DNA of 64,000 nucleotides from Eubacteriaceae bacterium (GTDB lineage Bacteria; Bacillota; Clostridia; Eubacteriales; Anaerofustaceae): positions 140,306 to 204,305 of the forward strand of contig WRIE01000001.1 of assembly GCA_009782875.1 (NCBI GenBank), read 5' to 3'. How positions within the stretch are numbered: position 1 is the stretch's first letter; every line of letters starts with the position of its first letter. Both the position numbers and the translations under genes were made by a program. The notes below the pieces were generated by a model. That model worked only from the letters and a program-made list of their open reading frames with translations. It was not told where the DNA came from and ran no database searches. Positions 1-64,000 of this stretch are shown here, piece by piece.

Positions 1-388
1 AAGCTTCGGGGAGAAGACAAGAGATGCCGCTGGCCTCCAAGACAGAGGCTTTGCTTGAGGAAAAAGCCGTCCCGAAGCGCAAAAGCCGGCGACACCAATT
101 TGGCAAAAAAGGAGGCGAAAGTATTTGTGGCAGTGCGCCAAGAAGGCGTTCTATGCCTCAACATATTCAGGCCAAGGAGAGATGAGGGAGATCGCCTCAT
201 CGATGCCAGGCACACTTTTTCGCTGATGGCAGTCTCGCTGTTTTCTGTGACAAGGTTGCATGCGAATTTGTGCCCGCCAAACTCGATGCGCACCGCAAAT
301 TTATGTTAGTATTTTGCTGGCAGCCTGCCCTGTGGAAGGCGGCTTTCCCAAGGGGAGCTGCAACTGTTTGATAACCGCTTTGAGGGCG
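1..388. other. left-edge region without a recognisable gene
   Basis: Short open frames run through this stretch on both strands, including one open from the window edge to about 309 on the + strand. None gives a protein I recognise, and the composition (many Arg and Cys) looks like chance translation. A gene truncated by the window edge cannot be excluded. The region ends at a strong hairpin. Confidence 0.4.
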
Positions 389-426
389 GCGTGGGCAAGG
401 GGCTGCAAAGTAGTCCTTGCCCACGC
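389..426. repeat. 12-bp perfect inverted repeat, hairpin or terminator candidate
   Basis: GCGTGGGCAAGG at 389-400 is perfectly complementary to CCTTGCCCACGC at 415-426, leaving a 14-base loop. No T-run follows on either strand, so a normal intrinsic terminator is not clearly supported. It may end the unit lying to the left or be part of a structured RNA. Confidence 0.5.
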
Positions 427-512
427 TGTGCCCATATAGACCACAGGAGCTTGGAGGCGCAGGGGCATGGAGACGACAATCCATCCGGGCGTAGGTTATT
501 GTATTGTTCTTA

Positions 513-536
513 TTAAAATTCGAATTTGAATTTTAA
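513..536. promoter_or_regulatory. palindromic operator candidate upstream of the URO-D-like gene
   Basis: TTAAAATTC (513-521) and GAATTTTAA (528-536) form a perfect 9-base inverted repeat around a 6-base spacer. A TATACT box at 559-564 lies just downstream and could be the -10 element of the promoter for the gene starting at 604, although no convincing -35 is visible. The arrangement fits a repressor or activator site. The regulator is not known. Confidence 0.45.
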
Positions 537-603
537 TCGACCTATTCGTTAGCTGTGGTATACTTAGGTTAAGAAATAAAAAAAATGTAGGAGGATAGAA
601 AAA

Positions 604-1788
604 ATGGGCACATCCAGCACTGGTGTTGGCTTTCACAAGCAATTAGTTGACGATGCCGTAAGGTTTAAAGCCCCCGCTAGGGTTCCATTCATTCCCCACT
701 TCTATCTTTGGTCGGCGCTTGACCAGGGATATAAGATTTCTGATGTCTGCACTGACTTTGAGCTTAACATCAAAGTCCAAAGAAATTTCCATGAGAAGTA
801 CAAATTCGATGTTTTCAAATCCCAATCCGGTCTTCTGTGCAATCCACTTGCGATACTGGAAGGCATAGGAACAGGCTTCAATGTCTTCAATGACGATGCC
901 GAGTCGATCGAAATTGACGACTTCCAAATTATGTTTGGGCATGATTATGATGCGTTCCTTGCTGATTGGAGGCGTTTTCTATGGGAGGTTATGCTCCCGA
1001 GAAAGTTCCCTGAATGGAACAATCTCAAAGTCTCAGACCTGGCTAGGCACATAGGCACATACAGGGAGTTTACCAGCCATCTAGCGACATTAAGCGAAAT
1101 AGCGACAAAAGAGCTTGCTCTGCCGAAGATGAATGCCGTCGCGCCAGCATTCTTGCCGGTGGAGTGTTTTTATATGTACTGGATGGGTTTGCAAGGAGCG
1201 TCCAAGGAAGTGCGCCGCAACCCTGGCAAGTTCCAAGATGCTGTAGCGCTGCTTGACAAAGAGATCATAGACCCCTTTGTTGAGCTGGTAAAGCAAGGCG
1301 TTGATGTGAGCGAGTCGGCATTTGTGACATCAGTTACATTCCTTGCCCAGAATTTTATGAACTCCAAACAGTTTGGCCAATATTACTGGCCTACCGTCAA
1401 GAAAATTCTCGATGCAGTAACCGGACAAGACCAAATTATGCACATTTTCGCCGAAGGCATGATCATCCGACTTGCTGACTTTTTTAGGGATGTCGAAAAA
1501 GGGCATCTAGCGATCCAGATTGAGCAGGACAGCCCGTATGATTTTGTCAAGGCTCTTCCAAACGTCGCTTGCATCGGTGGAGTCACAACACACTATCTCG
1601 GCCACACGCCAGCTGATGAATGCGTGGCGTATGTGAAGCGATTAATTGACGACTTGGGCACAAGCGGCGGATTCTTGCTTGCGCCTGACAAGATGATGTC
1701 CTATAGGAGAGACGCCAAAGGCGAGAATCTAAAGGCTGTATGCGACTTTGTCGCTGAATACTGGCTTGCCAGCGCACAGGAGGTGTAA
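604..1788 (+). CDS. URO-D-fold protein, probably corrinoid-dependent methyltransferase type
   Basis: The 394-residue protein has the uroporphyrinogen decarboxylase (PF01208) fold, here most like the MtaA/CmuA-type relatives that move methyl groups between a corrinoid and a thiol or cofactor. The C-terminal stretch GGVTTHYLGHTPADECVAYV followed by GGFLLAPDKMM matches the usual URO-D end region, and the length is slightly above the family's 340-370. Start at ATG 604 is set by the GGAGGA box ending about 9 bases upstream. It is followed at once by a 49-codon gene. True heme-pathway HemE is less likely because no heme genes are nearby and the N-terminus is divergent. The substrate is unknown; a link to the corrinoid genes further right is only inference. 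Confidence 0.7.
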   Translation: MGTSSTGVGFHKQLVDDAVRFKAPARVPFIPHFYLWSALDQGYKISDVCTDFELNIKVQRNFHEKYKFDVFKSQSGLLCNPLAILEGIGTGFNVFNDDAESIEIDDFQIMFGHDYDAFLADWRRFLWEVMLPRKFPEWNNLKVSDLARHIGTYREFTSHLATLSEIATKELALPKMNAVAPAFLPVECFYMYWMGLQGASKEVRRNPGKFQDAVALLDKEIIDPFVELVKQGVDVSESAFVTSVTFLAQNFMNSKQFGQYYWPTVKKILDAVTGQDQIMHIFAEGMIIRLADFFRDVEKGHLAIQIEQDSPYDFVKALPNVACIGGVTTHYLGHTPADECVAYVKRLIDDLGTSGGFLLAPDKMMSYRRDAKGENLKAVCDFVAEYWLASAQEV

Positions 1789-1789
1789 A

Positions 1790-1939
1790 ATGGGCAGCAA
1801 TGTAAATATGGACCAATCGCTTAGCGACTATGACAAGGCTATTGAGGAGCTCTCCAAGCTTCTTGATTTTCTGCCTGACGACCCAGCCGCAAGAAAGCTA
1901 TGGCTGGATGGAATGGCTGACCGTTACATAAAGCTTTGA
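1790..1939 (+). CDS. small acidic protein coupled to the URO-D-like gene
   Basis: A 49-codon frame starts at ATG 1790, one base after the stop of the preceding gene, and its AGGAGGTG ribosome site lies inside the end of that gene, so translation is likely coupled. The product has no signal peptide or membrane segment and looks like a two-helix protein with a DDPAARKLWLDG stretch between helices. I do not recognise a family. Tight coupling suggests a small subunit or helper of the URO-D-like protein. Confidence 0.6.
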   Translation: MGSNVNMDQSLSDYDKAIEELSKLLDFLPDDPAARKLWLDGMADRYIKL

Positions 1940-2001
1940 TGGAAACCCGGCTTCCTTTTTAGGCGAAAGCCAAGAGAGGAAGCCGTAATCGGGAGGAATT
2001 T

Positions 2002-2970
2002 ATGACTGTTCTATACTTGTTGTGGGCGCTCTCCGCAGGATGCGGCTCTGGATTCCAAAGTGGCATAAACGGTAGCCTTGGTAAAAAAGTTGGCATTTGG
2101 GAAGCCAATGCCATCAACATGAGCGTAGGCTCCCTGATCTTGCTTGTGATTGTGATAGTATTCGCGCCAGGGGAGCTGGCAGGAATGTTTGCCGCCCCTC
2201 TTGCAATATGGCTAATCAATGCCCTTCTGCCCACATGCTCTTTGACTGGCAACATATTTTGCGCCCCGCGGCTTGGCACTGGCACTACCGCCATTTGCCA
2301 GGCAGTCGGCAGCTTCACGATGGGTTTGATCCTCGATGCGGTGGGGTTGTTTGGCGTTGTGCGGGTATCAATAAACCCGATGCGTGTCATTGGTATCGGG
2401 TGCATGATTGTAGGGCTGTTTTTTGTGCATATACTATACCACAGAAACAGGTTGGCAAAAGAAGCGCAAGAGGCTGTTTCTGATGGCGGAGGGGCAGCTG
2501 TGGCAGCTGCAGCGCCAGCCGCAACGGACAGCAGGGCGGCATTTATGGCCCTTATGATTCCTGTGGGGGCGCTTGGCGCCCTTGTCTCTTTGGGGCAAAC
2601 AGCCCTTAGGTCATACACAGGGGCATGGGGAGCCAACTTTTGGTCCTTCTTTTTGTCTGCCCTCACAGGCATTGTGATGTCTTTTGTCATGAACAAAGGC
2701 AAGGGCTACAAAGAGTTTAAAAGCTTGAAACCCTACCAGCTGATTGGCGGGTTGTTTGGCATATACGGGATTTTTATGGCAGTAACTGTTCTGCCTATCC
2801 TAGGGACAGCGGCTATGTTGGTGGCGCGGCAATCCGGCACCATTTTAATAACAATGGTGATCGACCATTTTGGCTTGATGAGCATGCCAAAGTACAAGTT
2901 TAATAGCATCCGCGCTACTGGACTTGGATTTATGATCTTGGGCATAGTGTTTGTCTCTGGGCTGATCTGA
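2002..2970 (+). CDS. YdcZ/DUF606-type membrane transporter, two fused repeats
   Basis: The 322-residue protein has about ten hydrophobic segments in two halves. Each half opens with a DMT/YdcZ-like pattern: SGFQSGINGSLGKK near residue 15 and LGALVSLGQTALRSYTG near residue 195. A hydrophilic Ala-rich linker (about 155-175) joins them. YdcZ-family proteins are usually single 140-150-residue units working as pairs, so this looks like a natural fusion of two. The start has a GGGAGG site 8-13 bases upstream. A strong terminator follows. The exported substrate is unknown. Confidence 0.65.
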   Translation: MTVLYLLWALSAGCGSGFQSGINGSLGKKVGIWEANAINMSVGSLILLVIVIVFAPGELAGMFAAPLAIWLINALLPTCSLTGNIFCAPRLGTGTTAICQAVGSFTMGLILDAVGLFGVVRVSINPMRVIGIGCMIVGLFFVHILYHRNRLAKEAQEAVSDGGGAAVAAAAPAATDSRAAFMALMIPVGALGALVSLGQTALRSYTGAWGANFWSFFLSALTGIVMSFVMNKGKGYKEFKSLKPYQLIGGLFGIYGIFMAVTVLPILGTAAMLVARQSGTILITMVIDHFGLMSMPKYKFNSIRATGLGFMILGIVFVSGLI

Positions 2971-3017
2971 CTCATTGCCTAATAAATGCCTAGCTAGCGT
3001 GGTTCTTTGCCAAATGG

Positions 3018-3078
3018 AAGAAGCGTAATTTGCCTCGATTACACATGTTTCTGGCAGGCAAAAATACGCTTCTTTTTA
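3018..3078 (+). terminator. intrinsic terminator after the YdcZ-type gene
   Basis: AAGAAGCGTAATTTGCC pairs with GGCAAAAATACGCTTCTT, with a T-run in the second arm. The stem is roughly 16 base pairs with one small bulge. It lies between convergent genes and could serve both. Confidence 0.7.
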
Positions 3079-3116
3079 GTATATGAGCTAATGGATACCA
3101 AGCAAAGCCTAAGCTG

Positions 3117-3815
3117 CTACCCGGTTATCCTGATCTCCACTTCCCCTTGGGCCACCTTCTCGAATGTCAGCTCGATATACCGCTCTGGTGCCATCATATA
3201 GGAGCTGCCTCCAGGATTGCGTTTGGCTCTGCCTTCCATGTTGAGCTCTGACTGCACTGCGGGCGGGATAAACTCTAAAACCTCGATTCCAAGTGGAGCT
3301 AGCTGGATTCTTTGGCCGATTGAAAAGGCGTGCAATGCAGCTTTCGTCGCCGCATACACAGGCATCCCCGATGCGCGCTCCACCATAAAGCCCAAACCTG
3401 AGGATACATTGATTATCGCAGCATTCTCTGCTTTTGAAAGCATGTCCACAAACAAAGCTGACAAAAGAACCGGAGCTTCTAAATTCGTGATTATCTCGCT
3501 TTCTCCACGGTCAAAATCCTCCATGCCTTTTGTGAGGTCGATATCGCGCTGTATCCCTGCGTTATTCACAAGAACATTCATTTGGGCAAAGTTGCTTTTG
3601 ACGAATTCAAACAGCTCCTCGCGACCAGCCCTGTTTGTAACATCGCATTTGAATGTGAGCAGTCCAGGAAGCTTGGTTGCAGCTTCGTCAAGCCGTTCTT
3701 GCCGTCGGCCGCAGATTAGGACAGAATTCCCCCGGTTTATCAAGTATTGGGCCATTGAGAACCCGATTCCAGTCGCACCGCCGGTTATAAGGACAGAATT
3801 TCCACTTAATTGCAT
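3117..3815 (-). CDS. short-chain dehydrogenase, DltE-like
   Basis: The 232-residue SDR protein has the Rossmann nucleotide motif TGGATGIG (residues 11-18), the structural NNAG motif, and the catalytic YAATK with an upstream INVSS serine. The sequence resembles the classical 'DltE' group of SDRs found singly in Bacillota, which is of uncertain substrate. Start ATG 3815 has an AGAGGAG site just upstream and a candidate promoter. It is alone on its strand between two + strand genes. Confidence 0.85.
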   Translation of the reverse strand: MQLSGNSVLITGGATGIGFSMAQYLINRGNSVLICGRRQERLDEAATKLPGLLTFKCDVTNRAGREELFEFVKSNFAQMNVLVNNAGIQRDIDLTKGMEDFDRGESEIITNLEAPVLLSALFVDMLSKAENAAIINVSSGLGFMVERASGMPVYAATKAALHAFSIGQRIQLAPLGIEVLEFIPPAVQSELNMEGRAKRNPGGSSYMMAPERYIELTFEKVAQGEVEIRITG

Positions 3816-3858
3816 TTTTATTCTCCTCTTTACAATATTGGCTAGAGATGCCGTTTAT

Positions 3859-3888
3859 ATTTTAATGTGCACAATCACCTGCTGACAA
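3859..3888 (-). promoter_or_regulatory. promoter candidate for the SDR gene
   Basis: On the - strand TTGTCA (3888-3883) and TAAAAT (3864-3859) are separated by 18 bases, about 45 bases upstream of the SDR start. Both hexamers are close to the housekeeping sigma consensus. Confidence 0.4.
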
Positions 3889-3889
3889 G

Positions 3890-4257
3890 CAGTTTTTGAA
3901 TAATTTATAAGTTTGCGCTATCAGCTGTATGTCCGGGCACGTGCAACGATTTTTTTAGGCAGCGCCACTGCTTGGCGGGCGGCAATCCCACGTAAAGCTA
4001 GCGGCAGCTCCATAACAACTGCCAGCATTTTCGAAGTTTTTCAAATAGTCCTCTGGCTGTTAAAAAGGAGTAGATACCGATATTTAGGCGGTTGCGGTTT
4101 CAACTAATCCTGGTCTGGTATTGTTCTTAAAGCCGCTGTATAATTAGCATAAAGTTGCTTAAAAACTTGGCAGTCAATGGTGGTGTCAATTGGAACGCCC
4201 AAACGATTGATGGCAGAATAAAACTTGTCCAACAGCGGCGAAAAGGGAGCTAAAATT
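3890..4257. other. intergenic region, nothing recognised
   Basis: A 64-codon + strand frame (3913-4107) has no ribosome site of note and no recognisable product. The last bases hold the GGGAG site of the next gene. Confidence 0.4.
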
Positions 4258-5295
4258 ATGAAAAGTGGTGTGCCATATCCATGGTATTGGAGAGTCCGTT
4301 TTTATTCGATATCCCTATATTGTATTGAACTGCTGGTTATGGCGTTTTTTATTAGATGGCATCTTTCTTTTTTTGCGATTATTTTGGCAATCGCCTACTT
4401 TAAATTTTCAGATTGTATGCCGGCGTTCGACAGTAAAAGCACTATCGCTATGGACAATATCGGAATCATCTGTTGTGTGGCATTTGCAGGATTTGTGTTT
4501 ATTGTTTTGTTGAGTGCTTCTCTGTCATTTTTGCTCGCTGTCGCCCTGTCTTTTATTCTTCCGGCAGTAACGATAGTATGCCTGCTTGCCGACAGGGGTT
4601 ATCACCAGCAAGCGATAAGAGAGAGGATAGAAGAGGAGATTGCAGCTATTAGCTATAAATATGGGCAAGATGCAATAGCCCATAAAATGTGGAACTTAAA
4701 ATATGGCCATTTGACAATGAAAGAACTGCCGGTGGCAGTTCTAAGAAATTTCACGGATCTTGAACACCATCGAAAATACATTGAGCAGATAAACGACCAA
4801 AATATTTTAGCCGATTATGCCATTGGGCGAAATGGTTTTGTCAAAAACCGCAATGACGTTTTCCCCGAAGATACAAATGCTCTTCAGGATGCTGTTGATA
4901 AAATCACGGAAAAAGCCCTTCTTTTGCAAATCGCGGAGAAATGCGGCAATTGGGAAATCAGAGCTTATGTATACGGTCTATTGAGAGACCGAATAAACTA
5001 TCTTCGTGCAATTATTTCACAGCCTATACCAAACGATATTGAGGAAGCGGCAAAAGCATTGTACCCATCATATAGCGGCGAATCACTTGGTTATAGTAGA
5101 ACTGCAGGGATGGATGTAGTTTACTCAAAAAAAAGACAAAATGTGCTGTGGGCACAGGAGGAACTAGATTTATTGGAGAAGAGTGGGAATCTTACTGCCG
5201 ACGAGGAATCAAACTTAGAGATGTTAAATAGGATCAACGTAAGCGGTTGGATAGGGTTTGGCTTTCGGAATGAAAGTCTTGAGGACAGTCATTGA
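4258..5295 (+). CDS. unknown membrane-anchored protein
   Basis: The 345-residue protein has three or four hydrophobic segments within residues 15-125 and a long, charged C-terminal part that is probably cytoplasmic and largely helical. ATG 4258 is preferred because GGGAG lies 9 bases upstream; a TTG at 4225 is in frame but lacks a site. No enzymatic motif is visible and I do not recognise a family. Its A+T-richer codon use differs somewhat from the URO-D gene, so recent acquisition is possible. Confidence 0.55.
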   Translation: MKSGVPYPWYWRVRFYSISLYCIELLVMAFFIRWHLSFFAIILAIAYFKFSDCMPAFDSKSTIAMDNIGIICCVAFAGFVFIVLLSASLSFLLAVALSFILPAVTIVCLLADRGYHQQAIRERIEEEIAAISYKYGQDAIAHKMWNLKYGHLTMKELPVAVLRNFTDLEHHRKYIEQINDQNILADYAIGRNGFVKNRNDVFPEDTNALQDAVDKITEKALLLQIAEKCGNWEIRAYVYGLLRDRINYLRAIISQPIPNDIEEAAKALYPSYSGESLGYSRTAGMDVVYSKKRQNVLWAQEELDLLEKSGNLTADEESNLEMLNRINVSGWIGFGFRNESLEDSH

Positions 5296-5575
5296 CCAAT
5301 AAACTTGAGTTTCATGCTTGACCACTTTATTATATACTGTGGATTGCCTTGCATTGTACTAAGCCCTGCGCAGTTGCTTTTTTCTTTCTTCCACTTTGAC
5401 AATGCAGCAAGCGCTCTTTCTAACTTTTGCTGTGCCTATTATTTCTTTCGGACTAAACCCTGCCAATCACTAGCCGCAGATACTAGGCAGCGGCGCATGG
5501 AGATGTTCTTGCAGTGCGCTTCTATGGGCTTTCGGATCCCTGGGCTTGGATTTGTCGAGAAGGTTTGTTTGGATG

Positions 5576-6958
5576 TTATGCCATCTCGCTCTCTTTTTGC
5601 CGGTTTGCCCTGGCATAAAACTCCGCCTGTTCATCGTCTATCTTGTAGAACAAGAGGTTGATTAAAAAGCTCAACCCAAACCCCAAGACAGGCATTCCCC
5701 CATATATGAGCATAAAATTACTGGTAAAAAAAGCATTTGCCTCCATTCCAGGGAAATAGCCAATCATTCCAAGGCCAAGCAGCGCCACAGTGCCGCCTAT
5801 GAACATGGAGATTTTCACTGGTATATTAGTCAGTGACTGGACCAGATCCCGGTTGTCTACGCCAGTTTTATAGTACCCGTATTCTGCGCAGTCGATGATA
5901 TAGCTCGATAAAAACCCCGAATTGATTGAGCTGAAAAAGGAAGTGGCGGTTTTGATTCCCATAAACGTGTAGATGCTTGACGCGCCAAACAAAACCATAG
6001 CAACCCCTGTGAAAGCGCACAGCAGCTCGCTAAGCAAAAGCGCTTTGAGCCTTCCCAGCTTGAGGCCAATTTGAGGGCCTATGGCTACCGTAGCCAGGTG
6101 CGCAACCATTGACACGGTTTGGGCGCTGGCATATAGCAGCAAGTTCGGGTCATTGCGTATGTAGATGTAGTAGTACATCGTTATCTGGAGTGGTCCTTCG
6201 GAAGCTATCAATGAGAATGTGTTGGCCAGTATAAAAGCTATTAGCTGGGGGTTTGAGGCCATGCTTTCCAACATTGCGCCAAGGCTTGCTTTTTTCATGT
6301 CATTCTGCTGGGCGCGCTCTTGCTCAAATGGGGCATGGAGGTAAATTAGCGTGTTTGTCACACCAAAGAAAAAGCAGCCGTAAACCGCAGACATGACTAG
6401 ATATTGGTATTTCATCCCAACCAGATGGCCAACCAGCAATAGGAACGGGGTAGTGGTGGCAGACGTGAATACCGAGCACACAGCAGAAACCCTGCCAGAG
6501 GCGATAACCATTTTGTTGCGCTTGTCCATGTCTCCCCCTCCAACATGCATCAATGCCCCATGTCGGGCAGTCAGGATAAACGCATTGGGCACCTTGACAA
6601 AGAGATGGCCGATTATGACAGCCCCATAGCGCGCGGCAAGGGGCATATTAAAGGGGAGGAAAGTGATGATATAGGAGAAGTAGTAAAGTGGCCGAGCCAT
6701 TTTTAGCCACGGCACATACTTGCCCCCAGGCATATTCGATTTCTCGATAACCGGGCCGACAACAAGGCTTGCCAGAAAATCGATTATCTTCGCCACAAAA
6801 AGCATTGCAGCTACATCTGGCACCGGCAAGAGCAAATAGTCAGTGAGGAAGAGATTGATGAAACTTCCCGGTTGCATGGCAAGGCTGTGAAAGGAGGCAT
6901 GGGACGCATACGTAATAATCTGCTTTCTTTCACTTTGTTTTGATTCTTTTGTGTCCAT
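5576..6958 (-). CDS. GPH-family (MelB-type) transporter, tandem copy 1
   Basis: The 460-residue protein has about 12 membrane segments and the layout of the glycoside-pentoside-hexuronide:cation symporter family (MFS_2). This includes the N-terminal acidic membrane position in AKIIDFLASLVVGP and the central loop with HAPFEQERA. The substrate is unknown; the family moves sugars and other solutes with Na+ or H+. It is the last of five consecutive paralogues read on this strand, downstream of the chelatase and reductase genes. All copies share the blocks YYYIYIRNDPNLLL, KLGRLKALL and IDCAEYGYYKTG, so they arose by local duplication. Start ATG 6958 follows a GGAGG-type site. Confidence 0.75.
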   Translation of the reverse strand: MDTKESKQSERKQIITYASHASFHSLAMQPGSFINLFLTDYLLLPVPDVAAMLFVAKIIDFLASLVVGPVIEKSNMPGGKYVPWLKMARPLYYFSYIITFLPFNMPLAARYGAVIIGHLFVKVPNAFILTARHGALMHVGGGDMDKRNKMVIASGRVSAVCSVFTSATTTPFLLLVGHLVGMKYQYLVMSAVYGCFFFGVTNTLIYLHAPFEQERAQQNDMKKASLGAMLESMASNPQLIAFILANTFSLIASEGPLQITMYYYIYIRNDPNLLLYASAQTVSMVAHLATVAIGPQIGLKLGRLKALLLSELLCAFTGVAMVLFGASSIYTFMGIKTATSFFSSINSGFLSSYIIDCAEYGYYKTGVDNRDLVQSLTNIPVKISMFIGGTVALLGLGMIGYFPGMEANAFFTSNFMLIYGGMPVLGFGLSFLINLLFYKIDDEQAEFYARANRQKESEMA

Positions 6959-7056
6959 ATCGCCTCCATAGCAATTGTATTTTTTTAACTAATATTCTTG
7001 CCTCGTTTAGCGGGGAGGGAAAAACAAAGGCCCTGTCCGAGTATCACCAAAATGCG

Positions 7057-8439
7057 TTATGCCGTTTCACTCTCTTTTTGCCGGTTTTCCCTGGCATATA
7101 ACTCTGCCTGCCCATCATCTATCTTGTAGAACAATCTATTGATAAAAAAGCTGGCTCCAAGACATAAAACAGGTATTCCCCCATAGACGCGCATGAAATT
7201 CCTGGTAAAAGCAGCGTTTGCCTCCATTCCAGGGAAGTAGCCAATCATTCCAAGGCAAAGCAGCGCTACAGTGCCGCTTGCCAACATGGAAGTTTTGATC
7301 GGTATATTAGACAGGGACTGGATTATGTCCCGATTGTCAATGCCAGTTTTATAGTACCCATATTCTGCGCAGTCGATGATATAGCTCGATGCAAACCACG
7401 AATTTATTGACCTGAAAAAGGAAGTGGCGATGCTGATTGCCATAAATACGTATATGCTTGACGCGCCAAAGAACACCATTGCTATCCCAGTGAAAACACA
7501 CAACAGCTCGCTGTACAAAAGCGCTCTTAATCTTCCCAGCTTCAAACCTATTTGCGGGCCTATAGCCACTGTTGCCAGGTGCACAACCATCGACACAGTT
7601 TGGGTGCTGGCGTACAAGAGCAAGTTGGGGTCATTGCGTATGTAGATATAGTAGTATATTGTGATCTGGCGGGGCGCGCCGAAACCTATATATGCGAATG
7701 TCTGGGACAGAATAAAAGCCATTAGCTGGGGGTTTGAGGCTATGCTTTTCAACATTGCGCCAAGGCTGGTTTTTTTCCTTTCTCTCTGCCCGGCACGCTC
7801 TTGCTCGAAGGGGACAAGAAGGGTAATCAGCGTATTTGTAGCGCCAAAGAAAAAGCAGCCGTAAACCGCAGCCATGACTAGATATTGGTATTTCATCCCA
7901 ACCAAATGGCCAAGCAGCAAAAGAAATGGGGTTGTGGTTGCAGATGCCACTACCATGCACACAGCTGAAAGCCTGGCAGAGGCGATAGCCATTTTGTTGC
8001 GCTTTTCCATGTCTGCCCCGCCTACACGCATCAAAGCGCCATATTGGGCAGTCAAAGTAAACGCGTTAGGCACCCTGACTAATAAATGGCCGATTATGAC
8101 AAGGCCGTAACGCGCGGCAAGCGGCATATTGAAAGGGAGGAAAGTGATGATATAGGAAGAGTAGTATAGGGGCCTGGCAATTTTTAGCCACGGCACGTAT
8201 TTTCCCCCCGGCAAGCTAGATTTCTCGATAACTGGGCCTACAATAAAGCTTGCCAGAAAATCGATAGTTTTCGCCACAAAAAGCATTGCAGCCGCGTCCG
8301 CTACTGGTATGCACAAATAGTCAGTCAGGAAAAGGCTAACAAAATTTCCCGGTTGCATGGCAAGATCGATAAAGAAGCCATGCAAGGCATACGTAATAAT
8401 TTGCTTTCTTTCACTTTGCGCCAAATCTTTTGTTCCCAT
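7057..8439 (-). CDS. GPH-family transporter, tandem copy 2
   Basis: This 460-residue paralogue keeps the same length and 12-segment plan as copy 1 and the same blocks (IRNDPNLLLYAST, LGRLRALLYSELL, DCAEYGYYKTGIDNRD). Differences from copy 1 are scattered, many of them in the first third and in the central loop between the two six-helix halves. That pattern would fit altered substrate use, but this is inference. The gene opens with a GGAGG ribosome site and lies about 40 bases after the ruined copy 3. The frame is uninterrupted and the loop PFEQERAGQRERKK is charged as in other family members. Confidence 0.75.
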   Translation of the reverse strand: MGTKDLAQSERKQIITYALHGFFIDLAMQPGNFVSLFLTDYLCIPVADAAAMLFVAKTIDFLASFIVGPVIEKSSLPGGKYVPWLKIARPLYYSSYIITFLPFNMPLAARYGLVIIGHLLVRVPNAFTLTAQYGALMRVGGADMEKRNKMAIASARLSAVCMVVASATTTPFLLLLGHLVGMKYQYLVMAAVYGCFFFGATNTLITLLVPFEQERAGQRERKKTSLGAMLKSIASNPQLMAFILSQTFAYIGFGAPRQITIYYYIYIRNDPNLLLYASTQTVSMVVHLATVAIGPQIGLKLGRLRALLYSELLCVFTGIAMVFFGASSIYVFMAISIATSFFRSINSWFASSYIIDCAEYGYYKTGIDNRDIIQSLSNIPIKTSMLASGTVALLCLGMIGYFPGMEANAAFTRNFMRVYGGIPVLCLGASFFINRLFYKIDDGQAELYARENRQKESETA

Positions 8440-8475
8440 AATGCCTCCAAAGCCATAGGGCCAAGCTAAAAAATC

Positions 8476-9859
8476 TTACGCTGTCCCACTCTCTTTTTGC
8501 CGGTTTTCCCTGGCATAAAACTCTGCTAGCCCGTCGTCTATTTTGTAGAATAGCTTGTTGATTGAAAAGCTGATCCCATAACACAAAACAGGTATCCCTC
8601 CATAGATGCTCATGAAATTCCTGGTAAATACAGCGCTCGCCTCCAAACCTGGCGATTATCCGATCAAGGCAAGGCCGAGCAGCGCCACAGTGCTGCTTGC
8701 GAACATTGAGATTTTCAACGGTATATTTGGCTGCGACTGGACCATGTCCCGGGTATCGACGCCTGTCTTGTAGTACCCGTACTCCGCGAAGTCGATGATA
8801 TAGCAAATATAAACCCTGAATTGATTGACTTGAAAAAGGAAGCGGCAATATTGATTGCCATAAATGCATAGATGCTTGATGCCCCAAAAAAGACCATGGC
8901 GATGCTCGATAGAACACTTAGCAGCTCGCTATACAAAAGCGATTTTAGCCTTCCCAGCTTCAAGCCTATTTGCGGGCCGATGGCAAATGTGGCAAGGTTC
9001 GCAACCATTGACACGGTTTGGGCGCTAACGTACAACAGCAAGTTTGGGTCATTGCGTATGTAGATGTAATAGTATAGCGTGATCTGGCCAGGGGCGCCGG
9101 CTGCGATAAACTTGAATGTGTGGGAAAGCATACAAGCCAAAAGATATCGGTTGGAAGCCATGTTTCCCAACATTGCGCCATGGCTTGTTTTTTTCTTTTC
9201 TTTCTGCCCGGCGCGCTCTTGCTCAAATGGGGCATGGAGGTAAACCAGCGTGTTTGTCGCGCCAAAGAAAAAGAAACCGTAAATCGCGGCCATGATTAGA
9301 TATTGGTATTTACCCCGTTTACCCCGACCAAATGGCTGATGAGCAAAAGGAAAGGGGTTGCGGATGTCACCACCTGGCTCACTGCGGTAGGCCTGCTATA
9401 GGCGATTGTCATTTTGTTGCGCTTGTCCATATCCGCCCCGCCTGCAAACATCAGCGCACCATACTGGGCAGTCAGGATAAACGCGTTGGGCACCCTGGCA
9501 AAGAGATGGCCGACTACAACAAAAACATAGCGGGCGGCAAGAGGTATATTGAAAGGCAGGAAAGTGATGATATAGGAAGAGCAGTAAAGGGGCCGTGCAA
9601 TTTTTAGCCACGGCACATACTTGCCCCCCGGCATGTCCGATTTCTCTATAACAGGGCCTACAAAAAGGGTTGTGGAAAAATCGATGAGTTTTGCTGTAAA
9701 AAGCATTGCAGCCACATCTGTCACCGGTATCAACAAATAGTCGGTGAGGTAAAGATTGATGAAACTCCCCGGCTGCATGGCAAAACTGGTAAAGATGCCA
9801 TGGAGGGCATACATCAAAATTTGCTTTCTATCACTTTGTGCCAAGTCTTTTGTTTTCAT
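8476..9859 (-). pseudogene. GPH-family transporter, tandem copy 3, inactivated
   Basis: The copy is homologous to its neighbours along its whole length but broken at three places. Near 9310 a 9-base direct duplication (TTTACCCCG twice) and a net one-base loss shift the frame, ending the N-terminal part at 9296. Near 8805 a one-base loss occurs within the segment equivalent to YIIDCAEYG. Near 8655 an in-frame TAA replaces the Tyr codon of the GYFPGMEA block. The start, ribosome site and C-terminal stop are intact, so decay is fairly recent. Three separate lesions make sequencing error an unlikely explanation for all of them. Confidence 0.85.
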
Positions 9860-9895
9860 AATTCCTCCATAGCAATGGAGCCAAGCAATAAGATT

Positions 9896-11278
9896 TTATG
9901 CCATCTCACTTTCTTTTTGCCTGTTTTGCCTGGCATAAAACTCCGCTTCGGCATCGTCTATCTTGTAGAACAGCCTGTTGATTGAAAAGCTGATCCCGTA
10001 GCACAAAACAGGCACCCCCCCATAGATGAGCATGAAATTCCTCGTAAAAACAGCGTTTGCCTCCATTCCGGGGAAGTATCCAATCAAGCCTATGCCAAGC
10101 AGCGCCACTGCGCCGCTTGCGAACTGGGCGATTTTCACCGGTATGTTAGTCAGCGACTGGATTATATCCCGGCTATCGACGCCTGTCTTATAGAATCCGT
10201 ATTCTGCGCAGTCGATGATATAGCCCGTTAAATACCCTGAATTGACTGACTTTATAAAACTTGTTGCAATGCTGATACCCATAAAGGCGTAGATGCTTGA
10301 CGCCCCAAAAAAGACCATGGCCAAACTTGTGAAAACACACAACAGCTCGCTATATAAAAGCGATTTTAGCCTTCCCAGCTTTAGGCCTATTTGCGGGCCA
10401 ATGGCTACTGTAGCCAAGTGCACAACCATTGACAACGTTTGGGAACTGGCGAATAGCAACAAGTTGGGGTCATTGCGTATGTAGATGTAGTAATACAGCG
10501 TGATCTGGCCCGGCGCGCCGGCAGCTATCAGTGAAAATGTGTGGGACAATAAACAAGCCACAAGCTGGGGGTTTGAAGCCATGCTTTTCAGCAATGCCCC
10601 ATGGCTTGTTTTTTTCCTTTCACCTTGCCCGGCGCGCTTTTGCTCAAATGGTTCATGGAGGTAAATCAGCGTGTTTGTAGCGCCAAAGAAAAAGAAGCCA
10701 TAAATCGCGGCCATGACTAGATATTGGTATTCTGCCCCGACCAAATGGCCAATGAGCAGAAGGAAAGGGGCTGTGGTTGCGGATGTCACCACCTGGCTTA
10801 CAGCGGAAAATCTTCCTGCGGTGATTACCATCTTGTTGCGCTTGTCCATATCAGCCCCGCCTGAATGCATCAATGCCGCATATTGGCAAGCCAGGATAAA
10901 CGCGTTAGGCACCTTGACAAAGAGATGGCTGGTTATGACAAGGGCATAGCGCATGGAAAGGGGCATATCAAAAGGCAGGAAAACAATGATATAGGAAAGA
11001 TAGTAAAGGGGCTTTGCGATTTTTAGCCATGGCACGTACTTGCCCCCCGGCAATTTCGATTTCTCGATAACCGGGCCTACAAAAAAGCTCGCCAGAAAAT
11101 CGAGGGCTTTCGCCACAAGAAGCATTCCTGCCACATCTGCCACCGGTATCAGCAAATAGTCAGTGAGGTAAAGGCTGATGAAATTTCCTGGCTGCAAAGC
11201 AAAATTTATAAAAGCGCTATGGGGGGCATACACAATAATTTGCTTTCTGTCGTCTTTGTTTGAGTGGTCGGTTCCCAT
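9896..11278 (-). CDS. GPH-family transporter, tandem copy 4
   Basis: This intact 460-residue member of the tandem set begins at the ATG at 11278 (MGTDHSNKDDRKQ). The frame extends 21 codons further upstream, but the aligned N-termini of the other copies and a GGAGG-type site support this start. Blocks shared with the others include YIYIRNDPNLLLFAS and DCAEYGFYKTGVDSRD. It is the copy closest in DNA sequence to ruined copy 3, which makes it the best reference for the lesions there. Substrate is unknown. Confidence 0.75.
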   Translation of the reverse strand: MGTDHSNKDDRKQIIVYAPHSAFINFALQPGNFISLYLTDYLLIPVADVAGMLLVAKALDFLASFFVGPVIEKSKLPGGKYVPWLKIAKPLYYLSYIIVFLPFDMPLSMRYALVITSHLFVKVPNAFILACQYAALMHSGGADMDKRNKMVITAGRFSAVSQVVTSATTAPFLLLIGHLVGAEYQYLVMAAIYGFFFFGATNTLIYLHEPFEQKRAGQGERKKTSHGALLKSMASNPQLVACLLSHTFSLIAAGAPGQITLYYYIYIRNDPNLLLFASSQTLSMVVHLATVAIGPQIGLKLGRLKSLLYSELLCVFTSLAMVFFGASSIYAFMGISIATSFIKSVNSGYLTGYIIDCAEYGFYKTGVDSRDIIQSLTNIPVKIAQFASGAVALLGIGLIGYFPGMEANAVFTRNFMLIYGGVPVLCYGISFSINRLFYKIDDAEAEFYARQNRQKESEMA

Positions 11279-11369
11279 AACGCCTCCATAGACTTTGGAT
11301 GGTTTTTTTGTGCTTATATTCCTTTTTTTGTATAATTTCATATATTTGCGCTAGCAGCCTGGCAATAAA

Positions 11370-12749
11370 CTAAGCCATTCCAGCTTCTTTTCTCCGGTTT
11401 TCCCTGGCATAAAACTCCGCTTGCCCATCGTCTATTTTGTAGAACATTATATTGATCAAAAAGCTGATCCCATAACCTATAGCAGGCAATCCCCCATAGA
11501 TAACCATAAAATCCCGGCTAAAAGCGGCGCTGGCCTCCATTCCTGGGAAATAGCCAATCAAGCCAAGGCCAAGCAGGGCCACAGTGCTGCCTGTGAACTG
11601 GGCAATTTTCAGTGGTATATTTGTCAGCGACTGGACTATAGCCCGGGCATCAATGCCGGTCTTATAATACCCGTACTCTGCGCAGTCGAGGATATAGCTC
11701 GTTGCAAACCCCGAAATGAATGACCTGAAAAAGGTAGAGGCGATGTTTATTCCCATAAACGCGTAGATGCTGGACGCGCCGAAGAAAATCATAGCGACGC
11801 TAGTGAAAACACATAGCAGCTCGCCAAGCAAAAGCGCTTTTAGCCTTCCCAGCTTCAAGCCTATTTGCGGGCCGATTGCCACTGTAGCCAGGTACACAAG
11901 CATAGACACAGTTTGGGCACTGGCATATAGCAGCAAGTTGGGGTCATTGCGTATGTATATGTAATAGTAAAGCGTGATCTGGCCCGGGGCGCCGTAAGCT
12001 GTCAATGAGAAAGTGTGGGAGAATAAAAAAGCTATAAGCTGGGGGTTTGAAACCATGCTTTTTAGCATAACCCGAAGGCTTGCCTTTTGCTTTTCGTCCT
12101 GCAAGGCTCTCTTTTGCTCAAATGGGGCATGGAGGTTAACTAGCGTGTTTGTCGCGCCAAAGAAAAAGCAGCCGTAAATCGCAGCCATAAACAAAAACTG
12201 GTATTTTATCCTAACCAAATGACCAGCCAGCAAAAGGAATGGGGTTGTGGTTGCAGATGAGAATACCGCGCACGCAGCGGTCATCCGGGAAGAGGCGATT
12301 GCCATTTTGTTGCGTTTGCCCATATCTGTCCCGCCAACAAGCATCAATGCCCCGTATTGGGAAGTCAGGATAAACGCATTGGGGATCTTGACAAGGAGAT
12401 GGCCGATTACAACAACAACGTAGCGAGCAGCAAGGGGCATATTGAAAGGGAGAAAAGTGACAAGGTATGAAGAGTAGTAAAGGGGCCTTGCCATTTTTAG
12501 CCACGGTATATACTTTCCCCCCGGCAAGCTCGATTTCTCGATAGCCGGTCCTACAAAAAAGCTTGCAAGAAAATCGATGGCTTTCGCTGCAAGAAGCATC
12601 GCAGCAACATCAGCCACCGGTATGAGCAAATGGTCAGTGAGGAAAAGATTTATGAAGTTTCCCGGAACCATGGCAAGATTGATAAAGAAGCCATGGAGGG
12701 CATACAAAATAATTTGTTTTCTTTCGCTTTGGACTGCATCTGTTCCCAT
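11370..12749 (-). CDS. GPH-family transporter, tandem copy 5
   Basis: This 459-residue transporter is the first of the tandem set to be transcribed and lies about 130 bases downstream of the NifK-like gene, with no obvious terminator between them. It may therefore be co-transcribed with the chelatase and reductase genes. ATG 12749 (MGTDAVQSERKQ) aligns with the start of copy 4 and has a GAGAGG-type site. The central loop is divergent (EKQKASLRVMLK). A transporter group at the end of a tetrapyrrole cluster could move the product or a precursor, but the GPH family is not known for tetrapyrroles. Confidence 0.75.
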   Translation of the reverse strand: MGTDAVQSERKQIILYALHGFFINLAMVPGNFINLFLTDHLLIPVADVAAMLLAAKAIDFLASFFVGPAIEKSSLPGGKYIPWLKMARPLYYSSYLVTFLPFNMPLAARYVVVVIGHLLVKIPNAFILTSQYGALMLVGGTDMGKRNKMAIASSRMTAACAVFSSATTTPFLLLAGHLVRIKYQFLFMAAIYGCFFFGATNTLVNLHAPFEQKRALQDEKQKASLRVMLKSMVSNPQLIAFLFSHTFSLTAYGAPGQITLYYYIYIRNDPNLLLYASAQTVSMLVYLATVAIGPQIGLKLGRLKALLLGELLCVFTSVAMIFFGASSIYAFMGINIASTFFRSFISGFATSYILDCAEYGYYKTGIDARAIVQSLTNIPLKIAQFTGSTVALLGLGLIGYFPGMEASAAFSRDFMVIYGGLPAIGYGISFLINIMFYKIDDGQAEFYARENRRKEAGMA

Positions 12750-12880
12750 AACCTCTCCATAGCCATTGGATTTTTTTTCTGCCAGTATTCCTGCCTGATT
12801 TCGAGGCGGCAGCCTGTATACAAGCCTTGCCGACGCCAAGGTAGAGTTATGAAGCCGGCTAGGCTTGCAAAAGAAATAGG

Positions 12881-14176
12881 CTAAAACAACAAACCGTTAA
12901 GCACCTGCTCCACTATCAGCATCGAGCCTGCCACCCCCAGATGGGTCTTGTCGATGACATCCACATAACCCATGCTCGGAAGCGCGTTCTCAACACCGAC
13001 AAAACGAAAACCGGCGCCGACCAGTCGCGATATCGTCGCCCCTGAAGCAAAAACCAGCTCGCTTTCGCCATCTGACATTATGTCCCGGCCAAGCAGCCCG
13101 GACAACCCATGTGCAGCCAGCAGCTCTTCAGTTTTGTGGCGCATGCCATCCATCTCGGGGCAAAAAACGCAGGCTGCCTGTGGCAACATGCCGAAATAGC
13201 CTATGAAAAACTTGAAATAGGCATAAATTTCAGAGTATGTGCCTTCTACAGCGACCCTGGCTCCCCTGGGAAGCCCCACAGACGACGCCAATCGCCAGAC
13301 ATGCATATAGGCTGCAGCCCTTGCCCGCCCGCAGTCTTCCAAAGCGGGTCCAGGATCTGCGCCAAGCCTGGCGCAGATGTCGACGACAAAATCTTCAGTC
13401 GGGCCAAAACCGATTGGAGGGCCGTCGCATAGCATATACGCAGTCCCCAGCGTATCCTCCAAATACTTCGCGGCTCTAATCCCGTACTCATGCCTCACAA
13501 CGATATTTAACGCGGCAGCGCCAATATCCATGATTTCCTCTATTGATGAGCCGGCGCAAAGGGCGCAGTTGACTTTGATTCCGCAAAGGCCAAGCAGGCG
13601 TTTCAACTCAGCCAGGTCCCCTTTGAAGTATTTCTGGAAAAGGGACAGGCCAAGCAAATTCACGGTTTTATCAACAACGGGTTTTTTTTGCGGGTTTAGC
13701 GTCTCAAGCAAAGCCAGCGCTCCGGTTTCAAATCCGGCGCAAATGTCAGTTGAGTAGCCGGGTGTCTCTAGGAGGACAGCATCGATATCGCTAAAAACGT
13801 TGTTTACTATGCCTTCCAAATCATCCCCGATAAGCGCAGCCCCTGGCGTGTTTACAATAGCAAGCAATTTATGGTTGGGCAGTTTTTCTTTGATGTATTC
13901 AAGGCCTTCGACAAGCTTGTCCCTGCCGCCATATATGTAGTCCCCGCTGTCAAGGAAAGTGCTGGGGATGCGGGATTGTCCGAAGAAAAACCTTTCATTG
14001 AAGTTCAACGGGTCAAACTGCTTTTGGCGCAGAATCTGCCTCTCGCTGATCCCGGAGTGGTAATACCTGCAGCCAGTGGGGCCATTGAGGAGCACTACAC
14101 TGCCTGCAACTCCTTCAAGGGCGAAGAGCGCCCCTGAGATGCCGTCAGGAGTAATACTGGTTAAATAATCGTTCAT
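12881..14176 (-). CDS. nitrogenase component 1-like subunit (NifK/BchB position)
   Basis: The 431-residue protein belongs to the oxidoreductase/nitrogenase component 1 superfamily. It keeps the GPTGCRYYH motif with Cys36 and the IGDDLEGIV motif (116-124). The two other cluster-ligand cysteines usual in NifD/NifK are absent: TPDGISGALFAL near residue 10 and NTPGAALIGDD near residue 110 hold none. That pattern fits a partner subunit giving one ligand to a [4Fe-4S] cluster, as BchB gives one Asp in the dark protochlorophyllide reductase. The start overlaps the upstream fusion gene by 32 bases, so the two are probably made together. No nitrogenase cofactor genes are near. Confidence 0.8.
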   Translation of the reverse strand: MNDYLTSITPDGISGALFALEGVAGSVVLLNGPTGCRYYHSGISERQILRQKQFDPLNFNERFFFGQSRIPSTFLDSGDYIYGGRDKLVEGLEYIKEKLPNHKLLAIVNTPGAALIGDDLEGIVNNVFSDIDAVLLETPGYSTDICAGFETGALALLETLNPQKKPVVDKTVNLLGLSLFQKYFKGDLAELKRLLGLCGIKVNCALCAGSSIEEIMDIGAAALNIVVRHEYGIRAAKYLEDTLGTAYMLCDGPPIGFGPTEDFVVDICARLGADPGPALEDCGRARAAAYMHVWRLASSVGLPRGARVAVEGTYSEIYAYFKFFIGYFGMLPQAACVFCPEMDGMRHKTEELLAAHGLSGLLGRDIMSDGESELVFASGATISRLVGAGFRFVGVENALPSMGYVDVIDKTHLGVAGSMLIVEQVLNGLLF

Positions 14177-16364
14177 CGTTCTCCCACTCTCCTCTCAAGC
14201 CCAGAGCCAAAAGGCCTGCCCAGCGCTCTATATAATCAAGGCCTGCAAAGAAGCCGGTGTCATGGACCATTTGCAGCGCGTCAACCACAGCCACTTCGCT
14301 GGGCGCGTTTGATGTGTAATTGCTAAGCAGGATATCAGGCTTGAGCAGAGCAATATCGGCCTCCCGTTTGCTGATATCGTAATCCTCTTCGATAAAGAAC
14401 CCATCGGATATCTTTGTCCTGAATCCCTCGTCGCTTGATGACTTGATTATGCATAGCTTCGCTATCTCGATCCCCGAGTCGACAGCCGCGCCGAGGAGCC
14501 AGTCGAGGTCATGGCTGTATGTGACAACCATCAACCGCTTGCCTTCCAAAGAAGCCCTCAGCCTGCTGGTCGCTTTCTCATAGCGTTCCTTGTTTAGGGC
14601 GACAATCGACTCTGCCACATCTTGTTTCCCGTAGATGCCGCCAATCTCTCTTAGCCAATCCACTGTGTCGCCAAAACCTATCGGAAGTTTTCGGCCGAAG
14701 AATTTGGCCCCGAACTCAGTTTCAAAAAAGCCTTTTAGCTGTCTAGTGGAATAGTCGTCATTTGCCAGCAAGTTCAGCGCAGCCTTGTTGAAGCCTGCAA
14801 GGCTCTCATAATCTGTTTCGCATAAAAAGCGGCAGTTCACCTTCACACCCATTGCCAAAAGATAGCCTTCCACAGCCTCAAACAATTCCGGGGTGTTTCT
14901 ATAGCTTGGCCGTTCGAAAAGAATGTTGACTAGGTTCTCCTCCGGCTGGACTCGTGTGTCGATAACTTGCCTTGCAAGCTCGATGTAGCTCATCATAGTG
15001 CCCTGGGAGTAATCCCCGGTCATATTGCCGTCTGCCTTCAAGGTGAATATCGGCGTGCCGGCATTGCCTAAAGCCCTGGCTTGGTCAATGTCATCCCCGA
15101 TAATCCCTGAGGGGCATGCGCTCGCAATGATGATAGCCTTTGGTTTTCCTGCCATAACCTCGGCAACCTTTTGCTCAAGCTTCTCCATTCCCCCAAAAAC
15201 CATTTCCGGCTCTCCCATGTCGGTAGCCACTAAGTTGGGGGATACAGATGAAGGCAACAGGGAGCCCCTCTCGAAGAGCCGCCTCCTGCCTGTGCCGCCC
15301 ATCCCGTTGTAGGAGATATACACGCAGCTTTTGGGGGCATGCGCAATCACTACTGCATCCCTTATCTGGGTCGCCACATACAATGCGCCATTAAAAGCGC
15401 AACTGGACAACGCTTCCCCGTTTGCGACACTTTTTGACAAGTAGCGCTTGGAGGATGAGAAGTCTAAAAAACTGTTTTTGGCCTGGGCCTCGATACAGGC
15501 AGGCAAGTTGGCGCTAGTGGCAATATCACCCGCAATCCCTGAAGCCTCCGCCTTTTCAGAGAATGTGGCGCCCAATACGATATGCTCCAAGTCCTCATCA
15601 GAAAGGGGCCGGGCTTCATGCTTCTGTACCCCGTTTATGACTGCTTTGGCAAGCAGGTCAAAAATGATAGCCTCGGGGCACTTAGGGCTGGACTCTGCAA
15701 GTGTCATGTTTTTCGCTTCTGCTTCCATAAATGCGCTAGACCGGGGTATGTCTGCGATTACTGGCAGCCCTACAGCCGAGCAAAACGCCTGTACCCGGTC
15801 TGCCTCATCATCAATTCCCCGGCGGTTTAGGATGACACCGCCCACACGAGCCTGGCTGCCATCATAGTTGCGTATTCCCCGCAAGATATTGTTTGCGGCG
15901 TAAAGGGCCATAAACTCCCCTGATGTGACGATAAAAATCGTGTCAGCATACTCCCGGCGGATTGGCACTGCGAAGCCGCCGCAGACAACATCGCCAAGGA
16001 CATCATACATTGTGGCGTCATACCTTCCTTTAAGCTGGAAAGTCGACAGGAGCTCAAACAAGCTGATGATGCCCCGCCCGGCGCAACCTACCCCCGGCTG
16101 GGGGCCGCCCGCCTCTATGCATCCCACGCCTGCGAAACCTGTAGCTAAAATAGCGTTTAAGTTGTAATCTGGCGGGTTTGTGTTTCTCATATAGTCAAGG
16201 GCTGTATCAAGCCTCCTTCCACCAAGCAGCAGCCGTGTGGAGTCGTGCTTGGGATCGCACCCGATTTGGAGCACACTGCTGCCGTTCATTGACATTGCGG
16301 CAGAAAGATTGGCAGCCACAGTGGATTTGCCGATTCCGCCCTTGCCATAAATTGCTATTTCCAT
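14145..16364 (-). CDS. NifH-NifD-like fusion protein, ATP-dependent reductase
   Basis: Residues 1-260 are a NifH/BchL/CfbC-type iron protein. P-loop YGKGGIGKS is at 6-14, CDPKHDSTRLLLGG at 36-49, GVGCAGRG with Cys94, and DVLGDVVCGGF with Cys128; these cysteines bind the bridging [4Fe-4S] cluster in the family. Residues about 300-739 are a nitrogenase component 1 domain with Cys322, Cys347 (HAPKSCVYISY) and Cys417 (ASACPSGIIGDD), a full set of three cluster ligands. One uninterrupted frame joins them. Known relatives make these as separate proteins that dock and separate with ATP turnover. ATG 16364 is chosen over an upstream TTG because GAGAGG precedes it. A role in reducing a tetrapyrrole is inferred from the chelatase neighbours. 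Confidence 0.85.
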   Translation of the reverse strand: MEIAIYGKGGIGKSTVAANLSAAMSMNGSSVLQIGCDPKHDSTRLLLGGRRLDTALDYMRNTNPPDYNLNAILATGFAGVGCIEAGGPQPGVGCAGRGIISLFELLSTFQLKGRYDATMYDVLGDVVCGGFAVPIRREYADTIFIVTSGEFMALYAANNILRGIRNYDGSQARVGGVILNRRGIDDEADRVQAFCSAVGLPVIADIPRSSAFMEAEAKNMTLAESSPKCPEAIIFDLLAKAVINGVQKHEARPLSDEDLEHIVLGATFSEKAEASGIAGDIATSANLPACIEAQAKNSFLDFSSSKRYLSKSVANGEALSSCAFNGALYVATQIRDAVVIAHAPKSCVYISYNGMGGTGRRRLFERGSLLPSSVSPNLVATDMGEPEMVFGGMEKLEQKVAEVMAGKPKAIIIASACPSGIIGDDIDQARALGNAGTPIFTLKADGNMTGDYSQGTMMSYIELARQVIDTRVQPEENLVNILFERPSYRNTPELFEAVEGYLLAMGVKVNCRFLCETDYESLAGFNKAALNLLANDDYSTRQLKGFFETEFGAKFFGRKLPIGFGDTVDWLREIGGIYGKQDVAESIVALNKERYEKATSRLRASLEGKRLMVVTYSHDLDWLLGAAVDSGIEIAKLCIIKSSSDEGFRTKISDGFFIEEDYDISKREADIALLKPDILLSNYTSNAPSEVAVVDALQMVHDTGFFAGLDYIERWAGLLALGLRGEWENDERLFNQYYS

Positions 16365-16382
16365 AATAAATAAACCTCTCAA

Positions 16383-18305
16383 TCAAGCAGAGCGCACAGA
16401 ACCGGAAACGATCTGCACCAAATGCTCTGCGTTCAAGTCCTCTATCCGGTAGTAGTCAGCGCACATGGCCTCGGCAATCTTCTCTGCCAAACCAAGGCGT
16501 ATAAAATCATTTTCAGTATCCACAACCACGCTTTTGATGCCCCTAATGGCGATCTGGTTGGCAAGCGCGTAGACTTCCTCCATAGGTTTCGCTGTTTTAT
16601 CAGATGAGTTTGCGCGCCCGTCAGTGACAAGCACCAATACGGGCAGGATGTCTTTGTCTTTTAGGCGCTCCACCAGTATCGTGTCCAGCGCCAATTCCAA
16701 GCCCTTGGCCATCGGTGTGCGGCCGCCTGTGGGCAATTCAGCCAAGCGTTTTTGGGCAAGCTCCACGCTGCGGGTGATGCTGAGCAGAGTCTCGGCGGAA
16801 TCGTGGCGGAAAGCTATCATCCCCACTTTGTCCCTTTTTTGGTAAGAGTCATTCAGCAGGGAGCAAATAGCCCCTTTTACAGCCCTCATCCGCTGGTTGG
16901 CCCCCATGGAGCCGCTGGCGTCCACAGCGAAGATGATTGTATTGCCAGTGCGTTTCTCGCGGATCTTTTCCCTGAAATCAGAGTTTCTCACTGCGATGGC
17001 CATGCCATTTTTCTCCCGGGTCTTTTGATGCACAGCCGCTGCCCTGATAGTGGCGTCAAAGGCCAAGTCAGTGGTTTTCCCTTTAGGGAACGCAGCCCGC
17101 ACATACCTTCCTTGGCCTGATGTGGTTTTAAGCACATTGCGCCTGCCGCTGCCCTTGTTGATAGAGCGCACAACAGATTCGCTTATCCAAGGGAACACAT
17201 CAAAAGTCTCGCCGATTTCTTGCACATCTTCATCATCGACAGGTGGCGGGGGAGGCAAATCTGGCGGCAGCGGCTGGTTGTCAATCTCTTCTGCGTCATC
17301 TTGGCTGTCCTCGTCGTCCTGGTCATCTACTTGCTCATCCTCTTCGGGCATTTCCTCAGGCGGAGGGGGAGGCGGGTCTTCTGGCCCTTCCTGGTCTTCG
17401 AGCTCTTTGGGCTCCTCCATCTCTTCCATCGGCGGATCCTCTTCTTGTACATAATGGGCATTGTCCCGCACCCTGTGTGGCAGGGCATAAAGCGCCGCTG
17501 TCTGTATGTCCTCGGTGTTCAGCATAATGCGCCCGTCAAGGGCTGCGATAGCCTTCGCTGCCTCTATGATGCAGATCTCCGCCCTGTGGCCTGCGCAGTT
17601 GGAGCGGGCGGACAATGAGGAGGCGAGTTTCATTGCATTCTCGCTAGCCTCGATTTTCTCAAGGTTTTTTGCCGCAATCGCAATCCGGCTTGCCAGTTTT
17701 TCCTGGTCAGCCTCCCATCGCTTCATAAAAGCGGCGCTGTCCCGCTCATAACTGATGCGCCTCTTGATTATCTCTGCCCGGTCATTGGGGTTTTGCTCCC
17801 CCCTAATTTCCACATACAACCCGAAACGGTCTAAAAACTGCGGGCGCAGTTTGCCTTCCTCCGGGTTCATGCTTCCCACCAGCACGAAATTTGACCGGTA
17901 GGAATATGAAATGCCCTCCCTTTCAACGTTGGCTTTGCCGGAAGCTGCGCTTTCCAAGAGGCTGTTGATTATAAAGTCGCTAAGAAGGTTCACTTCATCG
18001 ATATACAGGATGTTGCCATCTGCAGCCGCCAGGATCCCCGGCTCGAAACTTCTTGTGCCTTCCCGGATAGCGGCTTTCAAGTCGATGGAGCCGATAAGCC
18101 TATCCTCTGTGATATTCAATGGCAGCTCAACGATCTTCATACCGCCCATTAAATCAGCCAATCCCCTGGCGACAGTGGATTTGGCTGTGCCTTTCTGGCC
18201 GCTCAGCAAAACACCGCCGATCCTTGGATTGATCGCATTCCACAATAGGGCGTTTTTCATCTCGTCTTGGCCGAGAATAGCGGTAAACGGAAATACTTGC
18301 CTCAT
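16383..18305 (-). CDS. chelatase subunit D-like (AAA+ plus VWA domain)
   Basis: The 640-residue protein has an N-terminal AAA+ domain with Walker A GQKGTAKST (36-44) and Walker B ILYIDEVNLL. A long linker of Pro, Glu and Asp runs about 285-355, and the C-terminal von Willebrand A domain has MIDAS motif DASGSMG. This is the ChlD/BchD/CobT-like plan in which the D subunit links the ATPase ring to the large H/CobN subunit during ATP-driven metal insertion. Unlike some ChlD proteins, both Walker motifs look intact. Its ATG overlaps the stop of the upstream CobN-like gene as ATGA, so the two are translationally coupled. The metal (Mg, Co or other) cannot be told from sequence. Confidence 0.88.
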   Translation of the reverse strand: MRQVFPFTAILGQDEMKNALLWNAINPRIGGVLLSGQKGTAKSTVARGLADLMGGMKIVELPLNITEDRLIGSIDLKAAIREGTRSFEPGILAAADGNILYIDEVNLLSDFIINSLLESAASGKANVEREGISYSYRSNFVLVGSMNPEEGKLRPQFLDRFGLYVEIRGEQNPNDRAEIIKRRISYERDSAAFMKRWEADQEKLASRIAIAAKNLEKIEASENAMKLASSLSARSNCAGHRAEICIIEAAKAIAALDGRIMLNTEDIQTAALYALPHRVRDNAHYVQEEDPPMEEMEEPKELEDQEGPEDPPPPPPEEMPEEDEQVDDQDDEDSQDDAEEIDNQPLPPDLPPPPPVDDEDVQEIGETFDVFPWISESVVRSINKGSGRRNVLKTTSGQGRYVRAAFPKGKTTDLAFDATIRAAAVHQKTREKNGMAIAVRNSDFREKIREKRTGNTIIFAVDASGSMGANQRMRAVKGAICSLLNDSYQKRDKVGMIAFRHDSAETLLSITRSVELAQKRLAELPTGGRTPMAKGLELALDTILVERLKDKDILPVLVLVTDGRANSSDKTAKPMEEVYALANQIAIRGIKSVVVDTENDFIRLGLAEKIAEAMCADYYRIEDLNAEHLVQIVSGSVRSA

Positions 18306-21300
18306 TGTATAACCTCCGTTTTGCCTAAAAATTCGTCTATTTCCTTCAAATTGCGTTTCCAGACATCAACTTTGTCATCAGCGATGATTTCAATCCCGCC
18401 GCCTTGGATTTCGCCACCTACTAAGAACAACCCATCTTCCATGTCTCCTTCGATCTGCAGGTAAGCGTCTTTCAGGGCTTTGAGGACCGCAGGGTCGCCA
18501 TCCCATTTGCCCCGCTCGCCCAGCTCGATGAAACGGCGGGACACCTCTTCCAAGGCGAACCTGTTCTCTTTGGAAAACCACTCCCGGACATGCTCATCAA
18601 GGACGTATTCTTCCACAAGCCTGTCTATGGCGCTGTCTCCAACAACCCCAGACAAAACCTGCAGGGTGAACACATTGTGCACAAAACCCATGATAGCCGC
18701 TGCCCCGTCGTAGCCCTCCTCGAGGATATTCTTCTTCCAGATTGGGTTGAACAGCGTCTCCGCCATGTTTTCAGCTATCTTTTCTTCCAGCCCCATGACT
18801 GCGATGCGCCCTGCCTTTTCAGTGGAGCCTTGGTATGCCTTCGCATTTTTGCCCCCATAGGCTTTGGCTATAAGCCCAAACCCTCCTGTGACACCAGCTG
18901 AGAAGCCTGCATTCAGGACGTTGTACCTTTTCGTCATGGTCAAGTCGTAGGTCACATCAGTGTTTTTGGCGCTGGCGACAAACTCGGCCACTGAGCGCTG
19001 CCCGTCCAGCCCCCTGCCGTAAGCGTGGGCGGATGCTTCAATGAAGTAGCGTATCAAGTCGTTCTCGCTATTCCATGCGCTCGCTTTTAATGCTAGATCG
19101 ATATTGGCCCCGTATGAGCCAGGAGCGTCGCCAAAAATACGCACAGCTGCGCGCCGTTCGGCATCTTCCACTCCCGCAGCGCTTAGTTCGCCAAGAAGGG
19201 CCAGGCTGTGTTTCCTGACATAGTTAGTGTCTTCCCCTTCCTCCAGGTTCGCAGCCAACATGGCAGCGTCATCCAACAAAGCGACGATTTCCGGCCATGA
19301 ATCCCGCAGGATTCCAGAGATGCGCACAGTGACGTCAATCCGTGGGCGGCCGAGCTCATGGAGCGGAATGGCTTCCAGTCCAGTGACCTTGCCTGAGCTG
19401 TCCCAGATAGGCTTTATGCCCATCAAACTCATCATCTGCGACATTTGCTCCCCTTTGGAGACAGTCACATCTGTGGAGATCATATTCATAGCAATCTGCT
19501 CTGGAAAAACCCCTTCTTCTTCCAGGTATTTATCAACCAGCGCATTGGCAAGCTGCTCGCCTATGCTGTAGGCGGTTTGGGTTGGTATGCGCGCTGAGTC
19601 AGATGTGAACATGTTGCGCCCTGTAGGGATGAATTCCCTGCCGTTGTTGTCCGGCGCGCCAAAAATCCCCGGTGGTATGTAGCCTCCGGACAAGCCGGAG
19701 AAGAGGCTGTCCATTTCTTGGCTGGCAAGGGTCAACTTGGCCTTTATATCCCTAATGTCTGCGTCCGGCAAGGGACCTGCCTCTTTTGCGGACAGTTCAT
19801 CGATATAAGCGGCAACGCCATCCGCATCGGGGGCGCGTCCAAAAACATGCCGCTTGGAGATAGCCGGGCTAGACGCAGCGCTGGCCAGCAATTGGCTTAC
19901 AAGCGAAATTCCCGCAGCCGGATCTTCCTCAGCATCAAACATGGCAAGCAATTCGGGCAGCGCAGACAACTCTTTTTTGATGCTGCCAAAAATCGCGTCT
20001 GCCTGTGCTGTCCCGGTCTCGGAAGCTTGCCTGTGTTCCTCAATCAACCTAGAAAGCTGTTTATACTCATCCCTGGCTCCGCTGGCGATTGAAGGCATAT
20101 GGTCGACAATAGCCCCAAATGCCCGCCGTTTGGCCACGACAGCCTCTCCGGGCACTGCGCTGTTGTAGATATATAGGTTCGGCAGGCTCCCAAGGGCTAT
20201 CACAGGCCAACAGTCCTCAGAAAGAGCGCTGGATTTGCCGGGCAAGAAGTCCATGGATCCGTGTGTACCCACATTCACAATGGCATCAGCCTTTATGCCG
20301 TGCTGGATATGCCAAAATGTCGCTAAATACTGGTGCGGGGGAGGGCAGAGGGGGTCTTGGAGTATCTTGCAGACCTCTCCAGTGCACTTGGCCCCATAGC
20401 AGCCACGTTTCGGCTCCACAAACAGGCTGATGTTGCCAAACTCTAATCCAGTGATGATGAGGCTATCGCCTTCAACCATCCCTTCCCCTGGCGGAGGGCC
20501 ATACAACTCCTCTATCTTTGCGCGGTTTGCGCCAGACAGCTGGGAGTACCAAACATCGTACTCTTCAAGGCCCATTTTGTGCAGAGCCCCTCCAGAGGCG
20601 ATAATGTCCTCTACACTAGTCCATCTGAAGTCGCTGATAGCTTTTGTATCCAAGATGAGGTTCTTAAGGGCTCCTCCGTTTTCAGGGATATTTTCAAGTG
20701 TGTAGCCCTCATCCTGCATGCGCCTCATAATCTGGACAACACTTTCAAAGCTGTCCAGCTGGTAAGCCGCGCCAATTGTTGCCTCAACACCTGAGCAAGG
20801 GGCGTTGTGCATAATTAATGCGATGCGTTTGTCTGAATTGGCCTTTTTTCTTAAGCCCACCCATTTGGCCGCCCTTTCGGCGAAATTGCTTATGCCGCCC
20901 TTGATGGGGACGGGTTTATCCTGGGCATCCTTCGCGCCTATAAAAACCGGTTCTATCATCCCCTGTATTTCTGGGGTCATATAGCTCCAAGCCATCTCGG
21001 CTGATATTGGGTGGGCTTCTTTTTGCCAATTGTCCACAGTGCAAAAGTACGATGCTATAGGCTTTATCACGGGCATATCCAGCTTCCCGTAAAAGCTTGC
21101 CGCTGCCTCAAATGAGCTTTCTGGCGAGGTTGTTGCAGCTGCGAAATGCATCCGGTTGACAAAAGCATCGATTACTGGCGCCCCCTGCTCGCAGAAAAGA
21201 TCCTCGAATATTGCCTCAAAACTGCGGTCGGCATCGGTATTTTCTGTAAAGCCGCATATGAGGCTGATGCCATGGCCCAGAAGCTCTGTGGCCAAACTCG

Positions 21301-21865
21301 CCTCAATGGCAGACTCTTCACGCTCCCAGGAGCTCCTATGGCACAGCAGCCCTATCGCGGGCAAGCTTGTATCCTCGCCATCGGCTTTCCTCCACTCCTT
21401 GTAGGCGCTGTAATTGGCAAACACCTCATGGGAGACGGGGGAGAAGATCCCGTCATGGGGCAGAATTTTTGGCGGAGGCGGCGCCGGCGCGCCAAAGTAG
21501 GCGCTGGCGATGTAGGCTACCATGTTTTGGATATTTTCCCTAATCCCGTTTGACATGTATTTATATACTTGGCTAATAATGGCGCCATCAGCTGTTGCAA
21601 CCCCCAAAACTGCCGTCTCCCCGTCAAGCGGGATAATCCTCGCTTCGGGATATTCGCCTTTTATCCGTAGGTAAGCTGCCTTGCGCGCTTCATTTGCCTG
21701 GTTGTCGCTCAACAGCAGGCAGGCATCCGGCCAGCTCTCCAAGATATCGAAAATCTTGCCGTTTTCCACATCCCGCAGCGGGACGGCAACCCCCCCTGCC
21801 TCGGCGAAGATATCTCCAAGATACTGGGAAGCGCCTGCCAACACCATCCTAAATTGTCCTTGCAT
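18302..21865 (-). CDS. CobN/BchH-type large chelatase subunit, divergent second copy
   Basis: The 1187-residue protein is a CobN/magnesium chelatase H family member. Diagnostic blocks are VNVGTHGSMDFLPGKSSALS, LPNLYIYN, AKRRAFGAIVDH, ELGRPRIDVTVRISGILRD and FGDAPGSYGANIDLAL. This subunit binds the tetrapyrrole and metal. It lies 11 bases after the other CobN gene but is clearly not a recent duplicate, differing along its whole length, with VNVGTHGSMDF against VHVGTHGTIEW at the key loop. The start has AGGAGG 6 bases upstream. Two H-type subunits sharing one D and one I suggest either two metals/substrates or a specialised second step. Confidence 0.85.
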   Translation of the reverse strand: MQGQFRMVLAGASQYLGDIFAEAGGVAVPLRDVENGKIFDILESWPDACLLLSDNQANEARKAAYLRIKGEYPEARIIPLDGETAVLGVATADGAIISQVYKYMSNGIRENIQNMVAYIASAYFGAPAPPPPKILPHDGIFSPVSHEVFANYSAYKEWRKADGEDTSLPAIGLLCHRSSWEREESAIEASLATELLGHGISLICGFTENTDADRSFEAIFEDLFCEQGAPVIDAFVNRMHFAAATTSPESSFEAAASFYGKLDMPVIKPIASYFCTVDNWQKEAHPISAEMAWSYMTPEIQGMIEPVFIGAKDAQDKPVPIKGGISNFAERAAKWVGLRKKANSDKRIALIMHNAPCSGVEATIGAAYQLDSFESVVQIMRRMQDEGYTLENIPENGGALKNLILDTKAISDFRWTSVEDIIASGGALHKMGLEEYDVWYSQLSGANRAKIEELYGPPPGEGMVEGDSLIITGLEFGNISLFVEPKRGCYGAKCTGEVCKILQDPLCPPPHQYLATFWHIQHGIKADAIVNVGTHGSMDFLPGKSSALSEDCWPVIALGSLPNLYIYNSAVPGEAVVAKRRAFGAIVDHMPSIASGARDEYKQLSRLIEEHRQASETGTAQADAIFGSIKKELSALPELLAMFDAEEDPAAGISLVSQLLASAASSPAISKRHVFGRAPDADGVAAYIDELSAKEAGPLPDADIRDIKAKLTLASQEMDSLFSGLSGGYIPPGIFGAPDNNGREFIPTGRNMFTSDSARIPTQTAYSIGEQLANALVDKYLEEEGVFPEQIAMNMISTDVTVSKGEQMSQMMSLMGIKPIWDSSGKVTGLEAIPLHELGRPRIDVTVRISGILRDSWPEIVALLDDAAMLAANLEEGEDTNYVRKHSLALLGELSAAGVEDAERRAAVRIFGDAPGSYGANIDLALKASAWNSENDLIRYFIEASAHAYGRGLDGQRSVAEFVASAKNTDVTYDLTMTKRYNVLNAGFSAGVTGGFGLIAKAYGGKNAKAYQGSTEKAGRIAVMGLEEKIAENMAETLFNPIWKKNILEEGYDGAAAIMGFVHNVFTLQVLSGVVGDSAIDRLVEEYVLDEHVREWFSKENRFALEEVSRRFIELGERGKWDGDPAVLKALKDAYLQIEGDMEDGLFLVGGEIQGGGIEIIADDKVDVWKRNLKEIDEFLGKTEVIQ

Positions 21866-21876
21866 TTTTGCCTCCT

Positions 21877-24800
21877 CTAGAGCGCTTCTTCTATCGCGCC
21901 TTCCGCCTCAATATATATTTCTCTCAGCTTTTCAAGCATATCCTCGTCGGCTTCCCACATGCCTCTCTGGGCAGCCTCAAGGAGCCGCTCAACAATGGCA
22001 TGGACAGCCCAAGGGTTGACCTCTTTCATCCACTCCCTGTTCTCGTCGTCTAAGACATACCTTTGGGTGATCGCGTCATACATCCACTTGTCTATGTTGT
22101 CGGCAGTGGCAGACCAGCCAAATACAAACTCTACCATGTGGGATATTTCCTGCGCCCCCTTGTACCCATGTTGTTTCAAGCCCTCGATCCACTTAGGGTT
22201 GTTGATCCTGCCCCGCATTACCCGGGCAGTGTCCTCAGTGAGGTTGTATGTCTCGATATGGTCCACATCCCCTGTCTGTGTCGAGTAACTTGCCGGCAGG
22301 GAACCGCTGGAAGCCTTCACTGCTGCGATAAGCCCCCCGTGGTAGATGTAGTAGTCGTCATCGTCTATCATGTCGGACTCGACAGATGCGATATTCTTGA
22401 TTGTCACTGTTGTCTTTGAAAGGCGTGTGGCAAATTGGTCTTGGTACTTGTCCCCATGGAGTTTTCGGGTATAGGCATGCCCGCTCCAAGTTATGTAGAT
22501 ATTGCCTAAATCATTGCTGTCATTCCACTTCTTGCTTTGCACCAGAGTGTCCACCCCGGCCCCATATGTCCCCGGCGGGCACCCAAACACCCGCGCTGAG
22601 GCGCGCTCGTAGGCTTGCTCCCGGCTCATGCCTTCAGCTGCCATCTGGGCGATCTCCTCATCGATATGTTTTCTGACGTAATTCATGTTATGGGGCTCGT
22701 CTGATGCCGCTGCCAAGTTCACAGCGTCCTCAATGCGCTCTATCAAGTTGGGGAAAGTGTCCCTGAAAAGCCCGCTGATCCGAAGCACCGCATCGATCCT
22801 GGGACGCCCAAGCTCCTCGATGGGAATCGTCTCCATGCCTATGACCCTGTCGGTGTTGCCCAGCCAGACCGGCCTTATGCCCATCAGGTTCAAGGCTTCC
22901 GCCAAATCTTCGCCCATGGTTTTCATCGTGTCGCCTGCGTATACGACAATAGCCACCGATTCCGGGTATTTTCCAGAGTCGGCCAGCTCCCTGTCAATGA
23001 CTTGCCTAGCCAGCTCGCTGCCTACCCGGTAGGCTGTCCTTGAGGGGATAGCGCCTGGGTCCACAGAGTAGAAATTCCTGCCTGTGGGCAAAACCGAAGC
23101 TTTGCCGCGGCTTGGGCTTCCGGATGGCCCAGGCGGGATGAACTCGCCTTTGACGCCTTTTACAAAGTTGCCGATCTCGTCTGTTATGCGTTTCAAGTTG
23201 GGCGCTAGAAAGCCGCAAATGAACGAGGCCAGCTCCTTTTGCATAGGGCTATCAAACAAGTCCACACACCCGGGGAGATAGCCGTTTTCTGCGATTTTAT
23301 TAATAAACGCCTGGCCTTCCCCGTCTATGTCCTCTAGAAGCATCCTGTTTGTCTTGCCCAGGTCGCCTTCCAAAAGGCTTGCCGGGTTGGCAAGGATAAA
23401 CTCCAAGTCATAACCGTGGATCTCGCATATGGATTCCCGCAGCGAAGGGACATCCCCGTTTCGCACCCGGGAAATAAGCCTGCAAAGGTTGCTGAAGCGC
23501 TCGCCCTCTTGCACTTGGCCGAGGATATGCAGCCCGTCCTTGATTTCAAACGCCTTGATATTGGAAATCCACAGATGCATCGCCTCGACGAAAGCGTCCA
23601 TAGACTCGCTGTCCATGCCAGGCTTTTCTGTAATAGCCAAATCCTGGTCCAGCTTTAATTCAACGGCCAGCTCCCATATCTGCTCGTAGATGATAGGCAG
23701 CCTGGCTGGCGCGCTTTGGCGGGTCTTGTAATAGTTGTCAATCAAGTCGTCCATTTCCGACAACTCCTCGTAAACGCCGCTAGGAACAAACGATGGGATC
23801 ATATGGCCAATGAGGGTGGCATATGAGCGCCTCTTCGCTTGCATGCCTTCCCCCATAATCGAAATGTTATACACATACAAATGCGGCATAGTGCCAATCG
23901 CCAAATCCGGGTAGCAGCTTTCAGACAGCGCGATTTCCTTGCCGGGCAGCCACTCTATAGTTCCGTGGGTCCCCACATGTACGATGACATCCGCTTTAAA
24001 CACACGCTCTATCCAATGGTAATAGGCGATATATTGGTGGGGGCAGACAAAATCTGTGGAATGGTATGCCTCCTCCGCTTTTTCCTCAAAAGCTCGGGGC
24101 GGCTGCAGCCCAATAAAGATATTTCCGTTTATGATGCCCGGTATTGGGATCTTGCCGCCTACAGCCATGAACTCCCCTGGCGGCTCTCCCCAATCCTCGA
24201 CCATCTTGGCTTGGACTGTGTCGCTGAATTCGTCAAACCAGCTTTTATAAAGGTTGGCTGGAACAAAATCAACCGCCCTTTCCAGCACTTCCTCTTCAGG
24301 CAGCCATCTGCCGTCGTTGGATAGGCCGTTTATGATTTTGTCAATTATATCGGCGCCGTCTTCAAAATTGTAATCAACCGAAATGCCTTCATCTTTTAGC
24401 GCGTTAACCATGTTATAGACGGAAACCGGCGTGTCAAGGCCATATGCGCAGCCTATTGTGTCGTTTCTGGGCGGGATGTTGTGGAAAATGATTGCGACTT
24501 TTTTCTCGCTGGCAGGGGTGTCGCGCAGCTTTGCCCAATTGACGGCAAGTTTGCACAATTTGGCGACCCGCTCCATAATGGGCACAAAAATTACCCGCTC
24601 CCCATATTGCGTCTCTTCAACTTCCCGGGTGCAACATGGGAATGAGGTCATCTGCCCGTCAAACTCAGGCTGGTAGACATTGCTCGAGAGCATCATGGAA
24701 TCAAGCCCCGCTAGGCTCTCGCGCCATTGGCCATAGGTGTAGTAGGTCGTCATAGCCTGTATCACCGGAACCCCCAGGGGCTCAAAAATGCTGCCTTCAA

Positions 24801-25614
24801 TAGTTGTCGAGCCGTCTCCGGGGGAGGAGAGCACCGTCACAGACATCCCTGTTGTGTTTACCAAGGTGTTGATTATCGGCTTTCCATCTTCCATAAAGAA
24901 GCGCTCCAATGCCTGGGCCAATGGGTACTCTTCTGTGTTTTCCGGAGGGATCACATTGCTGACCAGGACAATAGGGAAGGCCCCCGCATCAATGAGCCCT
25001 TCATAAATGGCATCTGTTGTGGACATGTCCTCCCCGCGCAGCTTGTGCTCGTGGACCAGCACGCCAACTTTCAACTTTCCGGAAGCCTTGGCCGCATCCA
25101 AGTACCTGTCTGGATCGGCGACAGGCCCTTCAGGTGTATACAAGCACTGCCACTTGCCGAAGAATGGCTCTGGGGCATCATATCTTCTATTGCAAAACTC
25201 GTTGGCGGAGTATAGGATCATAGACATATAGTTGTCAACCCCGCTTGCCCGTATGTACCTGTCTATTTGCGAATACTGGGCAATGCCCATCGAGAGCGTA
25301 TCAAAGATAGCCTCTATCTCGCCTTCCATGCCCGAGCGGGCGAATATGGGCTTTTTGCCTCCAAAGCGCTCCATGTACTCTTTGAAAGCCCGAAAATGCG
25401 TGACACCGCTATGGAAATCCATATAGGTGAGGCTGGCGCCCTCTGAATATTCGAAAAGTTCTGCTAGCAATCCATCGTCGTTGTCGATTTTTGCGCATTC
25501 GTAGCTTTTAATTTTAAATTGCCCGGGATAGGCTTCCTCCAAGTTTGCAGCCACTTGGCCATAAAAAGCGCTGTCCGAGCTGTGCTGGTTGATAAAAACT
25601 ATGTTGCAGCTCAT
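21877..25614 (-). CDS. cobN: CobN-type cobaltochelatase large subunit
   Basis: The 1245-residue protein is a CobN family member with all characteristic blocks: VHVGTHGTIEWLPGKEIALS, MPHLYVYNISIMGEG, ELGRPRIDAVLRISGLFRD, VFGCPPGTYGAGVDTL and WSGHAYTRK. CobN inserts cobalt into hydrogenobyrinic acid a,c-diamide in the aerobic B12 route, but anaerobes with CobN-like proteins often lack that route, and none of its other genes is here. The ATG overlaps the stop of the ABC ATPase gene as ATGA. Its function may be metal insertion into, or perhaps metal exchange on, an imported corrinoid or other tetrapyrrole; this is inference. Confidence 0.85.
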   Translation of the reverse strand: MSCNIVFINQHSSDSAFYGQVAANLEEAYPGQFKIKSYECAKIDNDDGLLAELFEYSEGASLTYMDFHSGVTHFRAFKEYMERFGGKKPIFARSGMEGEIEAIFDTLSMGIAQYSQIDRYIRASGVDNYMSMILYSANEFCNRRYDAPEPFFGKWQCLYTPEGPVADPDRYLDAAKASGKLKVGVLVHEHKLRGEDMSTTDAIYEGLIDAGAFPIVLVSNVIPPENTEEYPLAQALERFFMEDGKPIINTLVNTTGMSVTVLSSPGDGSTTIEGSIFEPLGVPVIQAMTTYYTYGQWRESLAGLDSMMLSSNVYQPEFDGQMTSFPCCTREVEETQYGERVIFVPIMERVAKLCKLAVNWAKLRDTPASEKKVAIIFHNIPPRNDTIGCAYGLDTPVSVYNMVNALKDEGISVDYNFEDGADIIDKIINGLSNDGRWLPEEEVLERAVDFVPANLYKSWFDEFSDTVQAKMVEDWGEPPGEFMAVGGKIPIPGIINGNIFIGLQPPRAFEEKAEEAYHSTDFVCPHQYIAYYHWIERVFKADVIVHVGTHGTIEWLPGKEIALSESCYPDLAIGTMPHLYVYNISIMGEGMQAKRRSYATLIGHMIPSFVPSGVYEELSEMDDLIDNYYKTRQSAPARLPIIYEQIWELAVELKLDQDLAITEKPGMDSESMDAFVEAMHLWISNIKAFEIKDGLHILGQVQEGERFSNLCRLISRVRNGDVPSLRESICEIHGYDLEFILANPASLLEGDLGKTNRMLLEDIDGEGQAFINKIAENGYLPGCVDLFDSPMQKELASFICGFLAPNLKRITDEIGNFVKGVKGEFIPPGPSGSPSRGKASVLPTGRNFYSVDPGAIPSRTAYRVGSELARQVIDRELADSGKYPESVAIVVYAGDTMKTMGEDLAEALNLMGIRPVWLGNTDRVIGMETIPIEELGRPRIDAVLRISGLFRDTFPNLIERIEDAVNLAAASDEPHNMNYVRKHIDEEIAQMAAEGMSREQAYERASARVFGCPPGTYGAGVDTLVQSKKWNDSNDLGNIYITWSGHAYTRKLHGDKYQDQFATRLSKTTVTIKNIASVESDMIDDDDYYIYHGGLIAAVKASSGSLPASYSTQTGDVDHIETYNLTEDTARVMRGRINNPKWIEGLKQHGYKGAQEISHMVEFVFGWSATADNIDKWMYDAITQRYVLDDENREWMKEVNPWAVHAIVERLLEAAQRGMWEADEDMLEKLREIYIEAEGAIEEAL

Positions 25615-26816
25615 GCAAACACCTCCTGTTTACTTTCTTTTAGGAGCCTAGCCAACTCTGTCGCATCGTCGCAATAGATAGGCTGGCAATCCCCTTGATA
25701 TACGCTGTTTTTCTCGTCCCTCATGGAATAGACCTTCTTGCCGTCATCCATAGCCTTCTTAAGCAGCTGGGCATTGGCATCGTTCATAGCCCCGATAGGA
25801 AAACCAGTGTCGATGATAATAGGGTGTTCATCCATCACCCCGCAAGCTTCTTTGAATGTGGCGGGGGAGATAGGCATAAAATCAGCCTCCAAAACCAAGT
25901 GGTTGCAAAGCGCTTTTGCGACATGTGTGTCGATGTCGCTCAAGTGCAGGACACCGCAGTCCATGCCCATTCCTGCCCGGCTCAAAGCCCTCATCACAGG
26001 GATTCCTGTGCCCGCTCCGGATACTACAAACATGTTGCTTGTGGCATGCCTGCCAAACTCCAGGCTTCCAAGGAGGTCGTCATACCTGGCTTGTGATATA
26101 TTGTACAAATCTTGTATCACCCCTTGGTGGATAATACTTTCCGGGGGGCCGCTCGCCACGACTTTGCCGTCTTTGACCAGCAGCACTGTCTGGCAGCCTT
26201 TGATCGCAAGGTCTATGTCATGCAGAGCCATAATGACTGTAATGCCCTTTTCCCGGCAGAGCTTTGCCAAGATCTCCACCACATCGACCCTGTGGCTGAT
26301 ATCCAGATGGCTTGTGGGCTCATCCAAAACTATCAGCTCCGGCTCTTGGGCAAGCGCCCGGGCGATCATGACCTTCTGTTTCTCGCCGTCGCTTAATTCC
26401 CCGTAGTAGCGCTGGGCCAAATGGAAGGCTTTTACGCTTTCAAGCGCTTGCTTCACGATGAGTTTGTCATTGTCCCCGAGCTTGCCAAAGAAGCCGGTAT
26501 ACGGGTGCCTGCCCATTGCGGCTATCTCAAAAGCCGTCATAAGGCCGGGCTGGAGCTTTTCTGTCAATACCACAGCCATCCGCTTTGCAAGCTTGGCCTT
26601 GGGGACAGCCATAATATCATTTCCGTCAAGGTACACAGTCCCTTCGACAGGGCTGAGCATGCTTGACAAAGTGCGCAGTATCGTTGATTTGCCTGCCCCG
26701 TTGGGGCCAAGCAGGCAAATCATCCCTCCGCGCATAGCATTGATGTCGATGCCTTCGACAACAGTGTGTTTGTTATATCCAACTTTGAGCGATTGTGTTT
26801 GTAAAACTGCACTCAT
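25611..26816 (-). CDS. BtuD/FecE-type ABC ATPase with extra C-terminal domain
   Basis: Residues 1-250 of the 401-residue protein are an ABC ATPase of the iron/cobalamin uptake class: Walker A LLGPNGAGKS, signature LSDGEKQKV, Walker B ELIVLDEPTSHLD, switch His in MALHDID. About 145 residues follow, beginning near VVSGAGTGIPVMRAL and ending with a SMRDEKNSVYQ stretch, forming a separate alpha/beta domain I cannot name. ATG 26816 has AAGGAGG upstream; the frame extends further 5' through the remains of a permease. It is the only ATPase for the binding-protein and permease array and is coupled by ATGA overlap to cobN, tying uptake to chelation. Confidence 0.85.
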   Translation of the reverse strand: MSAVLQTQSLKVGYNKHTVVEGIDINAMRGGMICLLGPNGAGKSTILRTLSSMLSPVEGTVYLDGNDIMAVPKAKLAKRMAVVLTEKLQPGLMTAFEIAAMGRHPYTGFFGKLGDNDKLIVKQALESVKAFHLAQRYYGELSDGEKQKVMIARALAQEPELIVLDEPTSHLDISHRVDVVEILAKLCREKGITVIMALHDIDLAIKGCQTVLLVKDGKVVASGPPESIIHQGVIQDLYNISQARYDDLLGSLEFGRHATSNMFVVSGAGTGIPVMRALSRAGMGMDCGVLHLSDIDTHVAKALCNHLVLEADFMPISPATFKEACGVMDEHPIIIDTGFPIGAMNDANAQLLKKAMDDGKKVYSMRDEKNSVYQGDCQPIYCDDATELARLLKESKQEVFA

Positions 26817-26820
26817 AGCG

Positions 26821-26941
26821 TTCTGTTCCTCCTTAAGAGCATGTATGCCATCAGAACAAGGGCAGTGATGGCGCCGATTGGCAACTCGTCGTAGAGCCTG
26901 GGCAGCAAAGCCGCAAGGGCACAGGAGAAGTGATAAAACGA
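26821..26941 (-). pseudogene. remnant of a permease C-terminus
   Basis: The DNA just upstream of the ABC ATPase matches the last codons of the intact permeases further right (leucine-rich ALVxxxLMxYMLLRR ending and the preceding PIG block) but nothing else of the gene remains. It joins directly to the broken end of the binding-protein copy to its right, so a deletion probably removed most of a permease and the end of a binding protein. Confidence 0.65.
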
Positions 26942-28051
26942 TTACAACGCCTTTAACTGCGGCTTTTCCAGGTGAAACCAATCTCTCGAAGCTGCCCATG
27001 GCACACTTGGTGCATATTGTGAAAGCGAAGCGGATCCTGGCTTGCAAACGCGGCCAGGACGCTTCAGGCTGAAGAGCACTTGGGCGTCCTCCACTATTGG
27101 CGCCATTTCAGCCAAGGCTTTATAGCTTGGCACGTAGTTTTTGTTTGAGGAATACATCCAAATGTCAGCATCAGCCAAAATCGTGTAAAATTCCTCCAGG
27201 CTTATCTGGGAGCTGCTTGCCCCTTCAAAATACAGGTATTCCCCCCCAGCGGCCCGCACTTGGCGGGCAACAAAAGAGTCAGTGCCTGGCGAATACACAA
27301 CGCCGTTGTAAACCATCGCCCAAACAACTTTTGGCTTTTCCTTGCCAGCGACCAATGCCTCCATTTGGGCCAAACGCCCGGCCTGTTCGTCCACATAGCT
27401 TAGCGCCTCCTCTTCGTAGCCAAAGAAAGAAGCCAGGAACTTCGTCCATTCCATCCTGCCCTCATGTGATTCTTCCATGTACTCATTGTCTACAGCGACT
27501 GGAATCCCCAGCTGTGTCAACATGTTGATAACATCTGTCTGGCCAGATGGCCCTGTATAGACAAAGGCTACCTCCGGGTTGATTTCCTGTATCAATTCGT
27601 AATCCGGGGTGTTGGCGCTGCCGATGTATTTGACTTTCCCTGAAGCAAGCGCCTGCTCTATATTGGCGACATTGCCCCATGTGCCTGCATCAGAAGTCAC
27701 GCCTCCCACATAATCCATCAGGCCTTCATAGTGGGCAACCATCCCCACCTGGGTAATAGAGAAGAACACCGCACGCTCTACAGGGGTAAATAGCAGCGTT
27801 GCGCTTCCATGGCCCTCTGGCGGCTCATTTCCCCTGGGCACCAACAGGAATTCTTGGCCTTCCGCGTCAATGACGAGTTTTGCGCCATCCTCCAAATATT
27901 CCACAGAAAAGCTGGAGGTGTGCTCGACCCTCATGTAAGTCGACTCCCGTTCGCTGGGTGTTTGTGTTTGGCTTTGAGGCTTGGCGCATGATGCAGCCAG
28001 AGCCACGATAATTAAAAGTATTGTTATTGCCGATGCTTTTCTTTTCTTCAT
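26942..28051 (-). pseudogene. ABC substrate-binding lipoprotein, copy E, C-terminally truncated
   Basis: The frame encodes a TroA/BtuF-type lipoprotein (signal peptide with lipobox LAASC, Cys22 of the ATG 28051 start). The family blocks FLLVPRGNEPPEGHG, LLFTPVERAVFFS and YVPSYKALAEMAP follow. After residue about 310 it loses the conserved tail (VWQFD through AIFHPDVFEG) and runs into about 45 unrelated codons. The missing lobe should contribute to ligand binding, so it is probably non-functional, though the signal and most of the fold are intact. GAGGTGG precedes the start. Confidence 0.65.
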
Positions 28052-28129
28052 TTTGATTTCCACCTCTAAAACAAAGTTCTTTCTTGTCGGTCATGGAACA
28101 ATGCGCTTGCTGGCGCAATGCTCCTTTTC

Positions 28130-28525
28130 AAGGAGCATGAAGGAACGTAGTAGCGAGCGGCCAAGGACGCTTCTGGCTGAAGAACACTGACATCCTGCCA
28201 TCATCCTGATGGCCAGCAGCGCCATAGCGCCCTTGGCCTTCTTTGGGATGCAAGGGCCACAGCAATCACCACTACACTGGCGCCAGCCAGGGAGCTTAAA
28301 AACATAAACAGAGATGTCTATCTGCTATATCCTTCATGTAGCCCGCCAAGCAGGGCGATGTTTGCAAACATAGCCGATCAGGAGCTGGTTTCCAGTATAT
28401 AGGGCTCCTAGGCAAGCGGATATACATTTGGGCCGCTGGCAGCCTCGCAAAGGGCTATATTGAGTAAAACATGAATATGGGCGCTGCTATGGGTATTGCG
28501 AAGAACACCCTGTAGAGCCCTTGTG
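28130..28525 (-). pseudogene. decayed permease between binding-protein copies D and E
   Basis: This stretch aligns piecewise with the intact permeases at 31128-33299. It matches the segment around CSSVRSI and the VIGMMAGYL block, then the regions around GSLAGAF and YSMETP, and finally the N-terminal LLNIALG codons. Large deletions and many frame shifts separate the pieces. No open frame of useful length remains. Confidence 0.7.
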
Positions 28526-28555
28526 CTCTCTATAGCCGAAATACATAGCTGCCCT

Positions 28556-29666
28556 TTATTCCGCCTCCTCCGCTACCGGATGGCAGTGGAGGATTTCATA
28601 CCCTTTATACACATCCGGATGGAAGATGGCAGCCAAGTCGATGTATGTCTGACTCATTTATTTTCATCCAGTAATATTCGTCAAACTGCCATACGTTGCG
28701 GTTGACCACCACTGGGGTGTCAACTGCCACTGGGGCAAGCTCAAGGAGAGCATTGTAGCTTGGCATATAATTCACGTTTGACGGGTAGATCCAAATATCT
28801 GCCTCAGCCAAAGTTGTGTAGAATTCCTCCAGGCTGATCTGGGCGCTGCCTGCCCCTGGGATGTAGGAAAATATATAGCCCCCCCCTGCCGAGCGCACAG
28901 CATTGGCCACATATGGCTCGTAGCCCGGCACGTACACAATGCCGGCGCGGACCAGGCTTGTCCAGGCCAGCAACCAGCGCCTCCATCTGGGCCAAGCGCT
29001 CAAGCTGGCCTTCCACATAGCTGACAGCCTCCTCTTCGTAGCCGAAAAAAACTGCCAGGAACTTCGTCCATTCCATCCTGCCCATTCGGGTTTCTTCCAT
29101 ATACTCGTTGTCCACAGCCACAGGGATCCCCAGTTGGACCAGCATGTTGACGAGGTCTGTCTGGCCTGAAGGCCCTGTGTAGACAAAGGCGATCTCCGTG
29201 TCGATTTCCTGCACCAGCTCATAGTCGGGCGAGTTTTGATTGCCTACGTATTTAATTTTTCCCGATGCCATATATTCTTCGATGTTTTTGAGGCCCCCCA
29301 AGTGCCTGCATCGGCAGACACCCCGGCAAAATAATCCAAAATGCCGTCATAATGGGATATCATGCCCACTTGGGTGGTTGAGAACGAAACCGCCCTTTCA
29401 ACAGGGGTGTAGAGCAATATAGCATCCTCATATCCTTCAGGCGCCGCTTCTCCCCTGGGCACCAGCAAGAATTTTTGGTCGTCCGCATCAGTGGGCAGTT
29501 TTGCGCCATCCTCCAAATATTCGAGGGAAAAGGCGTTTGAATGCTCGACTTTCATAAAGTTGCTGCTGGCTTCCCCCGGGCCGGCGCCAGTGTCCACTGC
29601 AGCTATGCAAGAAGACAGCAACAGTATGAGTGCAGTTAAAAAGGCAAATATGGTCTTTTTAAGCAT
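28556..29666 (-). pseudogene. ABC substrate-binding lipoprotein, copy D, frameshifted
   Basis: The gene begins normally (MLKKTIFAFLTALILLLSSC lipoprotein signal) and follows the family through YFAGVSADAGTWG. A one-base loss near 29295 shifts the frame, and a deletion of roughly 20 bases near 28950 removes the block equivalent to KVAWGMVYN. A third shift near 28630 scrambles the end, which otherwise reads IDLAAIFHPDVYKG to a stop at 28556. Three lesions in one copy, with all neighbouring text recognisable, mark a recent pseudogene. Confidence 0.85.
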
Positions 29667-29877
29667 GTTGGGCCCCACAGTATCCTGCTGGATTTCTGTA
29701 TCCCTCTTGGCCACTGCCGCCTAGCGCGCAAGGCGCACAGGCCAAGGCAGCTGCTTTATATCTGGCCATGCCATCAATGTCCTTTCTTCATTTTTTCATT
29801 TTGCCAAAGGTTGGCTCGAAATTATTTCGCAACCATGCCCGGATTAATACAAGCCCGGGCGCTGCATGTCCACACTA

Positions 29878-29940
29878 TCAGCAATACTCGCTAAACAGCT
29901 TAACATTGCGGTTTGCCCAAACTTGGGCGTTTTGGGCTAT
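29878..29940 (-). pseudogene. short binding-protein tail remnant (ANRN tail 1)
   Basis: The - strand reads QVWANRNVKLFSEYC and a stop, resembling the tail block of the binding proteins (ANGNVWQFDEFYY). The same remnant type recurs at 34499-34625 and 35446-35575, each just downstream of a binding-protein or permease unit. It looks like the footprint of a lost copy. Confidence 0.5.
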
Positions 29941-29947
29941 TCTATAT

Positions 29948-31078
29948 CTACTCCGCAATTGGGTTGTAGTGGCGGAAGCTATACCCCTCAAACACATCCG
30001 GATGGAAGATGGCAGCCAATTCGATGACCTGGATATCCGCCTCATTTGTGTAGTTGTAGTAAAACACGTCAAATTGCCACACGTTGCGGTCCAGCACTAC
30101 TGGGGCGTCCGCCACGATTGGGGCAAGATCAAGCAGGGCTTTGTAGTTCGGCACATAGTTCTTGTTTGAGGAGTACATCCAGATGTTAGCGCCAACCAAG
30201 ACCGAGTAAAATTCCTCCACACTGATCTGGGCGCTTCCAGCCCCCTCAATATGTGAAAACAGGTAGTCGCCCCCTGCCGCGCGCACAGCATTGGCTACAT
30301 ATGACTCGTTGCCTGGCACGTACACAATGCCGTTGTATACCATCCCCCAGGCGACTTTTGGCTTGTCCCTGCCGGCGAGGAGCGCCTCCATCTGGGTTAG
30401 GCGCTCAACCTGCTGGTCCACATAGATGGCCGCATCCTCTTCGTAGTCGAAGAAAGCGGCCAGGAACTTTGTCCACTCCATCCTGCCTAAATGGGTTTCC
30501 TCCATGTATGCATTGGCCACAGCCATGGGGATCCCCAGCTGGTTCATCATATCGATGATGTCTGTCTGGGGCGAGGAGCCTGTATTGACAAAGACCAGCT
30601 CAGGGTTGATTTCCTGTATCAATTCGTAATCTGGGGGAGTGCCGCCGATGAACTTGATTTTCCCGGAGCCCATGTACTCTTCGATGTTTGCCAGATCCCC
30701 CCATGAGCCAGCTTCCCAAGACACGCCGGCGAAATAGTCCAAAATACCGTCATAATGGGCTATCATGCCGATTTGTGTGGTCGAGAAGGAGATCGCCCTT
30801 TCAACGGGGGTGTATAGCAAGATTGCGTCTTCGTAGCCTTCAGGCGCTGTTGCGCCCCTGGGCACCAGCAGGAATTTCTGGTTTTCCCCATCAGTGACCA
30901 GCTTTGAGCCTTCCCCCAAATACTCTATGGAAAAGGCGCTTGAGTTCTCTACTTTCAAAAATGTATTTTCAGGCGCCTCCCCTGTTCCGCCTCCGCCGCC
31001 ATTGTCCGCGTCTGGATTGCAAGAGGACAGCAGCAGCAAAAGCGCCGCCAACACAAGCCTTGCTTTGTATTTTTTCAT
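29948..31078 (-). CDS. ABC substrate-binding lipoprotein, copy C
   Basis: The 376-residue TroA-fold lipoprotein has a signal peptide ending in lipobox LLSSC (residue 20). The family blocks run in order: FLLVPRGATAPEGYEDAIL, PVERAISFSTTQIGMIAHYD, KVAWGMVYNGIVYVPGNES, then the intact tail ELAAIFHPDVFEGYSFRHYN. This class binds iron complexes, heme or corrinoids outside the membrane and delivers them to a BtuC/FecD-type permease. Two cobalamin riboswitches and CbiZ nearby favour corrinoids. ATG 31078 is chosen so that the Lys-Lys N-region begins the signal peptide. It lies 49 bases after permease C. Confidence 0.8.
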   Translation of the reverse strand: MKKYKARLVLAALLLLLSSCNPDADNGGGGGTGEAPENTFLKVENSSAFSIEYLGEGSKLVTDGENQKFLLVPRGATAPEGYEDAILLYTPVERAISFSTTQIGMIAHYDGILDYFAGVSWEAGSWGDLANIEEYMGSGKIKFIGGTPPDYELIQEINPELVFVNTGSSPQTDIIDMMNQLGIPMAVANAYMEETHLGRMEWTKFLAAFFDYEEDAAIYVDQQVERLTQMEALLAGRDKPKVAWGMVYNGIVYVPGNESYVANAVRAAGGDYLFSHIEGAGSAQISVEEFYSVLVGANIWMYSSNKNYVPNYKALLDLAPIVADAPVVLDRNVWQFDVFYYNYTNEADIQVIELAAIFHPDVFEGYSFRHYNPIAE

Positions 31079-31127
31079 TTCATCAATTTCCCTACTTCTG
31101 CCTGGCAATTATCAAATTTAAATGTGC

Positions 31128-32159
31128 TCACAACGCATTGTTTCTCTGCAAAAGCATGTATACCATCAGCGGCGCGCCGACAAGGGCTGTGATAGAGGCA
31201 ATTGGCAGCTCCCTGGGGGCAAACAAAATCCGGGCAGCCAGGTCGCAAAGGCTAGTCATCAGAGCCCCGCCAACCGCTGCAGCGGGGATCAAGATCTTGT
31301 TGTCCGCAGTCTTGAACAACATCCTGGCCAAGTGGGGGACAGACAGCCCGATAAAAGATATTGGCCCGGCAAAGGCAGTGAGGACTGCTGTCAGCACACT
31401 AGAGATGATGACAACAGCCATCCTGAACCGCTTGATGCCCAAACCCATGCTTTGGGCATAGCCTTCGCCCAAAAGCATCGCATTCAAGGGCTTTGACATG
31501 GCAAATGCGAATATCGCGAAGACAAATGTGACACCGGCTAAAATCATGACTTTTTCCCATGTGAAGCCCCCGAAGCTGCCCATAGTCCACATAGTGAAGT
31601 TGCGGAGCGTCTCCTGGTTGGCAAATACTGTCAAGATGCTCCTGACAGAGGAGCATAAATACCCTGCCATCATCCCAATGACCAAGAGTGTCACAACGCT
31701 TTCGACCTTTTGGGATGCCAGGACCACAGCAATCATCACTACAAAGGCGCCTGCCAGGGATCCGAAAAACATAAACCAAGGCGTTTCCATGCTATATCCT
31801 GTCATGTATCCGCCAAGCATGACGATGCTTACAAACATGGTCGAGCCGGAGCTGATGCCCAGAACATAGGGCTCGACAATTGGGTTTGAGAAGAAAATCT
31901 GCACCAGGAGCCCTGCCAGCGCCAGGCACACGCCCCCCACAGCGGTTGCCATCGCCCTGGGAAAGCGGATTTTCATGATTATCGGTTCATAGGTTGCGAC
32001 AGAGCCGCCTTTGCCGCGCAGGATGGACACAACCTCGGACAGGGGGATATTGACAGCGCCAAGGGCTATATTGAGCAAAAACACGAATATGACCGCTGCT
32101 ATGAGTGTTGTGAACAACACCAAGCGTAGAACTCTTGTTTTTTCTTGAGCCGATTCCAT
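31128..32159 (-). CDS. BtuC/FecCD-family ABC permease, copy C
   Basis: The 343-residue protein has about nine or ten membrane segments and the FecCD motifs: GVCLALAGLLVQIFF, NPIVEPYVLGISSGSTMF, GLSVPHLARMLF near the ATPase-coupling helix, and the terminal LVGAPLMVYMLL. It is close to copy B, with which it shares nearly every motif, so one arose from the other recently. ATG 32159 has AAGGAG upstream. Immediately upstream lies a tail of a vanished binding-protein gene, so the original unit was binding protein followed by permease. Confidence 0.88.
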   Translation of the reverse strand: MESAQEKTRVLRLVLFTTLIAAVIFVFLLNIALGAVNIPLSEVVSILRGKGGSVATYEPIIMKIRFPRAMATAVGGVCLALAGLLVQIFFSNPIVEPYVLGISSGSTMFVSIVMLGGYMTGYSMETPWFMFFGSLAGAFVVMIAVVLASQKVESVVTLLVIGMMAGYLCSSVRSILTVFANQETLRNFTMWTMGSFGGFTWEKVMILAGVTFVFAIFAFAMSKPLNAMLLGEGYAQSMGLGIKRFRMAVVIISSVLTAVLTAFAGPISFIGLSVPHLARMLFKTADNKILIPAAAVGGALMTSLCDLAARILFAPRELPIASITALVGAPLMVYMLLQRNNAL

Positions 32160-32245
32160 AGCTACTCCTTGTCCGCCCCATCCACAAGCGGGATGCAAAT
32201 GCGGATTTCATGGTTTTTAAACGGAAGATTGCAGCCAACTTTGGG
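32160..32245 (-). pseudogene. tail remnant of a lost binding-protein gene
   Basis: The bases upstream of permease C align with the last 25 or so codons of binding-protein copy B: LAAIF, then a frameshifted match to the HPDVFEGHKIRHYNP region, ending in the same GAGTAGCTATG junction with the permease. The rest of the gene is missing. It shows that permease C formerly sat behind its own binding protein. Confidence 0.65.
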
Positions 32246-32267
32246 CGATTTTGTCTGTAAACCGCGT

Positions 32268-33299
32268 TTACAGCGCATTGTTCCTACGTAGTAGCATGTA
32301 TACCATCAACGGGGCTCCCACAAGGGCAGTGATGGCATCAATTGGCAGCTCGTTGGGGGCAAACAAAGTCCGGGCAGCCAAGTCGCAAAGGCTTGTCATC
32401 AACGCCCCCCCGAGGACAACGGCGGGGATCAATACCCTGTTGTCCGCAGTCTTGAACAGTATCCTGGCCAAGTGGGGGACAGACAGCCCGACAAACGATA
32501 TTGGCCCGGCAAAGCCGGTGAGGACTGCTGTGAGCACGCTTGCGATGACTACAACTGCCATCCGGAACTGCTTTATGCCCAAGCCCATGCTTTGGGCGTA
32601 GCCTTCGCCTAGGAGCATGGCGTTCAATGGCTTTGAGAGGGCAAAAGCCAATAATGAGAAGACAAATGTGACGCTGCACAAAATCGCGACTTTTTCCCAC
32701 GTGAAGCCACCAAAGCTGCCCATAGTCCACATAGTGAATGAACGGAGCGACTCCTGGTCTGCAAATGCGACTAGGATGCTTCTGACTGAAGAACATAAAT
32801 ATCCTGCCATCATTCCGATGACCAAGAGCGTAACGACGCTTTGGACCTTTTGGGATGCCAGGACCACAGCAATCATCACAATAAAGGCGCCTGCCAAGGA
32901 GCCGAAAAACATAAACAATGGTGTTTCCATGCTATATCCCGAGAAGTAGCCGCCAAGCACGACAAGGCTTACAAACATGGTCGAGCCGGAGCTGATTCCC
33001 AGCACATAGGGCTCGACGATGGGGTTTGCGAAGAAAATTTGCACCAATAGCCCTGCCAGCGCCAGGCACACGCCTCCTGTGGCGGCTGCTATCGCCCTGG
33101 GCAAGCGGATTTTCATGATTATCGACTCATGGGTCGCAATTGTGGCGCCTTTGCCGCGCATTATGCTGACAACCTCTGGGAGGGCTATATTGACAGATCC
33201 AAGGGCTATATTGAGCAAAAACACGAAAATGACCGCTACTGCGAGCGCTATGAACAGCACCCGGCGCATCGCCGAAATTCTTTCTTGCGCTGCTTCCAT
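32268..33299 (-). CDS. BtuC/FecCD-family ABC permease, copy B
   Basis: The 343-residue permease has the same motifs and length as copy C (GVCLALAGLLVQIFFANP, ISSGSTMF, GLSVPHLARILF, LVGAPLMVYMLLRR). Its ATG lies two bases after the stop of binding protein B, so the pair is translationally coupled. Together with copy B of the binding protein and the ATPase at 25611-26816 it forms the clearest complete uptake system of the array. Homodimers are normal for this family, so copies B and C could also mix. Confidence 0.88.
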   Translation of the reverse strand: MEAAQERISAMRRVLFIALAVAVIFVFLLNIALGSVNIALPEVVSIMRGKGATIATHESIIMKIRLPRAIAAATGGVCLALAGLLVQIFFANPIVEPYVLGISSGSTMFVSLVVLGGYFSGYSMETPLFMFFGSLAGAFIVMIAVVLASQKVQSVVTLLVIGMMAGYLCSSVRSILVAFADQESLRSFTMWTMGSFGGFTWEKVAILCSVTFVFSLLAFALSKPLNAMLLGEGYAQSMGLGIKQFRMAVVVIASVLTAVLTGFAGPISFVGLSVPHLARILFKTADNRVLIPAVVLGGALMTSLCDLAARTLFAPNELPIDAITALVGAPLMVYMLLRRNNAL

Positions 33300-33301
33300 A
33301 G

Positions 33302-34438
33302 CTACTCACCAACCGGATTGTAATGGCGGATTTTATGGCCTTCAAACACATCCGGGTGGAAGATGGCAGCCAAGTCGACAACTTGCATGTCTGCTTGGTT
33401 TGTATTGACATAGTAAAACACATCAAACTGCCATACATTGCGCTCTACCACCACTGGGGCATCCGCTGCCACTGGCGCAAGCTCCAGGAGGGCCCTGTAG
33501 CTTGGCATATAATTCTTGTTTGACGAGTAGATCCAAATGTCTGCGCCAGCCAACACCGTGTAGAATTCCTCCAGGCTGATCTGGGTGCTGCCTACACCTG
33601 GGATATGCGAAAACAGGTAATCCCCGCCTGCGGCGCGCACAGCTCCAGCTACATATGACTCGTTGCCTGGCACGTAAACGATGCCGCTGCGGACCGTCCC
33701 CCACACTACTTTAGGCTTGTCGCGGCCAGCTACTAATGCCTCCATCTGGGCCAAGTTTTCAACCTGTTGGTCCACATAACTTGACGCTTCCTCTTCGTAG
33801 CCAAAGAAAGCAGCCAAAAATTTTGTCCATTCCAGCCTGCCCAAATGGGTTTCTTCCATGTATTCATTGTCCACAGCCACCGGGATACCCAGTTGAGCCA
33901 GCATGTTGATGAGGTCTGTCTGGGTGGTTGAAGTCCCTGTGAAAACAAAGGCGAGCTCTGGGTCGATTTCCTGTATCAATTCGTAATCCGGTGTATTGCT
34001 GCCGATGTATCTAATCTTTCCGGATGCCAAATACTCTTCGATATTTGTGAATTCCCCCCAAGTGCCTGCATCGCCAGACACCCCGGCAAAATAATCCAAG
34101 ATTCCGTCATAATGGGCTATCATGCCTACTTGGGTGCTAGAGAAAGAAAGCGCCCTTTCAACAGGTGTGTACAGCACAATAGCGTCCTCGTAGCCTTCAG
34201 GCGCCGGCTCTCCCCTGGGCACCAGCAAGAATTTCTGGTTTTCCGCATCAGTGACCATTTTTGCGCCATCTTCCAAATATTCGATGGAAAAGGCGTTTGA
34301 ATTCTCGACTTTCAAAAATTTCGACTTGTTTCCGGCTTCCTCTTGGCCGGTGCCATTTTCTGCGGCAGGTTTGCAAGATGCAAAAGCCAAGGCAGCCGCA
34401 ATCGCCGCCAACACAAGCCTTGATTTATACTTTGCCAT
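33302..34438 (-). CDS. ABC substrate-binding lipoprotein, copy B
   Basis: The 378-residue protein is an intact TroA/BtuF-type lipoprotein: signal peptide with lipobox FASC, the FLLVPRGEPAPEGYEDAIV block, TPVERALSFSSTQVGMIAHY, YVPGNESYVAGAVRAAGGDY and the tail DLAAIFHPDVFEGHKIRHYN. It is followed with a two-base gap by permease B. ATG 34438 (MAKYKSRLVLAA) is preferred; an ATG nine bases upstream is in frame and shares the AAAGGA site. Ligand is inferred to be a corrinoid or related metal complex from the riboswitch context. Confidence 0.8.
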   Translation of the reverse strand: MAKYKSRLVLAAIAAALAFASCKPAAENGTGQEEAGNKSKFLKVENSNAFSIEYLEDGAKMVTDAENQKFLLVPRGEPAPEGYEDAIVLYTPVERALSFSSTQVGMIAHYDGILDYFAGVSGDAGTWGEFTNIEEYLASGKIRYIGSNTPDYELIQEIDPELAFVFTGTSTTQTDLINMLAQLGIPVAVDNEYMEETHLGRLEWTKFLAAFFGYEEEASSYVDQQVENLAQMEALVAGRDKPKVVWGTVRSGIVYVPGNESYVAGAVRAAGGDYLFSHIPGVGSTQISLEEFYTVLAGADIWIYSSNKNYMPSYRALLELAPVAADAPVVVERNVWQFDVFYYVNTNQADMQVVDLAAIFHPDVFEGHKIRHYNPVGE

Positions 34439-34498
34439 GCCATCCATGTCCTTTCTTTATTTTGCCAAAATTGGTATTATAAAAAAATTATTAAAACC

Positions 34499-34625
34499 TT
34501 ATCTTGCAAACGGGTCCGGTAAAAATGCATCATACACGTCCACTTGCTTGTACGCTTCGCCGGGTATTTAGTATGGCAGCAGCATTGCTCGCCAAACAGG
34601 CACTCATTGCGGTTTGCGAAAACCT
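34499..34625 (-). pseudogene. binding-protein tail remnant (ANRN tail 2)
   Basis: The - strand reads QVFANRNECLFGEQC and then, after a one-base shift, AYKQVDVYDAFLPDPFAR and a stop. It matches the remnant at 35446-35575 better than it does the intact genes, so both stem from a binding-protein subtype no longer present intact here. Confidence 0.5.
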
Positions 34626-34629
34626 GGCA

Positions 34630-35065
34630 CTATCCTTGCCTTGTGGCGACAGGCAGCCCGGCTAACGATACAAACCCGGCAAAACCGGCAGCCCCCATAG
34701 CGGCTTATAGCCCGCAGAATGGAGGAGTGAAGGATTCCTGGCCGGCAAAAGCGACCAGGAATCGCTTCAGACTGAAGATAGTAAATATTCTGCCATCATC
34801 CCGATGGCCAAGGGTACCACAATGCCTTGGCTTTTCCGGGATGCCAGAAACACTGCAACCATTGCTGCAAAGGCGACTGCCAGAAAAGCCGGTAATCATA
34901 AACAATGGCGCCCCAATGCTATATCTTGCCTATATCCGCCAAGTATGGCGATATTTAGAAACATAACCGAGCTGGAGCTGGTCCCCCAGCATAAAGGCAC
35001 GGCTATGGAGTTTGCGAAAAGAATCTGCGCCAAGCTGCCAGCGCTAGCCACACACCCGAAACTTC
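34630..35065 (-). pseudogene. decayed permease copy
   Basis: The stretch aligns with permeases B and C in pieces: the VPHLA region at its left, the AGQES and CSSVRSI blocks in the centre, the GSLAGAF and YSMETP blocks, and the VEPYVLGISSGS and LALAGLLVQIF regions at its right. Deletions and frame shifts leave no usable frame. It would have been the permease of the unit to its right. Confidence 0.7.
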
Positions 35066-35084
35066 GAAAGGGGCAAAGCGGCCC

Positions 35085-35403
35085 CGGCTACATATGACTC
35101 GTTGCCGGGCACATACACTACGCCGTTGTAGACTATCCCCCAAGCGACTTTAGGTTTTTCCCTGACGGCAACAAATGGCTGCTAGTGCCCAGGGGCGAGA
35201 CTCGCCTGAAGGATACAACGACGCCACATTGCTCTATACCCCTGTTGAAAGGGCGATTTCATGCTCAATAACCCAATTGGGCATGATAGCCCATTGCTTG
35301 TATCTTGTGGCTGCTGGGTGCCGCCTCCGCCTCCCGCGCAAGACGCGAAGGCCAAGGCGGCAGCAAGCGCTGCAAACACAAGGGTTGTCTTATGTTTTGC
35401 CAC
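35085..35403 (-). pseudogene. shattered binding-protein copy with an internal inversion
   Basis: The - strand starts with an intact lipoprotein signal (MAKHKTTLVFAALAAALAFA, then SC) at 35403. The next piece, about 35161-35300, encodes the following family blocks on the opposite + strand: DGNKWLLVPRGET, then SPEGYNDATLLYTPVERAIS and TQLGMIAH. The - strand resumes near 35160 with EKPKVAWGIVYNGVVYVPGN. An internal piece of about 140 bases has therefore been flipped in place. Other parts are deleted. Confidence 0.75.
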
Positions 35404-35445
35404 TTCTCATATTTCCTTTCTTATTATGCTAAATAATGGTAATTA

Positions 35446-35575
35446 TTAGCAACCTGCTGGCAGCTCTGGGTAAAAGATTGCAGCATGCCCTACCACTTTC
35501 TTGTACGCTTTGTTTTTATATTGGTATAGCCGCCAAACATCAGCCACTAAATTGCGGTTTGCGAAAACTGGACGC
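35446..35575 (-). pseudogene. binding-protein tail remnant (ANRN tail 3)
   Basis: The - strand reads VFANRNLVADVWRLYQYKNK followed by AYKKVVGHAAIFYPELPAGC and a stop. It is an open, divergent version of the binding-protein tail (compare ANGNVWQFDEFYYYYTNEAD and AAIFHPDVF). It sits just downstream of copy A. Confidence 0.6.
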
Positions 35576-35656
35576 TATCAGGCTGTAGATGTGGGCGCTA
35601 TGGACAACATTTAGCTCATAGCCTATACTGTTTCTAGCGCAGCTTTCATCTCTAGG

Positions 35657-36789
35657 CTAATCTGCCAGCAGATGGTAGTGCCGGAATTCGTGGCCTTCAA
35701 ACACATCCGGATGGAAGATTGCAGCTAATTCGACAACTTGCATGTCTGCCTCATTTGTGTAGTAATAGTAAAATTCGTCAAACTGCCATACATTGCCGTT
35801 TGCCACCACCGGGGCATCTGCTGCCACTGGGGCAAGCTCAAAAAGGGCTTTATAGCTTGGCAAATAATTCTTGTTTGATGGGTAGATCCAAATATCCGCC
35901 TCAACCAAAGTCGCATAAAACTCCTCGATGGAAATCTGGGTGCTGCCTGCCCCTACAATGCCACTGAAGATATAGTCCCCTCCAGCGGCGCGCACAGCCC
36001 CGGCTACATATGACTCGTTGCCCGGCACATATACAACGCCGTTGTAAACCATCCCCCAAGCGACTTTGGGCTTGCCCTTGCCAGCGATCAATGCCTCCAT
36101 CTGGGCTAAATTCTCAAGCTGCCAGTCCACATAGCTTACCGCCTCATCTTCGTATCCAAAGAAAGCAGCTATGAACTTTGTCCATTCCATACGGCCTTGG
36201 TGGGTTGCTTCCATGTACTCATTGTCCACAGCCACCGGGATCCCGAGCTGGGTCAGCATGTTGATAAGGTCTGTCTGGGCTGAATTCCCTGTGTAGACAA
36301 AGGCTATTTCCGGGTTGATTTCCTGCACCAACTCGTAATCTGGGGTGCTGCTGCCTCCAAGGTATTTGATTTTTCCCGATGCTAAATACTCTTCGATGTT
36401 TTTTACTTCCCCCCAAGTGCCAGCATCGCCAGTCACGCCTCCAAAATAATCCAAAAGGCCGTCATAATGGGCAACCATGCCCACTTGGGTAATTGAGAAA
36501 GAAACCGCCCTCTCAACAGGGTAGTAGAGCAATATAGTGTCCTCATAGCCTTCAGGCGCCGTCTCGCCCCTGGGCACCAGCAAGAATTTCTGGTTTTCCG
36601 CATCAGTCAGCAGCTTTGCGCCATCCTCCAAATATTCGAGGGAAAAGGCGCTAGCATACTCGACTTTCATAAATCTCTTGGAGCCTGCTCTCCCCCAGTG
36701 TTGGCGCCAGTGTCTGCGGCAGGCTTGCATGAAGACAACAACAGAACAAGCGCGATAAAACAGGCAAATGCTGCTCTATTGCTACGCAT
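35657..36789 (-). pseudogene. ABC substrate-binding lipoprotein, copy A, one-base frameshift
   Basis: ATG 36789 overlaps the last 8 bases of the chelatase I gene and encodes a lipoprotein signal ([20 protein letters not shown], then C). The frame then closes about 36667. The rest of the protein (KRFMKVEYASAFSLEYLEDG through DVFEGHEFRHYH, stop at 35657) is open in the -1 frame. The join falls at or near a run of five G (about 36690-36694); a sixth G would give a continuous TGGRAGSKRFMKV. All later blocks are intact, so this may be phase variation, a sequencing error or a fresh mutation rather than an old pseudogene. Confidence 0.75.
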
Positions 36790-37822
36790 GTTGGGTCTCA
36801 TCTTGCAAAATCGCGTCGACAATTGAAAAATCGAGCTTGCCTTCCTCAAAAGGCCTCCTGCGCATCCGGTGGGGAAGTGCCAGCACCGCTGCTTCCCGCA
36901 AATCCGCCTTTGTGATGTTAGTGCGCCCGCCAAGAGCCGCTAGCGTGGCTGCTGTTTTTACCATTGTGATATCAGCCCTGTGCCCGTCAACCTGAAGCTC
37001 GATGGCAATTCTCGCTGCTGTGTTGACTGTCTCGTTGTCAATCACTACCTCAGGCAGGATCGCAATCGCGTTCATCACCGATTCGCGCACTATCTGCTGT
37101 TGGGGCTCATAGGCGGCCGCAAAAGCGTCGGGGTCCCTCTCGTACTCCAAGCGCCTTTTGATAACTTCTGTGCGGTCATCCACTTCCCGTTCCCCGACAA
37201 CGTCGGTGACCATCCCAAACCTGTCCAGCAGCTGGGGCCTCAAATCCCCTTCTTCCGGGTTCATTGTGCCCACAAGGGTTAAACGGGCTGGATGGCTTAT
37301 GGAAACACCCTCCCTTTCAACTGTGTTGGTGCCCATAGCCACAGAGTCCAAAAGAACATCCACAACATGGTCGTCGAGAAGGTTCACCTCGTCGACATAG
37401 AGGATGTTGCGGTTAGCCCTTGCCAAAATACCGGGCTCAAAGCTTTTTTCGCCCTTCTTGATTGCCTGCTCGATATCCAAAGAGCCTACAACCCTATCCT
37501 CTGTGGCGCTGACGGGCAAGTCCACAACGCGCATGGGCGCGGTTATAACGCCAAACTCTTCGCCTGCCTCCGTTTTGGCCGCGCAATCATCGCAAAGAGA
37601 GCTGATGTCGTCGGGATCGCAGTTGAAGAGGCAATCCTCTACTTGCCTCCTCTCAAGCATCAGCTCCGCCAAAGCCCGCACAGCGGTAGACTTGGCAGTG
37701 CCCTTCTCTCCCCGGATCAAGACTCCCCCCAAAAGAGGGTTCACTAAATTCAAAATAAGCGCCTTTTTCATCATCTCTTGTCCCACAATTGCTGTGAAGG
37801 GGTAGATTTTTTTCTCTTTCAT
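36782..37822 (-). CDS. chelatase AAA+ subunit I (ChlI/BchI type)
   Basis: The 346-residue AAA+ ATPase has Walker [10 protein letters not shown], Walker [17 protein letters not shown], the [18 protein letters not shown] sensor region and a four-Cys insertion ([17 protein letters not shown]) seen in many ChlI proteins. ChlI forms the ATP-hydrolysing ring that with ChlD drives metal insertion by the H/CobN subunit. ATG 37822 is chosen because AAGGAG lies upstream and the protein then begins at the family start (PFTAIVGQ). The gene is the first after a cobalamin riboswitch with a terminator, so B12 status should switch it and probably everything downstream. Confidence 0.9.
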
Positions 37823-37846
37823 CGTATGTTTGCTCCTTTGCTTATG

Positions 37847-37881
37847 TAAAAAAATAGCCATGGCAAGAATCTGCCATAGCC
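37847..37881 (-). terminator. riboswitch-controlled intrinsic terminator
   Basis: On the - strand GGCTATGGCA pairs with TGCCATGGCT (two G-U-type positions), followed by seven T. It stands between the riboswitch core and the chelatase I ribosome site, the normal place for a B12-induced terminator. Confidence 0.75.
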
Positions 37882-37934
37882 GGATTTCCATGAAAGTACC
37901 CAAAAGCCGCGCTAAAACAAGCAAGCCTTTGTTT

Positions 37935-38115
37935 GTGTTTGTAGGTCTTCTGGCTTGCGTGCTTCCGGGGTTTATCCCACGCCTATAGCCCAGCCTTCTC
38001 AGTTTCCCAATGACCGGTTTTCACCTAGGGCTATAGCCTTGCACGTTTACAGCGGCGGGTTCCGCGCAGGATTTTCACCTGCTTCCCTTGTCAAGCCGCT
38101 AAAAAGCGGCCACAA
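37935..38115 (-). ncRNA. cobalamin riboswitch 2
   Basis: Read on the - strand, the element contains the class hallmarks in order: GGGAAGCAGGTGAAAATCC, GCGGAACCCGCCGCTGTAA, a GGTCA/GGGAA segment and AGCCAGAAGACC. The P1-P6 arrangement is standard. It begins about 20 bases after the stop of the CbiR-like gene and precedes the chelatase I gene, so it divides the long - strand gene run into two separately controlled parts. Adenosyl- or aquo-cobalamin binding would be expected to stop transcription. Confidence 0.93.
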
Positions 38116-38134
38116 ACATTACGAATTCTATTGT

Positions 38135-39112
38135 TCAGCTGCTAAACACAGCCGTATTCAAGTAGCTGATCTGCTCTTTAAGCAGCCTGCTATGTGCCAG
38201 GCGGTCTATGCTCATAAACTCTAGAGTGAGATAGAGCGGGTTTATCCTCTCAATAATTTCGTTGATGCGCCGGGAAGGGAACGGCACGTGGTTGTCTATG
38301 TTGTAAATATGCCTCATCAGCGCAGAACGGCGCTCTTTGTAGCTTCCGGGGCCTGGGATCCAAGAAGCCATTAAATTCTGGGCATACTCCCCGCTAAGTG
38401 ACAGGTGCAAGTGAATGCCCTTGATGATGGACAAATCCGGATATGTGTCTAAAACACTGTGGATATAGTCCACTCCCTCGTCCACCCCGCGAAGGGATAT
38501 GTTGGTGTTCATCAAATGGCCAATATCCAGCATGATCCCGGTTTTTCTATACACAGTGGCGCCAATAAGCCTATAAGCCAAGTCAACATCCAGCATATCC
38601 AGGCCTGGGTACCATAGGTTTTCATATAAAAACCAGACATCTTTTGGTATTGACTGGGCAAAACTGTCAACCAGCTTAGCCGTTTCAGCTGCCACTTGTT
38701 TTGAATTGTAGTGGTAGCAGCGCAACATGGACTCGCTTAGCTGGCATTCGGAAACATGGTACACAAGATACTCCGGATTATACTTTGACGCGAAATCCAG
38801 GTTGTCCTTGAATGCGGCTGTCAATGCGCCCTTTGTAGATCCACCATAAATTTCCTCGACTGTCTCGTTGTCGCCATATTCGCTATGGAGCCTTTTTATG
38901 TCTCCCAGCCACAAGTCCATCCACGAGGTAAAATAACGCAGATGCACCCCAACCACATCACCGGGCAAGGCAATGCCTTCCAGCTCGTTTACCCCTTGCA
39001 TGAGCTCAACCCCGTCCAGGGAAAACTCATTGTAGAAATTTATCAAGTCAGCATTGCATGAGTACCTTCCTGCGTCAAAATCATTGGTGGTGAAATTCAT
39101 CATAAGTTTCAT
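38135..39112 (-). CDS. AP-endonuclease-2-family TIM barrel, CbiR-like
   Basis: The 325-residue protein is a xylose isomerase/AP endonuclease 2-type TIM barrel. Acid and His residues sit where the family places them: YLVYHVSE, LYENLWYPG, MLDIGHLMNTN, GIHLHLS and LTLEFMS. CbiR, a cobamide-remodelling hydrolase of this superfamily first described in Akkermansia, removes the lower ligand from cobamides. The place of this gene, last in a riboswitch-controlled unit with cbiZ, makes that role plausible here. Overall sequence likeness to CbiR cannot be measured without a database. It starts 5 bases after the exporter permease. Confidence 0.65.
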   Translation of the reverse strand: MKLMMNFTTNDFDAGRYSCNADLINFYNEFSLDGVELMQGVNELEGIALPGDVVGVHLRYFTSWMDLWLGDIKRLHSEYGDNETVEEIYGGSTKGALTAAFKDNLDFASKYNPEYLVYHVSECQLSESMLRCYHYNSKQVAAETAKLVDSFAQSIPKDVWFLYENLWYPGLDMLDVDLAYRLIGATVYRKTGIMLDIGHLMNTNISLRGVDEGVDYIHSVLDTYPDLSIIKGIHLHLSLSGEYAQNLMASWIPGPGSYKERRSALMRHIYNIDNHVPFPSRRINEIIERINPLYLTLEFMSIDRLAHSRLLKEQISYLNTAVFSS

Positions 39113-39117
39113 CAGTC

Positions 39118-39846
39118 TTATTCAGCTTTCTTGCATACATTGACCGCAACCGGAAACAAAACAAGGCACCATGCCGCCAAAACGGCAGGCACAACCCAGC
39201 TGTTAGGCCCTGCAGCGCCTTGCCGCAGCCCGGTGACAGCCATTGACAAGGGCAAAAACTCAAAGAGTGCCCGAAGCAAAACCGGGAAACGGTCCAAGGG
39301 GAAAAGGGTACCGCATAAGAATGACATAGGCGTTATCACAAAGTTGCTCACCTTGGCCATATCCCCATGGGATTTGATCAACAATCCCACAATAAACCCG
39401 ATAATCGAAAACACTGCGCAGTTAAGGGCAAGAACCAGCAAAAAATAAGGGGACAGAACCAAACTGCGGTCAAACAGCAGGGAAACTGCTATGATCAGCG
39501 TGGCGCAGTAAATGCCCCTTCCGATGCCCACAGCAACCTTTGCCATGGTATACGCCACAGGGGTGATAGGTGACATCATCTCCGCCTCAAATGTCTTGTC
39601 ATATAGGCGTGAGATATTCAGCGAGCTTGCGATAATGCCAAAACTAACACTCATTGAGTTCATCGCCACAATCCCCGGTATCACAAAAGACACATAGCTT
39701 TGGCCGGCGACTGAGACCTGCCCTCCGATGCCCCATCCAAATGCAAGCAAGTAAAGGGTCGGCCCAACTACTGCCGATATGGTATTGCTTGCAATTTTGT
39801 TCAGGAAAACTATCCAGTCTTTCCATATTACAGCCTTGAATGTCAT
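39118..39846 (-). CDS. ABC-2 type transporter permease
   Basis: The 242-residue protein has six membrane segments and the ABC-2 (NodJ/DrrB-like) pattern, including the family stretch FCGTLFPLDRFP between segments five and six. Proteins of this class usually export lipids, drugs or glycans together with a NodI/DrrA-type ATPase. Here the ATPase gene lies directly upstream and overlaps it by ATGA. The gene sits between cbiZ and a CbiR-like gene, an unusual place for an exporter. It may pump out unwanted products of cobamide remodelling; that is inference. Confidence 0.85.
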   Translation of the reverse strand: MTFKAVIWKDWIVFLNKIASNTISAVVGPTLYLLAFGWGIGGQVSVAGQSYVSFVIPGIVAMNSMSVSFGIIASSLNISRLYDKTFEAEMMSPITPVAYTMAKVAVGIGRGIYCATLIIAVSLLFDRSLVLSPYFLLVLALNCAVFSIIGFIVGLLIKSHGDMAKVSNFVITPMSFLCGTLFPLDRFPVLLRALFEFLPLSMAVTGLRQGAAGPNSWVVPAVLAAWCLVLFPVAVNVCKKAE

Positions 39847-40685
39847 GATTCTGCTATCCTCCTGTTAGTAAGCGCAACGAACACATCCTCCAAGTTTGCC
39901 TCGCGGACCTGGAAACTGGCATTGAGCCATTCTGATGCCTTGACTGCCTCCTCACGGGCGTTAAAGAACTGGTATACCATTTCCCCGTCCTTGAAGTACT
40001 CCAATATATAATTTCCATGGCTGGCAATTAGCGCGCTAGGGCTGTCAAGCTGGACCATTTTGCCTTTGTCGATCAAGCCGACCCTAGAGCACAACGCCTG
40101 GGCTTCTTCGAGATAATGGGTAGTGAGAAAAATCGTCAGCCCTTGGCTGTTCATATTGCGCAGCAAATCCCAGATATTTCGCCTTGCTGTCGCATCCAAT
40201 CCCACAGTGGGCTCGTCTAGAAACAAGACATCGGGACTATGCATCAGCGCCTTGATTATCATCAGCCTGCGACGCATGCCGCTGGAGTATGAGGATGCTT
40301 TGTCGTCTGCCCTGTCAGAAAGCTCGGCAAACTCTAAAAGCTCGTCAATCTTGCTTTTGCGCAAAGATGTGTCCATGCCATACAAACGCCCGTGGTAATC
40401 CAAGTTTTGGCGTGCAGATATTTCGGCTTCCAAGTTCGTGTATTGGGGCACAACGCCAAACCGCTGCTTCGTTTTCGACAAGTCCCGGTTGATAGGCTCG
40501 CCGTCGATCAATATAGCCCCTGAGCTTACTGCTGTCAGGGCAGTTGTCATCCGGATGATAGTGGTTTTGCCTGCCCCATTCGGGCCGAGGAGCCCAAAAA
40601 ATTCTCCGTCAGGGATGTCAAGGCTAATGCCGTCTACCGCAGCCAAATCCCCGTAAAATTTGCTGACATTTTGGTATTCGATCAT
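39843..40685 (-). CDS. ABC-2 type transporter ATPase (DrrA/NodI-like)
   Basis: The 280-residue ATPase has Walker A GLLGPNGAGKTT, the signature YSSGMRRRL, Walker B VLFLDEPTVGLD and switch His in TTHYLEEA. The SSGMRRR signature and the C-terminal extension are typical of DrrA-like export ATPases, not of the uptake type found at 25611-26816. ATGA overlaps join it to cbiZ upstream and to the permease downstream, so one B12-controlled message makes all of them. Confidence 0.9.
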   Translation of the reverse strand: MIEYQNVSKFYGDLAAVDGISLDIPDGEFFGLLGPNGAGKTTIIRMTTALTAVSSGAILIDGEPINRDLSKTKQRFGVVPQYTNLEAEISARQNLDYHGRLYGMDTSLRKSKIDELLEFAELSDRADDKASSYSSGMRRRLMIIKALMHSPDVLFLDEPTVGLDATARRNIWDLLRNMNSQGLTIFLTTHYLEEAQALCSRVGLIDKGKMVQLDSPSALIASHGNYILEYFKDGEMVYQFFNAREEAVKASEWLNASFQVREANLEDVFVALTNRRIAES

Positions 40686-41797
40686 TGCTCCTCCGTTTTG
40701 CCAAGCTTGTTGGAGACGAGTTTTGCCAGCCCCGCTTCCAAAGCTGATATTAGACTGTCTGCGTTGGCGGCCATATCTTCCCCAAGGCTATCCATCCCCA
40801 TTTCCCCCATCAGGAGATTTGCGTAACGATAAGCATTTCCAATTGTCACAAGCCCCCATTCAAACTCGTCAAGAAGGCGGGCATACAGCCCAACCCCGGA
40901 AGCGATAAGCCCTTGGGCAGCGATATCTTCAAGCTCTTGTGCAAAGCGGGCTTTCATAACCCCGCAAGGGCCTTGTATGCCAAGCCTATTCCAAATTGAT
41001 TCGGGCGTGACGCCAAACCTCGACACCCGGTTTAGCGCATTGCGCTGGGTTAAGGGGCTTAGCCCGGTCTGCAGCTTGAGGGCCTCCTTGACCGCGGGTT
41101 TCACTGTTTTTCCTATCAACTCTCCAAGTTTTCCATGCTTGCCCGCATCCACCAGGGTTATTACGCTCTCAGAGTTGCAGACAATAGTGGTGGAATCGGT
41201 CCCGCTGCCTGTGGCAACCCCCCTGGAGTATTTGCTGGGCGCGTCCAGCTCTTGGAGCGCCGCCGTTTTTGCCTCGGTGCATGTCACAAGGGCGCGGGCA
41301 AGCGCTCCATCGGTCAGGTTCACGCTGATAAACATCATTATATTGATAGTGCCCGACGAGGGATCCACATGTTTTTTTGCCAGTTCGTCGTAAGTAGTCG
41401 GGTCTCCAACTCTTCCCCCATTAGTCTCGACTCCGCCAGTCACAACAGCTGTGACTGTGATGTCTTTATAGGAGTTGGTTTTGATAGAGACATTCTCCAT
41501 TTGCGCGGCAGTGCCGATGCCTGCCGTTTTTTCTGGGTCGAGGCCCAGCTCCCTGCATAACACAACAATATGCTCTTCATATGTTGGGGCTTTTAGCTGT
41601 GAAGCCATGCCTGCCCCGCTAGTGCCGTCATTGTTGTATACTGCGCTCAAATCACCCCGGATCCCGCCATTGACGCGGGAAGTGGAAATTGTCTTTCTCT
41701 TTCCGGCAAAATTGACTACAATCGACTTTTGGTACCTATGTATCTCTTCGCCTGTCACAAGAGTCCCGATTAGCATTTTTTCTTCCTCTCCATGCAT
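40682..41797 (-). CDS. cbiZ: adenosylcobinamide amidohydrolase CbiZ
   Basis: The 371-residue protein matches CbiZ (PF01955): SRVNGGIRGDLSAVYNND, TAVVTGGVETNGGRVGDP, TIVCNSESVITLVDAGKHGK and a helical C-terminal half. CbiZ cuts the aminopropanol side chain off adenosylcobinamide, or adenosylpseudocobalamin in some species, giving adenosylcobyric acid for re-use with a preferred lower ligand. ATG 41797 is chosen for the AGAGG site; an ATG 24 bases upstream is in frame. A cobalamin riboswitch with terminator precedes it. CbiZ implies import of corrinoids made by others. Confidence 0.9.
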   Translation of the reverse strand: MHGEEEKMLIGTLVTGEEIHRYQKSIVVNFAGKRKTISTSRVNGGIRGDLSAVYNNDGTSGAGMASQLKAPTYEEHIVVLCRELGLDPEKTAGIGTAAQMENVSIKTNSYKDITVTAVVTGGVETNGGRVGDPTTYDELAKKHVDPSSGTINIMMFISVNLTDGALARALVTCTEAKTAALQELDAPSKYSRGVATGSGTDSTTIVCNSESVITLVDAGKHGKLGELIGKTVKPAVKEALKLQTGLSPLTQRNALNRVSRFGVTPESIWNRLGIQGPCGVMKARFAQELEDIAAQGLIASGVGLYARLLDEFEWGLVTIGNAYRYANLLMGEMGMDSLGEDMAANADSLISALEAGLAKLVSNKLGKTEEQ

Positions 41798-41842
41798 GTA
41801 TTTGCCTCTTTCTATTTGCAAGCTTGCATTGTTTGTGATAAA

Positions 41843-41877
41843 TAAAAAACCTCTTGATTAACGGCTTGTTCAAGAGG
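41843..41877 (-). terminator. riboswitch-controlled intrinsic terminator before cbiZ
   Basis: On the - strand CCTCTTGA pairs perfectly with TCAAGAGG around a 12-base loop and is followed by TTTTTTATTT. It lies between the riboswitch and the cbiZ start. Confidence 0.85.
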
Positions 41878-41929
41878 ATAGGGCATTTTGCCTAAAAAAC
41901 TTGCGCCTCCTCTATCACGCGTAGGGTGT

Positions 41930-42110
41930 TATGGCACAAAAAAACAGGCAGGTATTCTGGCTTAAGCGTCATCGTCCTCCAAGCCTTTCTGGCAAAACCA
42001 ATGGCATTATTGGCGGATTCTTCTTTTTACAGTGGCGGGACCGCGCGGGATTTTCACCCGGCTTCCCTGAAGTGGGCGAAAGCGCCCACCCTGTTTTTTT
42101 TTATTCAATT
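41930..42110 (-). ncRNA. cobalamin riboswitch 1
   Basis: The - strand carries AGGGAAGCCGGGTGAAAATC, GCGCGGTCCCGCCACTGTAA, a TGCCATTGG segment and AGCCAGAATACCTGCC, the ordered core of the B12 class. It lies between a good promoter and the terminator preceding cbiZ. It should shut off cbiZ, the exporter and the CbiR-like gene when B12 is plentiful. Confidence 0.92.
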
Positions 42111-42170
42111 GTTGCCAAGACCGTTTGTTTCCAGCCGTATAGCCATATGTTGACAGTCCTGACACGAGGA

Positions 42171-42199
42171 AGTGTAACAGATTTTTTTGATACCGTCAA
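42171..42199 (-). promoter_or_regulatory. promoter of the cbiZ unit
   Basis: On the - strand TTGACG (42199-42194) and TACACT (42176-42171) are 17 bases apart, just upstream of riboswitch 1. This is the only strong promoter I see for the long - strand run, although internal promoters are likely. Confidence 0.6.
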
Positions 42200-42299
42200 G
42201 TACAATTATCTACCGTCTAGAACTAATCTCAACATTTCTCCCTATTTTTTATTTACTCAATGGTTTTACGCTGCTTGTCCAAAATCTCTTTGCGGATCT

Positions 42300-43390
42300 T
42301 CTAAAAATCGCTAAGCCATGGCATGCATTGCCTATTTAGGATGTCTTCGTTTGCTACGACGCATCTAGATGCAAATATAAAGTTGCCCGTGATCCTATAG
42401 TACATCGATCTTTGGCTTTGCTGCAAGGTTTCCATCCAAAATTCATCTTCAGCTATGGAGGAGAGTCCCTGCTCCCCCCTCTACCGGGTCGCCCGCCTCA
42501 TCCAGTGTGGAATTTGTGCCCGGCATGCCCATCTCCCGCAGAAGGGGTTGATTATGTTTTGAGTTGTTTTCTGTAGATGGCGCAAACCGCCAATTAGGTA
42601 GGCAATCAACCTGTTGCATATAGTTCCCGCTCCTGCGTCTGCTTTGTGCAAGCCTGTAATTCTTCCACGATATTTGAAATTGTTGGCGCCTGTCAATATA
42701 GCGCAACTGTTTTGTCCTAGCCTTTGGCATTAATGGCGAATTGGAAAAAAAATAATGCTGCACATTTGTCTATCATAAGGGAACTGAAGATGCAACAGAA
42801 GTGTCAATGATATTATAAAAACATACACATAAGTAATTTATATATGTATGTCAAAAATATTCTTTATATTGAAAATATATTTGGATAAATGTCAATCACA
42901 TAGATAAATATATAAATTAAGTTCATTAATGCCATTTATGTAATTGGCTATACATACAAAAATGGGTATATTTCAGTGGTTGTTTCGGCATCGAAGTAAA
43001 ATATTAGTATTGAAATATATTCAAGCTAGTAAGAGAGATAAAAAATAATAATTGGAAAAAGTAACAATGTAATTGAAATCAATGGGATTAATGTGTATAA
43101 TTAGAAACAACTAAGCACTGTTTAACCTATTTATAATCTCATTATTATTGACTTTCGTGTTTTGGTCAGAAGCTTACGAAGCTGAAATTAGACTGCCAAA
43201 TTGAAAGACAACCACAGCTTTTGGGAGCAATGAAACGAGTAGGTTAAACCTCTGTCAATAAATTGGAAAGGAGGCTTGGCTAGAAGCAATCAAACAGAGG
43301 CTAAATTATTTGGAATTTCTACGAGCATTAAAAAAAGAACACATCTAGACTGCAAAGCAAAGTACAACATTCTTCAAAATGCATAGAACC
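42300..43390. other. 1.1-kb intergenic region with an A+T-rich core
   Basis: From 42300 to about 42760 the base use is gene-like, but no frame is recognisable; it may be decayed coding DNA. From about 42780 to 43130 it is strongly A+T rich with many short TATA-type repeats. From 43130 the bases become mixed again and lead to the GLUG protein gene; an inverted repeat sits at 43249-43300. The 104-codon - strand frame at 42449-42763 gives an unconvincing product. Confidence 0.4.
43249..43300 (+). repeat. inverted repeat in the GLUG-gene leader
   Basis: CCTCTGT (43249-43255) pairs with ACAGAGG (43294-43300), spaced by 38 bases, about 105 bases upstream of the start at 43407. An 11-base near-palindrome AGGTTAAACCT overlaps its left side. 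It may be a structured leader. I could not match it to a known riboswitch class. Confidence 0.35.
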
Positions 43391-43406
43391 AAGAAAGGAT
43401 AAAACA

Positions 43407-45443
43407 ATGTTTAAAAAAACTGTAGCTGCAATAATGCTTGTGGTTTTGGTTTTGGCATGGACGCCAGTGCCCGCTTTTGGGGCAGGGGTTGTCCAAGTGG
43501 GCACGGCGCAAGAGCTTGCCCAAATTGCCAACCAGGTCAACAATGGGAATAATTATGCGAATACCACAATTGAGCTTACCCAGGATATTGATATTTCCGG
43601 CTATTCCAATTGGATGATAATCGGAAACAAAAAGAATAGGCCCTTTAGCGGCACATTCGATGGAGGCAACTATACAATTTCAGGTTTGACTACAAACGCG
43701 AGATCCCTCCATGAAGGTGTCGGCTTTTTCGGCACATTGGTCAATGCGACAATTAAAAACGTCACAATCACAACCAGCAAGTCAGGCGTCTGGTATGACG
43801 ACGATGAGCTGGACAAGCAAGGTGTCAAATCCACAGAATATGTTGGAATACTGGCAGGCCAAGTGCTGGATTCTGCAGCCGGGCAGGCGACAGAGATAAC
43901 GAATGTCACCGTCAAGGGCACAGTGAACGCTGCCCGCCACGATGTGGGCTTGATGATAGGCAGGGTGCATTTGCTTAAGAAAAACTCCTCGCTTATTATC
44001 GACAAGTGCACAGCCCAAGGAACACTCGCAAGCACAGGGGGGTTGTATGCGGGCGGATTAATCGGTCATGCCCATTTCAAGTCGAGCAGCGGGGATATAT
44101 CCATAAAGAACTCTAAAGCCAGTGTTGATATCACGTCCAAGAAAAGCTATTCAGGCGGGTTTGTCGGCAAACTTGACAATTATGAGAAGAGCGCAAAAGC
44201 GGTAATTGACAACTGTATCGCGACCGGGTCGGTAAACGGCTTGGGCAAGCACACTGGCGGGTTTGCCGGTTTTGTGAGGGGCTTTACAATCAAAAACTGC
44301 ATGTCTGATGCGGGGATTTCATTCTTCTCAAGCGACGAAGGGTTGGACGAAGACGAGTTGGACGATGACTTTGACGACAACGAAAATGATGAGGATGAAG
44401 ACGACGAGTCAAAAGACGAGAACTCGGTGGAGAGCCAGCGCTCAAATGTTGGCGGATTTGTCGGTCGCGTTGCTGGCAAGTCTACGTTGAAAGCCACATT
44501 CATCAATTGTTATGCCACAGGAAATGTAAAAGGCGCCAAGAGAAATGTTGGCGGATTCATGGGTAGGGGCTCCTATGCGGCCATAGAGGCCTGCTGGGCA
44601 ACAGGCCATGTTGAGGCGACAAGGGATTGCATCGGCGGCTTTGCAGGAAAACTGTATAAATGCGTTGTCGAGCGCAGCTATGCCACAGGCTTTGTCTCGA
44701 CAAAAGGCAACAGGGTAGGCGGGTTTGTCGGGCTGGCCACTGGTTCAACAAACAAGATAACAAATTGTTACGCAGTAGGCGGGGTTGCAAGCACTGGAAG
44801 CGGCTCCAGCAGGATCGGCGCTTTTGGCGGCAAAGTCCGCAAAGCTCAAATTACAAATTGCTATGCCAGCGGCACAGTGGTGTTTGGCGGCAAGAAAGTC
44901 CAATATGCTGGCTCGTTCATCGGATGGTCCGGCAAAAACACCAAGTTGGCGGACTGCTATTTCGACAGCACCGCCACCGGAAACCTGCCGATGATAGGCA
45001 GGCAAGACAGCAAAGCCACAGGTCTTGCGGTTGGGCTTCCAACTGAAAAGATGATTGAGTCTGCTTCTTATGCAAAATCGTGGAAATTCACCGGTTCTCC
45101 ATGGTCGATTGTGGAAGGGGAGACCTACCCGTTCCTAGAGCACCAATGGAAAAACAAGTGGGGCAATGATTACTATATCGCTTCAATTTCAGACTCTACT
45201 GGAAAGTTGTATATGCTGCCGGAATGCGAGCTAAACAACGGCAATGCCACAATCCAGAATTCAAATGCCAAAAAGCTGTACTTCCCTTACGGGCCGACAA
45301 ATATCAACTTGAAGGCAAATGAAAGCAAACCAGTGGTGTTGGGCATCAGGGCAGGGGTAAAATATACAATCGGCGCAATGTCTGAAAGCAACATTATCGC
45401 TTTCAAGAAAGGAGGTGTAGTCGGACCGCCTATAGTATGGTAG
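43407..45443 (+). CDS. secreted GLUG-motif beta-helix protein
   Basis: The 678-residue protein has a signal peptide (residues 1-26, ending PAFGAG) and then many GLUG-type repeats: GGFVGKL, GGFAGFV, GGFVGRV, GGFMGRG, GGFAGKL and GGFVGLA, each followed by a C-x-ATG strand. These build a right-handed beta-helix seen in surface and adhesion proteins. A run of Asp and Glu (about 310-340) interrupts the repeats and may bind calcium. No LPXTG, SLH or choline-binding motif is visible, so how it stays on the surface is unknown. Start has AAAGGA upstream, and a terminator follows. Confidence 0.8.
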   Translation: MFKKTVAAIMLVVLVLAWTPVPAFGAGVVQVGTAQELAQIANQVNNGNNYANTTIELTQDIDISGYSNWMIIGNKKNRPFSGTFDGGNYTISGLTTNARSLHEGVGFFGTLVNATIKNVTITTSKSGVWYDDDELDKQGVKSTEYVGILAGQVLDSAAGQATEITNVTVKGTVNAARHDVGLMIGRVHLLKKNSSLIIDKCTAQGTLASTGGLYAGGLIGHAHFKSSSGDISIKNSKASVDITSKKSYSGGFVGKLDNYEKSAKAVIDNCIATGSVNGLGKHTGGFAGFVRGFTIKNCMSDAGISFFSSDEGLDEDELDDDFDDNENDEDEDDESKDENSVESQRSNVGGFVGRVAGKSTLKATFINCYATGNVKGAKRNVGGFMGRGSYAAIEACWATGHVEATRDCIGGFAGKLYKCVVERSYATGFVSTKGNRVGGFVGLATGSTNKITNCYAVGGVASTGSGSSRIGAFGGKVRKAQITNCYASGTVVFGGKKVQYAGSFIGWSGKNTKLADCYFDSTATGNLPMIGRQDSKATGLAVGLPTEKMIESASYAKSWKFTGSPWSIVEGETYPFLEHQWKNKWGNDYYIASISDSTGKLYMLPECELNNGNATIQNSNAKKLYFPYGPTNINLKANESKPVVLGIRAGVKYTIGAMSESNIIAFKKGGVVGPPIVW

Positions 45444-45469
45444 CAAAGCAAGGCTTGATTTAACGACTA

Positions 45470-45525
45470 GAGCCTTCTGGCGCGCTCTAAAGCCTCCAGA
45501 AGGCTCATTTTCATTGTTTTTTTAT
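45470..45525 (+). terminator. intrinsic terminator after the GLUG protein
   Basis: GAGCCTTCTGG (45470-45480) and CCAGAAGGCTC (45496-45506) form a perfect 11-base stem followed by a T-rich stretch. Confidence 0.85.
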
Positions 45526-45529
45526 TATT

Positions 45530-45998
45530 TTAAGCATAAACACTATCGCGACAAAGTAGAATACAAACCTAAACGGTTTAATTGCTGCGCTCCTTTCGGG
45601 CATCACTATAAATGAAATGCGCGAAACTTTGTGGATGAATCCGCGTCCGCCGAAACGGCGGTTGCGCTCGAAAACTTCGACTCTAAAAATGCTTGATAAT
45701 CTCGAATTGGTCTCTAGTTATGTCGCTTGGATATTTTTTTCTCATATAAAGGTATACAGCTTTTTTATTGTTATCATACCATTTATCGACATTAATAGAT
45801 ATATTAATCAGCCTCTTAGGGTATACATGATTGATGCTACATTAGATATCTAAACATCCTCTAAAGGTTCCCATCTATATCCTAGCAATGAATGATTCCT
45901 TTATTTCATCAATCAGGCTTTTTACTTTCCTTGCATATTCTAGCAGAACCAGCCAATTGTCATTGTGGACATCTCTTGCCTATACGCTCAAATTGTAA
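45530..45998. other. intergenic region, nothing recognised
   Basis: A 78-codon + strand frame (45617-45853) has no recognisable product or convincing ribosome site. The rest shows no clear gene or structured RNA. Confidence 0.35.
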
Positions 45999-46376
45999 AA
46001 CACCGCAACTTGCTGTTATCCTGCAGCATATAGTTATATAGCCGCTGCTGCATCAAATATCGTATATCTGGCAAACGCATCGTTTCCGCTTGGAATGATT
46101 GTGATTTATCTTGCTACAGGTATAGGCGGGTTTACATCCGTTGTGGCGCAATCAACATGGCAGTCAAACACGCCCGTTGAGGGCATGCCTGCCGGGCAAG
46201 GGCTATATTCATTTGCCATCACTGGCGGCTCATGCATATTCTCTGCTATTGTAGGTGTGGTTATGGGTACAAGCGGGGATTACGCCAGGGCATTTGCCAT
46301 AGGTTTCATAATATCGGCCATTGGCTTTGTATGCGCAAATATTGGTTTTAAACTCAGCGCAGAGGAAACAGTGTAG
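45999..46376 (+). pseudogene. C-terminal fragment of an MFS transporter
   Basis: The frame is open from a stop at 45996 to 46376 and encodes the last three or so membrane segments of a major facilitator protein (ATGIGGFTSVVAQSTWQ, PAGQGLYSFAITGG). No N-terminal part is found to its left, and the next feature to the right is an insertion sequence. It is probably the surviving end of a deleted gene. Confidence 0.6.
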
Positions 46377-46400
46377 TAGATAATTATATATTAAACTACA

Positions 46401-47430
46401 TGGGTATGCACTTGACGTAACCTAATCTTGTATTAGCAACAACTCATAAGGATGCGGCTTAGTGGACACTGCGCCTTGAACCAATCTATAGAACAACCAG
46501 CCCCTGCTGTGAGAAGCCTTTCTATTAAAGCGAAAAGTAAATTCTTCTAGATATGTTTGCAGATTATTCTCGTCGATACTGCCTTGGTAAGTTCCTAGAA
46601 TCCATCGATTTATCAAAGAAATGACAAGATGGACATGTGGCAGTTTCTCATCATCAGTTGTTGCCTTTGAAGCTTTGTAGATTTCGCTGCGATAACCTTC
46701 ATCGCCAATGCCTGAATAGCCAGCCCAATCATCCCTTATGAGAGTGCTTCCTTTGGAAATGTTCTCTTTGATAAAACCATGAAGCTCGGCCTTGGATGCA
46801 TTTTTTATATGTTTCGCCCGTATTTTTGAAAGCCTGTAATCACGCGCCGAAGGCTTGTCCGGGTTGCCGCCTGGAATCCTTTCAAGTTGCGCTGCTACGG
46901 CTACAAGTTGCTTCTTTTCAGTGCCGCGCCCTCTTTTGCCGCCTTCAAGCGTGCCGCCGATATACACTTCGCCAATTTCCACCATGCCGGATAGCGGCTC
47001 TCTGCCTGCCCTTGCCATTGCAATACGCAACTTATGGAGCATACTCCATGCACTGCGGTAACTTCGCAAGCCTAGGTTGTCTTGCAGGCTTTTCGCGCTG
47101 ATCCCGTCTTTTTGGGTAGAGAATAGCCACATGGCGACGAGCCAGACTCGAACAGCAAGTTTGCTGTCCTGCATTACTGTTCCAGCCAACAAGCTGATCC
47201 TGTGTCTGCACTTGCGGCATATACAATAAGTGATTTCTTCATTTGTCCAATACTCACCATGGCCGCATTGAACACATGCATAGCCTTTCTCCCATCGTAT
47301 GTTTAACAAATACTTACGACATTCTATGTCTGTTGACAAGCTGTCGATAAACTCAATATAATTCTTAGGATAGTTGCTCATGGTATAGATATTGTACGTT
47401 TTTTTCTAGGTTACGCCAAGTGCATACACA
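46401..47430 (-). mobile_element. insertion sequence of the IS1595 family
   Basis: Imperfect terminal inverted repeats bound the element. On the left GTATGCACTTGACGTAACCT starts at 46404; on the right the matching copy (one G for A difference) ends at 47427, and a few more outer bases pair. The one gene inside is an ISXO2/IS1595-type transposase. The usual 8-base target duplication is not seen at either edge, so the flanks may have changed or the ends be slightly misplaced. Confidence 0.85.
46422..47381 (-). CDS. IS1595-family (ISXO2-like) transposase
   Basis: The 319-residue protein has an N-terminal zinc ribbon (CVQCGHGEYW, then CRKCRHR) and the DDE-type ISXO2 catalytic domain. VEIGEVYIGG is the first acidic block, IRDDWAGYSGI the second and SLINRWILGTYQG the last. 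It appears complete. The first block has Glu where most members have Asp (VEIDEVYVGG-type text), so catalytic strength is uncertain. The stop codon lies inside the left inverted repeat. Confidence 0.88.
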   Translation of the reverse strand: MSNYPKNYIEFIDSLSTDIECRKYLLNIRWEKGYACVQCGHGEYWTNEEITYCICRKCRHRISLLAGTVMQDSKLAVRVWLVAMWLFSTQKDGISAKSLQDNLGLRSYRSAWSMLHKLRIAMARAGREPLSGMVEIGEVYIGGTLEGGKRGRGTEKKQLVAVAAQLERIPGGNPDKPSARDYRLSKIRAKHIKNASKAELHGFIKENISKGSTLIRDDWAGYSGIGDEGYRSEIYKASKATTDDEKLPHVHLVISLINRWILGTYQGSIDENNLQTYLEEFTFRFNRKASHSRGWLFYRLVQGAVSTKPHPYELLLIQD

Positions 47431-47530
47431 GGTTTAGCTATTTACTAAAGCAAAAAACGATAGAGCGCCAAATTTTTTCAGAAAATTTGGGTTGAAGCAT
47501 CACTGCAAAGAGGCTACCGCGCCAACCAAC

Positions 47531-47561
47531 AAAAAAGGGCAGGTTGAACGACAACCTGCCC
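47531..47561 (-). terminator. terminator downstream of pyruvate carboxylase
   Basis: GGGCAGGTTG (47537-47546) and CAACCTGCCC (47552-47561) form a perfect 10-base stem. On the - strand it is followed by six T. Confidence 0.85.
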
Positions 47562-47679
47562 CCTAAAATCTTCCTCAGAATATGTGGTCCGCAACTGCTA
47601 TGGCATTTTGCTAGCATATTATGGCTATCAAAACCAATGCAATTCAGGCATATTGAAAACGAAATGCGTGCAATTAACG

Positions 47680-50600
47680 CTAGTTAGTAATGCTATCTTT
47701 GTCCAGCTCGATTACAAGCTCCTTTGCCTTTACGACCTGTGCTGGCTTCACGTGGACAAATGCTACTACACCATCTGCCCTTGCCAGAATCTCGGTCTCC
47801 ATTTTCATGGCTTCAACCACTGCGACTGCCTGGCCCTTGGCAACCGTGTCTCCGGACTCGACCATGACTTTGACTATAGAGCCAGGGATAGGGGAGCCGA
47901 TGTGGGCCAAGTTTGAATCATCGGCTATTTTTATCTCTTCCCTCATAATTGTCTGAAGGGATTGTTTGTCTTCAATCTGGATCTCCCGCCTGAACCCATC
48001 CACTTCAAATGTAAATGGCCTGAAGCCGTTGTCGTCGATTTTACCGATAGACACTAGCTTGATATTGCGCCTGAAATGATGTTTTCTATCAGCGACATTG
48101 AGCATGCGCTTGTCTTCTGGTTTGTATTCTCCCTGGGAGAAGTCGAAAGACTCGCCCTCGTTCAAGCCATAGAAGAACACATCGCTCTCCATGTCAATAA
48201 AATCCCCGTATTCTTGGAGGAACTGGACGTACTCTTCGTACACCTCCGGGTAAATAGCGGCTGATGTGGCAGCATTGTCAGAAAGGGCATAATCATACTT
48301 CTCTTTGTACTCCGCCTTGATCGCTTTGAAATCCACAGGCTCTAGGAGCAATCCAGGCCTGACAGTGATATATTCAGCGCCCTTCAGGATGATTTTTCTA
48401 AGCTCTTCGTCAAACCCAAATTCGGGTTGGCCTATCAAGCCTTTGAAGAATTCAACGACCGATTCCGGGAAAGCTATGTCTTTGCCTTTCTCAAAAATGT
48501 TGTCTATGGACAAGTCGTTTTGGAGCATAAAGATTGCCATGTCGCCCACAACTTTGCTTGAAGGGGTTACCTTGATGATGTCTCCAAACAAGTCGTTGGC
48601 TTCTTTGTATTTCTCTAAAATCTCGTTGAAGCGGTTTTCCATGCCGAAGCTGTCAACTTGCGCTTTCAAGTTAGAATACTGCCCGCCTGGAACTTCGTAT
48701 TTGTAAATCAACGTTGTATTTGTCTTTATGCCTGACTCGAAGGACGAGTACATGGGTGTTATCTTCTCGTAATAATCGCTTAACAATTCCAAATTGTCGA
48801 GTTCGAGGGATGATTGCCTTTCGTTGAACTCAAGGGCGGCCACAATCGAATTCAACGACGGCTGGCTGGTCAGCCCGCTCATAGACGAGAGGGCGCCATC
48901 AGCGATATCAACACCTGCTTTGGCTGCGAACAGCACACATGCTACCCCGTTTCCTGAAGTGTCGTGGGTGTGCAGGTGTATCGGCATTTTAACTTCAGCC
49001 TTTAGTGCCTGGACCAGCTCAAATGCTGCCCAAGGCTTCAACAAGCCACCCATGTCTTTTATGCACAGGATATGCGCGCCCATTGCCTCGACTTCCTTGG
49101 CCTTTTTAATATAGTAGTCGAGATTGTATTTATTCCTGGACTTGTCCAAAATGTCTCCGGTATAGCAAATGGCGACTTCAGCGATTTTTCCTTGCTTCAA
49201 AGTCTCTTCGCATGACACCTTGATCTGCTCCATCCAGTTCAGCGAGTCAAAGATCCTGAACACGTCTATGCCGCTTTCTGCAGAGCAACGTATAAATTCC
49301 CTGATTAAATTGTCGGGATAATTGGTGTATCCCACAGCGTTTGAGGAACGCAACAGCATTTGGAACATTATGTTAGGTATCTTCGCCCTCAGGTTTTTGA
49401 GCCTGGTCCAAGGGGATTCTTTCAAGAAGCGGTATGCCGTGTCGAATGTCGCTCCGCCCCACATTTCCAGTGAGAACAATTCTGGCTGGAGCTTTGCAGT
49501 ATTGTCTGCAATTTTGAGCATATCCAAAGTCCTAAGCCTTGTCGCAAAAAGTGACTGGTGGGCATCCCTCAAAGACGTGTCTGTGAACAACAACTCATTT
49601 GTGTCATTGATATAGCGGACAACAGCGCCAGTGCCTTGTTCGTCTAATATTTTCTTTAGCCCGTCTTTCCTTTCTGCCTTTATCTGGGGGACAGAAATCG
49701 GCGTGTTAAACAACGGCTTCTCCGACCCTCTTTCCCTTGAGCGCTCTGCAATGAACTTCAGCAACTTGTATTCCCAGTCACTGAAGAGCTTCAAGTTGAA
49801 CAACTCAGGATGCTTGTCAATAAACAATGTGTTGCAAATGCCGCTCCTGAAGCTCTCATTTTCCAAGATGTTTATCAGGAAGTCCTTGTTGGTGCTCACA
49901 CCCTCGATAACGGTTTCTTTAAGCGCCCGCACCATAGTGCGCCTAGCGCTCTCGAAATTTGCGCCATAAGTAGTGGTTTTGACTAGCAAGCTGTCAAAAT
50001 AAGGCGATATCACTGCCCCAGTAAACCCGTTGCCGCCATCAAGGCGCACTCCCGGGCCCCCTGGTGTCTTGTATACTTCAATCTTGCCTGTATCCGGCAA
50101 GAAGTTATTTTGCACGTTTTCTGTAGTGATCCTGCATTCGATGGCAGCCCCTCTTGGTTGGATGTCATCTTGGCTATTGATGCCGATAGCAGGGTCTGAA
50201 AGCTTCTTGCCCTCTGCGATAAGAATCTGGGCTTGCACCAAATCGATGCCACAGACTTGTTCTGTGACAGTGTGCTCAACTTGGATGCGGGGATTGACTT
50301 CTATAAAGAAATGGTTTCCATCCGGGTCAAGCAAAAACTCCACAGTGCCAGCGTTTGTGTAGCCCACGTGGCGGGCTATCTTGATAGCATCTTCGCATAG
50401 GCTCATGCGTATGTCGTTGGTGATCGACTGGCAAGGCGTGAATTCGATAATTTTTTGGTGGCGCCTTTGGATAGAGCAATCCCTTTCGTAAAGATGCACA
50501 ATATTGCCAAATTCATCGCCCAAGATCTGGACTTCCACGTGCCTTGGTGTGGTCACATATTTCTCTATAAATACCTCGCCATTGCCAAAGGCTTTCAACG

Positions 50601-51165
50601 CTTCCCTGGTCGCAGCCTCAAACAGCTCCGCCATTTCCTCTGGCTTTTCACAAACGCGCATGCCCCTGCCTCCGCCTCCTGCTGAGGCTTTGATCATGAC
50701 GGGATAACCTACCCTTTTGGCTACCAGCCTTGCCTCTTGGGCATTGTCGACTTTTTCGCCATCAATTATCGGCACGCCAGCTTCCCTGGCAGCTTCTTTC
50801 GCGTTGATTTTGTTGCCAAGCAGTTCAATGACCTCTGGGGATGGCCCGATAAACTTTATTCCCGCTTGTCTGCAAGCGCGGGCAAATTCGGGATTTTCCG
50901 CCAAAAACCCGTAACCTGGGTGGATTGCGTCAACCCTGCGGGATGCAGCGGTATTGATAATTTCTTGAATATTCAAGTATGCTTCAGTCGGTGTTCCCGG
51001 AGAATGCAGAATGTGGGATTCATCTGCCTTCGTCTTGAATAAGGACAACTTGTCTTCTTCGCAGTATACAGCTATTGCTTGTTTATTTAGTTCTTGGACT
51101 GTGCGTATTATCCTTATTGCAATCTCGCCTCTGTTGGCAATTAAAACCCGTTTAAAATCACTCAT
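47680..51165 (-). CDS. pyc: pyruvate carboxylase
   Basis: The 1161-residue protein has the complete single-chain plan. Biotin carboxylase (1-450) has the ATP-grasp GGGGRGMRV; the carboxyltransferase TIM barrel (about 530-800) has ELFSLEMWGGATFDTAYRFL; and the C-terminal biotin carrier has EAMKMET with the biotin on Lys1121. It makes oxaloacetate from pyruvate, bicarbonate and ATP. A good promoter and a GAGGAGG site precede it and a terminator follows, so it is a single-gene unit. The length is normal for bacterial Pyc. Confidence 0.97.
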   Translation of the reverse strand: MSDFKRVLIANRGEIAIRIIRTVQELNKQAIAVYCEEDKLSLFKTKADESHILHSPGTPTEAYLNIQEIINTAASRRVDAIHPGYGFLAENPEFARACRQAGIKFIGPSPEVIELLGNKINAKEAAREAGVPIIDGEKVDNAQEARLVAKRVGYPVMIKASAGGGGRGMRVCEKPEEMAELFEAATREALKAFGNGEVFIEKYVTTPRHVEVQILGDEFGNIVHLYERDCSIQRRHQKIIEFTPCQSITNDIRMSLCEDAIKIARHVGYTNAGTVEFLLDPDGNHFFIEVNPRIQVEHTVTEQVCGIDLVQAQILIAEGKKLSDPAIGINSQDDIQPRGAAIECRITTENVQNNFLPDTGKIEVYKTPGGPGVRLDGGNGFTGAVISPYFDSLLVKTTTYGANFESARRTMVRALKETVIEGVSTNKDFLINILENESFRSGICNTLFIDKHPELFNLKLFSDWEYKLLKFIAERSRERGSEKPLFNTPISVPQIKAERKDGLKKILDEQGTGAVVRYINDTNELLFTDTSLRDAHQSLFATRLRTLDMLKIADNTAKLQPELFSLEMWGGATFDTAYRFLKESPWTRLKNLRAKIPNIMFQMLLRSSNAVGYTNYPDNLIREFIRCSAESGIDVFRIFDSLNWMEQIKVSCEETLKQGKIAEVAICYTGDILDKSRNKYNLDYYIKKAKEVEAMGAHILCIKDMGGLLKPWAAFELVQALKAEVKMPIHLHTHDTSGNGVACVLFAAKAGVDIADGALSSMSGLTSQPSLNSIVAALEFNERQSSLELDNLELLSDYYEKITPMYSSFESGIKTNTTLIYKYEVPGGQYSNLKAQVDSFGMENRFNEILEKYKEANDLFGDIIKVTPSSKVVGDMAIFMLQNDLSIDNIFEKGKDIAFPESVVEFFKGLIGQPEFGFDEELRKIILKGAEYITVRPGLLLEPVDFKAIKAEYKEKYDYALSDNAATSAAIYPEVYEEYVQFLQEYGDFIDMESDVFFYGLNEGESFDFSQGEYKPEDKRMLNVADRKHHFRRNIKLVSIGKIDDNGFRPFTFEVDGFRREIQIEDKQSLQTIMREEIKIADDSNLAHIGSPIPGSIVKVMVESGDTVAKGQAVAVVEAMKMETEILARADGVVAFVHVKPAQVVKAKELVIELDKDSITN

Positions 51166-51197
51166 TCTTCAACCCTCCTCAATTCATAGTATTATAG

Positions 51198-51226
51198 ATT
51201 ATAGCAACTTTGATTGTGTATGTAAA
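51198..51226 (-). promoter_or_regulatory. promoter of pyc
   Basis: On the - strand TTTACA (51226-51221) and TATAAT (51203-51198) are 17 bases apart, about 30 bases before the start codon. Confidence 0.7.
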
Positions 51227-51411
51227 CGGAAAATAACCTTGTGTAGCGGCTATTGCTCCCTAATAATCCTCAATCCAAGAATAAAGGCAAAGACGGCAAT
51301 ACATTTAGCTAATAGCGAAATAAAGCCTTTGTGTATTCAAAGTAACAAGGCCATGCTCTTTCAATTCACCTTTTGTCCAGATATAATTAGTTTAGGTAAG
51401 CGAGGAGTGAT

Positions 51412-51981
51412 ATGGCATATACAGAGCGGGACAAAATTGCTAGAGCTCGCACTTTTGTTGAAAAAATGTCTAAAGGCATGAATCCAATAACAAATGAGCC
51501 ATTGCCAAGGCTTGATAGCGATAGCGAGAAACGCATCAGGGCATGCATGGCTTACTTGACAGGCATGCTCGATTCAATTCTGGCGGGCCCTGCCAGGGCT
51601 GGGCAGCCTGTCTCAATTTCCCCACAGTTGAAAAGCAGGATCAAGGTATCCCCCAAACCAATTAATATCTCTGATGTTGTCACAAATATCAATGTTGAGC
51701 TCAAGAGAGCCGGCATCGCCACACTTAGCCTGTTTTCTGTAAGCGCATGGCTAAACTCCCAAGGGCTGCTAGAAGACGGGTCTGTGGAAGGCAAACAGTT
51801 TAGGATTGCATCAGATGGCGCCAATGGTTTGGGGATCAATACTGTCACCAGGACAGGCAAAGACGGCAGGAACTATCCGATAACCTTGTATGATGAGGGA
51901 GCCCAACGCTATATTATTGAAAATCTAGAGGCAATCACCGAAAGAAAGGCAGGGTCAAGCCGTGTGGCAGGAAAAGCTTGA
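51412..51981 (+). CDS. conserved hypothetical protein
   Basis: The 189-residue soluble protein has a helical start with a KGMNPITNEPLP segment, a possible small helix-turn-helix-like middle (DVVTNINVELKRAGIATLSL) and a C-terminal stretch predicted as beta strands. I do not recognise the family; a nucleic-acid role is only a guess. The GAGGAGTG site and a TATAAT box just upstream support the start. Its stop lies inside the next gene, which begins at a GTG 20 bases earlier, so the two are coupled. Confidence 0.6.
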   Translation: MAYTERDKIARARTFVEKMSKGMNPITNEPLPRLDSDSEKRIRACMAYLTGMLDSILAGPARAGQPVSISPQLKSRIKVSPKPINISDVVTNINVELKRAGIATLSLFSVSAWLNSQGLLEDGSVEGKQFRIASDGANGLGINTVTRTGKDGRNYPITLYDEGAQRYIIENLEAITERKAGSSRVAGKA

Positions 51982-52174
51982 CAGGATAAATGAGCTAGCC
52001 CGCAAATCGAGGGCAGCCGAATTGTCACAAGAAGAGAAAGATGAGCAAAAACGGCTGCGGGAGGAGTATATACAAATATACCGCGGCAATTTGGCGTCTA
52101 TTCTTGACAGCATAAGAATAGTTGATAAAGATGGAAATAAAAGGAAGTTGTCAAAAAACCAAGATCAGAGTTGA
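51962..52174 (+). CDS. DUF896 family protein (YnzC-like)
   Basis: The 70-residue protein begins at GTG 51962 and follows the DUF896 pattern closely: KLDRINELARKSRAAELSQE, EKDEQKRLREEYIQIYRG. These small two-helix proteins are common in Bacillota and have no settled function; in Bacillus some are in the SOS regulon. It overlaps the upstream gene by 20 bases. Confidence 0.85.
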   Translation: MWQEKLDRINELARKSRAAELSQEEKDEQKRLREEYIQIYRGNLASILDSIRIVDKDGNKRKLSKNQDQS

Positions 52175-52231
52175 TTTTATAATATACTTGATAAAACAAC
52201 AGATAATTTTAAAAAGATTGGAAGCAAAAGC

Positions 52232-53449
52232 ATGGAAAAACTTAACATCGTCCTTGCATATTCCGGAGGGCTTGATACCAGCACTATCATACCTTGGCTT
52301 AAAGAGAACTACACAGGAAGCGCAATCCACGCAGTCTGTATTGACATTGGCCAAATCGAAGAAGGCGACGACTATGAGCAAAGGGCAATCCAATACGGCG
52401 CAGACTCCGTTTGCACAATAGATGCCACCCAAGAGTTTGTTGAGGACTACTTGTTCCCAATGGTCAAATCAGGAGCTATCTATGAGGGGAAATATCTCCT
52501 CGGAACTTCGATTGCAAGGCCCCTCATTGCAAAGAAGCTCATTGACAAAGCCATTGAGATTGGCGCAGACACTATATGCCATGGAGCGACAGGGAAAGGC
52601 AATGACCAAGTCCGCTTTGACTTGACAATTATGGCCCTAGCGCCGCAAATCAAGATCCTCGCGCCATGGAGGCTATGGGACATCAAGAGCAGGCAAGATG
52701 CGATAGATTACTTGGCCCAGCGTGGAATCTTCTTGAATGTCGCGGCTGACAGCACATATTCACGTGATGAGAACCTTTGGCACCTCTCCCACGAAGGTTT
52801 AGAGCTCGAAGACCCCGGCAACGGTCCCAACTACCCCCACTTGCTGCAAAGGACTTGCCAAGTGGAAGAATCCCCGGATGTGGGGGAAGAAGTCGAGATT
52901 GAGTTTGTAAAAGGCATCCCTGTCAGCCTCAACGGCGTAAAACTTGGTGGGTTGGAGCTTATCAGGGAACTGAACGAGATTGGCGGAAAGCACGGCATTG
53001 GAATTGTCGACCTTACCGAAAACAGAGTCGTGGGCCTAAAATCCAGAGGCGTGTACGAAACCCCGGGTGGTGCAATCCTATACCATGCCCATAATGAGCT
53101 GGAGGAGCTTTGCTTGGACAAGGACATGAACAAGCTTAAGAGGCATTTAGCCCTTGAATACGCCGATTTAGTTTATTCTGGCAAATACTTCTATCCTTTG
53201 AGGGAAGCGCTCGACGCATTTTTCAATGTAACCCAAGAGACAGTAACCGGCAAATGCAAATTGTTGCTATACAAAGGCAACATCATAGGCCGTGGAAAAA
53301 CTAGCCCATATTCACTATATAATGAAGAGATATCCTCTTTTACCACAGGAGAGCTTTATGACCACCATGATGCCGAAGGATTCACCAAGCTATTCGGGCT
53401 ATCATTGAAAACACGTGCATTGATGGAGCAAAGCCTAGGCAAAGAGTAA
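52232..53449 (+). CDS. argG: argininosuccinate synthase
   Basis: The 405-residue enzyme joins citrulline and aspartate with ATP in arginine synthesis. It has the ATP-binding VLAYSGGLDTSTIIPWLKE at the N-terminus, GATGKGNDQVRFD (aspartate/citrulline site), ADSTYSRDENLWHLSHEG and SRGVYETPGG. The length is normal. No argH follows, so arginine genes are not grouped here. The ribosome site (TTGGAAG) is weak. Confidence 0.97.
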   Translation: MEKLNIVLAYSGGLDTSTIIPWLKENYTGSAIHAVCIDIGQIEEGDDYEQRAIQYGADSVCTIDATQEFVEDYLFPMVKSGAIYEGKYLLGTSIARPLIAKKLIDKAIEIGADTICHGATGKGNDQVRFDLTIMALAPQIKILAPWRLWDIKSRQDAIDYLAQRGIFLNVAADSTYSRDENLWHLSHEGLELEDPGNGPNYPHLLQRTCQVEESPDVGEEVEIEFVKGIPVSLNGVKLGGLELIRELNEIGGKHGIGIVDLTENRVVGLKSRGVYETPGGAILYHAHNELEELCLDKDMNKLKRHLALEYADLVYSGKYFYPLREALDAFFNVTQETVTGKCKLLLYKGNIIGRGKTSPYSLYNEEISSFTTGELYDHHDAEGFTKLFGLSLKTRALMEQSLGKE

Positions 53450-53475
53450 AACAAGACAAAGGAAGGTTCTTAGCA

Positions 53476-53748
53476 ATGGCTAAAATAAAGAAAACAGCTT
53501 TAGCGCTATTAACAACATTGACAATAATATTTACCCACGCTTCTTTAGTTTTTGCGTCTGTAGCCCCAAAGACCGGCGATGACACTAATGTGCTGCTATG
53601 GGCAAGCATAGCAGGCGTTGCCGCTGTAGGTTTTGGCGGTTTTATGTTTGCCAAAAGCAAGAAAGACAAAGCAGCATTGGCGATTGAAGGCCAAGACCAA
53701 TTAGGGTTGAGTGAGCCTGAAGAACCAGAAGATGACGAGAAACAATAG
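53476..53748 (+). CDS. small PKTGD-motif single-pass membrane protein
   Basis: The 90-residue protein has a signal peptide (1-27) and, within a few residues, a sortase-signal-like arrangement: PKTGDDTNV, then a hydrophobic stretch (about 42-60) and basic residues KSKKDK. A further acidic tail (EPEEPEDDEKQ) follows. Hydrophobic-then-basic after PKTG is the classical layout, but the cytoplasmic tail is unusually long and the exported part would be only about ten residues. GGAAGG precedes the start. It may be co-transcribed with argG, as a strong terminator comes only after this gene. Confidence 0.7.
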   Translation: MAKIKKTALALLTTLTIIFTHASLVFASVAPKTGDDTNVLLWASIAGVAAVGFGGFMFAKSKKDKAALAIEGQDQLGLSEPEEPEDDEKQ

Positions 53749-53766
53749 TTTTTTAATATAATGCTA

Positions 53767-53812
53767 AAAAAAGCAAAAGCGCTGGCGTTGAAGGCGCTTT
53801 TGCTTTTTTTTT
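53767..53812 (+). terminator. intrinsic terminator
   Basis: AAAAGCAAAAGCGC and GCGCTTTTGCTTTT form a perfect 14-base stem with an 11-base loop and a long T-run. Confidence 0.92.
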
Positions 53813-53891
53813 CTAATCCATGCGATGGCAAGCCAAATTGCTTATAGTTTTTACGTTCAAAAGCAGGCAACCCACCTTGTTTGCCCCGCCT

Positions 53892-55349
53892 TCAGTCAGT
53901 GAAAGCTTTGATGCAGAAATTATTGAAAACAACCTCTTGCTCCAAGTCCTTTACATCGCTCCATATATTGTAGGTCTTAATATAGCTTTGGTTGGCCTGT
54001 GAAGTCTTAATAATCTTGTAATTCGGGTAATTGGCCCCTGACCCCTCAGCAGGAAGCACGATTTCCCTGCCCGGCGTCATCGCTTTGACAACAATTGAAA
54101 ATTTTTCGTTCGCTTTTAAAGGAATCTCATCCAAATCAATGGTGTGGTATCCTGCGTATTCCAAATGGCCCTTGACACGCTTAACCAGCTTGCCGGAGGT
54201 GGGGGAGCGGTCTTTTGGGGATATGTAGACCCTCACCTCAAATTCAGTGTCGGGGTTTAGCGTGTAAATGGACGCTGCCTTGAGCATCTCGTCACTATCG
54301 GCTATAAACATATTTGCAATCTCATACTCTTGGGCATCCCCAAATGTATAGGATGTGTAAAACCCGTGGGCGTCATGCTCGTAGATTTTTGAGTAAAACC
54401 CCGGTTCTCCCGGCATTGCGACTTTATACACTGCTGCGTTGTTTAATGAAACTTCATAATAGGACATCCAGAAATAGCCCCCGTCGCCCCAGCTTTTGCC
54501 CCAACTGTTTTGCACTAGCCAAGCCCCGTCGCCAGGAGGCTGGTTTTTAAACCTGGTTGCTGGAAAATTGTCGTCCCAGCCTATGATTAAGGCATTGTGG
54601 TTTGCCTCTTTTATGTATTCCTGGTAGTAGCACACTGTGTGGGATGATACCTTATACAAGTTGTCTTGGGAATAATACGAGATTTGCACCGCGCCCATCG
54701 ACTGGAGCAAGGTTTTGATTTTGTATGTATAAGCGAAGTCCATTAAATCCATCTCTTCAATCAAGAAGACATCCTGCAAATGCGCTATTGAATTTCTCCG
54801 CTCATTCTCGTGGTATGGATAAACACTGTAGCCAGTGTCCGCAACCAAGCCGCACCAGCTGGAAAGCGTGGCTGTGGCATCGATCCAATTCCCCCCTTTT
54901 TCCAAGGGGGTATCGACAACAACGCCTTCATCAAATGACATATCAAAGGGGTTTGTGGACAATGTTTCGTTGAACTGCATGAGATGGGATTCTGAAAAAT
55001 CAAACTCTCCATAGCCTCGCATCAAAAGATTGGACTCGATGGCTGAAATCGTGGAGAATGCCCAACATGCGCCGTAGGGGTTTTGGTTTTTCACACCGGT
55101 GACATATGTTTCGCCATAGTAGTCCCTTAAGTCAAACTCTTCTGGAAACTCCCCGGTGAATGCGATCGCGATTTGCGTCGACGTGTTTGTCTTGTCGTTT
55201 ATTGCTTCGATCGCGTCTGAGTAAAACTCGCTGATGGCGTTGTATACAATGTAATCATATGAAATAAACCATCCAACCGTTATTAATGATATGCAGACAA
55301 TAATTACTGACACCAGCTGTTTTAGTTTTTCTTTCAACTCGATCTGCAC
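53892..55349 (-). CDS. membrane-anchored papain-family (C1A) peptidase
   Basis: The 485-residue protein has one N-terminal membrane segment (about 13-30) and then a C1A peptidase domain. The catalytic Cys95 is in YGACWAFST, with Gln89 for the oxyanion hole, His251 in NHNALIIGWDD and Asn281 in NSWG. No long inhibitory propeptide is seen. A C-terminal beta-rich domain (about 310-485) resembles the 'lectin-like' domain of Clostridia C1 peptidases. It probably acts on proteins outside the cell, tethered at the membrane. Confidence 0.88.
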   Translation of the reverse strand: MQIELKEKLKQLVSVIIVCISLITVGWFISYDYIVYNAISEFYSDAIEAINDKTNTSTQIAIAFTGEFPEEFDLRDYYGETYVTGVKNQNPYGACWAFSTISAIESNLLMRGYGEFDFSESHLMQFNETLSTNPFDMSFDEGVVVDTPLEKGGNWIDATATLSSWCGLVADTGYSVYPYHENERRNSIAHLQDVFLIEEMDLMDFAYTYKIKTLLQSMGAVQISYYSQDNLYKVSSHTVCYYQEYIKEANHNALIIGWDDNFPATRFKNQPPGDGAWLVQNSWGKSWGDGGYFWMSYYEVSLNNAAVYKVAMPGEPGFYSKIYEHDAHGFYTSYTFGDAQEYEIANMFIADSDEMLKAASIYTLNPDTEFEVRVYISPKDRSPTSGKLVKRVKGHLEYAGYHTIDLDEIPLKANEKFSIVVKAMTPGREIVLPAEGSGANYPNYKIIKTSQANQSYIKTYNIWSDVKDLEQEVVFNNFCIKAFTD

Positions 55350-56211
55350 CCCTTTTGCAGCTAATGCTCATTTTCAAAATATGACACAAAACGCGAAACA
55401 GACTTAATGATCCTATTATACCAATACAAAAGCTTTTCAAAAAGTACGTAAGCTTGGAAAATAGTAATATTATTGTGATATCTTTGCCTGCTTGATTGCC
55501 ATAGATTGGGCAAAACAAGAATAATTCACAAAAATGAATAATTGTCAAATAATGTCGTATTCTATCAACTTTATGTGAAAACTCTACCCAGTCATGCAGT
55601 GGAATTGAACAATTTGATACAACACACTTGGAAATAGAATGCCTTAACAATAGCCCGAAGCATTTTCAAGCGAAGAATACTGCGAGCCGGTTCCCCATTA
55701 GCTCCAGCAGACAAACCGCACAAATAACTAGAAACAGCAAAAAATGATGCTTCGCATGGTTTTTCTTGTCAAATTGGGAATACTAATGGCCAGAGCAGTT
55801 CTGCATGTGCAACACAATAGCATCTGGATAGCGATAATGCATGCATTTGAAAGCAATGCTAGGAATTGTTTTTTCTCGTAGGCTTGCAATTGTAGAAAAT
55901 AGAAAATAGATTTGATAACCCCATATACTTGTTTATCCGATGACACCACACAAATACCCTCTTGTCGGCTGGCTGGTGTTGTTTGGCATTAAAATTATGT
56001 TGATTTTGTGGTTTGTTATAGATAGATAAAATGATTATGGCAAACAAAATACCAGGCTATTTTATGCTGATTATTAAATAATCTTGGAGTTCCTTTTATT
56101 GGCGAAATTCCTTAATTATATTAGATTTTTTATACGGCATTTTAATACGTGCCATCACCCAGGGAGTGCTATAACGCCAAAACAAAATACAATATGAAAA
56201 GGAGGGTTTTG
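55350..56211. other. 860-base intergenic region, nothing recognised
   Basis: The region is A+T rich with several short - strand frames (for example at 55728-55949 and 55859-56047) that give no recognisable product and lack ribosome sites. It probably holds promoters for both flanking genes. Confidence 0.4.
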
Positions 56212-56292
56212 ATGGGGCGCAGCTGCGCCTCTGCCACACAAATGTTGATTTATAGAACCATACTGGCTTTCGAGCACGTAACACAACAATAG
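56212..56292 (+). CDS. possible 26-codon upstream frame before the DASS transporter
   Basis: ATG 56212 has a strong AAGGAGG site a few bases upstream and opens a 26-codon frame ending TAG at 56290, just before and overlapping the ribosome site of the gene at 56302. The first codons span a 14-base perfect palindrome (GGCGCAGCTGCGCC, 56216-56229). It could be a leader peptide coupling or attenuating translation of the transporter. The product matches nothing I know. Confidence 0.4.
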   Translation: MGRSCASATQMLIYRTILAFEHVTQQ

Positions 56293-56301
56293 GAGGTTGC
56301 T

Positions 56302-57744
56302 ATGAGCCAAGAACCAACTCAAGTCGAAGAACAAAAACCACCTTTTCCACCTTCAGAGGTGAACGCAAAAAAAGCATTGATAGCAATCGGGATCGGAGTT
56401 TTAATTTCATTCATTCCGGCACCAGAGGGGCTTACTCCCCAATCAATGCGGTATTTAGGCATTTTCATTTTCATGATTGTAGGCATGCTGACTAGCATAG
56501 CACAGACATGGGCTGTCACCACCTTTGCCGCTTTTGTCTGTATCATACTCAAAATGGCGCCGCTAAATACACTGTTTTCAGAATTTTCAGGCACCACCAT
56601 ATGGATGCTTTTAGCCGTTGTCGGTTTTGCTGGCTGCATGCAGGAAAGCGGCCTTATGAAGCGGATCGCATTGCTCGTTTTGAAATTTTTCCCGCCAAAC
56701 TTCGTAGGCCAAGTGCTGGCCCTTCTTTCAGCCTGCACAGTAGTCAACCCAATAATTCCAAGCTCCACAGCAAAACTGGCCATGATGTCCCCGCTGACGG
56801 GGACTGTGATACAGGAGGCAGGGCTCAAACCCCATTCAAAAGGGGCAAAAGGCCTTTGGTTTGTCATGTGGGTAACTGTGTATTTGGGCGCAGCCACCTT
56901 CTTGACTGGCAGCAATATTACTTTGATTTTGCTGGCTATGCTTCCCATAGAAGTCTCCTCGCATTTCACATGGATGAATTGGTTTTTAGCAGGCATTCCG
57001 TGGGGGATTCCGCTGCTTGTACTTACAGCGCTGTATGTGATATTCTTCCTGCGTCCTGAAGAGAAGACATCAATGACCAAGGAAACCATGCAAAACCAAT
57101 TCAAAGCTTTGGGTCCAATGAGCCCAGCAGAACAATTCTGCTTAATAGTGCTTGTCATCACAGTGGGCATGTGGATCACCAATGATGTACACGGAATCCA
57201 TTCTTCAGTAGTGTCTTGGCTGGCGCTGTTTGCAATGTACTGCAGAGGGCTATTCTCAACCAGGGATGTAGTAGCCAAGTTCCCGTGGGCACTGGTCATG
57301 ATGTTTGGCCCGATGATGGGTGTCGTTGCCCTTTTGAAGCCAATGGGGATAATCGACTGGGTGGCTGCCTTGCTGCCTGCAGACTTGATCCGCTCCATGA
57401 TACCCAACGCCTTTGTTTTTGTCTTGATACTAAGCATTGTCAGCTGCTTGCTGCGATTTGTAATCGACCAGCTGTCAATGATACCGATCATTCTGGCGAT
57501 TTTCGGGCCCATAGCAACAATATTGGGTATAAATTACTGGGTCATATTGTTTGTCATGTGGGCAAATGCCCATACATGGCCACTGCCACACCATGGCGTA
57601 ATGATCATGCAAAGTTTTGCGATGATGGGCGGCGATTTGCTGGAGCTGGAGGATGTCACATACCTGACATGGGTGTATTCAGCTATCACTTGCATTTCAT
57701 GTTTGATAGCAGTGCCATTCTGGAGCATGTTGGGCTTGCTGTAA
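56302..57744 (+). CDS. DASS/SLC13-family anion:sodium symporter
   Basis: The 480-residue membrane protein has about 11 to 12 segments and the divalent anion:Na+ symporter layout, with the first hairpin-tip motif as NPIIPSSTAKLAMMSP in place of the usual Ser-Asn-Thr, and a second half around LRFVIDQLSMIPI. These carriers bring in dicarboxylates, citrate or sulfate with sodium. The altered motif makes the anion hard to name. AGGAGG precedes ATG 56302 and a bidirectional terminator follows. Confidence 0.85.
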   Translation: MSQEPTQVEEQKPPFPPSEVNAKKALIAIGIGVLISFIPAPEGLTPQSMRYLGIFIFMIVGMLTSIAQTWAVTTFAAFVCIILKMAPLNTLFSEFSGTTIWMLLAVVGFAGCMQESGLMKRIALLVLKFFPPNFVGQVLALLSACTVVNPIIPSSTAKLAMMSPLTGTVIQEAGLKPHSKGAKGLWFVMWVTVYLGAATFLTGSNITLILLAMLPIEVSSHFTWMNWFLAGIPWGIPLLVLTALYVIFFLRPEEKTSMTKETMQNQFKALGPMSPAEQFCLIVLVITVGMWITNDVHGIHSSVVSWLALFAMYCRGLFSTRDVVAKFPWALVMMFGPMMGVVALLKPMGIIDWVAALLPADLIRSMIPNAFVFVLILSIVSCLLRFVIDQLSMIPIILAIFGPIATILGINYWVILFVMWANAHTWPLPHHGVMIMQSFAMMGGDLLELEDVTYLTWVYSAITCISCLIAVPFWSMLGLL

Positions 57745-57906
57745 AGCGGCTCTTTGCCAACCAAATCTGAATTCGTAAAAAGTTATAGCTTGCGCTTGTT
57801 ATAAAGCTAATCGCGCACATTTTTTCATTGTTTTGAAATTAGCTCTTAAATAAACACAAAGCATGAAAAGTTGCGGCTTGGTTTGAAATGTACACTTCAT
57901 TAGCAG

Positions 57907-57945
57907 AAAAACCGGTTTTGATCTTATTAATCAAACCGGTTTTTT
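57907..57945. terminator. bidirectional terminator
   Basis: AAAACCGGTTTTGAT and ATCAAACCGGTTTTTT form a long stem with A- and T-runs on both sides. It can serve the DASS gene (+) and the dinB unit (-). Confidence 0.85.
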
Positions 57946-58022
57946 AACTTGAAATTTCCTTGCCCCAGATCCCTGCGCTTGCTTTGCAGCGCAATTGGGC
58001 AAAGCTACAATTGATGCTGCCT

Positions 58023-59219
58023 TTATCGACCTTCCCCCTCTGTACTCCTTAGCCTTAATTGCTGCTCTGCAGCCAGCTCGCTGCCAGTTTTTAGGATATC
58101 CATGCCGTGTTTTTGCTGGATCTTGAACATGGCATTTTCCGCTTTTTCCAGCTGCTGCGAACTATCCATTTCAAAAAATGACATTTGCTTGGCAGCAAAG
58201 TCCGACAAGCTGCCTAGAGAGAGCCCCACAAGCCTGACGGGCTCTTGGTTGACGTGATCCAGCAGCGACTCGGCTTGTTTGTATATATAACTGGCGCTGT
58301 TTGTGGCTTCGCCTCTTTTAGACCGAGTAATCTTCCTCATTGTGCCATAGGTGATTTTTATTGTGACTGACCGGCAATAAAGCCCTTTTTCATGAAGCTG
58401 GAAAGCCAGTTCCCTAGAAAACACCCTAAGTGAATCTTTCAAAACCGAAAAATCAGTGATATCTTTCTGGAATGTTGTCTCTTTTCCCAAGGAAAGTGCG
58501 CTGTCCCTCCCGGCAACAACCCTGTTGTCGATGCCACTGGCTAAATCGACAATAGTTTTCCCATAGCTGCCCAAAAGGGCAATAACACTGTCTTGCTTTT
58601 CAAGGATGTCTTGCACAGCCACAACCCCAATCGACTCCAATTTCGTTGCTGTCCTCGGTCCTATCCCATACATCACCCTAGCAGAGCGGTTGGCAATCAA
58701 AGCCTTCAGGGCAGCAGGGGAGGGGATCTCAAATAAACCGCCAGGTTTATTTTCTTCACTGGCAAGTTTGGCGGACATCATGGAGTAGCCGATGCCTACA
58801 GAGCATGACAATCTTGCTATGTCGGCAACCTCCTGCCTAATCCGGTTCCCGATAGCCCATGCGCCCCCAAAGAGGGTGGCTGAGGAAGTAATGTCCAAAT
58901 AGGCTTCATCGAGGGCCACATACTCGATTTGCGGCGAGTATTGCTGCCAAATTCTATGGACTTGCTTGGAGGCTTGCTCGTACTTTTTAAAATCCGGCCG
59001 CATGTACACAGCTCCAGGGCAGCGCCTAAACGCCTCGCTGATTGGCATAGCAGAGCGCACCCCATACTTCCTCGCCTCATAGCTGCACGAGGCGACAACA
59101 CCACGCTCCCCCGGCAGCGCGCCGATTACCAATGGCGCCCCTTGAAGCTTGGGGTTGTCCCTTGCCTCCACTGAGGGGAAAAAAGCATCCATGTCCACAG
59201 CGATGATTATCCGGGACAT
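58023..59219 (-). CDS. dinB: DNA polymerase IV
   Basis: The 398-residue Y-family polymerase bypasses damaged bases. Catalytic carboxylates are visible: Asp9 in AVDMDAFFPSVE, and Asp104 and Glu105 in VALDEAYLDIT. It has SYEARKYGVRSAMP, the helix-hairpin-helix GIGPRTATKLESIG, and the little finger domain. The start is 9 bases after the ADH stop, so both genes share a message. No SOS-box was found. Confidence 0.95.
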   Translation of the reverse strand: MSRIIIAVDMDAFFPSVEARDNPKLQGAPLVIGALPGERGVVASCSYEARKYGVRSAMPISEAFRRCPGAVYMRPDFKKYEQASKQVHRIWQQYSPQIEYVALDEAYLDITSSATLFGGAWAIGNRIRQEVADIARLSCSVGIGYSMMSAKLASEENKPGGLFEIPSPAALKALIANRSARVMYGIGPRTATKLESIGVVAVQDILEKQDSVIALLGSYGKTIVDLASGIDNRVVAGRDSALSLGKETTFQKDITDFSVLKDSLRVFSRELAFQLHEKGLYCRSVTIKITYGTMRKITRSKRGEATNSASYIYKQAESLLDHVNQEPVRLVGLSLGSLSDFAAKQMSFFEMDSSQQLEKAENAMFKIQQKHGMDILKTGSELAAEQQLRLRSTEGEGR

Positions 59220-59228
59220 ATCTGCCGC

Positions 59229-60395
59229 CTACTTTACGGAGCTGTAAATTGCTAGCACATCTTGCCACTCAAGCTTTTTGAGCCCGCCAAGCGGCCGGGA
59301 TGCTGTCGCCCTCTTGGCCATCTCCTCCAAACGCTCCTCGCCGATGCCCAGCTCCCCTAGTGTCGCCGGCAAGCCTAGCTTTGAGAAGAATTCCCTCAAG
59401 CGGCTTATGCCCATAAGGATAATCTGCTCTTGGTCGCGGAAGCTGCCCTCGACACCCATGACGTTTATGGCAAATTGGAGAAAAATGCCAAGGTTGTCCT
59501 TGTACACATGCTGCATCCAGCCTGGGGTCAGCACTGCAAGGCCTGCCCCATGGGCGACATCGTAAAATGCGGACAGCTCATGCTCCATGCCGTGGCATGC
59601 CCAGTCTTGCACACGCCCCATGCCTACAAGGCCGTTGTGGGCGATACTGCCCGCAAAACCCAATTCTGCCCAAGCATCGTAATTTTCCATGTCTTGGCTT
59701 GCCAAAAGAGCATTTTTCATCAAAGTCTTCAAGGCCGCTTCGCATAAGCCATCAGTCAAGTCCGTGTTTTGTGTATTTGTGAAATACCTTTCAAAGACGT
59801 GGCTCATCATGTCAGCCACACCGTTTGCCAACTGTTCTTTCGGTAATGTAAAAAACAGCTCCGGGTTTACGATGGAAAACAACGGCCTAAGCAGCTGGTG
59901 GCCATAGCCGGTTTTTTGCTGTTTGACTTCATTGGATATTACCGTGTTATTGCTGGATTCGCTGCCGGCTGCCGGGATTGTGAGTATTGTAGCTATCGGC
60001 AACGCTTTGGTTATCGGCCCGCCTTTGCGCTCAAACAGCTCCCATACATCAGACTCGTAATAAACGCCCATGGCTATAGCTTTGGAGGAATCGATTACAC
60101 TCCCTCCGCCCACTGCAAGGATAAAATCCACATTCTCATTTTTGCACAGCTCAATGCCCTCGTAAACCAAAGACAGCTTTGGATTGGGTTGGACTCCGCC
60201 TAGCTCTACAAAACACACCCCATTCTCTTCCAGGGAATTTAGGACTATGTCGTGCAGCCCGCTTTTTTTAACGCTGCCTGATCCGTAATGGACAAGCACT
60301 TTTTGGGCTAATGGCTTTAACAGCCCGCCAATATTCTTGTGCTCGTCTTTGCCGAATATCAGCCGTGTTGGAATATGCATATCGAAATTTTCCAT
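59229..60395 (-). CDS. iron-type alcohol dehydrogenase (BDH/YqhD-like)
   Basis: The 388-residue protein is a group III (iron-dependent) alcohol dehydrogenase of the NADPH butanol-dehydrogenase type. It has nucleotide motif AVGGGSVIDSSKAIA, metal ligands in ANGVADMMSHVFE and in HGMEHELSAFYDVAHGAGLA, and a conserved LTIPAAGSESSN. It reduces aldehydes at the end of fermentation or in detoxification. It is the first gene of a two-gene unit with dinB. Confidence 0.92.
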   Translation of the reverse strand: MENFDMHIPTRLIFGKDEHKNIGGLLKPLAQKVLVHYGSGSVKKSGLHDIVLNSLEENGVCFVELGGVQPNPKLSLVYEGIELCKNENVDFILAVGGGSVIDSSKAIAMGVYYESDVWELFERKGGPITKALPIATILTIPAAGSESSNNTVISNEVKQQKTGYGHQLLRPLFSIVNPELFFTLPKEQLANGVADMMSHVFERYFTNTQNTDLTDGLCEAALKTLMKNALLASQDMENYDAWAELGFAGSIAHNGLVGMGRVQDWACHGMEHELSAFYDVAHGAGLAVLTPGWMQHVYKDNLGIFLQFAINVMGVEGSFRDQEQIILMGISRLREFFSKLGLPATLGELGIGEERLEEMAKRATASRPLGGLKKLEWQDVLAIYSSVK

Positions 60396-60506
60396 ATTAA
60401 TTGCTCCTCGTTGTTAAATCTGCCAAAGAAAAAAATATTCTCCTGGTTCGATTTTACCAGAAAAAGATTACTCATTCAGACGTTTCCAATAATTGCCACA
60501 TCCAGT

Positions 60507-61280
60507 CTAATTATCCAGCCTGGTATGGTCGTACTTTTCTGCCTTTATTCTAATATATCGGTTAATTTCAGCGTTTGATAGCCGCTCCAGCATGTAACCG
60601 TCATCGCTGGTGTCAACATCAATGCCTCTATTATTCGCAGCTACCTTCAATATCTCCTCTGCAAACCAAGGATTTTTGACCAGCACGGGTCCCAGGAAAT
60701 TTGTGAAGAAAAAGTTGAGCTTCCTAATCCCCTCCATTCCATTTTTGTCGTTGCCGAAGCCATACCTGGAAATGCCCAAAGGCTTTTCCCCTGCCCCCAG
60801 CTTTATTGACGCAATTTGGATTTGCCCGCCGACTATCTCCATGTCATACCCAAATGTGTCGGTCATCAGCACCGCGTCATTTGAATACGGCGTCTGCAGC
60901 TCCTCCATTGTGGCATCGATGACCCCCATCCCTTCGTATACCCCATTTTTGCGGACTACTTCACCTGCAAAGATGCCGATCGCGGAGCCAATAGCCAGCA
61001 TGGTGTTTCCTGAATCAATGTATTCCTTGTAAGCTTGCGCTCCCCCATATGCGTCTTTTGCGAGGAACAGGGAACTAGCCAGCTCGCCAGGGCTGAAAAC
61101 CATTAGATCGATCTTGTCAAAAGGGACTTTGTCATTGGGAGAGTCGTACCTGGCAATAGAGAGCTCCAGCCCCATTTTCCCAGCTACATTCATCAAAGCC
61201 CATATATTGCCCCTGTCCCCGTGGAGGCTTAAGATATCTGGGTACATATAAGCTACATTAACCGTCTTTTTCGCGCTCAT
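60507..61280 (-). CDS. gatD: GatD-like amidotransferase subunit lacking catalytic residues
   Basis: The 257-residue protein aligns along its length with GatD, the glutaminase half of the MurT-GatD complex that amidates lipid II glutamate. The normal nucleophile motif TICGGYQFLG (Cys94 in Staphylococcus aureus) reads LAIGSAIGIFAG here, putting Gly98 in the Cys place. The general base motif TYLHGP reads TNFLGP, with Leu196 for His. The rest of the fold is conserved (DTFGYD, GFGNDKNGMEGI, VLVKNP). The ATG overlaps the murT stop as TGATG. It is probably inactive as a glutaminase and may be structural or use another ammonia route. Confidence 0.8.
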   Translation of the reverse strand: MSAKKTVNVAYMYPDILSLHGDRGNIWALMNVAGKMGLELSIARYDSPNDKVPFDKIDLMVFSPGELASSLFLAKDAYGGAQAYKEYIDSGNTMLAIGSAIGIFAGEVVRKNGVYEGMGVIDATMEELQTPYSNDAVLMTDTFGYDMEIVGGQIQIASIKLGAGEKPLGISRYGFGNDKNGMEGIRKLNFFFTNFLGPVLVKNPWFAEEILKVAANNRGIDVDTSDDGYMLERLSNAEINRYIRIKAEKYDHTRLDN

Positions 61281-62647
61281 CAGTTTGCGCCTCCTGTTTT
61301 GGCCAAGTGTTTTTTTATCCCCTCCATCAACTTCATCAATGTGATAAAATACACAGTCTCTGACTCATATTTGTCTATTTCTTCAAGTATTCTAGAAGCT
61401 GAATCTGAATTGACCACAACAACGTCGTCTTTTTTGGCTCCATCATAGTAAAGCCTGTTTGCGATATCATAGCAAACAAACTCTGAAAAACAGATGCTTT
61501 TCTCCACATTGCTTGCCAGCAAACGCTTGAAATCACAGTCATAAGCATAGTAAGTGTTCGCGTAGTGTGGCGTGAATTTCGGCCTTCTCTCGTCGAGGGT
61601 GCACAGGCCGATGACAAAAAGCTTGGGGGACGGGTCGCTTGCTATGGCATCCAACGCCCCTTGGAGGGTTTCCGGGTTCTCTTGCTTCATGCGGATGTAC
61701 TTGATTTTCTTGCCTTTGTAGTTTATCTCTTCCATGCGGCCTGAGGCGTTGACAAAGGTGGAAAGCCCTGAAGACACGGCTTGGAGGCACAAACCTAGAT
61801 CAAGGCATACAGCGCTTGCAGCAGAGTAGTTATAGAGCATTACTGGCGCGTCGTATGGCATTGGAAAGCGGGTGTCATTAATATAAAACTCTTTTTCTTC
61901 GAAATTTGCCCTTTCTGTTTGGACGCTGTCCACAGAAGATGAAAAAGAGCAATTTGAGCACTTGAAGTCGCCGACATTGTTCAAATTTAAAAATGAGAAG
62001 TCGATTTTATGCCTACATATCGGGCATGGCATAGACACATCCAATAGGCCATCCTTGAAGTAGGACTCCGATGTCTGGGAAGCCCCAAAGTACACGACTT
62101 CCCCAGCAAGTTCCTCAAAGGACTTGCTTCTGGGCTCGTGGTTGTTCAAGTACAGCTTCATGCTCTTGTTGAACACCCCTGAAAATATGGAATAGATCAA
62201 ATCTGGCTCCCCGTTCCTGTGGACTTGGTCTTGCATGACATTGGTCACAATGCAACGGGTAAACGGGAGGTTGTTATAAATAGTTGGCAGAGACCGCTCA
62301 TCCACCTCCCAGATATAGTACTCCGATCTTGGGGCGCCGTTTAATTTGGTATCTTTGATATAGACGCTGAGAACGCCATTTAGCATATTCGAGCCTTTAA
62401 GGTTGGATGCCACTTGCTTCCCGTTCACCTTCAGCACATGGTAGAGCAAATTCGTGGTAGTAGTTTTTCCGTTTGATCCGGTAACCACAATGACTTTGTC
62501 ATAATTTATGCCAGGTATCTGTTTGGCGAAATCCGGGTAAAGCTTGAGGGCAATCCTTCCGGGAAAGTCGGTTCCACGGTTTTTGTCTATGAGCCTGATT
62601 GCAAACCAAGCAAGTTTTGCAATTGCGAGCACTATCTTAAAGCGCAT
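61280..62647 (-). CDS. murT: MurT-like Mur ligase
   Basis: The 455-residue protein has the Mur ligase ATP motif VTGSNGKTTT (56-65), central domain and the four-Cys zinc ribbon typical of MurT (Cys208, Cys211, Cys230, Cys233), then the C-terminal DUF1727 domain. In known MurT the latter holds an Asp (in a DVSWIWD text) that completes the glutaminase triad of GatD; here the aligned stretch NTYYAYD has Asn. ATG 62647 has AAGGGA upstream; the frame extends further without a site. The ligase site looks functional even if amide supply is not. Confidence 0.88.
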   Translation of the reverse strand: MRFKIVLAIAKLAWFAIRLIDKNRGTDFPGRIALKLYPDFAKQIPGINYDKVIVVTGSNGKTTTTNLLYHVLKVNGKQVASNLKGSNMLNGVLSVYIKDTKLNGAPRSEYYIWEVDERSLPTIYNNLPFTRCIVTNVMQDQVHRNGEPDLIYSIFSGVFNKSMKLYLNNHEPRSKSFEELAGEVVYFGASQTSESYFKDGLLDVSMPCPICRHKIDFSFLNLNNVGDFKCSNCSFSSSVDSVQTERANFEEKEFYINDTRFPMPYDAPVMLYNYSAASAVCLDLGLCLQAVSSGLSTFVNASGRMEEINYKGKKIKYIRMKQENPETLQGALDAIASDPSPKLFVIGLCTLDERRPKFTPHYANTYYAYDCDFKRLLASNVEKSICFSEFVCYDIANRLYYDGAKKDDVVVVNSDSASRILEEIDKYESETVYFITLMKLMEGIKKHLAKTGGAN

Positions 62648-62966
62648 AAAATCCCTTCTTTTCGTAAATAATACATGCCTAGGATTATTGGCGCTTTCAG
62701 TGCGCGCCATGCATAAACCTTAAGCAATTGTTGGAAATGGGCGAAGCTTTGTCAAAATGATAACTACAGAATAAATTATAATACATCAGTTGCGCATTGT
62801 TATCTAAGTATTGACGTATTGACAAAAAAAGAGAAGCAGCTACAATCTTCGCATTCATTTTTGCGACTGCCCAGCGCTGCTTGGCATAAACACAAAACTG
62901 GCTTAAAACACTTCGTTTACAATGGTATAATTTGAGTATCGAGAATATCAGAATGGGGGAAAAAAA
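62648..62966. other. divergent promoter region
   Basis: The gap between murT (-) and the DUF503 gene (+) holds a - strand TTGACA (62755-62750) with a weak AACAAT 17 bases on (62732-62727), and a + strand TATAAT at 62926-62931 preceded by a poor -35. No gene or structured RNA is seen. Confidence 0.4.
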
Positions 62967-63242
62967 ATGCATGTGGCTGCGGCAAAACTTACTTTTGCGT
63001 TGCATTATGCAACTTCGCTGAAAGACAAGAGGCAAGTGGCAAAAAGCGCGATAGAAAAGGCCCGCACAAAGTTCAACGTGTCTATAGCCGAGGTCTCCGC
63101 CCAAGATAGCCTCAAGCTCCTGACAATCGGCGTTTGTGTGGTGTCTGGCGAAGCATCCCATGCCCAGCGCTCCCTTGACAGTGTTATCCGCTACATGGAG
63201 GAGAATACCCAAGCAGACCTCGCCCAAGTGGAAATGCAATAA
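62967..63242 (+). CDS. DUF503 family protein (YlxP-like)
   Basis: The 91-residue protein matches the DUF503 pattern: N-terminal beta strand, SLKDKRQVAKSAIEKARTKF, VSIAEVSAQDSLKLLTIGV and a terminal helix. YlxP of Bacillus sits next to ribosome-maturation genes and its role is not settled. Here it stands alone with its own TATAAT box and a GGGGGA-type site. Confidence 0.9.
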   Translation: MHVAAAKLTFALHYATSLKDKRQVAKSAIEKARTKFNVSIAEVSAQDSLKLLTIGVCVVSGEASHAQRSLDSVIRYMEENTQADLAQVEMQ

Positions 63243-63338
63243 AAAAACGGGCAGGAAAGAAAATGGCAGAGCCTTTCGAAATCCAGCCTGGGGAAAAGCG
63301 AACCTGGGACTGCATAGTTATACTTGAGCGCAAGCTAC

Positions 63339-63842
63339 TCACTGCGTCAAGAGGCTCTCGCTATCCAATCTAAGTTTGTAGAAATACTGGAGCCATTCAG
63401 GCAAACTTGCGACGGATGGTTTGATTTTCTCCAATGTGCGTTTGCCGACTCGCCTGTCCATTATGGCGAGCATTCGAACAATCCAGCCGCTTGATTCCAG
63501 TGACTGGGAAATACTGTTGGACAGGAATTCGTCAAGAGAAATCCCAAAGTCCCAAGGCGCAAAAAGTCCTTGGTCACCGAAGCCTTTAGCAACCATATCA
63601 TACAACTCGCCAAGGCTTCTATCGCAATCAAGCTTGTATGTCCCCGCAATTACCTTGTATTCAACCGAAAAAGGTATATTGAGTATTTCTTTATCATCAA
63701 CCAGGACACAAACTCTTCCAAGATTGTCATGCGCTTTTCTGTATCTAGTAGCAAAATAACGCACCCGGCCTTTTAGCGAATCGCAAAGCAAGTTTTGTTC
63801 CAATGTCTTGCGTACTTGTGCCCAATGCCTGTTTGTAGCCAC
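63339..63842 (-). CDS. conserved hypothetical protein
   Basis: The 167-residue soluble protein begins best at GTG 63842 (MATNRHWAQVRKTLEQ), since GGAGG lies 7 bases before it; an ATG 48 bases upstream is in frame but has no site. It contains LLCDSLKGRVRYFATRYRKA, typical of a small group of uncharacterised proteins in anaerobic Bacillota (the SF0329-type group, from memory). No catalytic motif can be named. It is monocistronic as far as the window shows. Confidence 0.55.
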   Translation of the reverse strand: MATNRHWAQVRKTLEQNLLCDSLKGRVRYFATRYRKAHDNLGRVCVLVDDKEILNIPFSVEYKVIAGTYKLDCDRSLGELYDMVAKGFGDQGLFAPWDFGISLDEFLSNSISQSLESSGWIVRMLAIMDRRVGKRTLEKIKPSVASLPEWLQYFYKLRLDSESLLTQ

Positions 63843-63937
63843 AACATAACCTCCAAATACATTTTTTCCATTTGTACACAACTCTATCAATTATACTGAC
63901 GATGTCCCAAGCTCCGTAGAATTTCAAAACAAAAACA

Positions 63938-64000
63938 CAGCTCCATCCACTATGGTATAATTGTGTTAGTGAACAAAAAATACTAAGTGAAATGGAGCTG
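63938..64000. repeat. inverted repeat around a promoter at the right edge
   Basis: CAGCTCCAT (63938-63946) and ATGGAGCTG (63992-64000) are perfectly complementary and flank a TGGTATAAT -10-type box (63953-63961). The right copy may continue beyond the window. It could be an operator pair, a start of a new gene at ATG 63992 or the end of a mobile element. Confidence 0.35.

What the first reader, a model, noticed from the sequence alone, without database searches (positions are those of the whole stretch)
12881..42199. B12-riboswitch-controlled cluster joining chelatases to a nitrogenase-like reductase
On one strand, under two cobalamin riboswitches, are CbiZ, a CbiR-like protein, chelatase I and D subunits, two CobN/BchH-type subunits, a NifH-NifD fusion, a NifK-like subunit and BtuFCD-type uptake genes. 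Seen: the motifs and couplings. Known: ATP-driven chelatases plus nitrogenase-like reductases build bacteriochlorophyll (Bch) and F430 (Cfb). Inferred: this cluster makes or remodels a metal-tetrapyrrole or corrinoid that is neither, because photosynthesis and methanogenesis genes are absent here.
Basis: partly seen in the sequence, partly recalled or inferred. Interest (0 to 1): 0.93.

Follow-up and report, generated by a model that had tools for sequence, protein, structure and literature searches.

The report
Nitrogenase-like enzyme for B12 molecules
A 29-kb bacterial gene cluster with two vitamin-B12 riboswitches joins B12-type importer, tail-cutting and metal-chelatase genes to a separate family of nitrogenase-like enzyme that likely reduces B12-type molecules, which would be a new job for that enzyme class.

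Summary
On the minus strand (12881-42109) two cobalamin riboswitches head CbiZ, an ABC-2 exporter pair, a CbiR-like protein, ChlI, BtuF/BtuC copies, BtuD, two CobN-type subunits, ChlD, a NifH-NifD fusion and a NifK partner. Trees put the NifH, D and K parts each in a clade of its own, outside the sampled Nif, CfbC/CfbD and Bch rows. Cluster ligands are invariant (three Cys in D, one in K; 18 of 18), the pattern of chlorophyllide reductase; the FeMo-cofactor Cys is missing in 17 of 18. The family occurs in Clostridia, a Treponema, a Myxococcota MAG and methanogens. The reductase-chelatase-uptake set recurs in three methanogen loci. NifHD-NifK without chelatase lies behind B12 riboswitches in four further bacteria (11 of 16 bacterial loci have none), and 26 of 27 carrier genomes have the corrin-making gene CbiC. 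I read it as an ATP-driven corrinoid reductase serving salvage and cobalt exchange. Substrate and direction of the chelatase are inferred, not shown. The fusion was noted in 2012 and set aside; no paper in my listings ties it to B12. The complete set was seen in one bacterium only, and 22 of 41 family loci have no corrinoid neighbour.

The parts
41930..42109 (-). cobalamin riboswitch 1, ahead of CbiZ
   Evidence: RF00174, 79.4 bits
40682..41821 (-). CbiZ (adenosylcobinamide amidohydrolase family)
   Evidence: PF01955 2.4e-55
39843..40685 (-). ABC exporter ATPase
   Evidence: open frame; matches ABC ATPases beside CobN in relatives
39118..39846 (-). ABC-2 type permease
   Evidence: PF01061 2.4e-23
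38135..39112 (-). CbiR-like protein (predicted TIM barrel)
   Evidence: no Pfam match of its own; 33% identical to L135 protein with AP_endonuc_2 match
37923..38132 (-). cobalamin riboswitch 2, ahead of ChlI and the long operon
   Evidence: RF00174, 90 bits
37856..37881 (-). terminator-like hairpin with T run between aptamer and ChlI
   Evidence: one found, 0.5 expected
36782..37822 (-). ChlI-type AAA+ chelatase subunit (start at the ATG behind AAGGAG)
35657..36730 (-). BtuF-type binding protein copy d, without a clear start
33302..34447 (-). BtuF-type binding protein copy c
   Evidence: PF01497 9.5e-20
32268..33299 (-). BtuC-type permease
   Evidence: 83% DNA identity to the next copy; family assigned by likeness to BtuC-type genes of relatives
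31128..32198 (-). BtuC-type permease, second copy
29948..31108 (-). BtuF-type binding protein copy b
28605..29714 (-). BtuF-type copy broken over two frames
26942..28063 (-). BtuF-type binding protein copy a
25611..27047 (-). BtuD-type ATPase with extra C-terminal part; true start probably further in
   Evidence: PF00005; best NCBIfam PRK09536 corrinoid ABC ATPase, 221 bits, under its cut-off
21877..25614 (-). CobN1, large chelatase subunit
   Evidence: TIGR02257 877 bits, over cut-off 822
18302..21865 (-). CobN2, large chelatase subunit of a second subfamily
   Evidence: PF02514 905 bits; under NCBIfam cut-offs; separate from CobN1
16383..18305 (-). ChlD-type chelatase subunit (AAA+ and VWA)
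14145..16364 (-). NifH-NifD fusion, 739 aa
12881..14176 (-). NifK partner, 431 aa

Best explanation
This cluster encodes, behind two cobalamin riboswitches, a separate family of nitrogenase-like enzyme (a NifH-NifD fusion plus a NifK partner) together with BtuFCD-type importers, CbiZ and CobN-ChlI-ChlD chelatase genes, and it likely reduces imported corrinoids with ATP so that their cobalt can be exchanged and the parts rebuilt into the cell's own B12. Predicted order of events: at low B12 the riboswitches let transcription pass; BtuFCD brings in foreign corrinoids; CbiZ and the CbiR-like protein cut off the nucleotide tail; the NifH part passes electrons, with ATP, to a [4Fe-4S] cluster held by three Cys of D and one Cys of K, and from there to the corrinoid, most simply to its cobalt (to the Co(I) level); CobN-ChlI-ChlD then removes or replaces the metal; the ABC-2 pair exports a product or leftover; cobalt and corrin return to the cell's own B12 pathway. 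Shown by sequence: the genes, riboswitches, fusion, ligand residues, separate clades and recurring neighbours. Inferred: substrate, electron destination, and direction of the chelatase.
Against: 22 of 41 family loci have none of six corrinoid genes near, and several of the 41 come from one genome (seven from G072), so the counts are not independent. No riboswitch at 11 of 16 bacterial loci. CobN absent from 6 of 8 bacterial carriers, so chelatase and reductase need not act together. No baseline of CobN or CbiC was taken for the archaea. BtuC/BtuF families also serve haem and siderophores. Profile scores of D are best to methylthio-alkane reductase and VnfD. No enzyme is known to me that takes cobalt out of a corrin. 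The full set is known from one bacterium.
Confidence: 0.45

Rival explanations
1. Biosynthetic reading: the cluster makes a ring-reduced metal-tetrapyrrole or corrinoid cofactor that is not yet known. CobN-ChlI-ChlD inserts cobalt into a metal-free corrin or imported tetrapyrrole and NifHD/NifK reduces the ring, as COR and DPOR do.
For: Insertion is the known direction of CobN/ChlH with ATPase partners (PMC7689651 passages). CobN2 is followed by a second CbiC in G036. Carriers have CbiC. COR-like ligands.
Against: CbiZ, the CbiR-like protein and BtuFCD are salvage genes (families); 6 of 8 bacterial carriers have no CobN; no further ring-modifying enzyme was recognised in the cluster.
Confidence: 0.2
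2. Activation only: NifHD/NifK is an ATP-dependent Co(II)-to-Co(I) reductase (or removes upper ligands such as cyanide or methyl) for re-adenosylation of imported corrinoids; the chelatase is a neighbour with a separate task.
For: Stand-alone NifHD-NifK in B12-riboswitch units with importer genes and without CobN (L017, L236). The step needs a low-potential electron (my own knowledge).
Against: Activation would also serve bacteria that only salvage, yet 26 of 27 carriers have CbiC. CobN-ChlI-ChlD sits in the same tight run as the reductase in the window.
Confidence: 0.18
3. B12-sparing isoenzyme: NifHD/NifK catalyses a reaction otherwise done by a B12 enzyme, which would explain B12-riboswitch control without any corrinoid substrate.
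For: B12 riboswitches also control B12-independent isoenzymes (my own knowledge); the pair stands without corrinoid genes at 22 of 41 loci; the C20 pair of the own genome lies near a URO-D-like gene (weak PF01208 match, 0.0025).
Against: CbiZ, CbiK, CobN, ChlI/ChlD and BtuC neighbours in methanogens; carriers make corrin.
Confidence: 0.1
4. A FeMo-cofactor type reductase, such as a methylthio-alkane reductase or a nitrogenase.
For: The D part scores best by profile to methylthio-alkane reductase chains 9d9u/9fmg (3.4e-32) and VnfD.
Against: Cys275 column not Cys in 17 of 18; K keeps one of three P-cluster Cys; own clades; no other PF00148 gene, hence no NifEN, in the own genome.
Confidence: 0.04

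Closest known systems
Chlorophyllide a reductase COR (BchXYZ) and dark-operative protochlorophyllide reductase DPOR (BchLNB)
   Same: Two-component NifH-type enzyme with a predicted bridging [4Fe-4S] cluster; COR has the same 3+1 Cys pattern; the NifK model is closest to DPOR chains; in the Bch pathway too there is a class I chelatase.
   Different: Separate clades, although the Bch references are single long branches; NifH fused to D; corrinoid genes, not photosynthesis genes, around it.
CfbCD (F430 biosynthesis)
   Same: NifH-type ATPase with a nitrogenase-like partner, in methanogens.
   Different: CfbC and CfbD form other clades (100/100); CfbD has ligands S,C,C and is a single-subunit enzyme; all 10 archaeal carriers tested have their own CfbD besides.
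Fused NifH-NifE-like genes noted in PMC3464626 (section 11)
   Different: There mentioned as data not shown and filtered out of the phylogeny; no riboswitch, chelatase or corrinoid context given in what I read.
HmuS and BtuS CobN-like proteins of Bacteroides (PMC12583661, PMC6460266)
   Same: CobN-family proteins in anaerobes; HmuS removes metal from a tetrapyrrole.
   Different: HmuS acts without ATP (passage); here ChlI and ChlD are encoded. PMC6460266 seen in the listing only.
Group VI nitrogenase-like genes of Elusimicrobia (Meheust et al. 2020, not held)
   Same: Nitrogenase-like genes proposed for tetrapyrrole modification (as cited in PMC11257099, passage); loci that I provisionally label so (L046, L062, L064, L077) also sit beside BtuC.
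   Different: Not fused; the rows so labelled form a separate NifH clade; K parts of L046 and L064 are the sister group of the K clade.

Membership tests
Nitrogenase (Nif/Vnf/Anf) | FeMo-cofactor ligand Cys275 in D | tested here: not met
   Asn in the window protein; not Cys in 17 of 18 D parts
Nitrogenase (Nif/Vnf/Anf) | six P-cluster Cys | tested here: not met
   D has three, K has one, 18 of 18
Nitrogenase (Nif/Vnf/Anf) | NifH inside the Nif clade | tested here: not met
   7 Nif rows form 100/99, 20 fusion rows 97/95 apart
DPOR (BchLNB) | three Cys in N and Asp in B as cluster ligands | tested here: not met
   K has Cys where BchB has Asp
COR (BchXYZ) | three Cys in Y and one in Z | tested here: met
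   same pattern, 18 of 18
COR (BchXYZ) | parts group with BchX, BchY, BchZ | tested here: not met
   own clades; single Bch reference rows on long branches
CfbCD | NifH and D parts group with CfbC and CfbD | tested here: not met
   5 CfbC 100/100 and 5 CfbD 100/100 apart
CfbCD | CfbD elsewhere in the window's genome | tested here: not met
   PF00148 rings only in two NifHD-NifK pairs
Methylthio-alkane reductase / Nfl | Cys275 kept in D | tested here: not met
   present in Nfl/Mar-like rows (my label), absent here
Class I cobalt chelatase (CobN with ChlI/ChlD) | CobN over the NCBIfam cut-off | tested here: met
   CobN1 877 bits against 822 (TIGR02257); CobN2 is under every cut-off listed
Class I cobalt chelatase (CobN with ChlI/ChlD) | ChlI and ChlD over their cut-offs | tested here: not met
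   ChlI 425 against 467 (TIGR02030); ChlD 442 against 500 (TIGR02031) and 710 against 779 (TIGR02442)
Class I cobalt chelatase (CobN with ChlI/ChlD) | inserts cobalt | not testable with these tools
   metal and direction need an assay
Cobalamin riboswitch | over the Rfam gathering score | tested here: met
   90 and 79.4 against 31.5
CbiZ | PF01955 over cut-off | tested here: met
   188 bits against 27
CbiR | AP endonuclease 2 TIM barrel | tested here: inconclusive
   no direct Pfam match; only through its relative L135

The most novel reading that the evidence does not exclude
The first nitrogenase-type enzyme that acts on vitamin B12: under B12 shortage bacteria and methanogens import foreign corrinoids, use ATP-driven super-reduction by NifHD/NifK to loosen the otherwise inert cobalt, and a CobN-ChlI-ChlD machine pulls out or swaps the metal, so that cells mine corrinoids for cobalt and corrin.
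Probability: 0.25. Interest if true: 0.93.

Novelty: new variant of a known kind. Interest (0 to 1): 0.8.

Why it matters
Known nitrogenase-like enzymes reduce N2, protochlorophyllide, chlorophyllide, the F430 precursor or C-S compounds. A family tied to B12 in both Bacteria and Archaea would add a substrate class, give a testable role to archaeal CobN genes whose functions are called unclear in print (PMC12583661, section 23), and open to experiment the question of how cells process or demetallate foreign corrinoids. It also bears on nifH surveys, since such genes can be taken for nitrogen fixation.

Tried and rejected
Rejected: membership in Nif, DPOR, COR, CfbCD and Mar (ligand columns and trees). 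Rejected: that reductase and chelatase always go together. Not found: the full set in close relatives. Of 12 other genomes of the same family, one (G018) has a CobN2 match at E <= 1e-60; its three CobN stretches that I fetched hold no NifHD, but whether G018 has NifHD elsewhere was not tested. The CobN islands of other relatives that I fetched (L126-L138) hold no NifHD.

Structure: NifK model pLDDT 79.9 with residues 40-83 under 50; Foldseek put an FeFe-nitrogenase chain first with DPOR chains just behind, VIA-align put DPOR first, 34.8 against 33.3 for the best nitrogenase chain. NifHD model pLDDT 79.6, pTM 0.65, not searched. Papers: none of the listings showed, by title or abstract start, a paper tying a nitrogenase-like gene to a B12 riboswitch or corrinoid salvage; only CC0/CC BY/CC BY-SA papers are held, so absence there is weak. 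[quoted passage not shown] those are the genes now known as Cfb (my own knowledge).

Count caveats: I first set aside five control loci that had BtuC (L044, L046, L062, L064, L077); one search puts them back by hand-entered counts, and those figures are reported. Loci on short contigs (L021, L027, L031) and duplicates (L023 = L241, L026 = L236) were left out of the 41. L028 and L239 are in the 41 although not read as one fused frame. Seven of the 41 are from genome G072. The window row was cut to about 10 kb either side, so its CbiZ and BtuC do not count. Labels 'group VI-like' and 'Nfl/Mar-like' are mine, from recall.
Full report
Observation. The window lies in a 3.19-Mb, 109-contig genome (92% complete); the closest named hit of the fusion protein is an Oscillospiraceae MAG (62% identity). 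On the minus strand, 42109 down to 12881, are: cobalamin riboswitch, CbiZ, ABC exporter ATPase and ABC-2 permease, CbiR-like protein, second cobalamin riboswitch, terminator-like hairpin, ChlI, BtuF and BtuC copies, BtuD, CobN1, CobN2, ChlD, NifH-NifD fusion, NifK. From BtuD to NifK the gaps are -4, +11, -4, +18 and -32 nt. BtuF is a tandem array of four long copies (60-76% identical) and one broken copy; the two BtuC genes are 83% identical in DNA.

The reductase is a family of its own. 2887 proteins matched the fusion at E <= 0.001 among the 7997 candidates scored, not all of them fusions; the 120 listed are 712-793 aa with both domains. A scan of named genomes gave fusions in Clostridia, a Treponema, methanogens and a Myxococcota MAG. 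In a careful tree of 48 NifH parts, 20 fusion rows form one clade (97/95), apart from 7 Nif, 5 CfbC, 9 group-VI-like rows and BchL/BchX. In a careful tree of 59 component-1 rows, 18 D parts (98/90) and 18 K parts (98/96) each form a clade; the D part of the unfused Bacillota locus L044 is sister to the D clade, and the K parts of L046 and L064 are sister to the K clade. Bch references are single long branches, so their exact place is unsure.

Neighbours elsewhere. In Methanosarcinia 17 of 119 genomes drawn carry the fusion at E <= 1e-80; I have the regions of all 17 (14, two, and Methanococcoides vulcani as L019). CbiZ with BtuF, BtuC and BtuD precedes NifHD-NifK in L019, L201, L203, L204 and L206; L200 has BtuC, BtuD and CbiZ; L202 has CbiZ and a CbiR-like gene; L205, L207-L213, L237 and L238 have neither CbiZ nor BtuC. 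L206 and L019 add ChlI, ChlD and CobN (in L019 CobN is split over two frames). The 282-aa gene after NifK in L206 is CbiK (PF06180, 4.5e-39), with like genes in L200, L203 and L019. Methanoregula L020 has CbiZ, ChlI, ChlD, BtuFCD, NifHD, NifK, the ABC-2 pair and CobN. In Methanomethylophilaceae G072 several NifHD-NifK copies sit beside CobN, BtuC/BtuD or the ABC-2 pair (L241-L244, L197), and L239 has unfused D and K genes between CobN genes. Among 41 family loci against 63 other NifH loci: CbiZ 8 and 0 (p 0.0004), BtuC 15 and 5 (p 0.0006), CobN 6 and 0 (p 0.003), any of six genes 19 and 5; loci are not independent, seven of the 41 being from G072. 22 of 41 have none.

Chelatase module without the reductase. 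Relatives in the same order, and C. tetanomorphum, carry BtuFCD-CbiZ-CobN-ChlI-ChlD-ABC-2 islands, in L126, L131, L134, L136, L138 and L247 with a radical SAM gene and, in several, genes that read as cobalt-uptake CbiM/N/Q/O (my own reading of the sequences, not a family search), and no NifHD in the stretches fetched (L126-L138, L247). Cobalamin riboswitches precede islands in L126, L134 and L137; the one in L138 faces other genes; L130, L136 and L247 have none. C. tetanomorphum carries its NifHD-NifK pair on another contig. CobN1 and CobN2 fall in two subfamilies; the in-cluster archaeal CobN of L206, L020 and L241 group with CobN1 (quick tree, SH-aLRT only). CobN2 is followed by a second CbiC in G036 and by a CbiR-like gene in G004, which suits a corrin substrate.

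Riboswitches without chelatase. Of 16 bacterial family loci scanned, five have a cobalamin riboswitch on the same strand ahead of NifHD: the window, L014 (ahead of CbiR-like, NifHD, NifK), L015 (166 nt before NifHD), L017 (partial aptamer 3.7 kb ahead, BtuC and BtuD between) and L236 (34.6 bits, just over 31.5; 5.3 kb ahead); L005, L016, L018, L022, L027, L028, L030, L031, L233, L234 and L235 have none. In L236 the genes between and after are a double ABC ATPase, a prenyltransferase-like SLH protein, a DUF4430 protein and an ECF S component, which resembles a B12 ECF uptake set (resemblance recalled).

Who carries it. CobN is present in 21 of 27 distinct carrier genomes, 19 of 19 archaea and 2 of 8 bacteria (no archaeal baseline was taken). 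CbiC is present in 26 of 27 (the miss is the Sporobacter MAG); in the window's class all 5 carriers have it against 105 of 391 genomes (p 0.0013, or 0.005 counting one genome per genus). So the reductase goes with corrin makers and can occur without CobN. The own genome has CbiC and HemB, a third intact CobN directly behind a BtuF-type gene and another cobalamin riboswitch, a second NifHD-NifK pair on contig C20 without riboswitch, and no other PF00148 match.

Reading. I commit to an ATP-driven corrinoid reductase in corrinoid salvage, linked in this cluster to cobalt exchange by CobN-ChlI-ChlD. Genes, riboswitches, ligands, clades and neighbours are shown; substrate, electron destination and direction are inferred. 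Insertion is the known direction of ATP-driven class I chelatases (PMC7689651, passages); removal by a CobN relative is known from HmuS, without ATP (PMC12583661, passages and section 23). CbiR hydrolyses the phosphoribosyl bond of cobamides (PMC7733943, passages).

Prior work. PMC3464626 (section 11 and passages) mentions fused nifH-nifE-like genes followed by nifN-like genes in Archaea, Firmicutes and Deltaproteobacteria, as data not shown, and left them out of its phylogeny. No paper in my listings ties them to B12.

Noticed in passing
window 5576-12839: A run of tandem paralogous transporter-like genes (460-489 aa, about four long copies), one of them broken (8715-9859), just downstream of the cluster; function not searched.
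   Followed up: no
window 28156-28407 and 34690-35057: Remnants of BtuC-like DNA (69-76% identity) between BtuF copies, signs of repeated duplication and decay in the uptake part.
   Followed up: partly
L126-L127, L131-L133, L136-L138 (genomes G036, G019, G035): Relatives in the same order carry islands with several CobN paralogues, ChlI/ChlD, BtuFCD, CbiZ and a SPASM-type radical SAM protein (PF04055); in G036 a second CbiC follows CobN2.
   Followed up: partly
L005:11411-15733: Second NifHD-NifK pair of the own genome (47% identical fusion), without riboswitch or corrinoid genes; a ThiF-like frame and a URO-D-like gene are near.
   Followed up: partly
L209:11323-14025 and L238:4168-6155: DUF1638-type genes (PF07796 match for L209:11323-12189) directly upstream of NifHD-NifK in two Methanosarcinia genomes.
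   Followed up: no
G112, G183 and other Methanosarcinia genomes: CobN-type frames of up to 2622 codons, far longer than usual, in several copies per genome.
   Followed up: no
L044:7690-10920: An unfused NifH, D, K set beside BtuC in a Bacillota MAG; its D part is sister to the fused D parts, a possible unfused form of the family.
   Followed up: partly
window 604-1788: A gene that reads like a URO-D-type corrinoid methyltransferase (by eye only), which would fit a high B12 demand.
   Followed up: no
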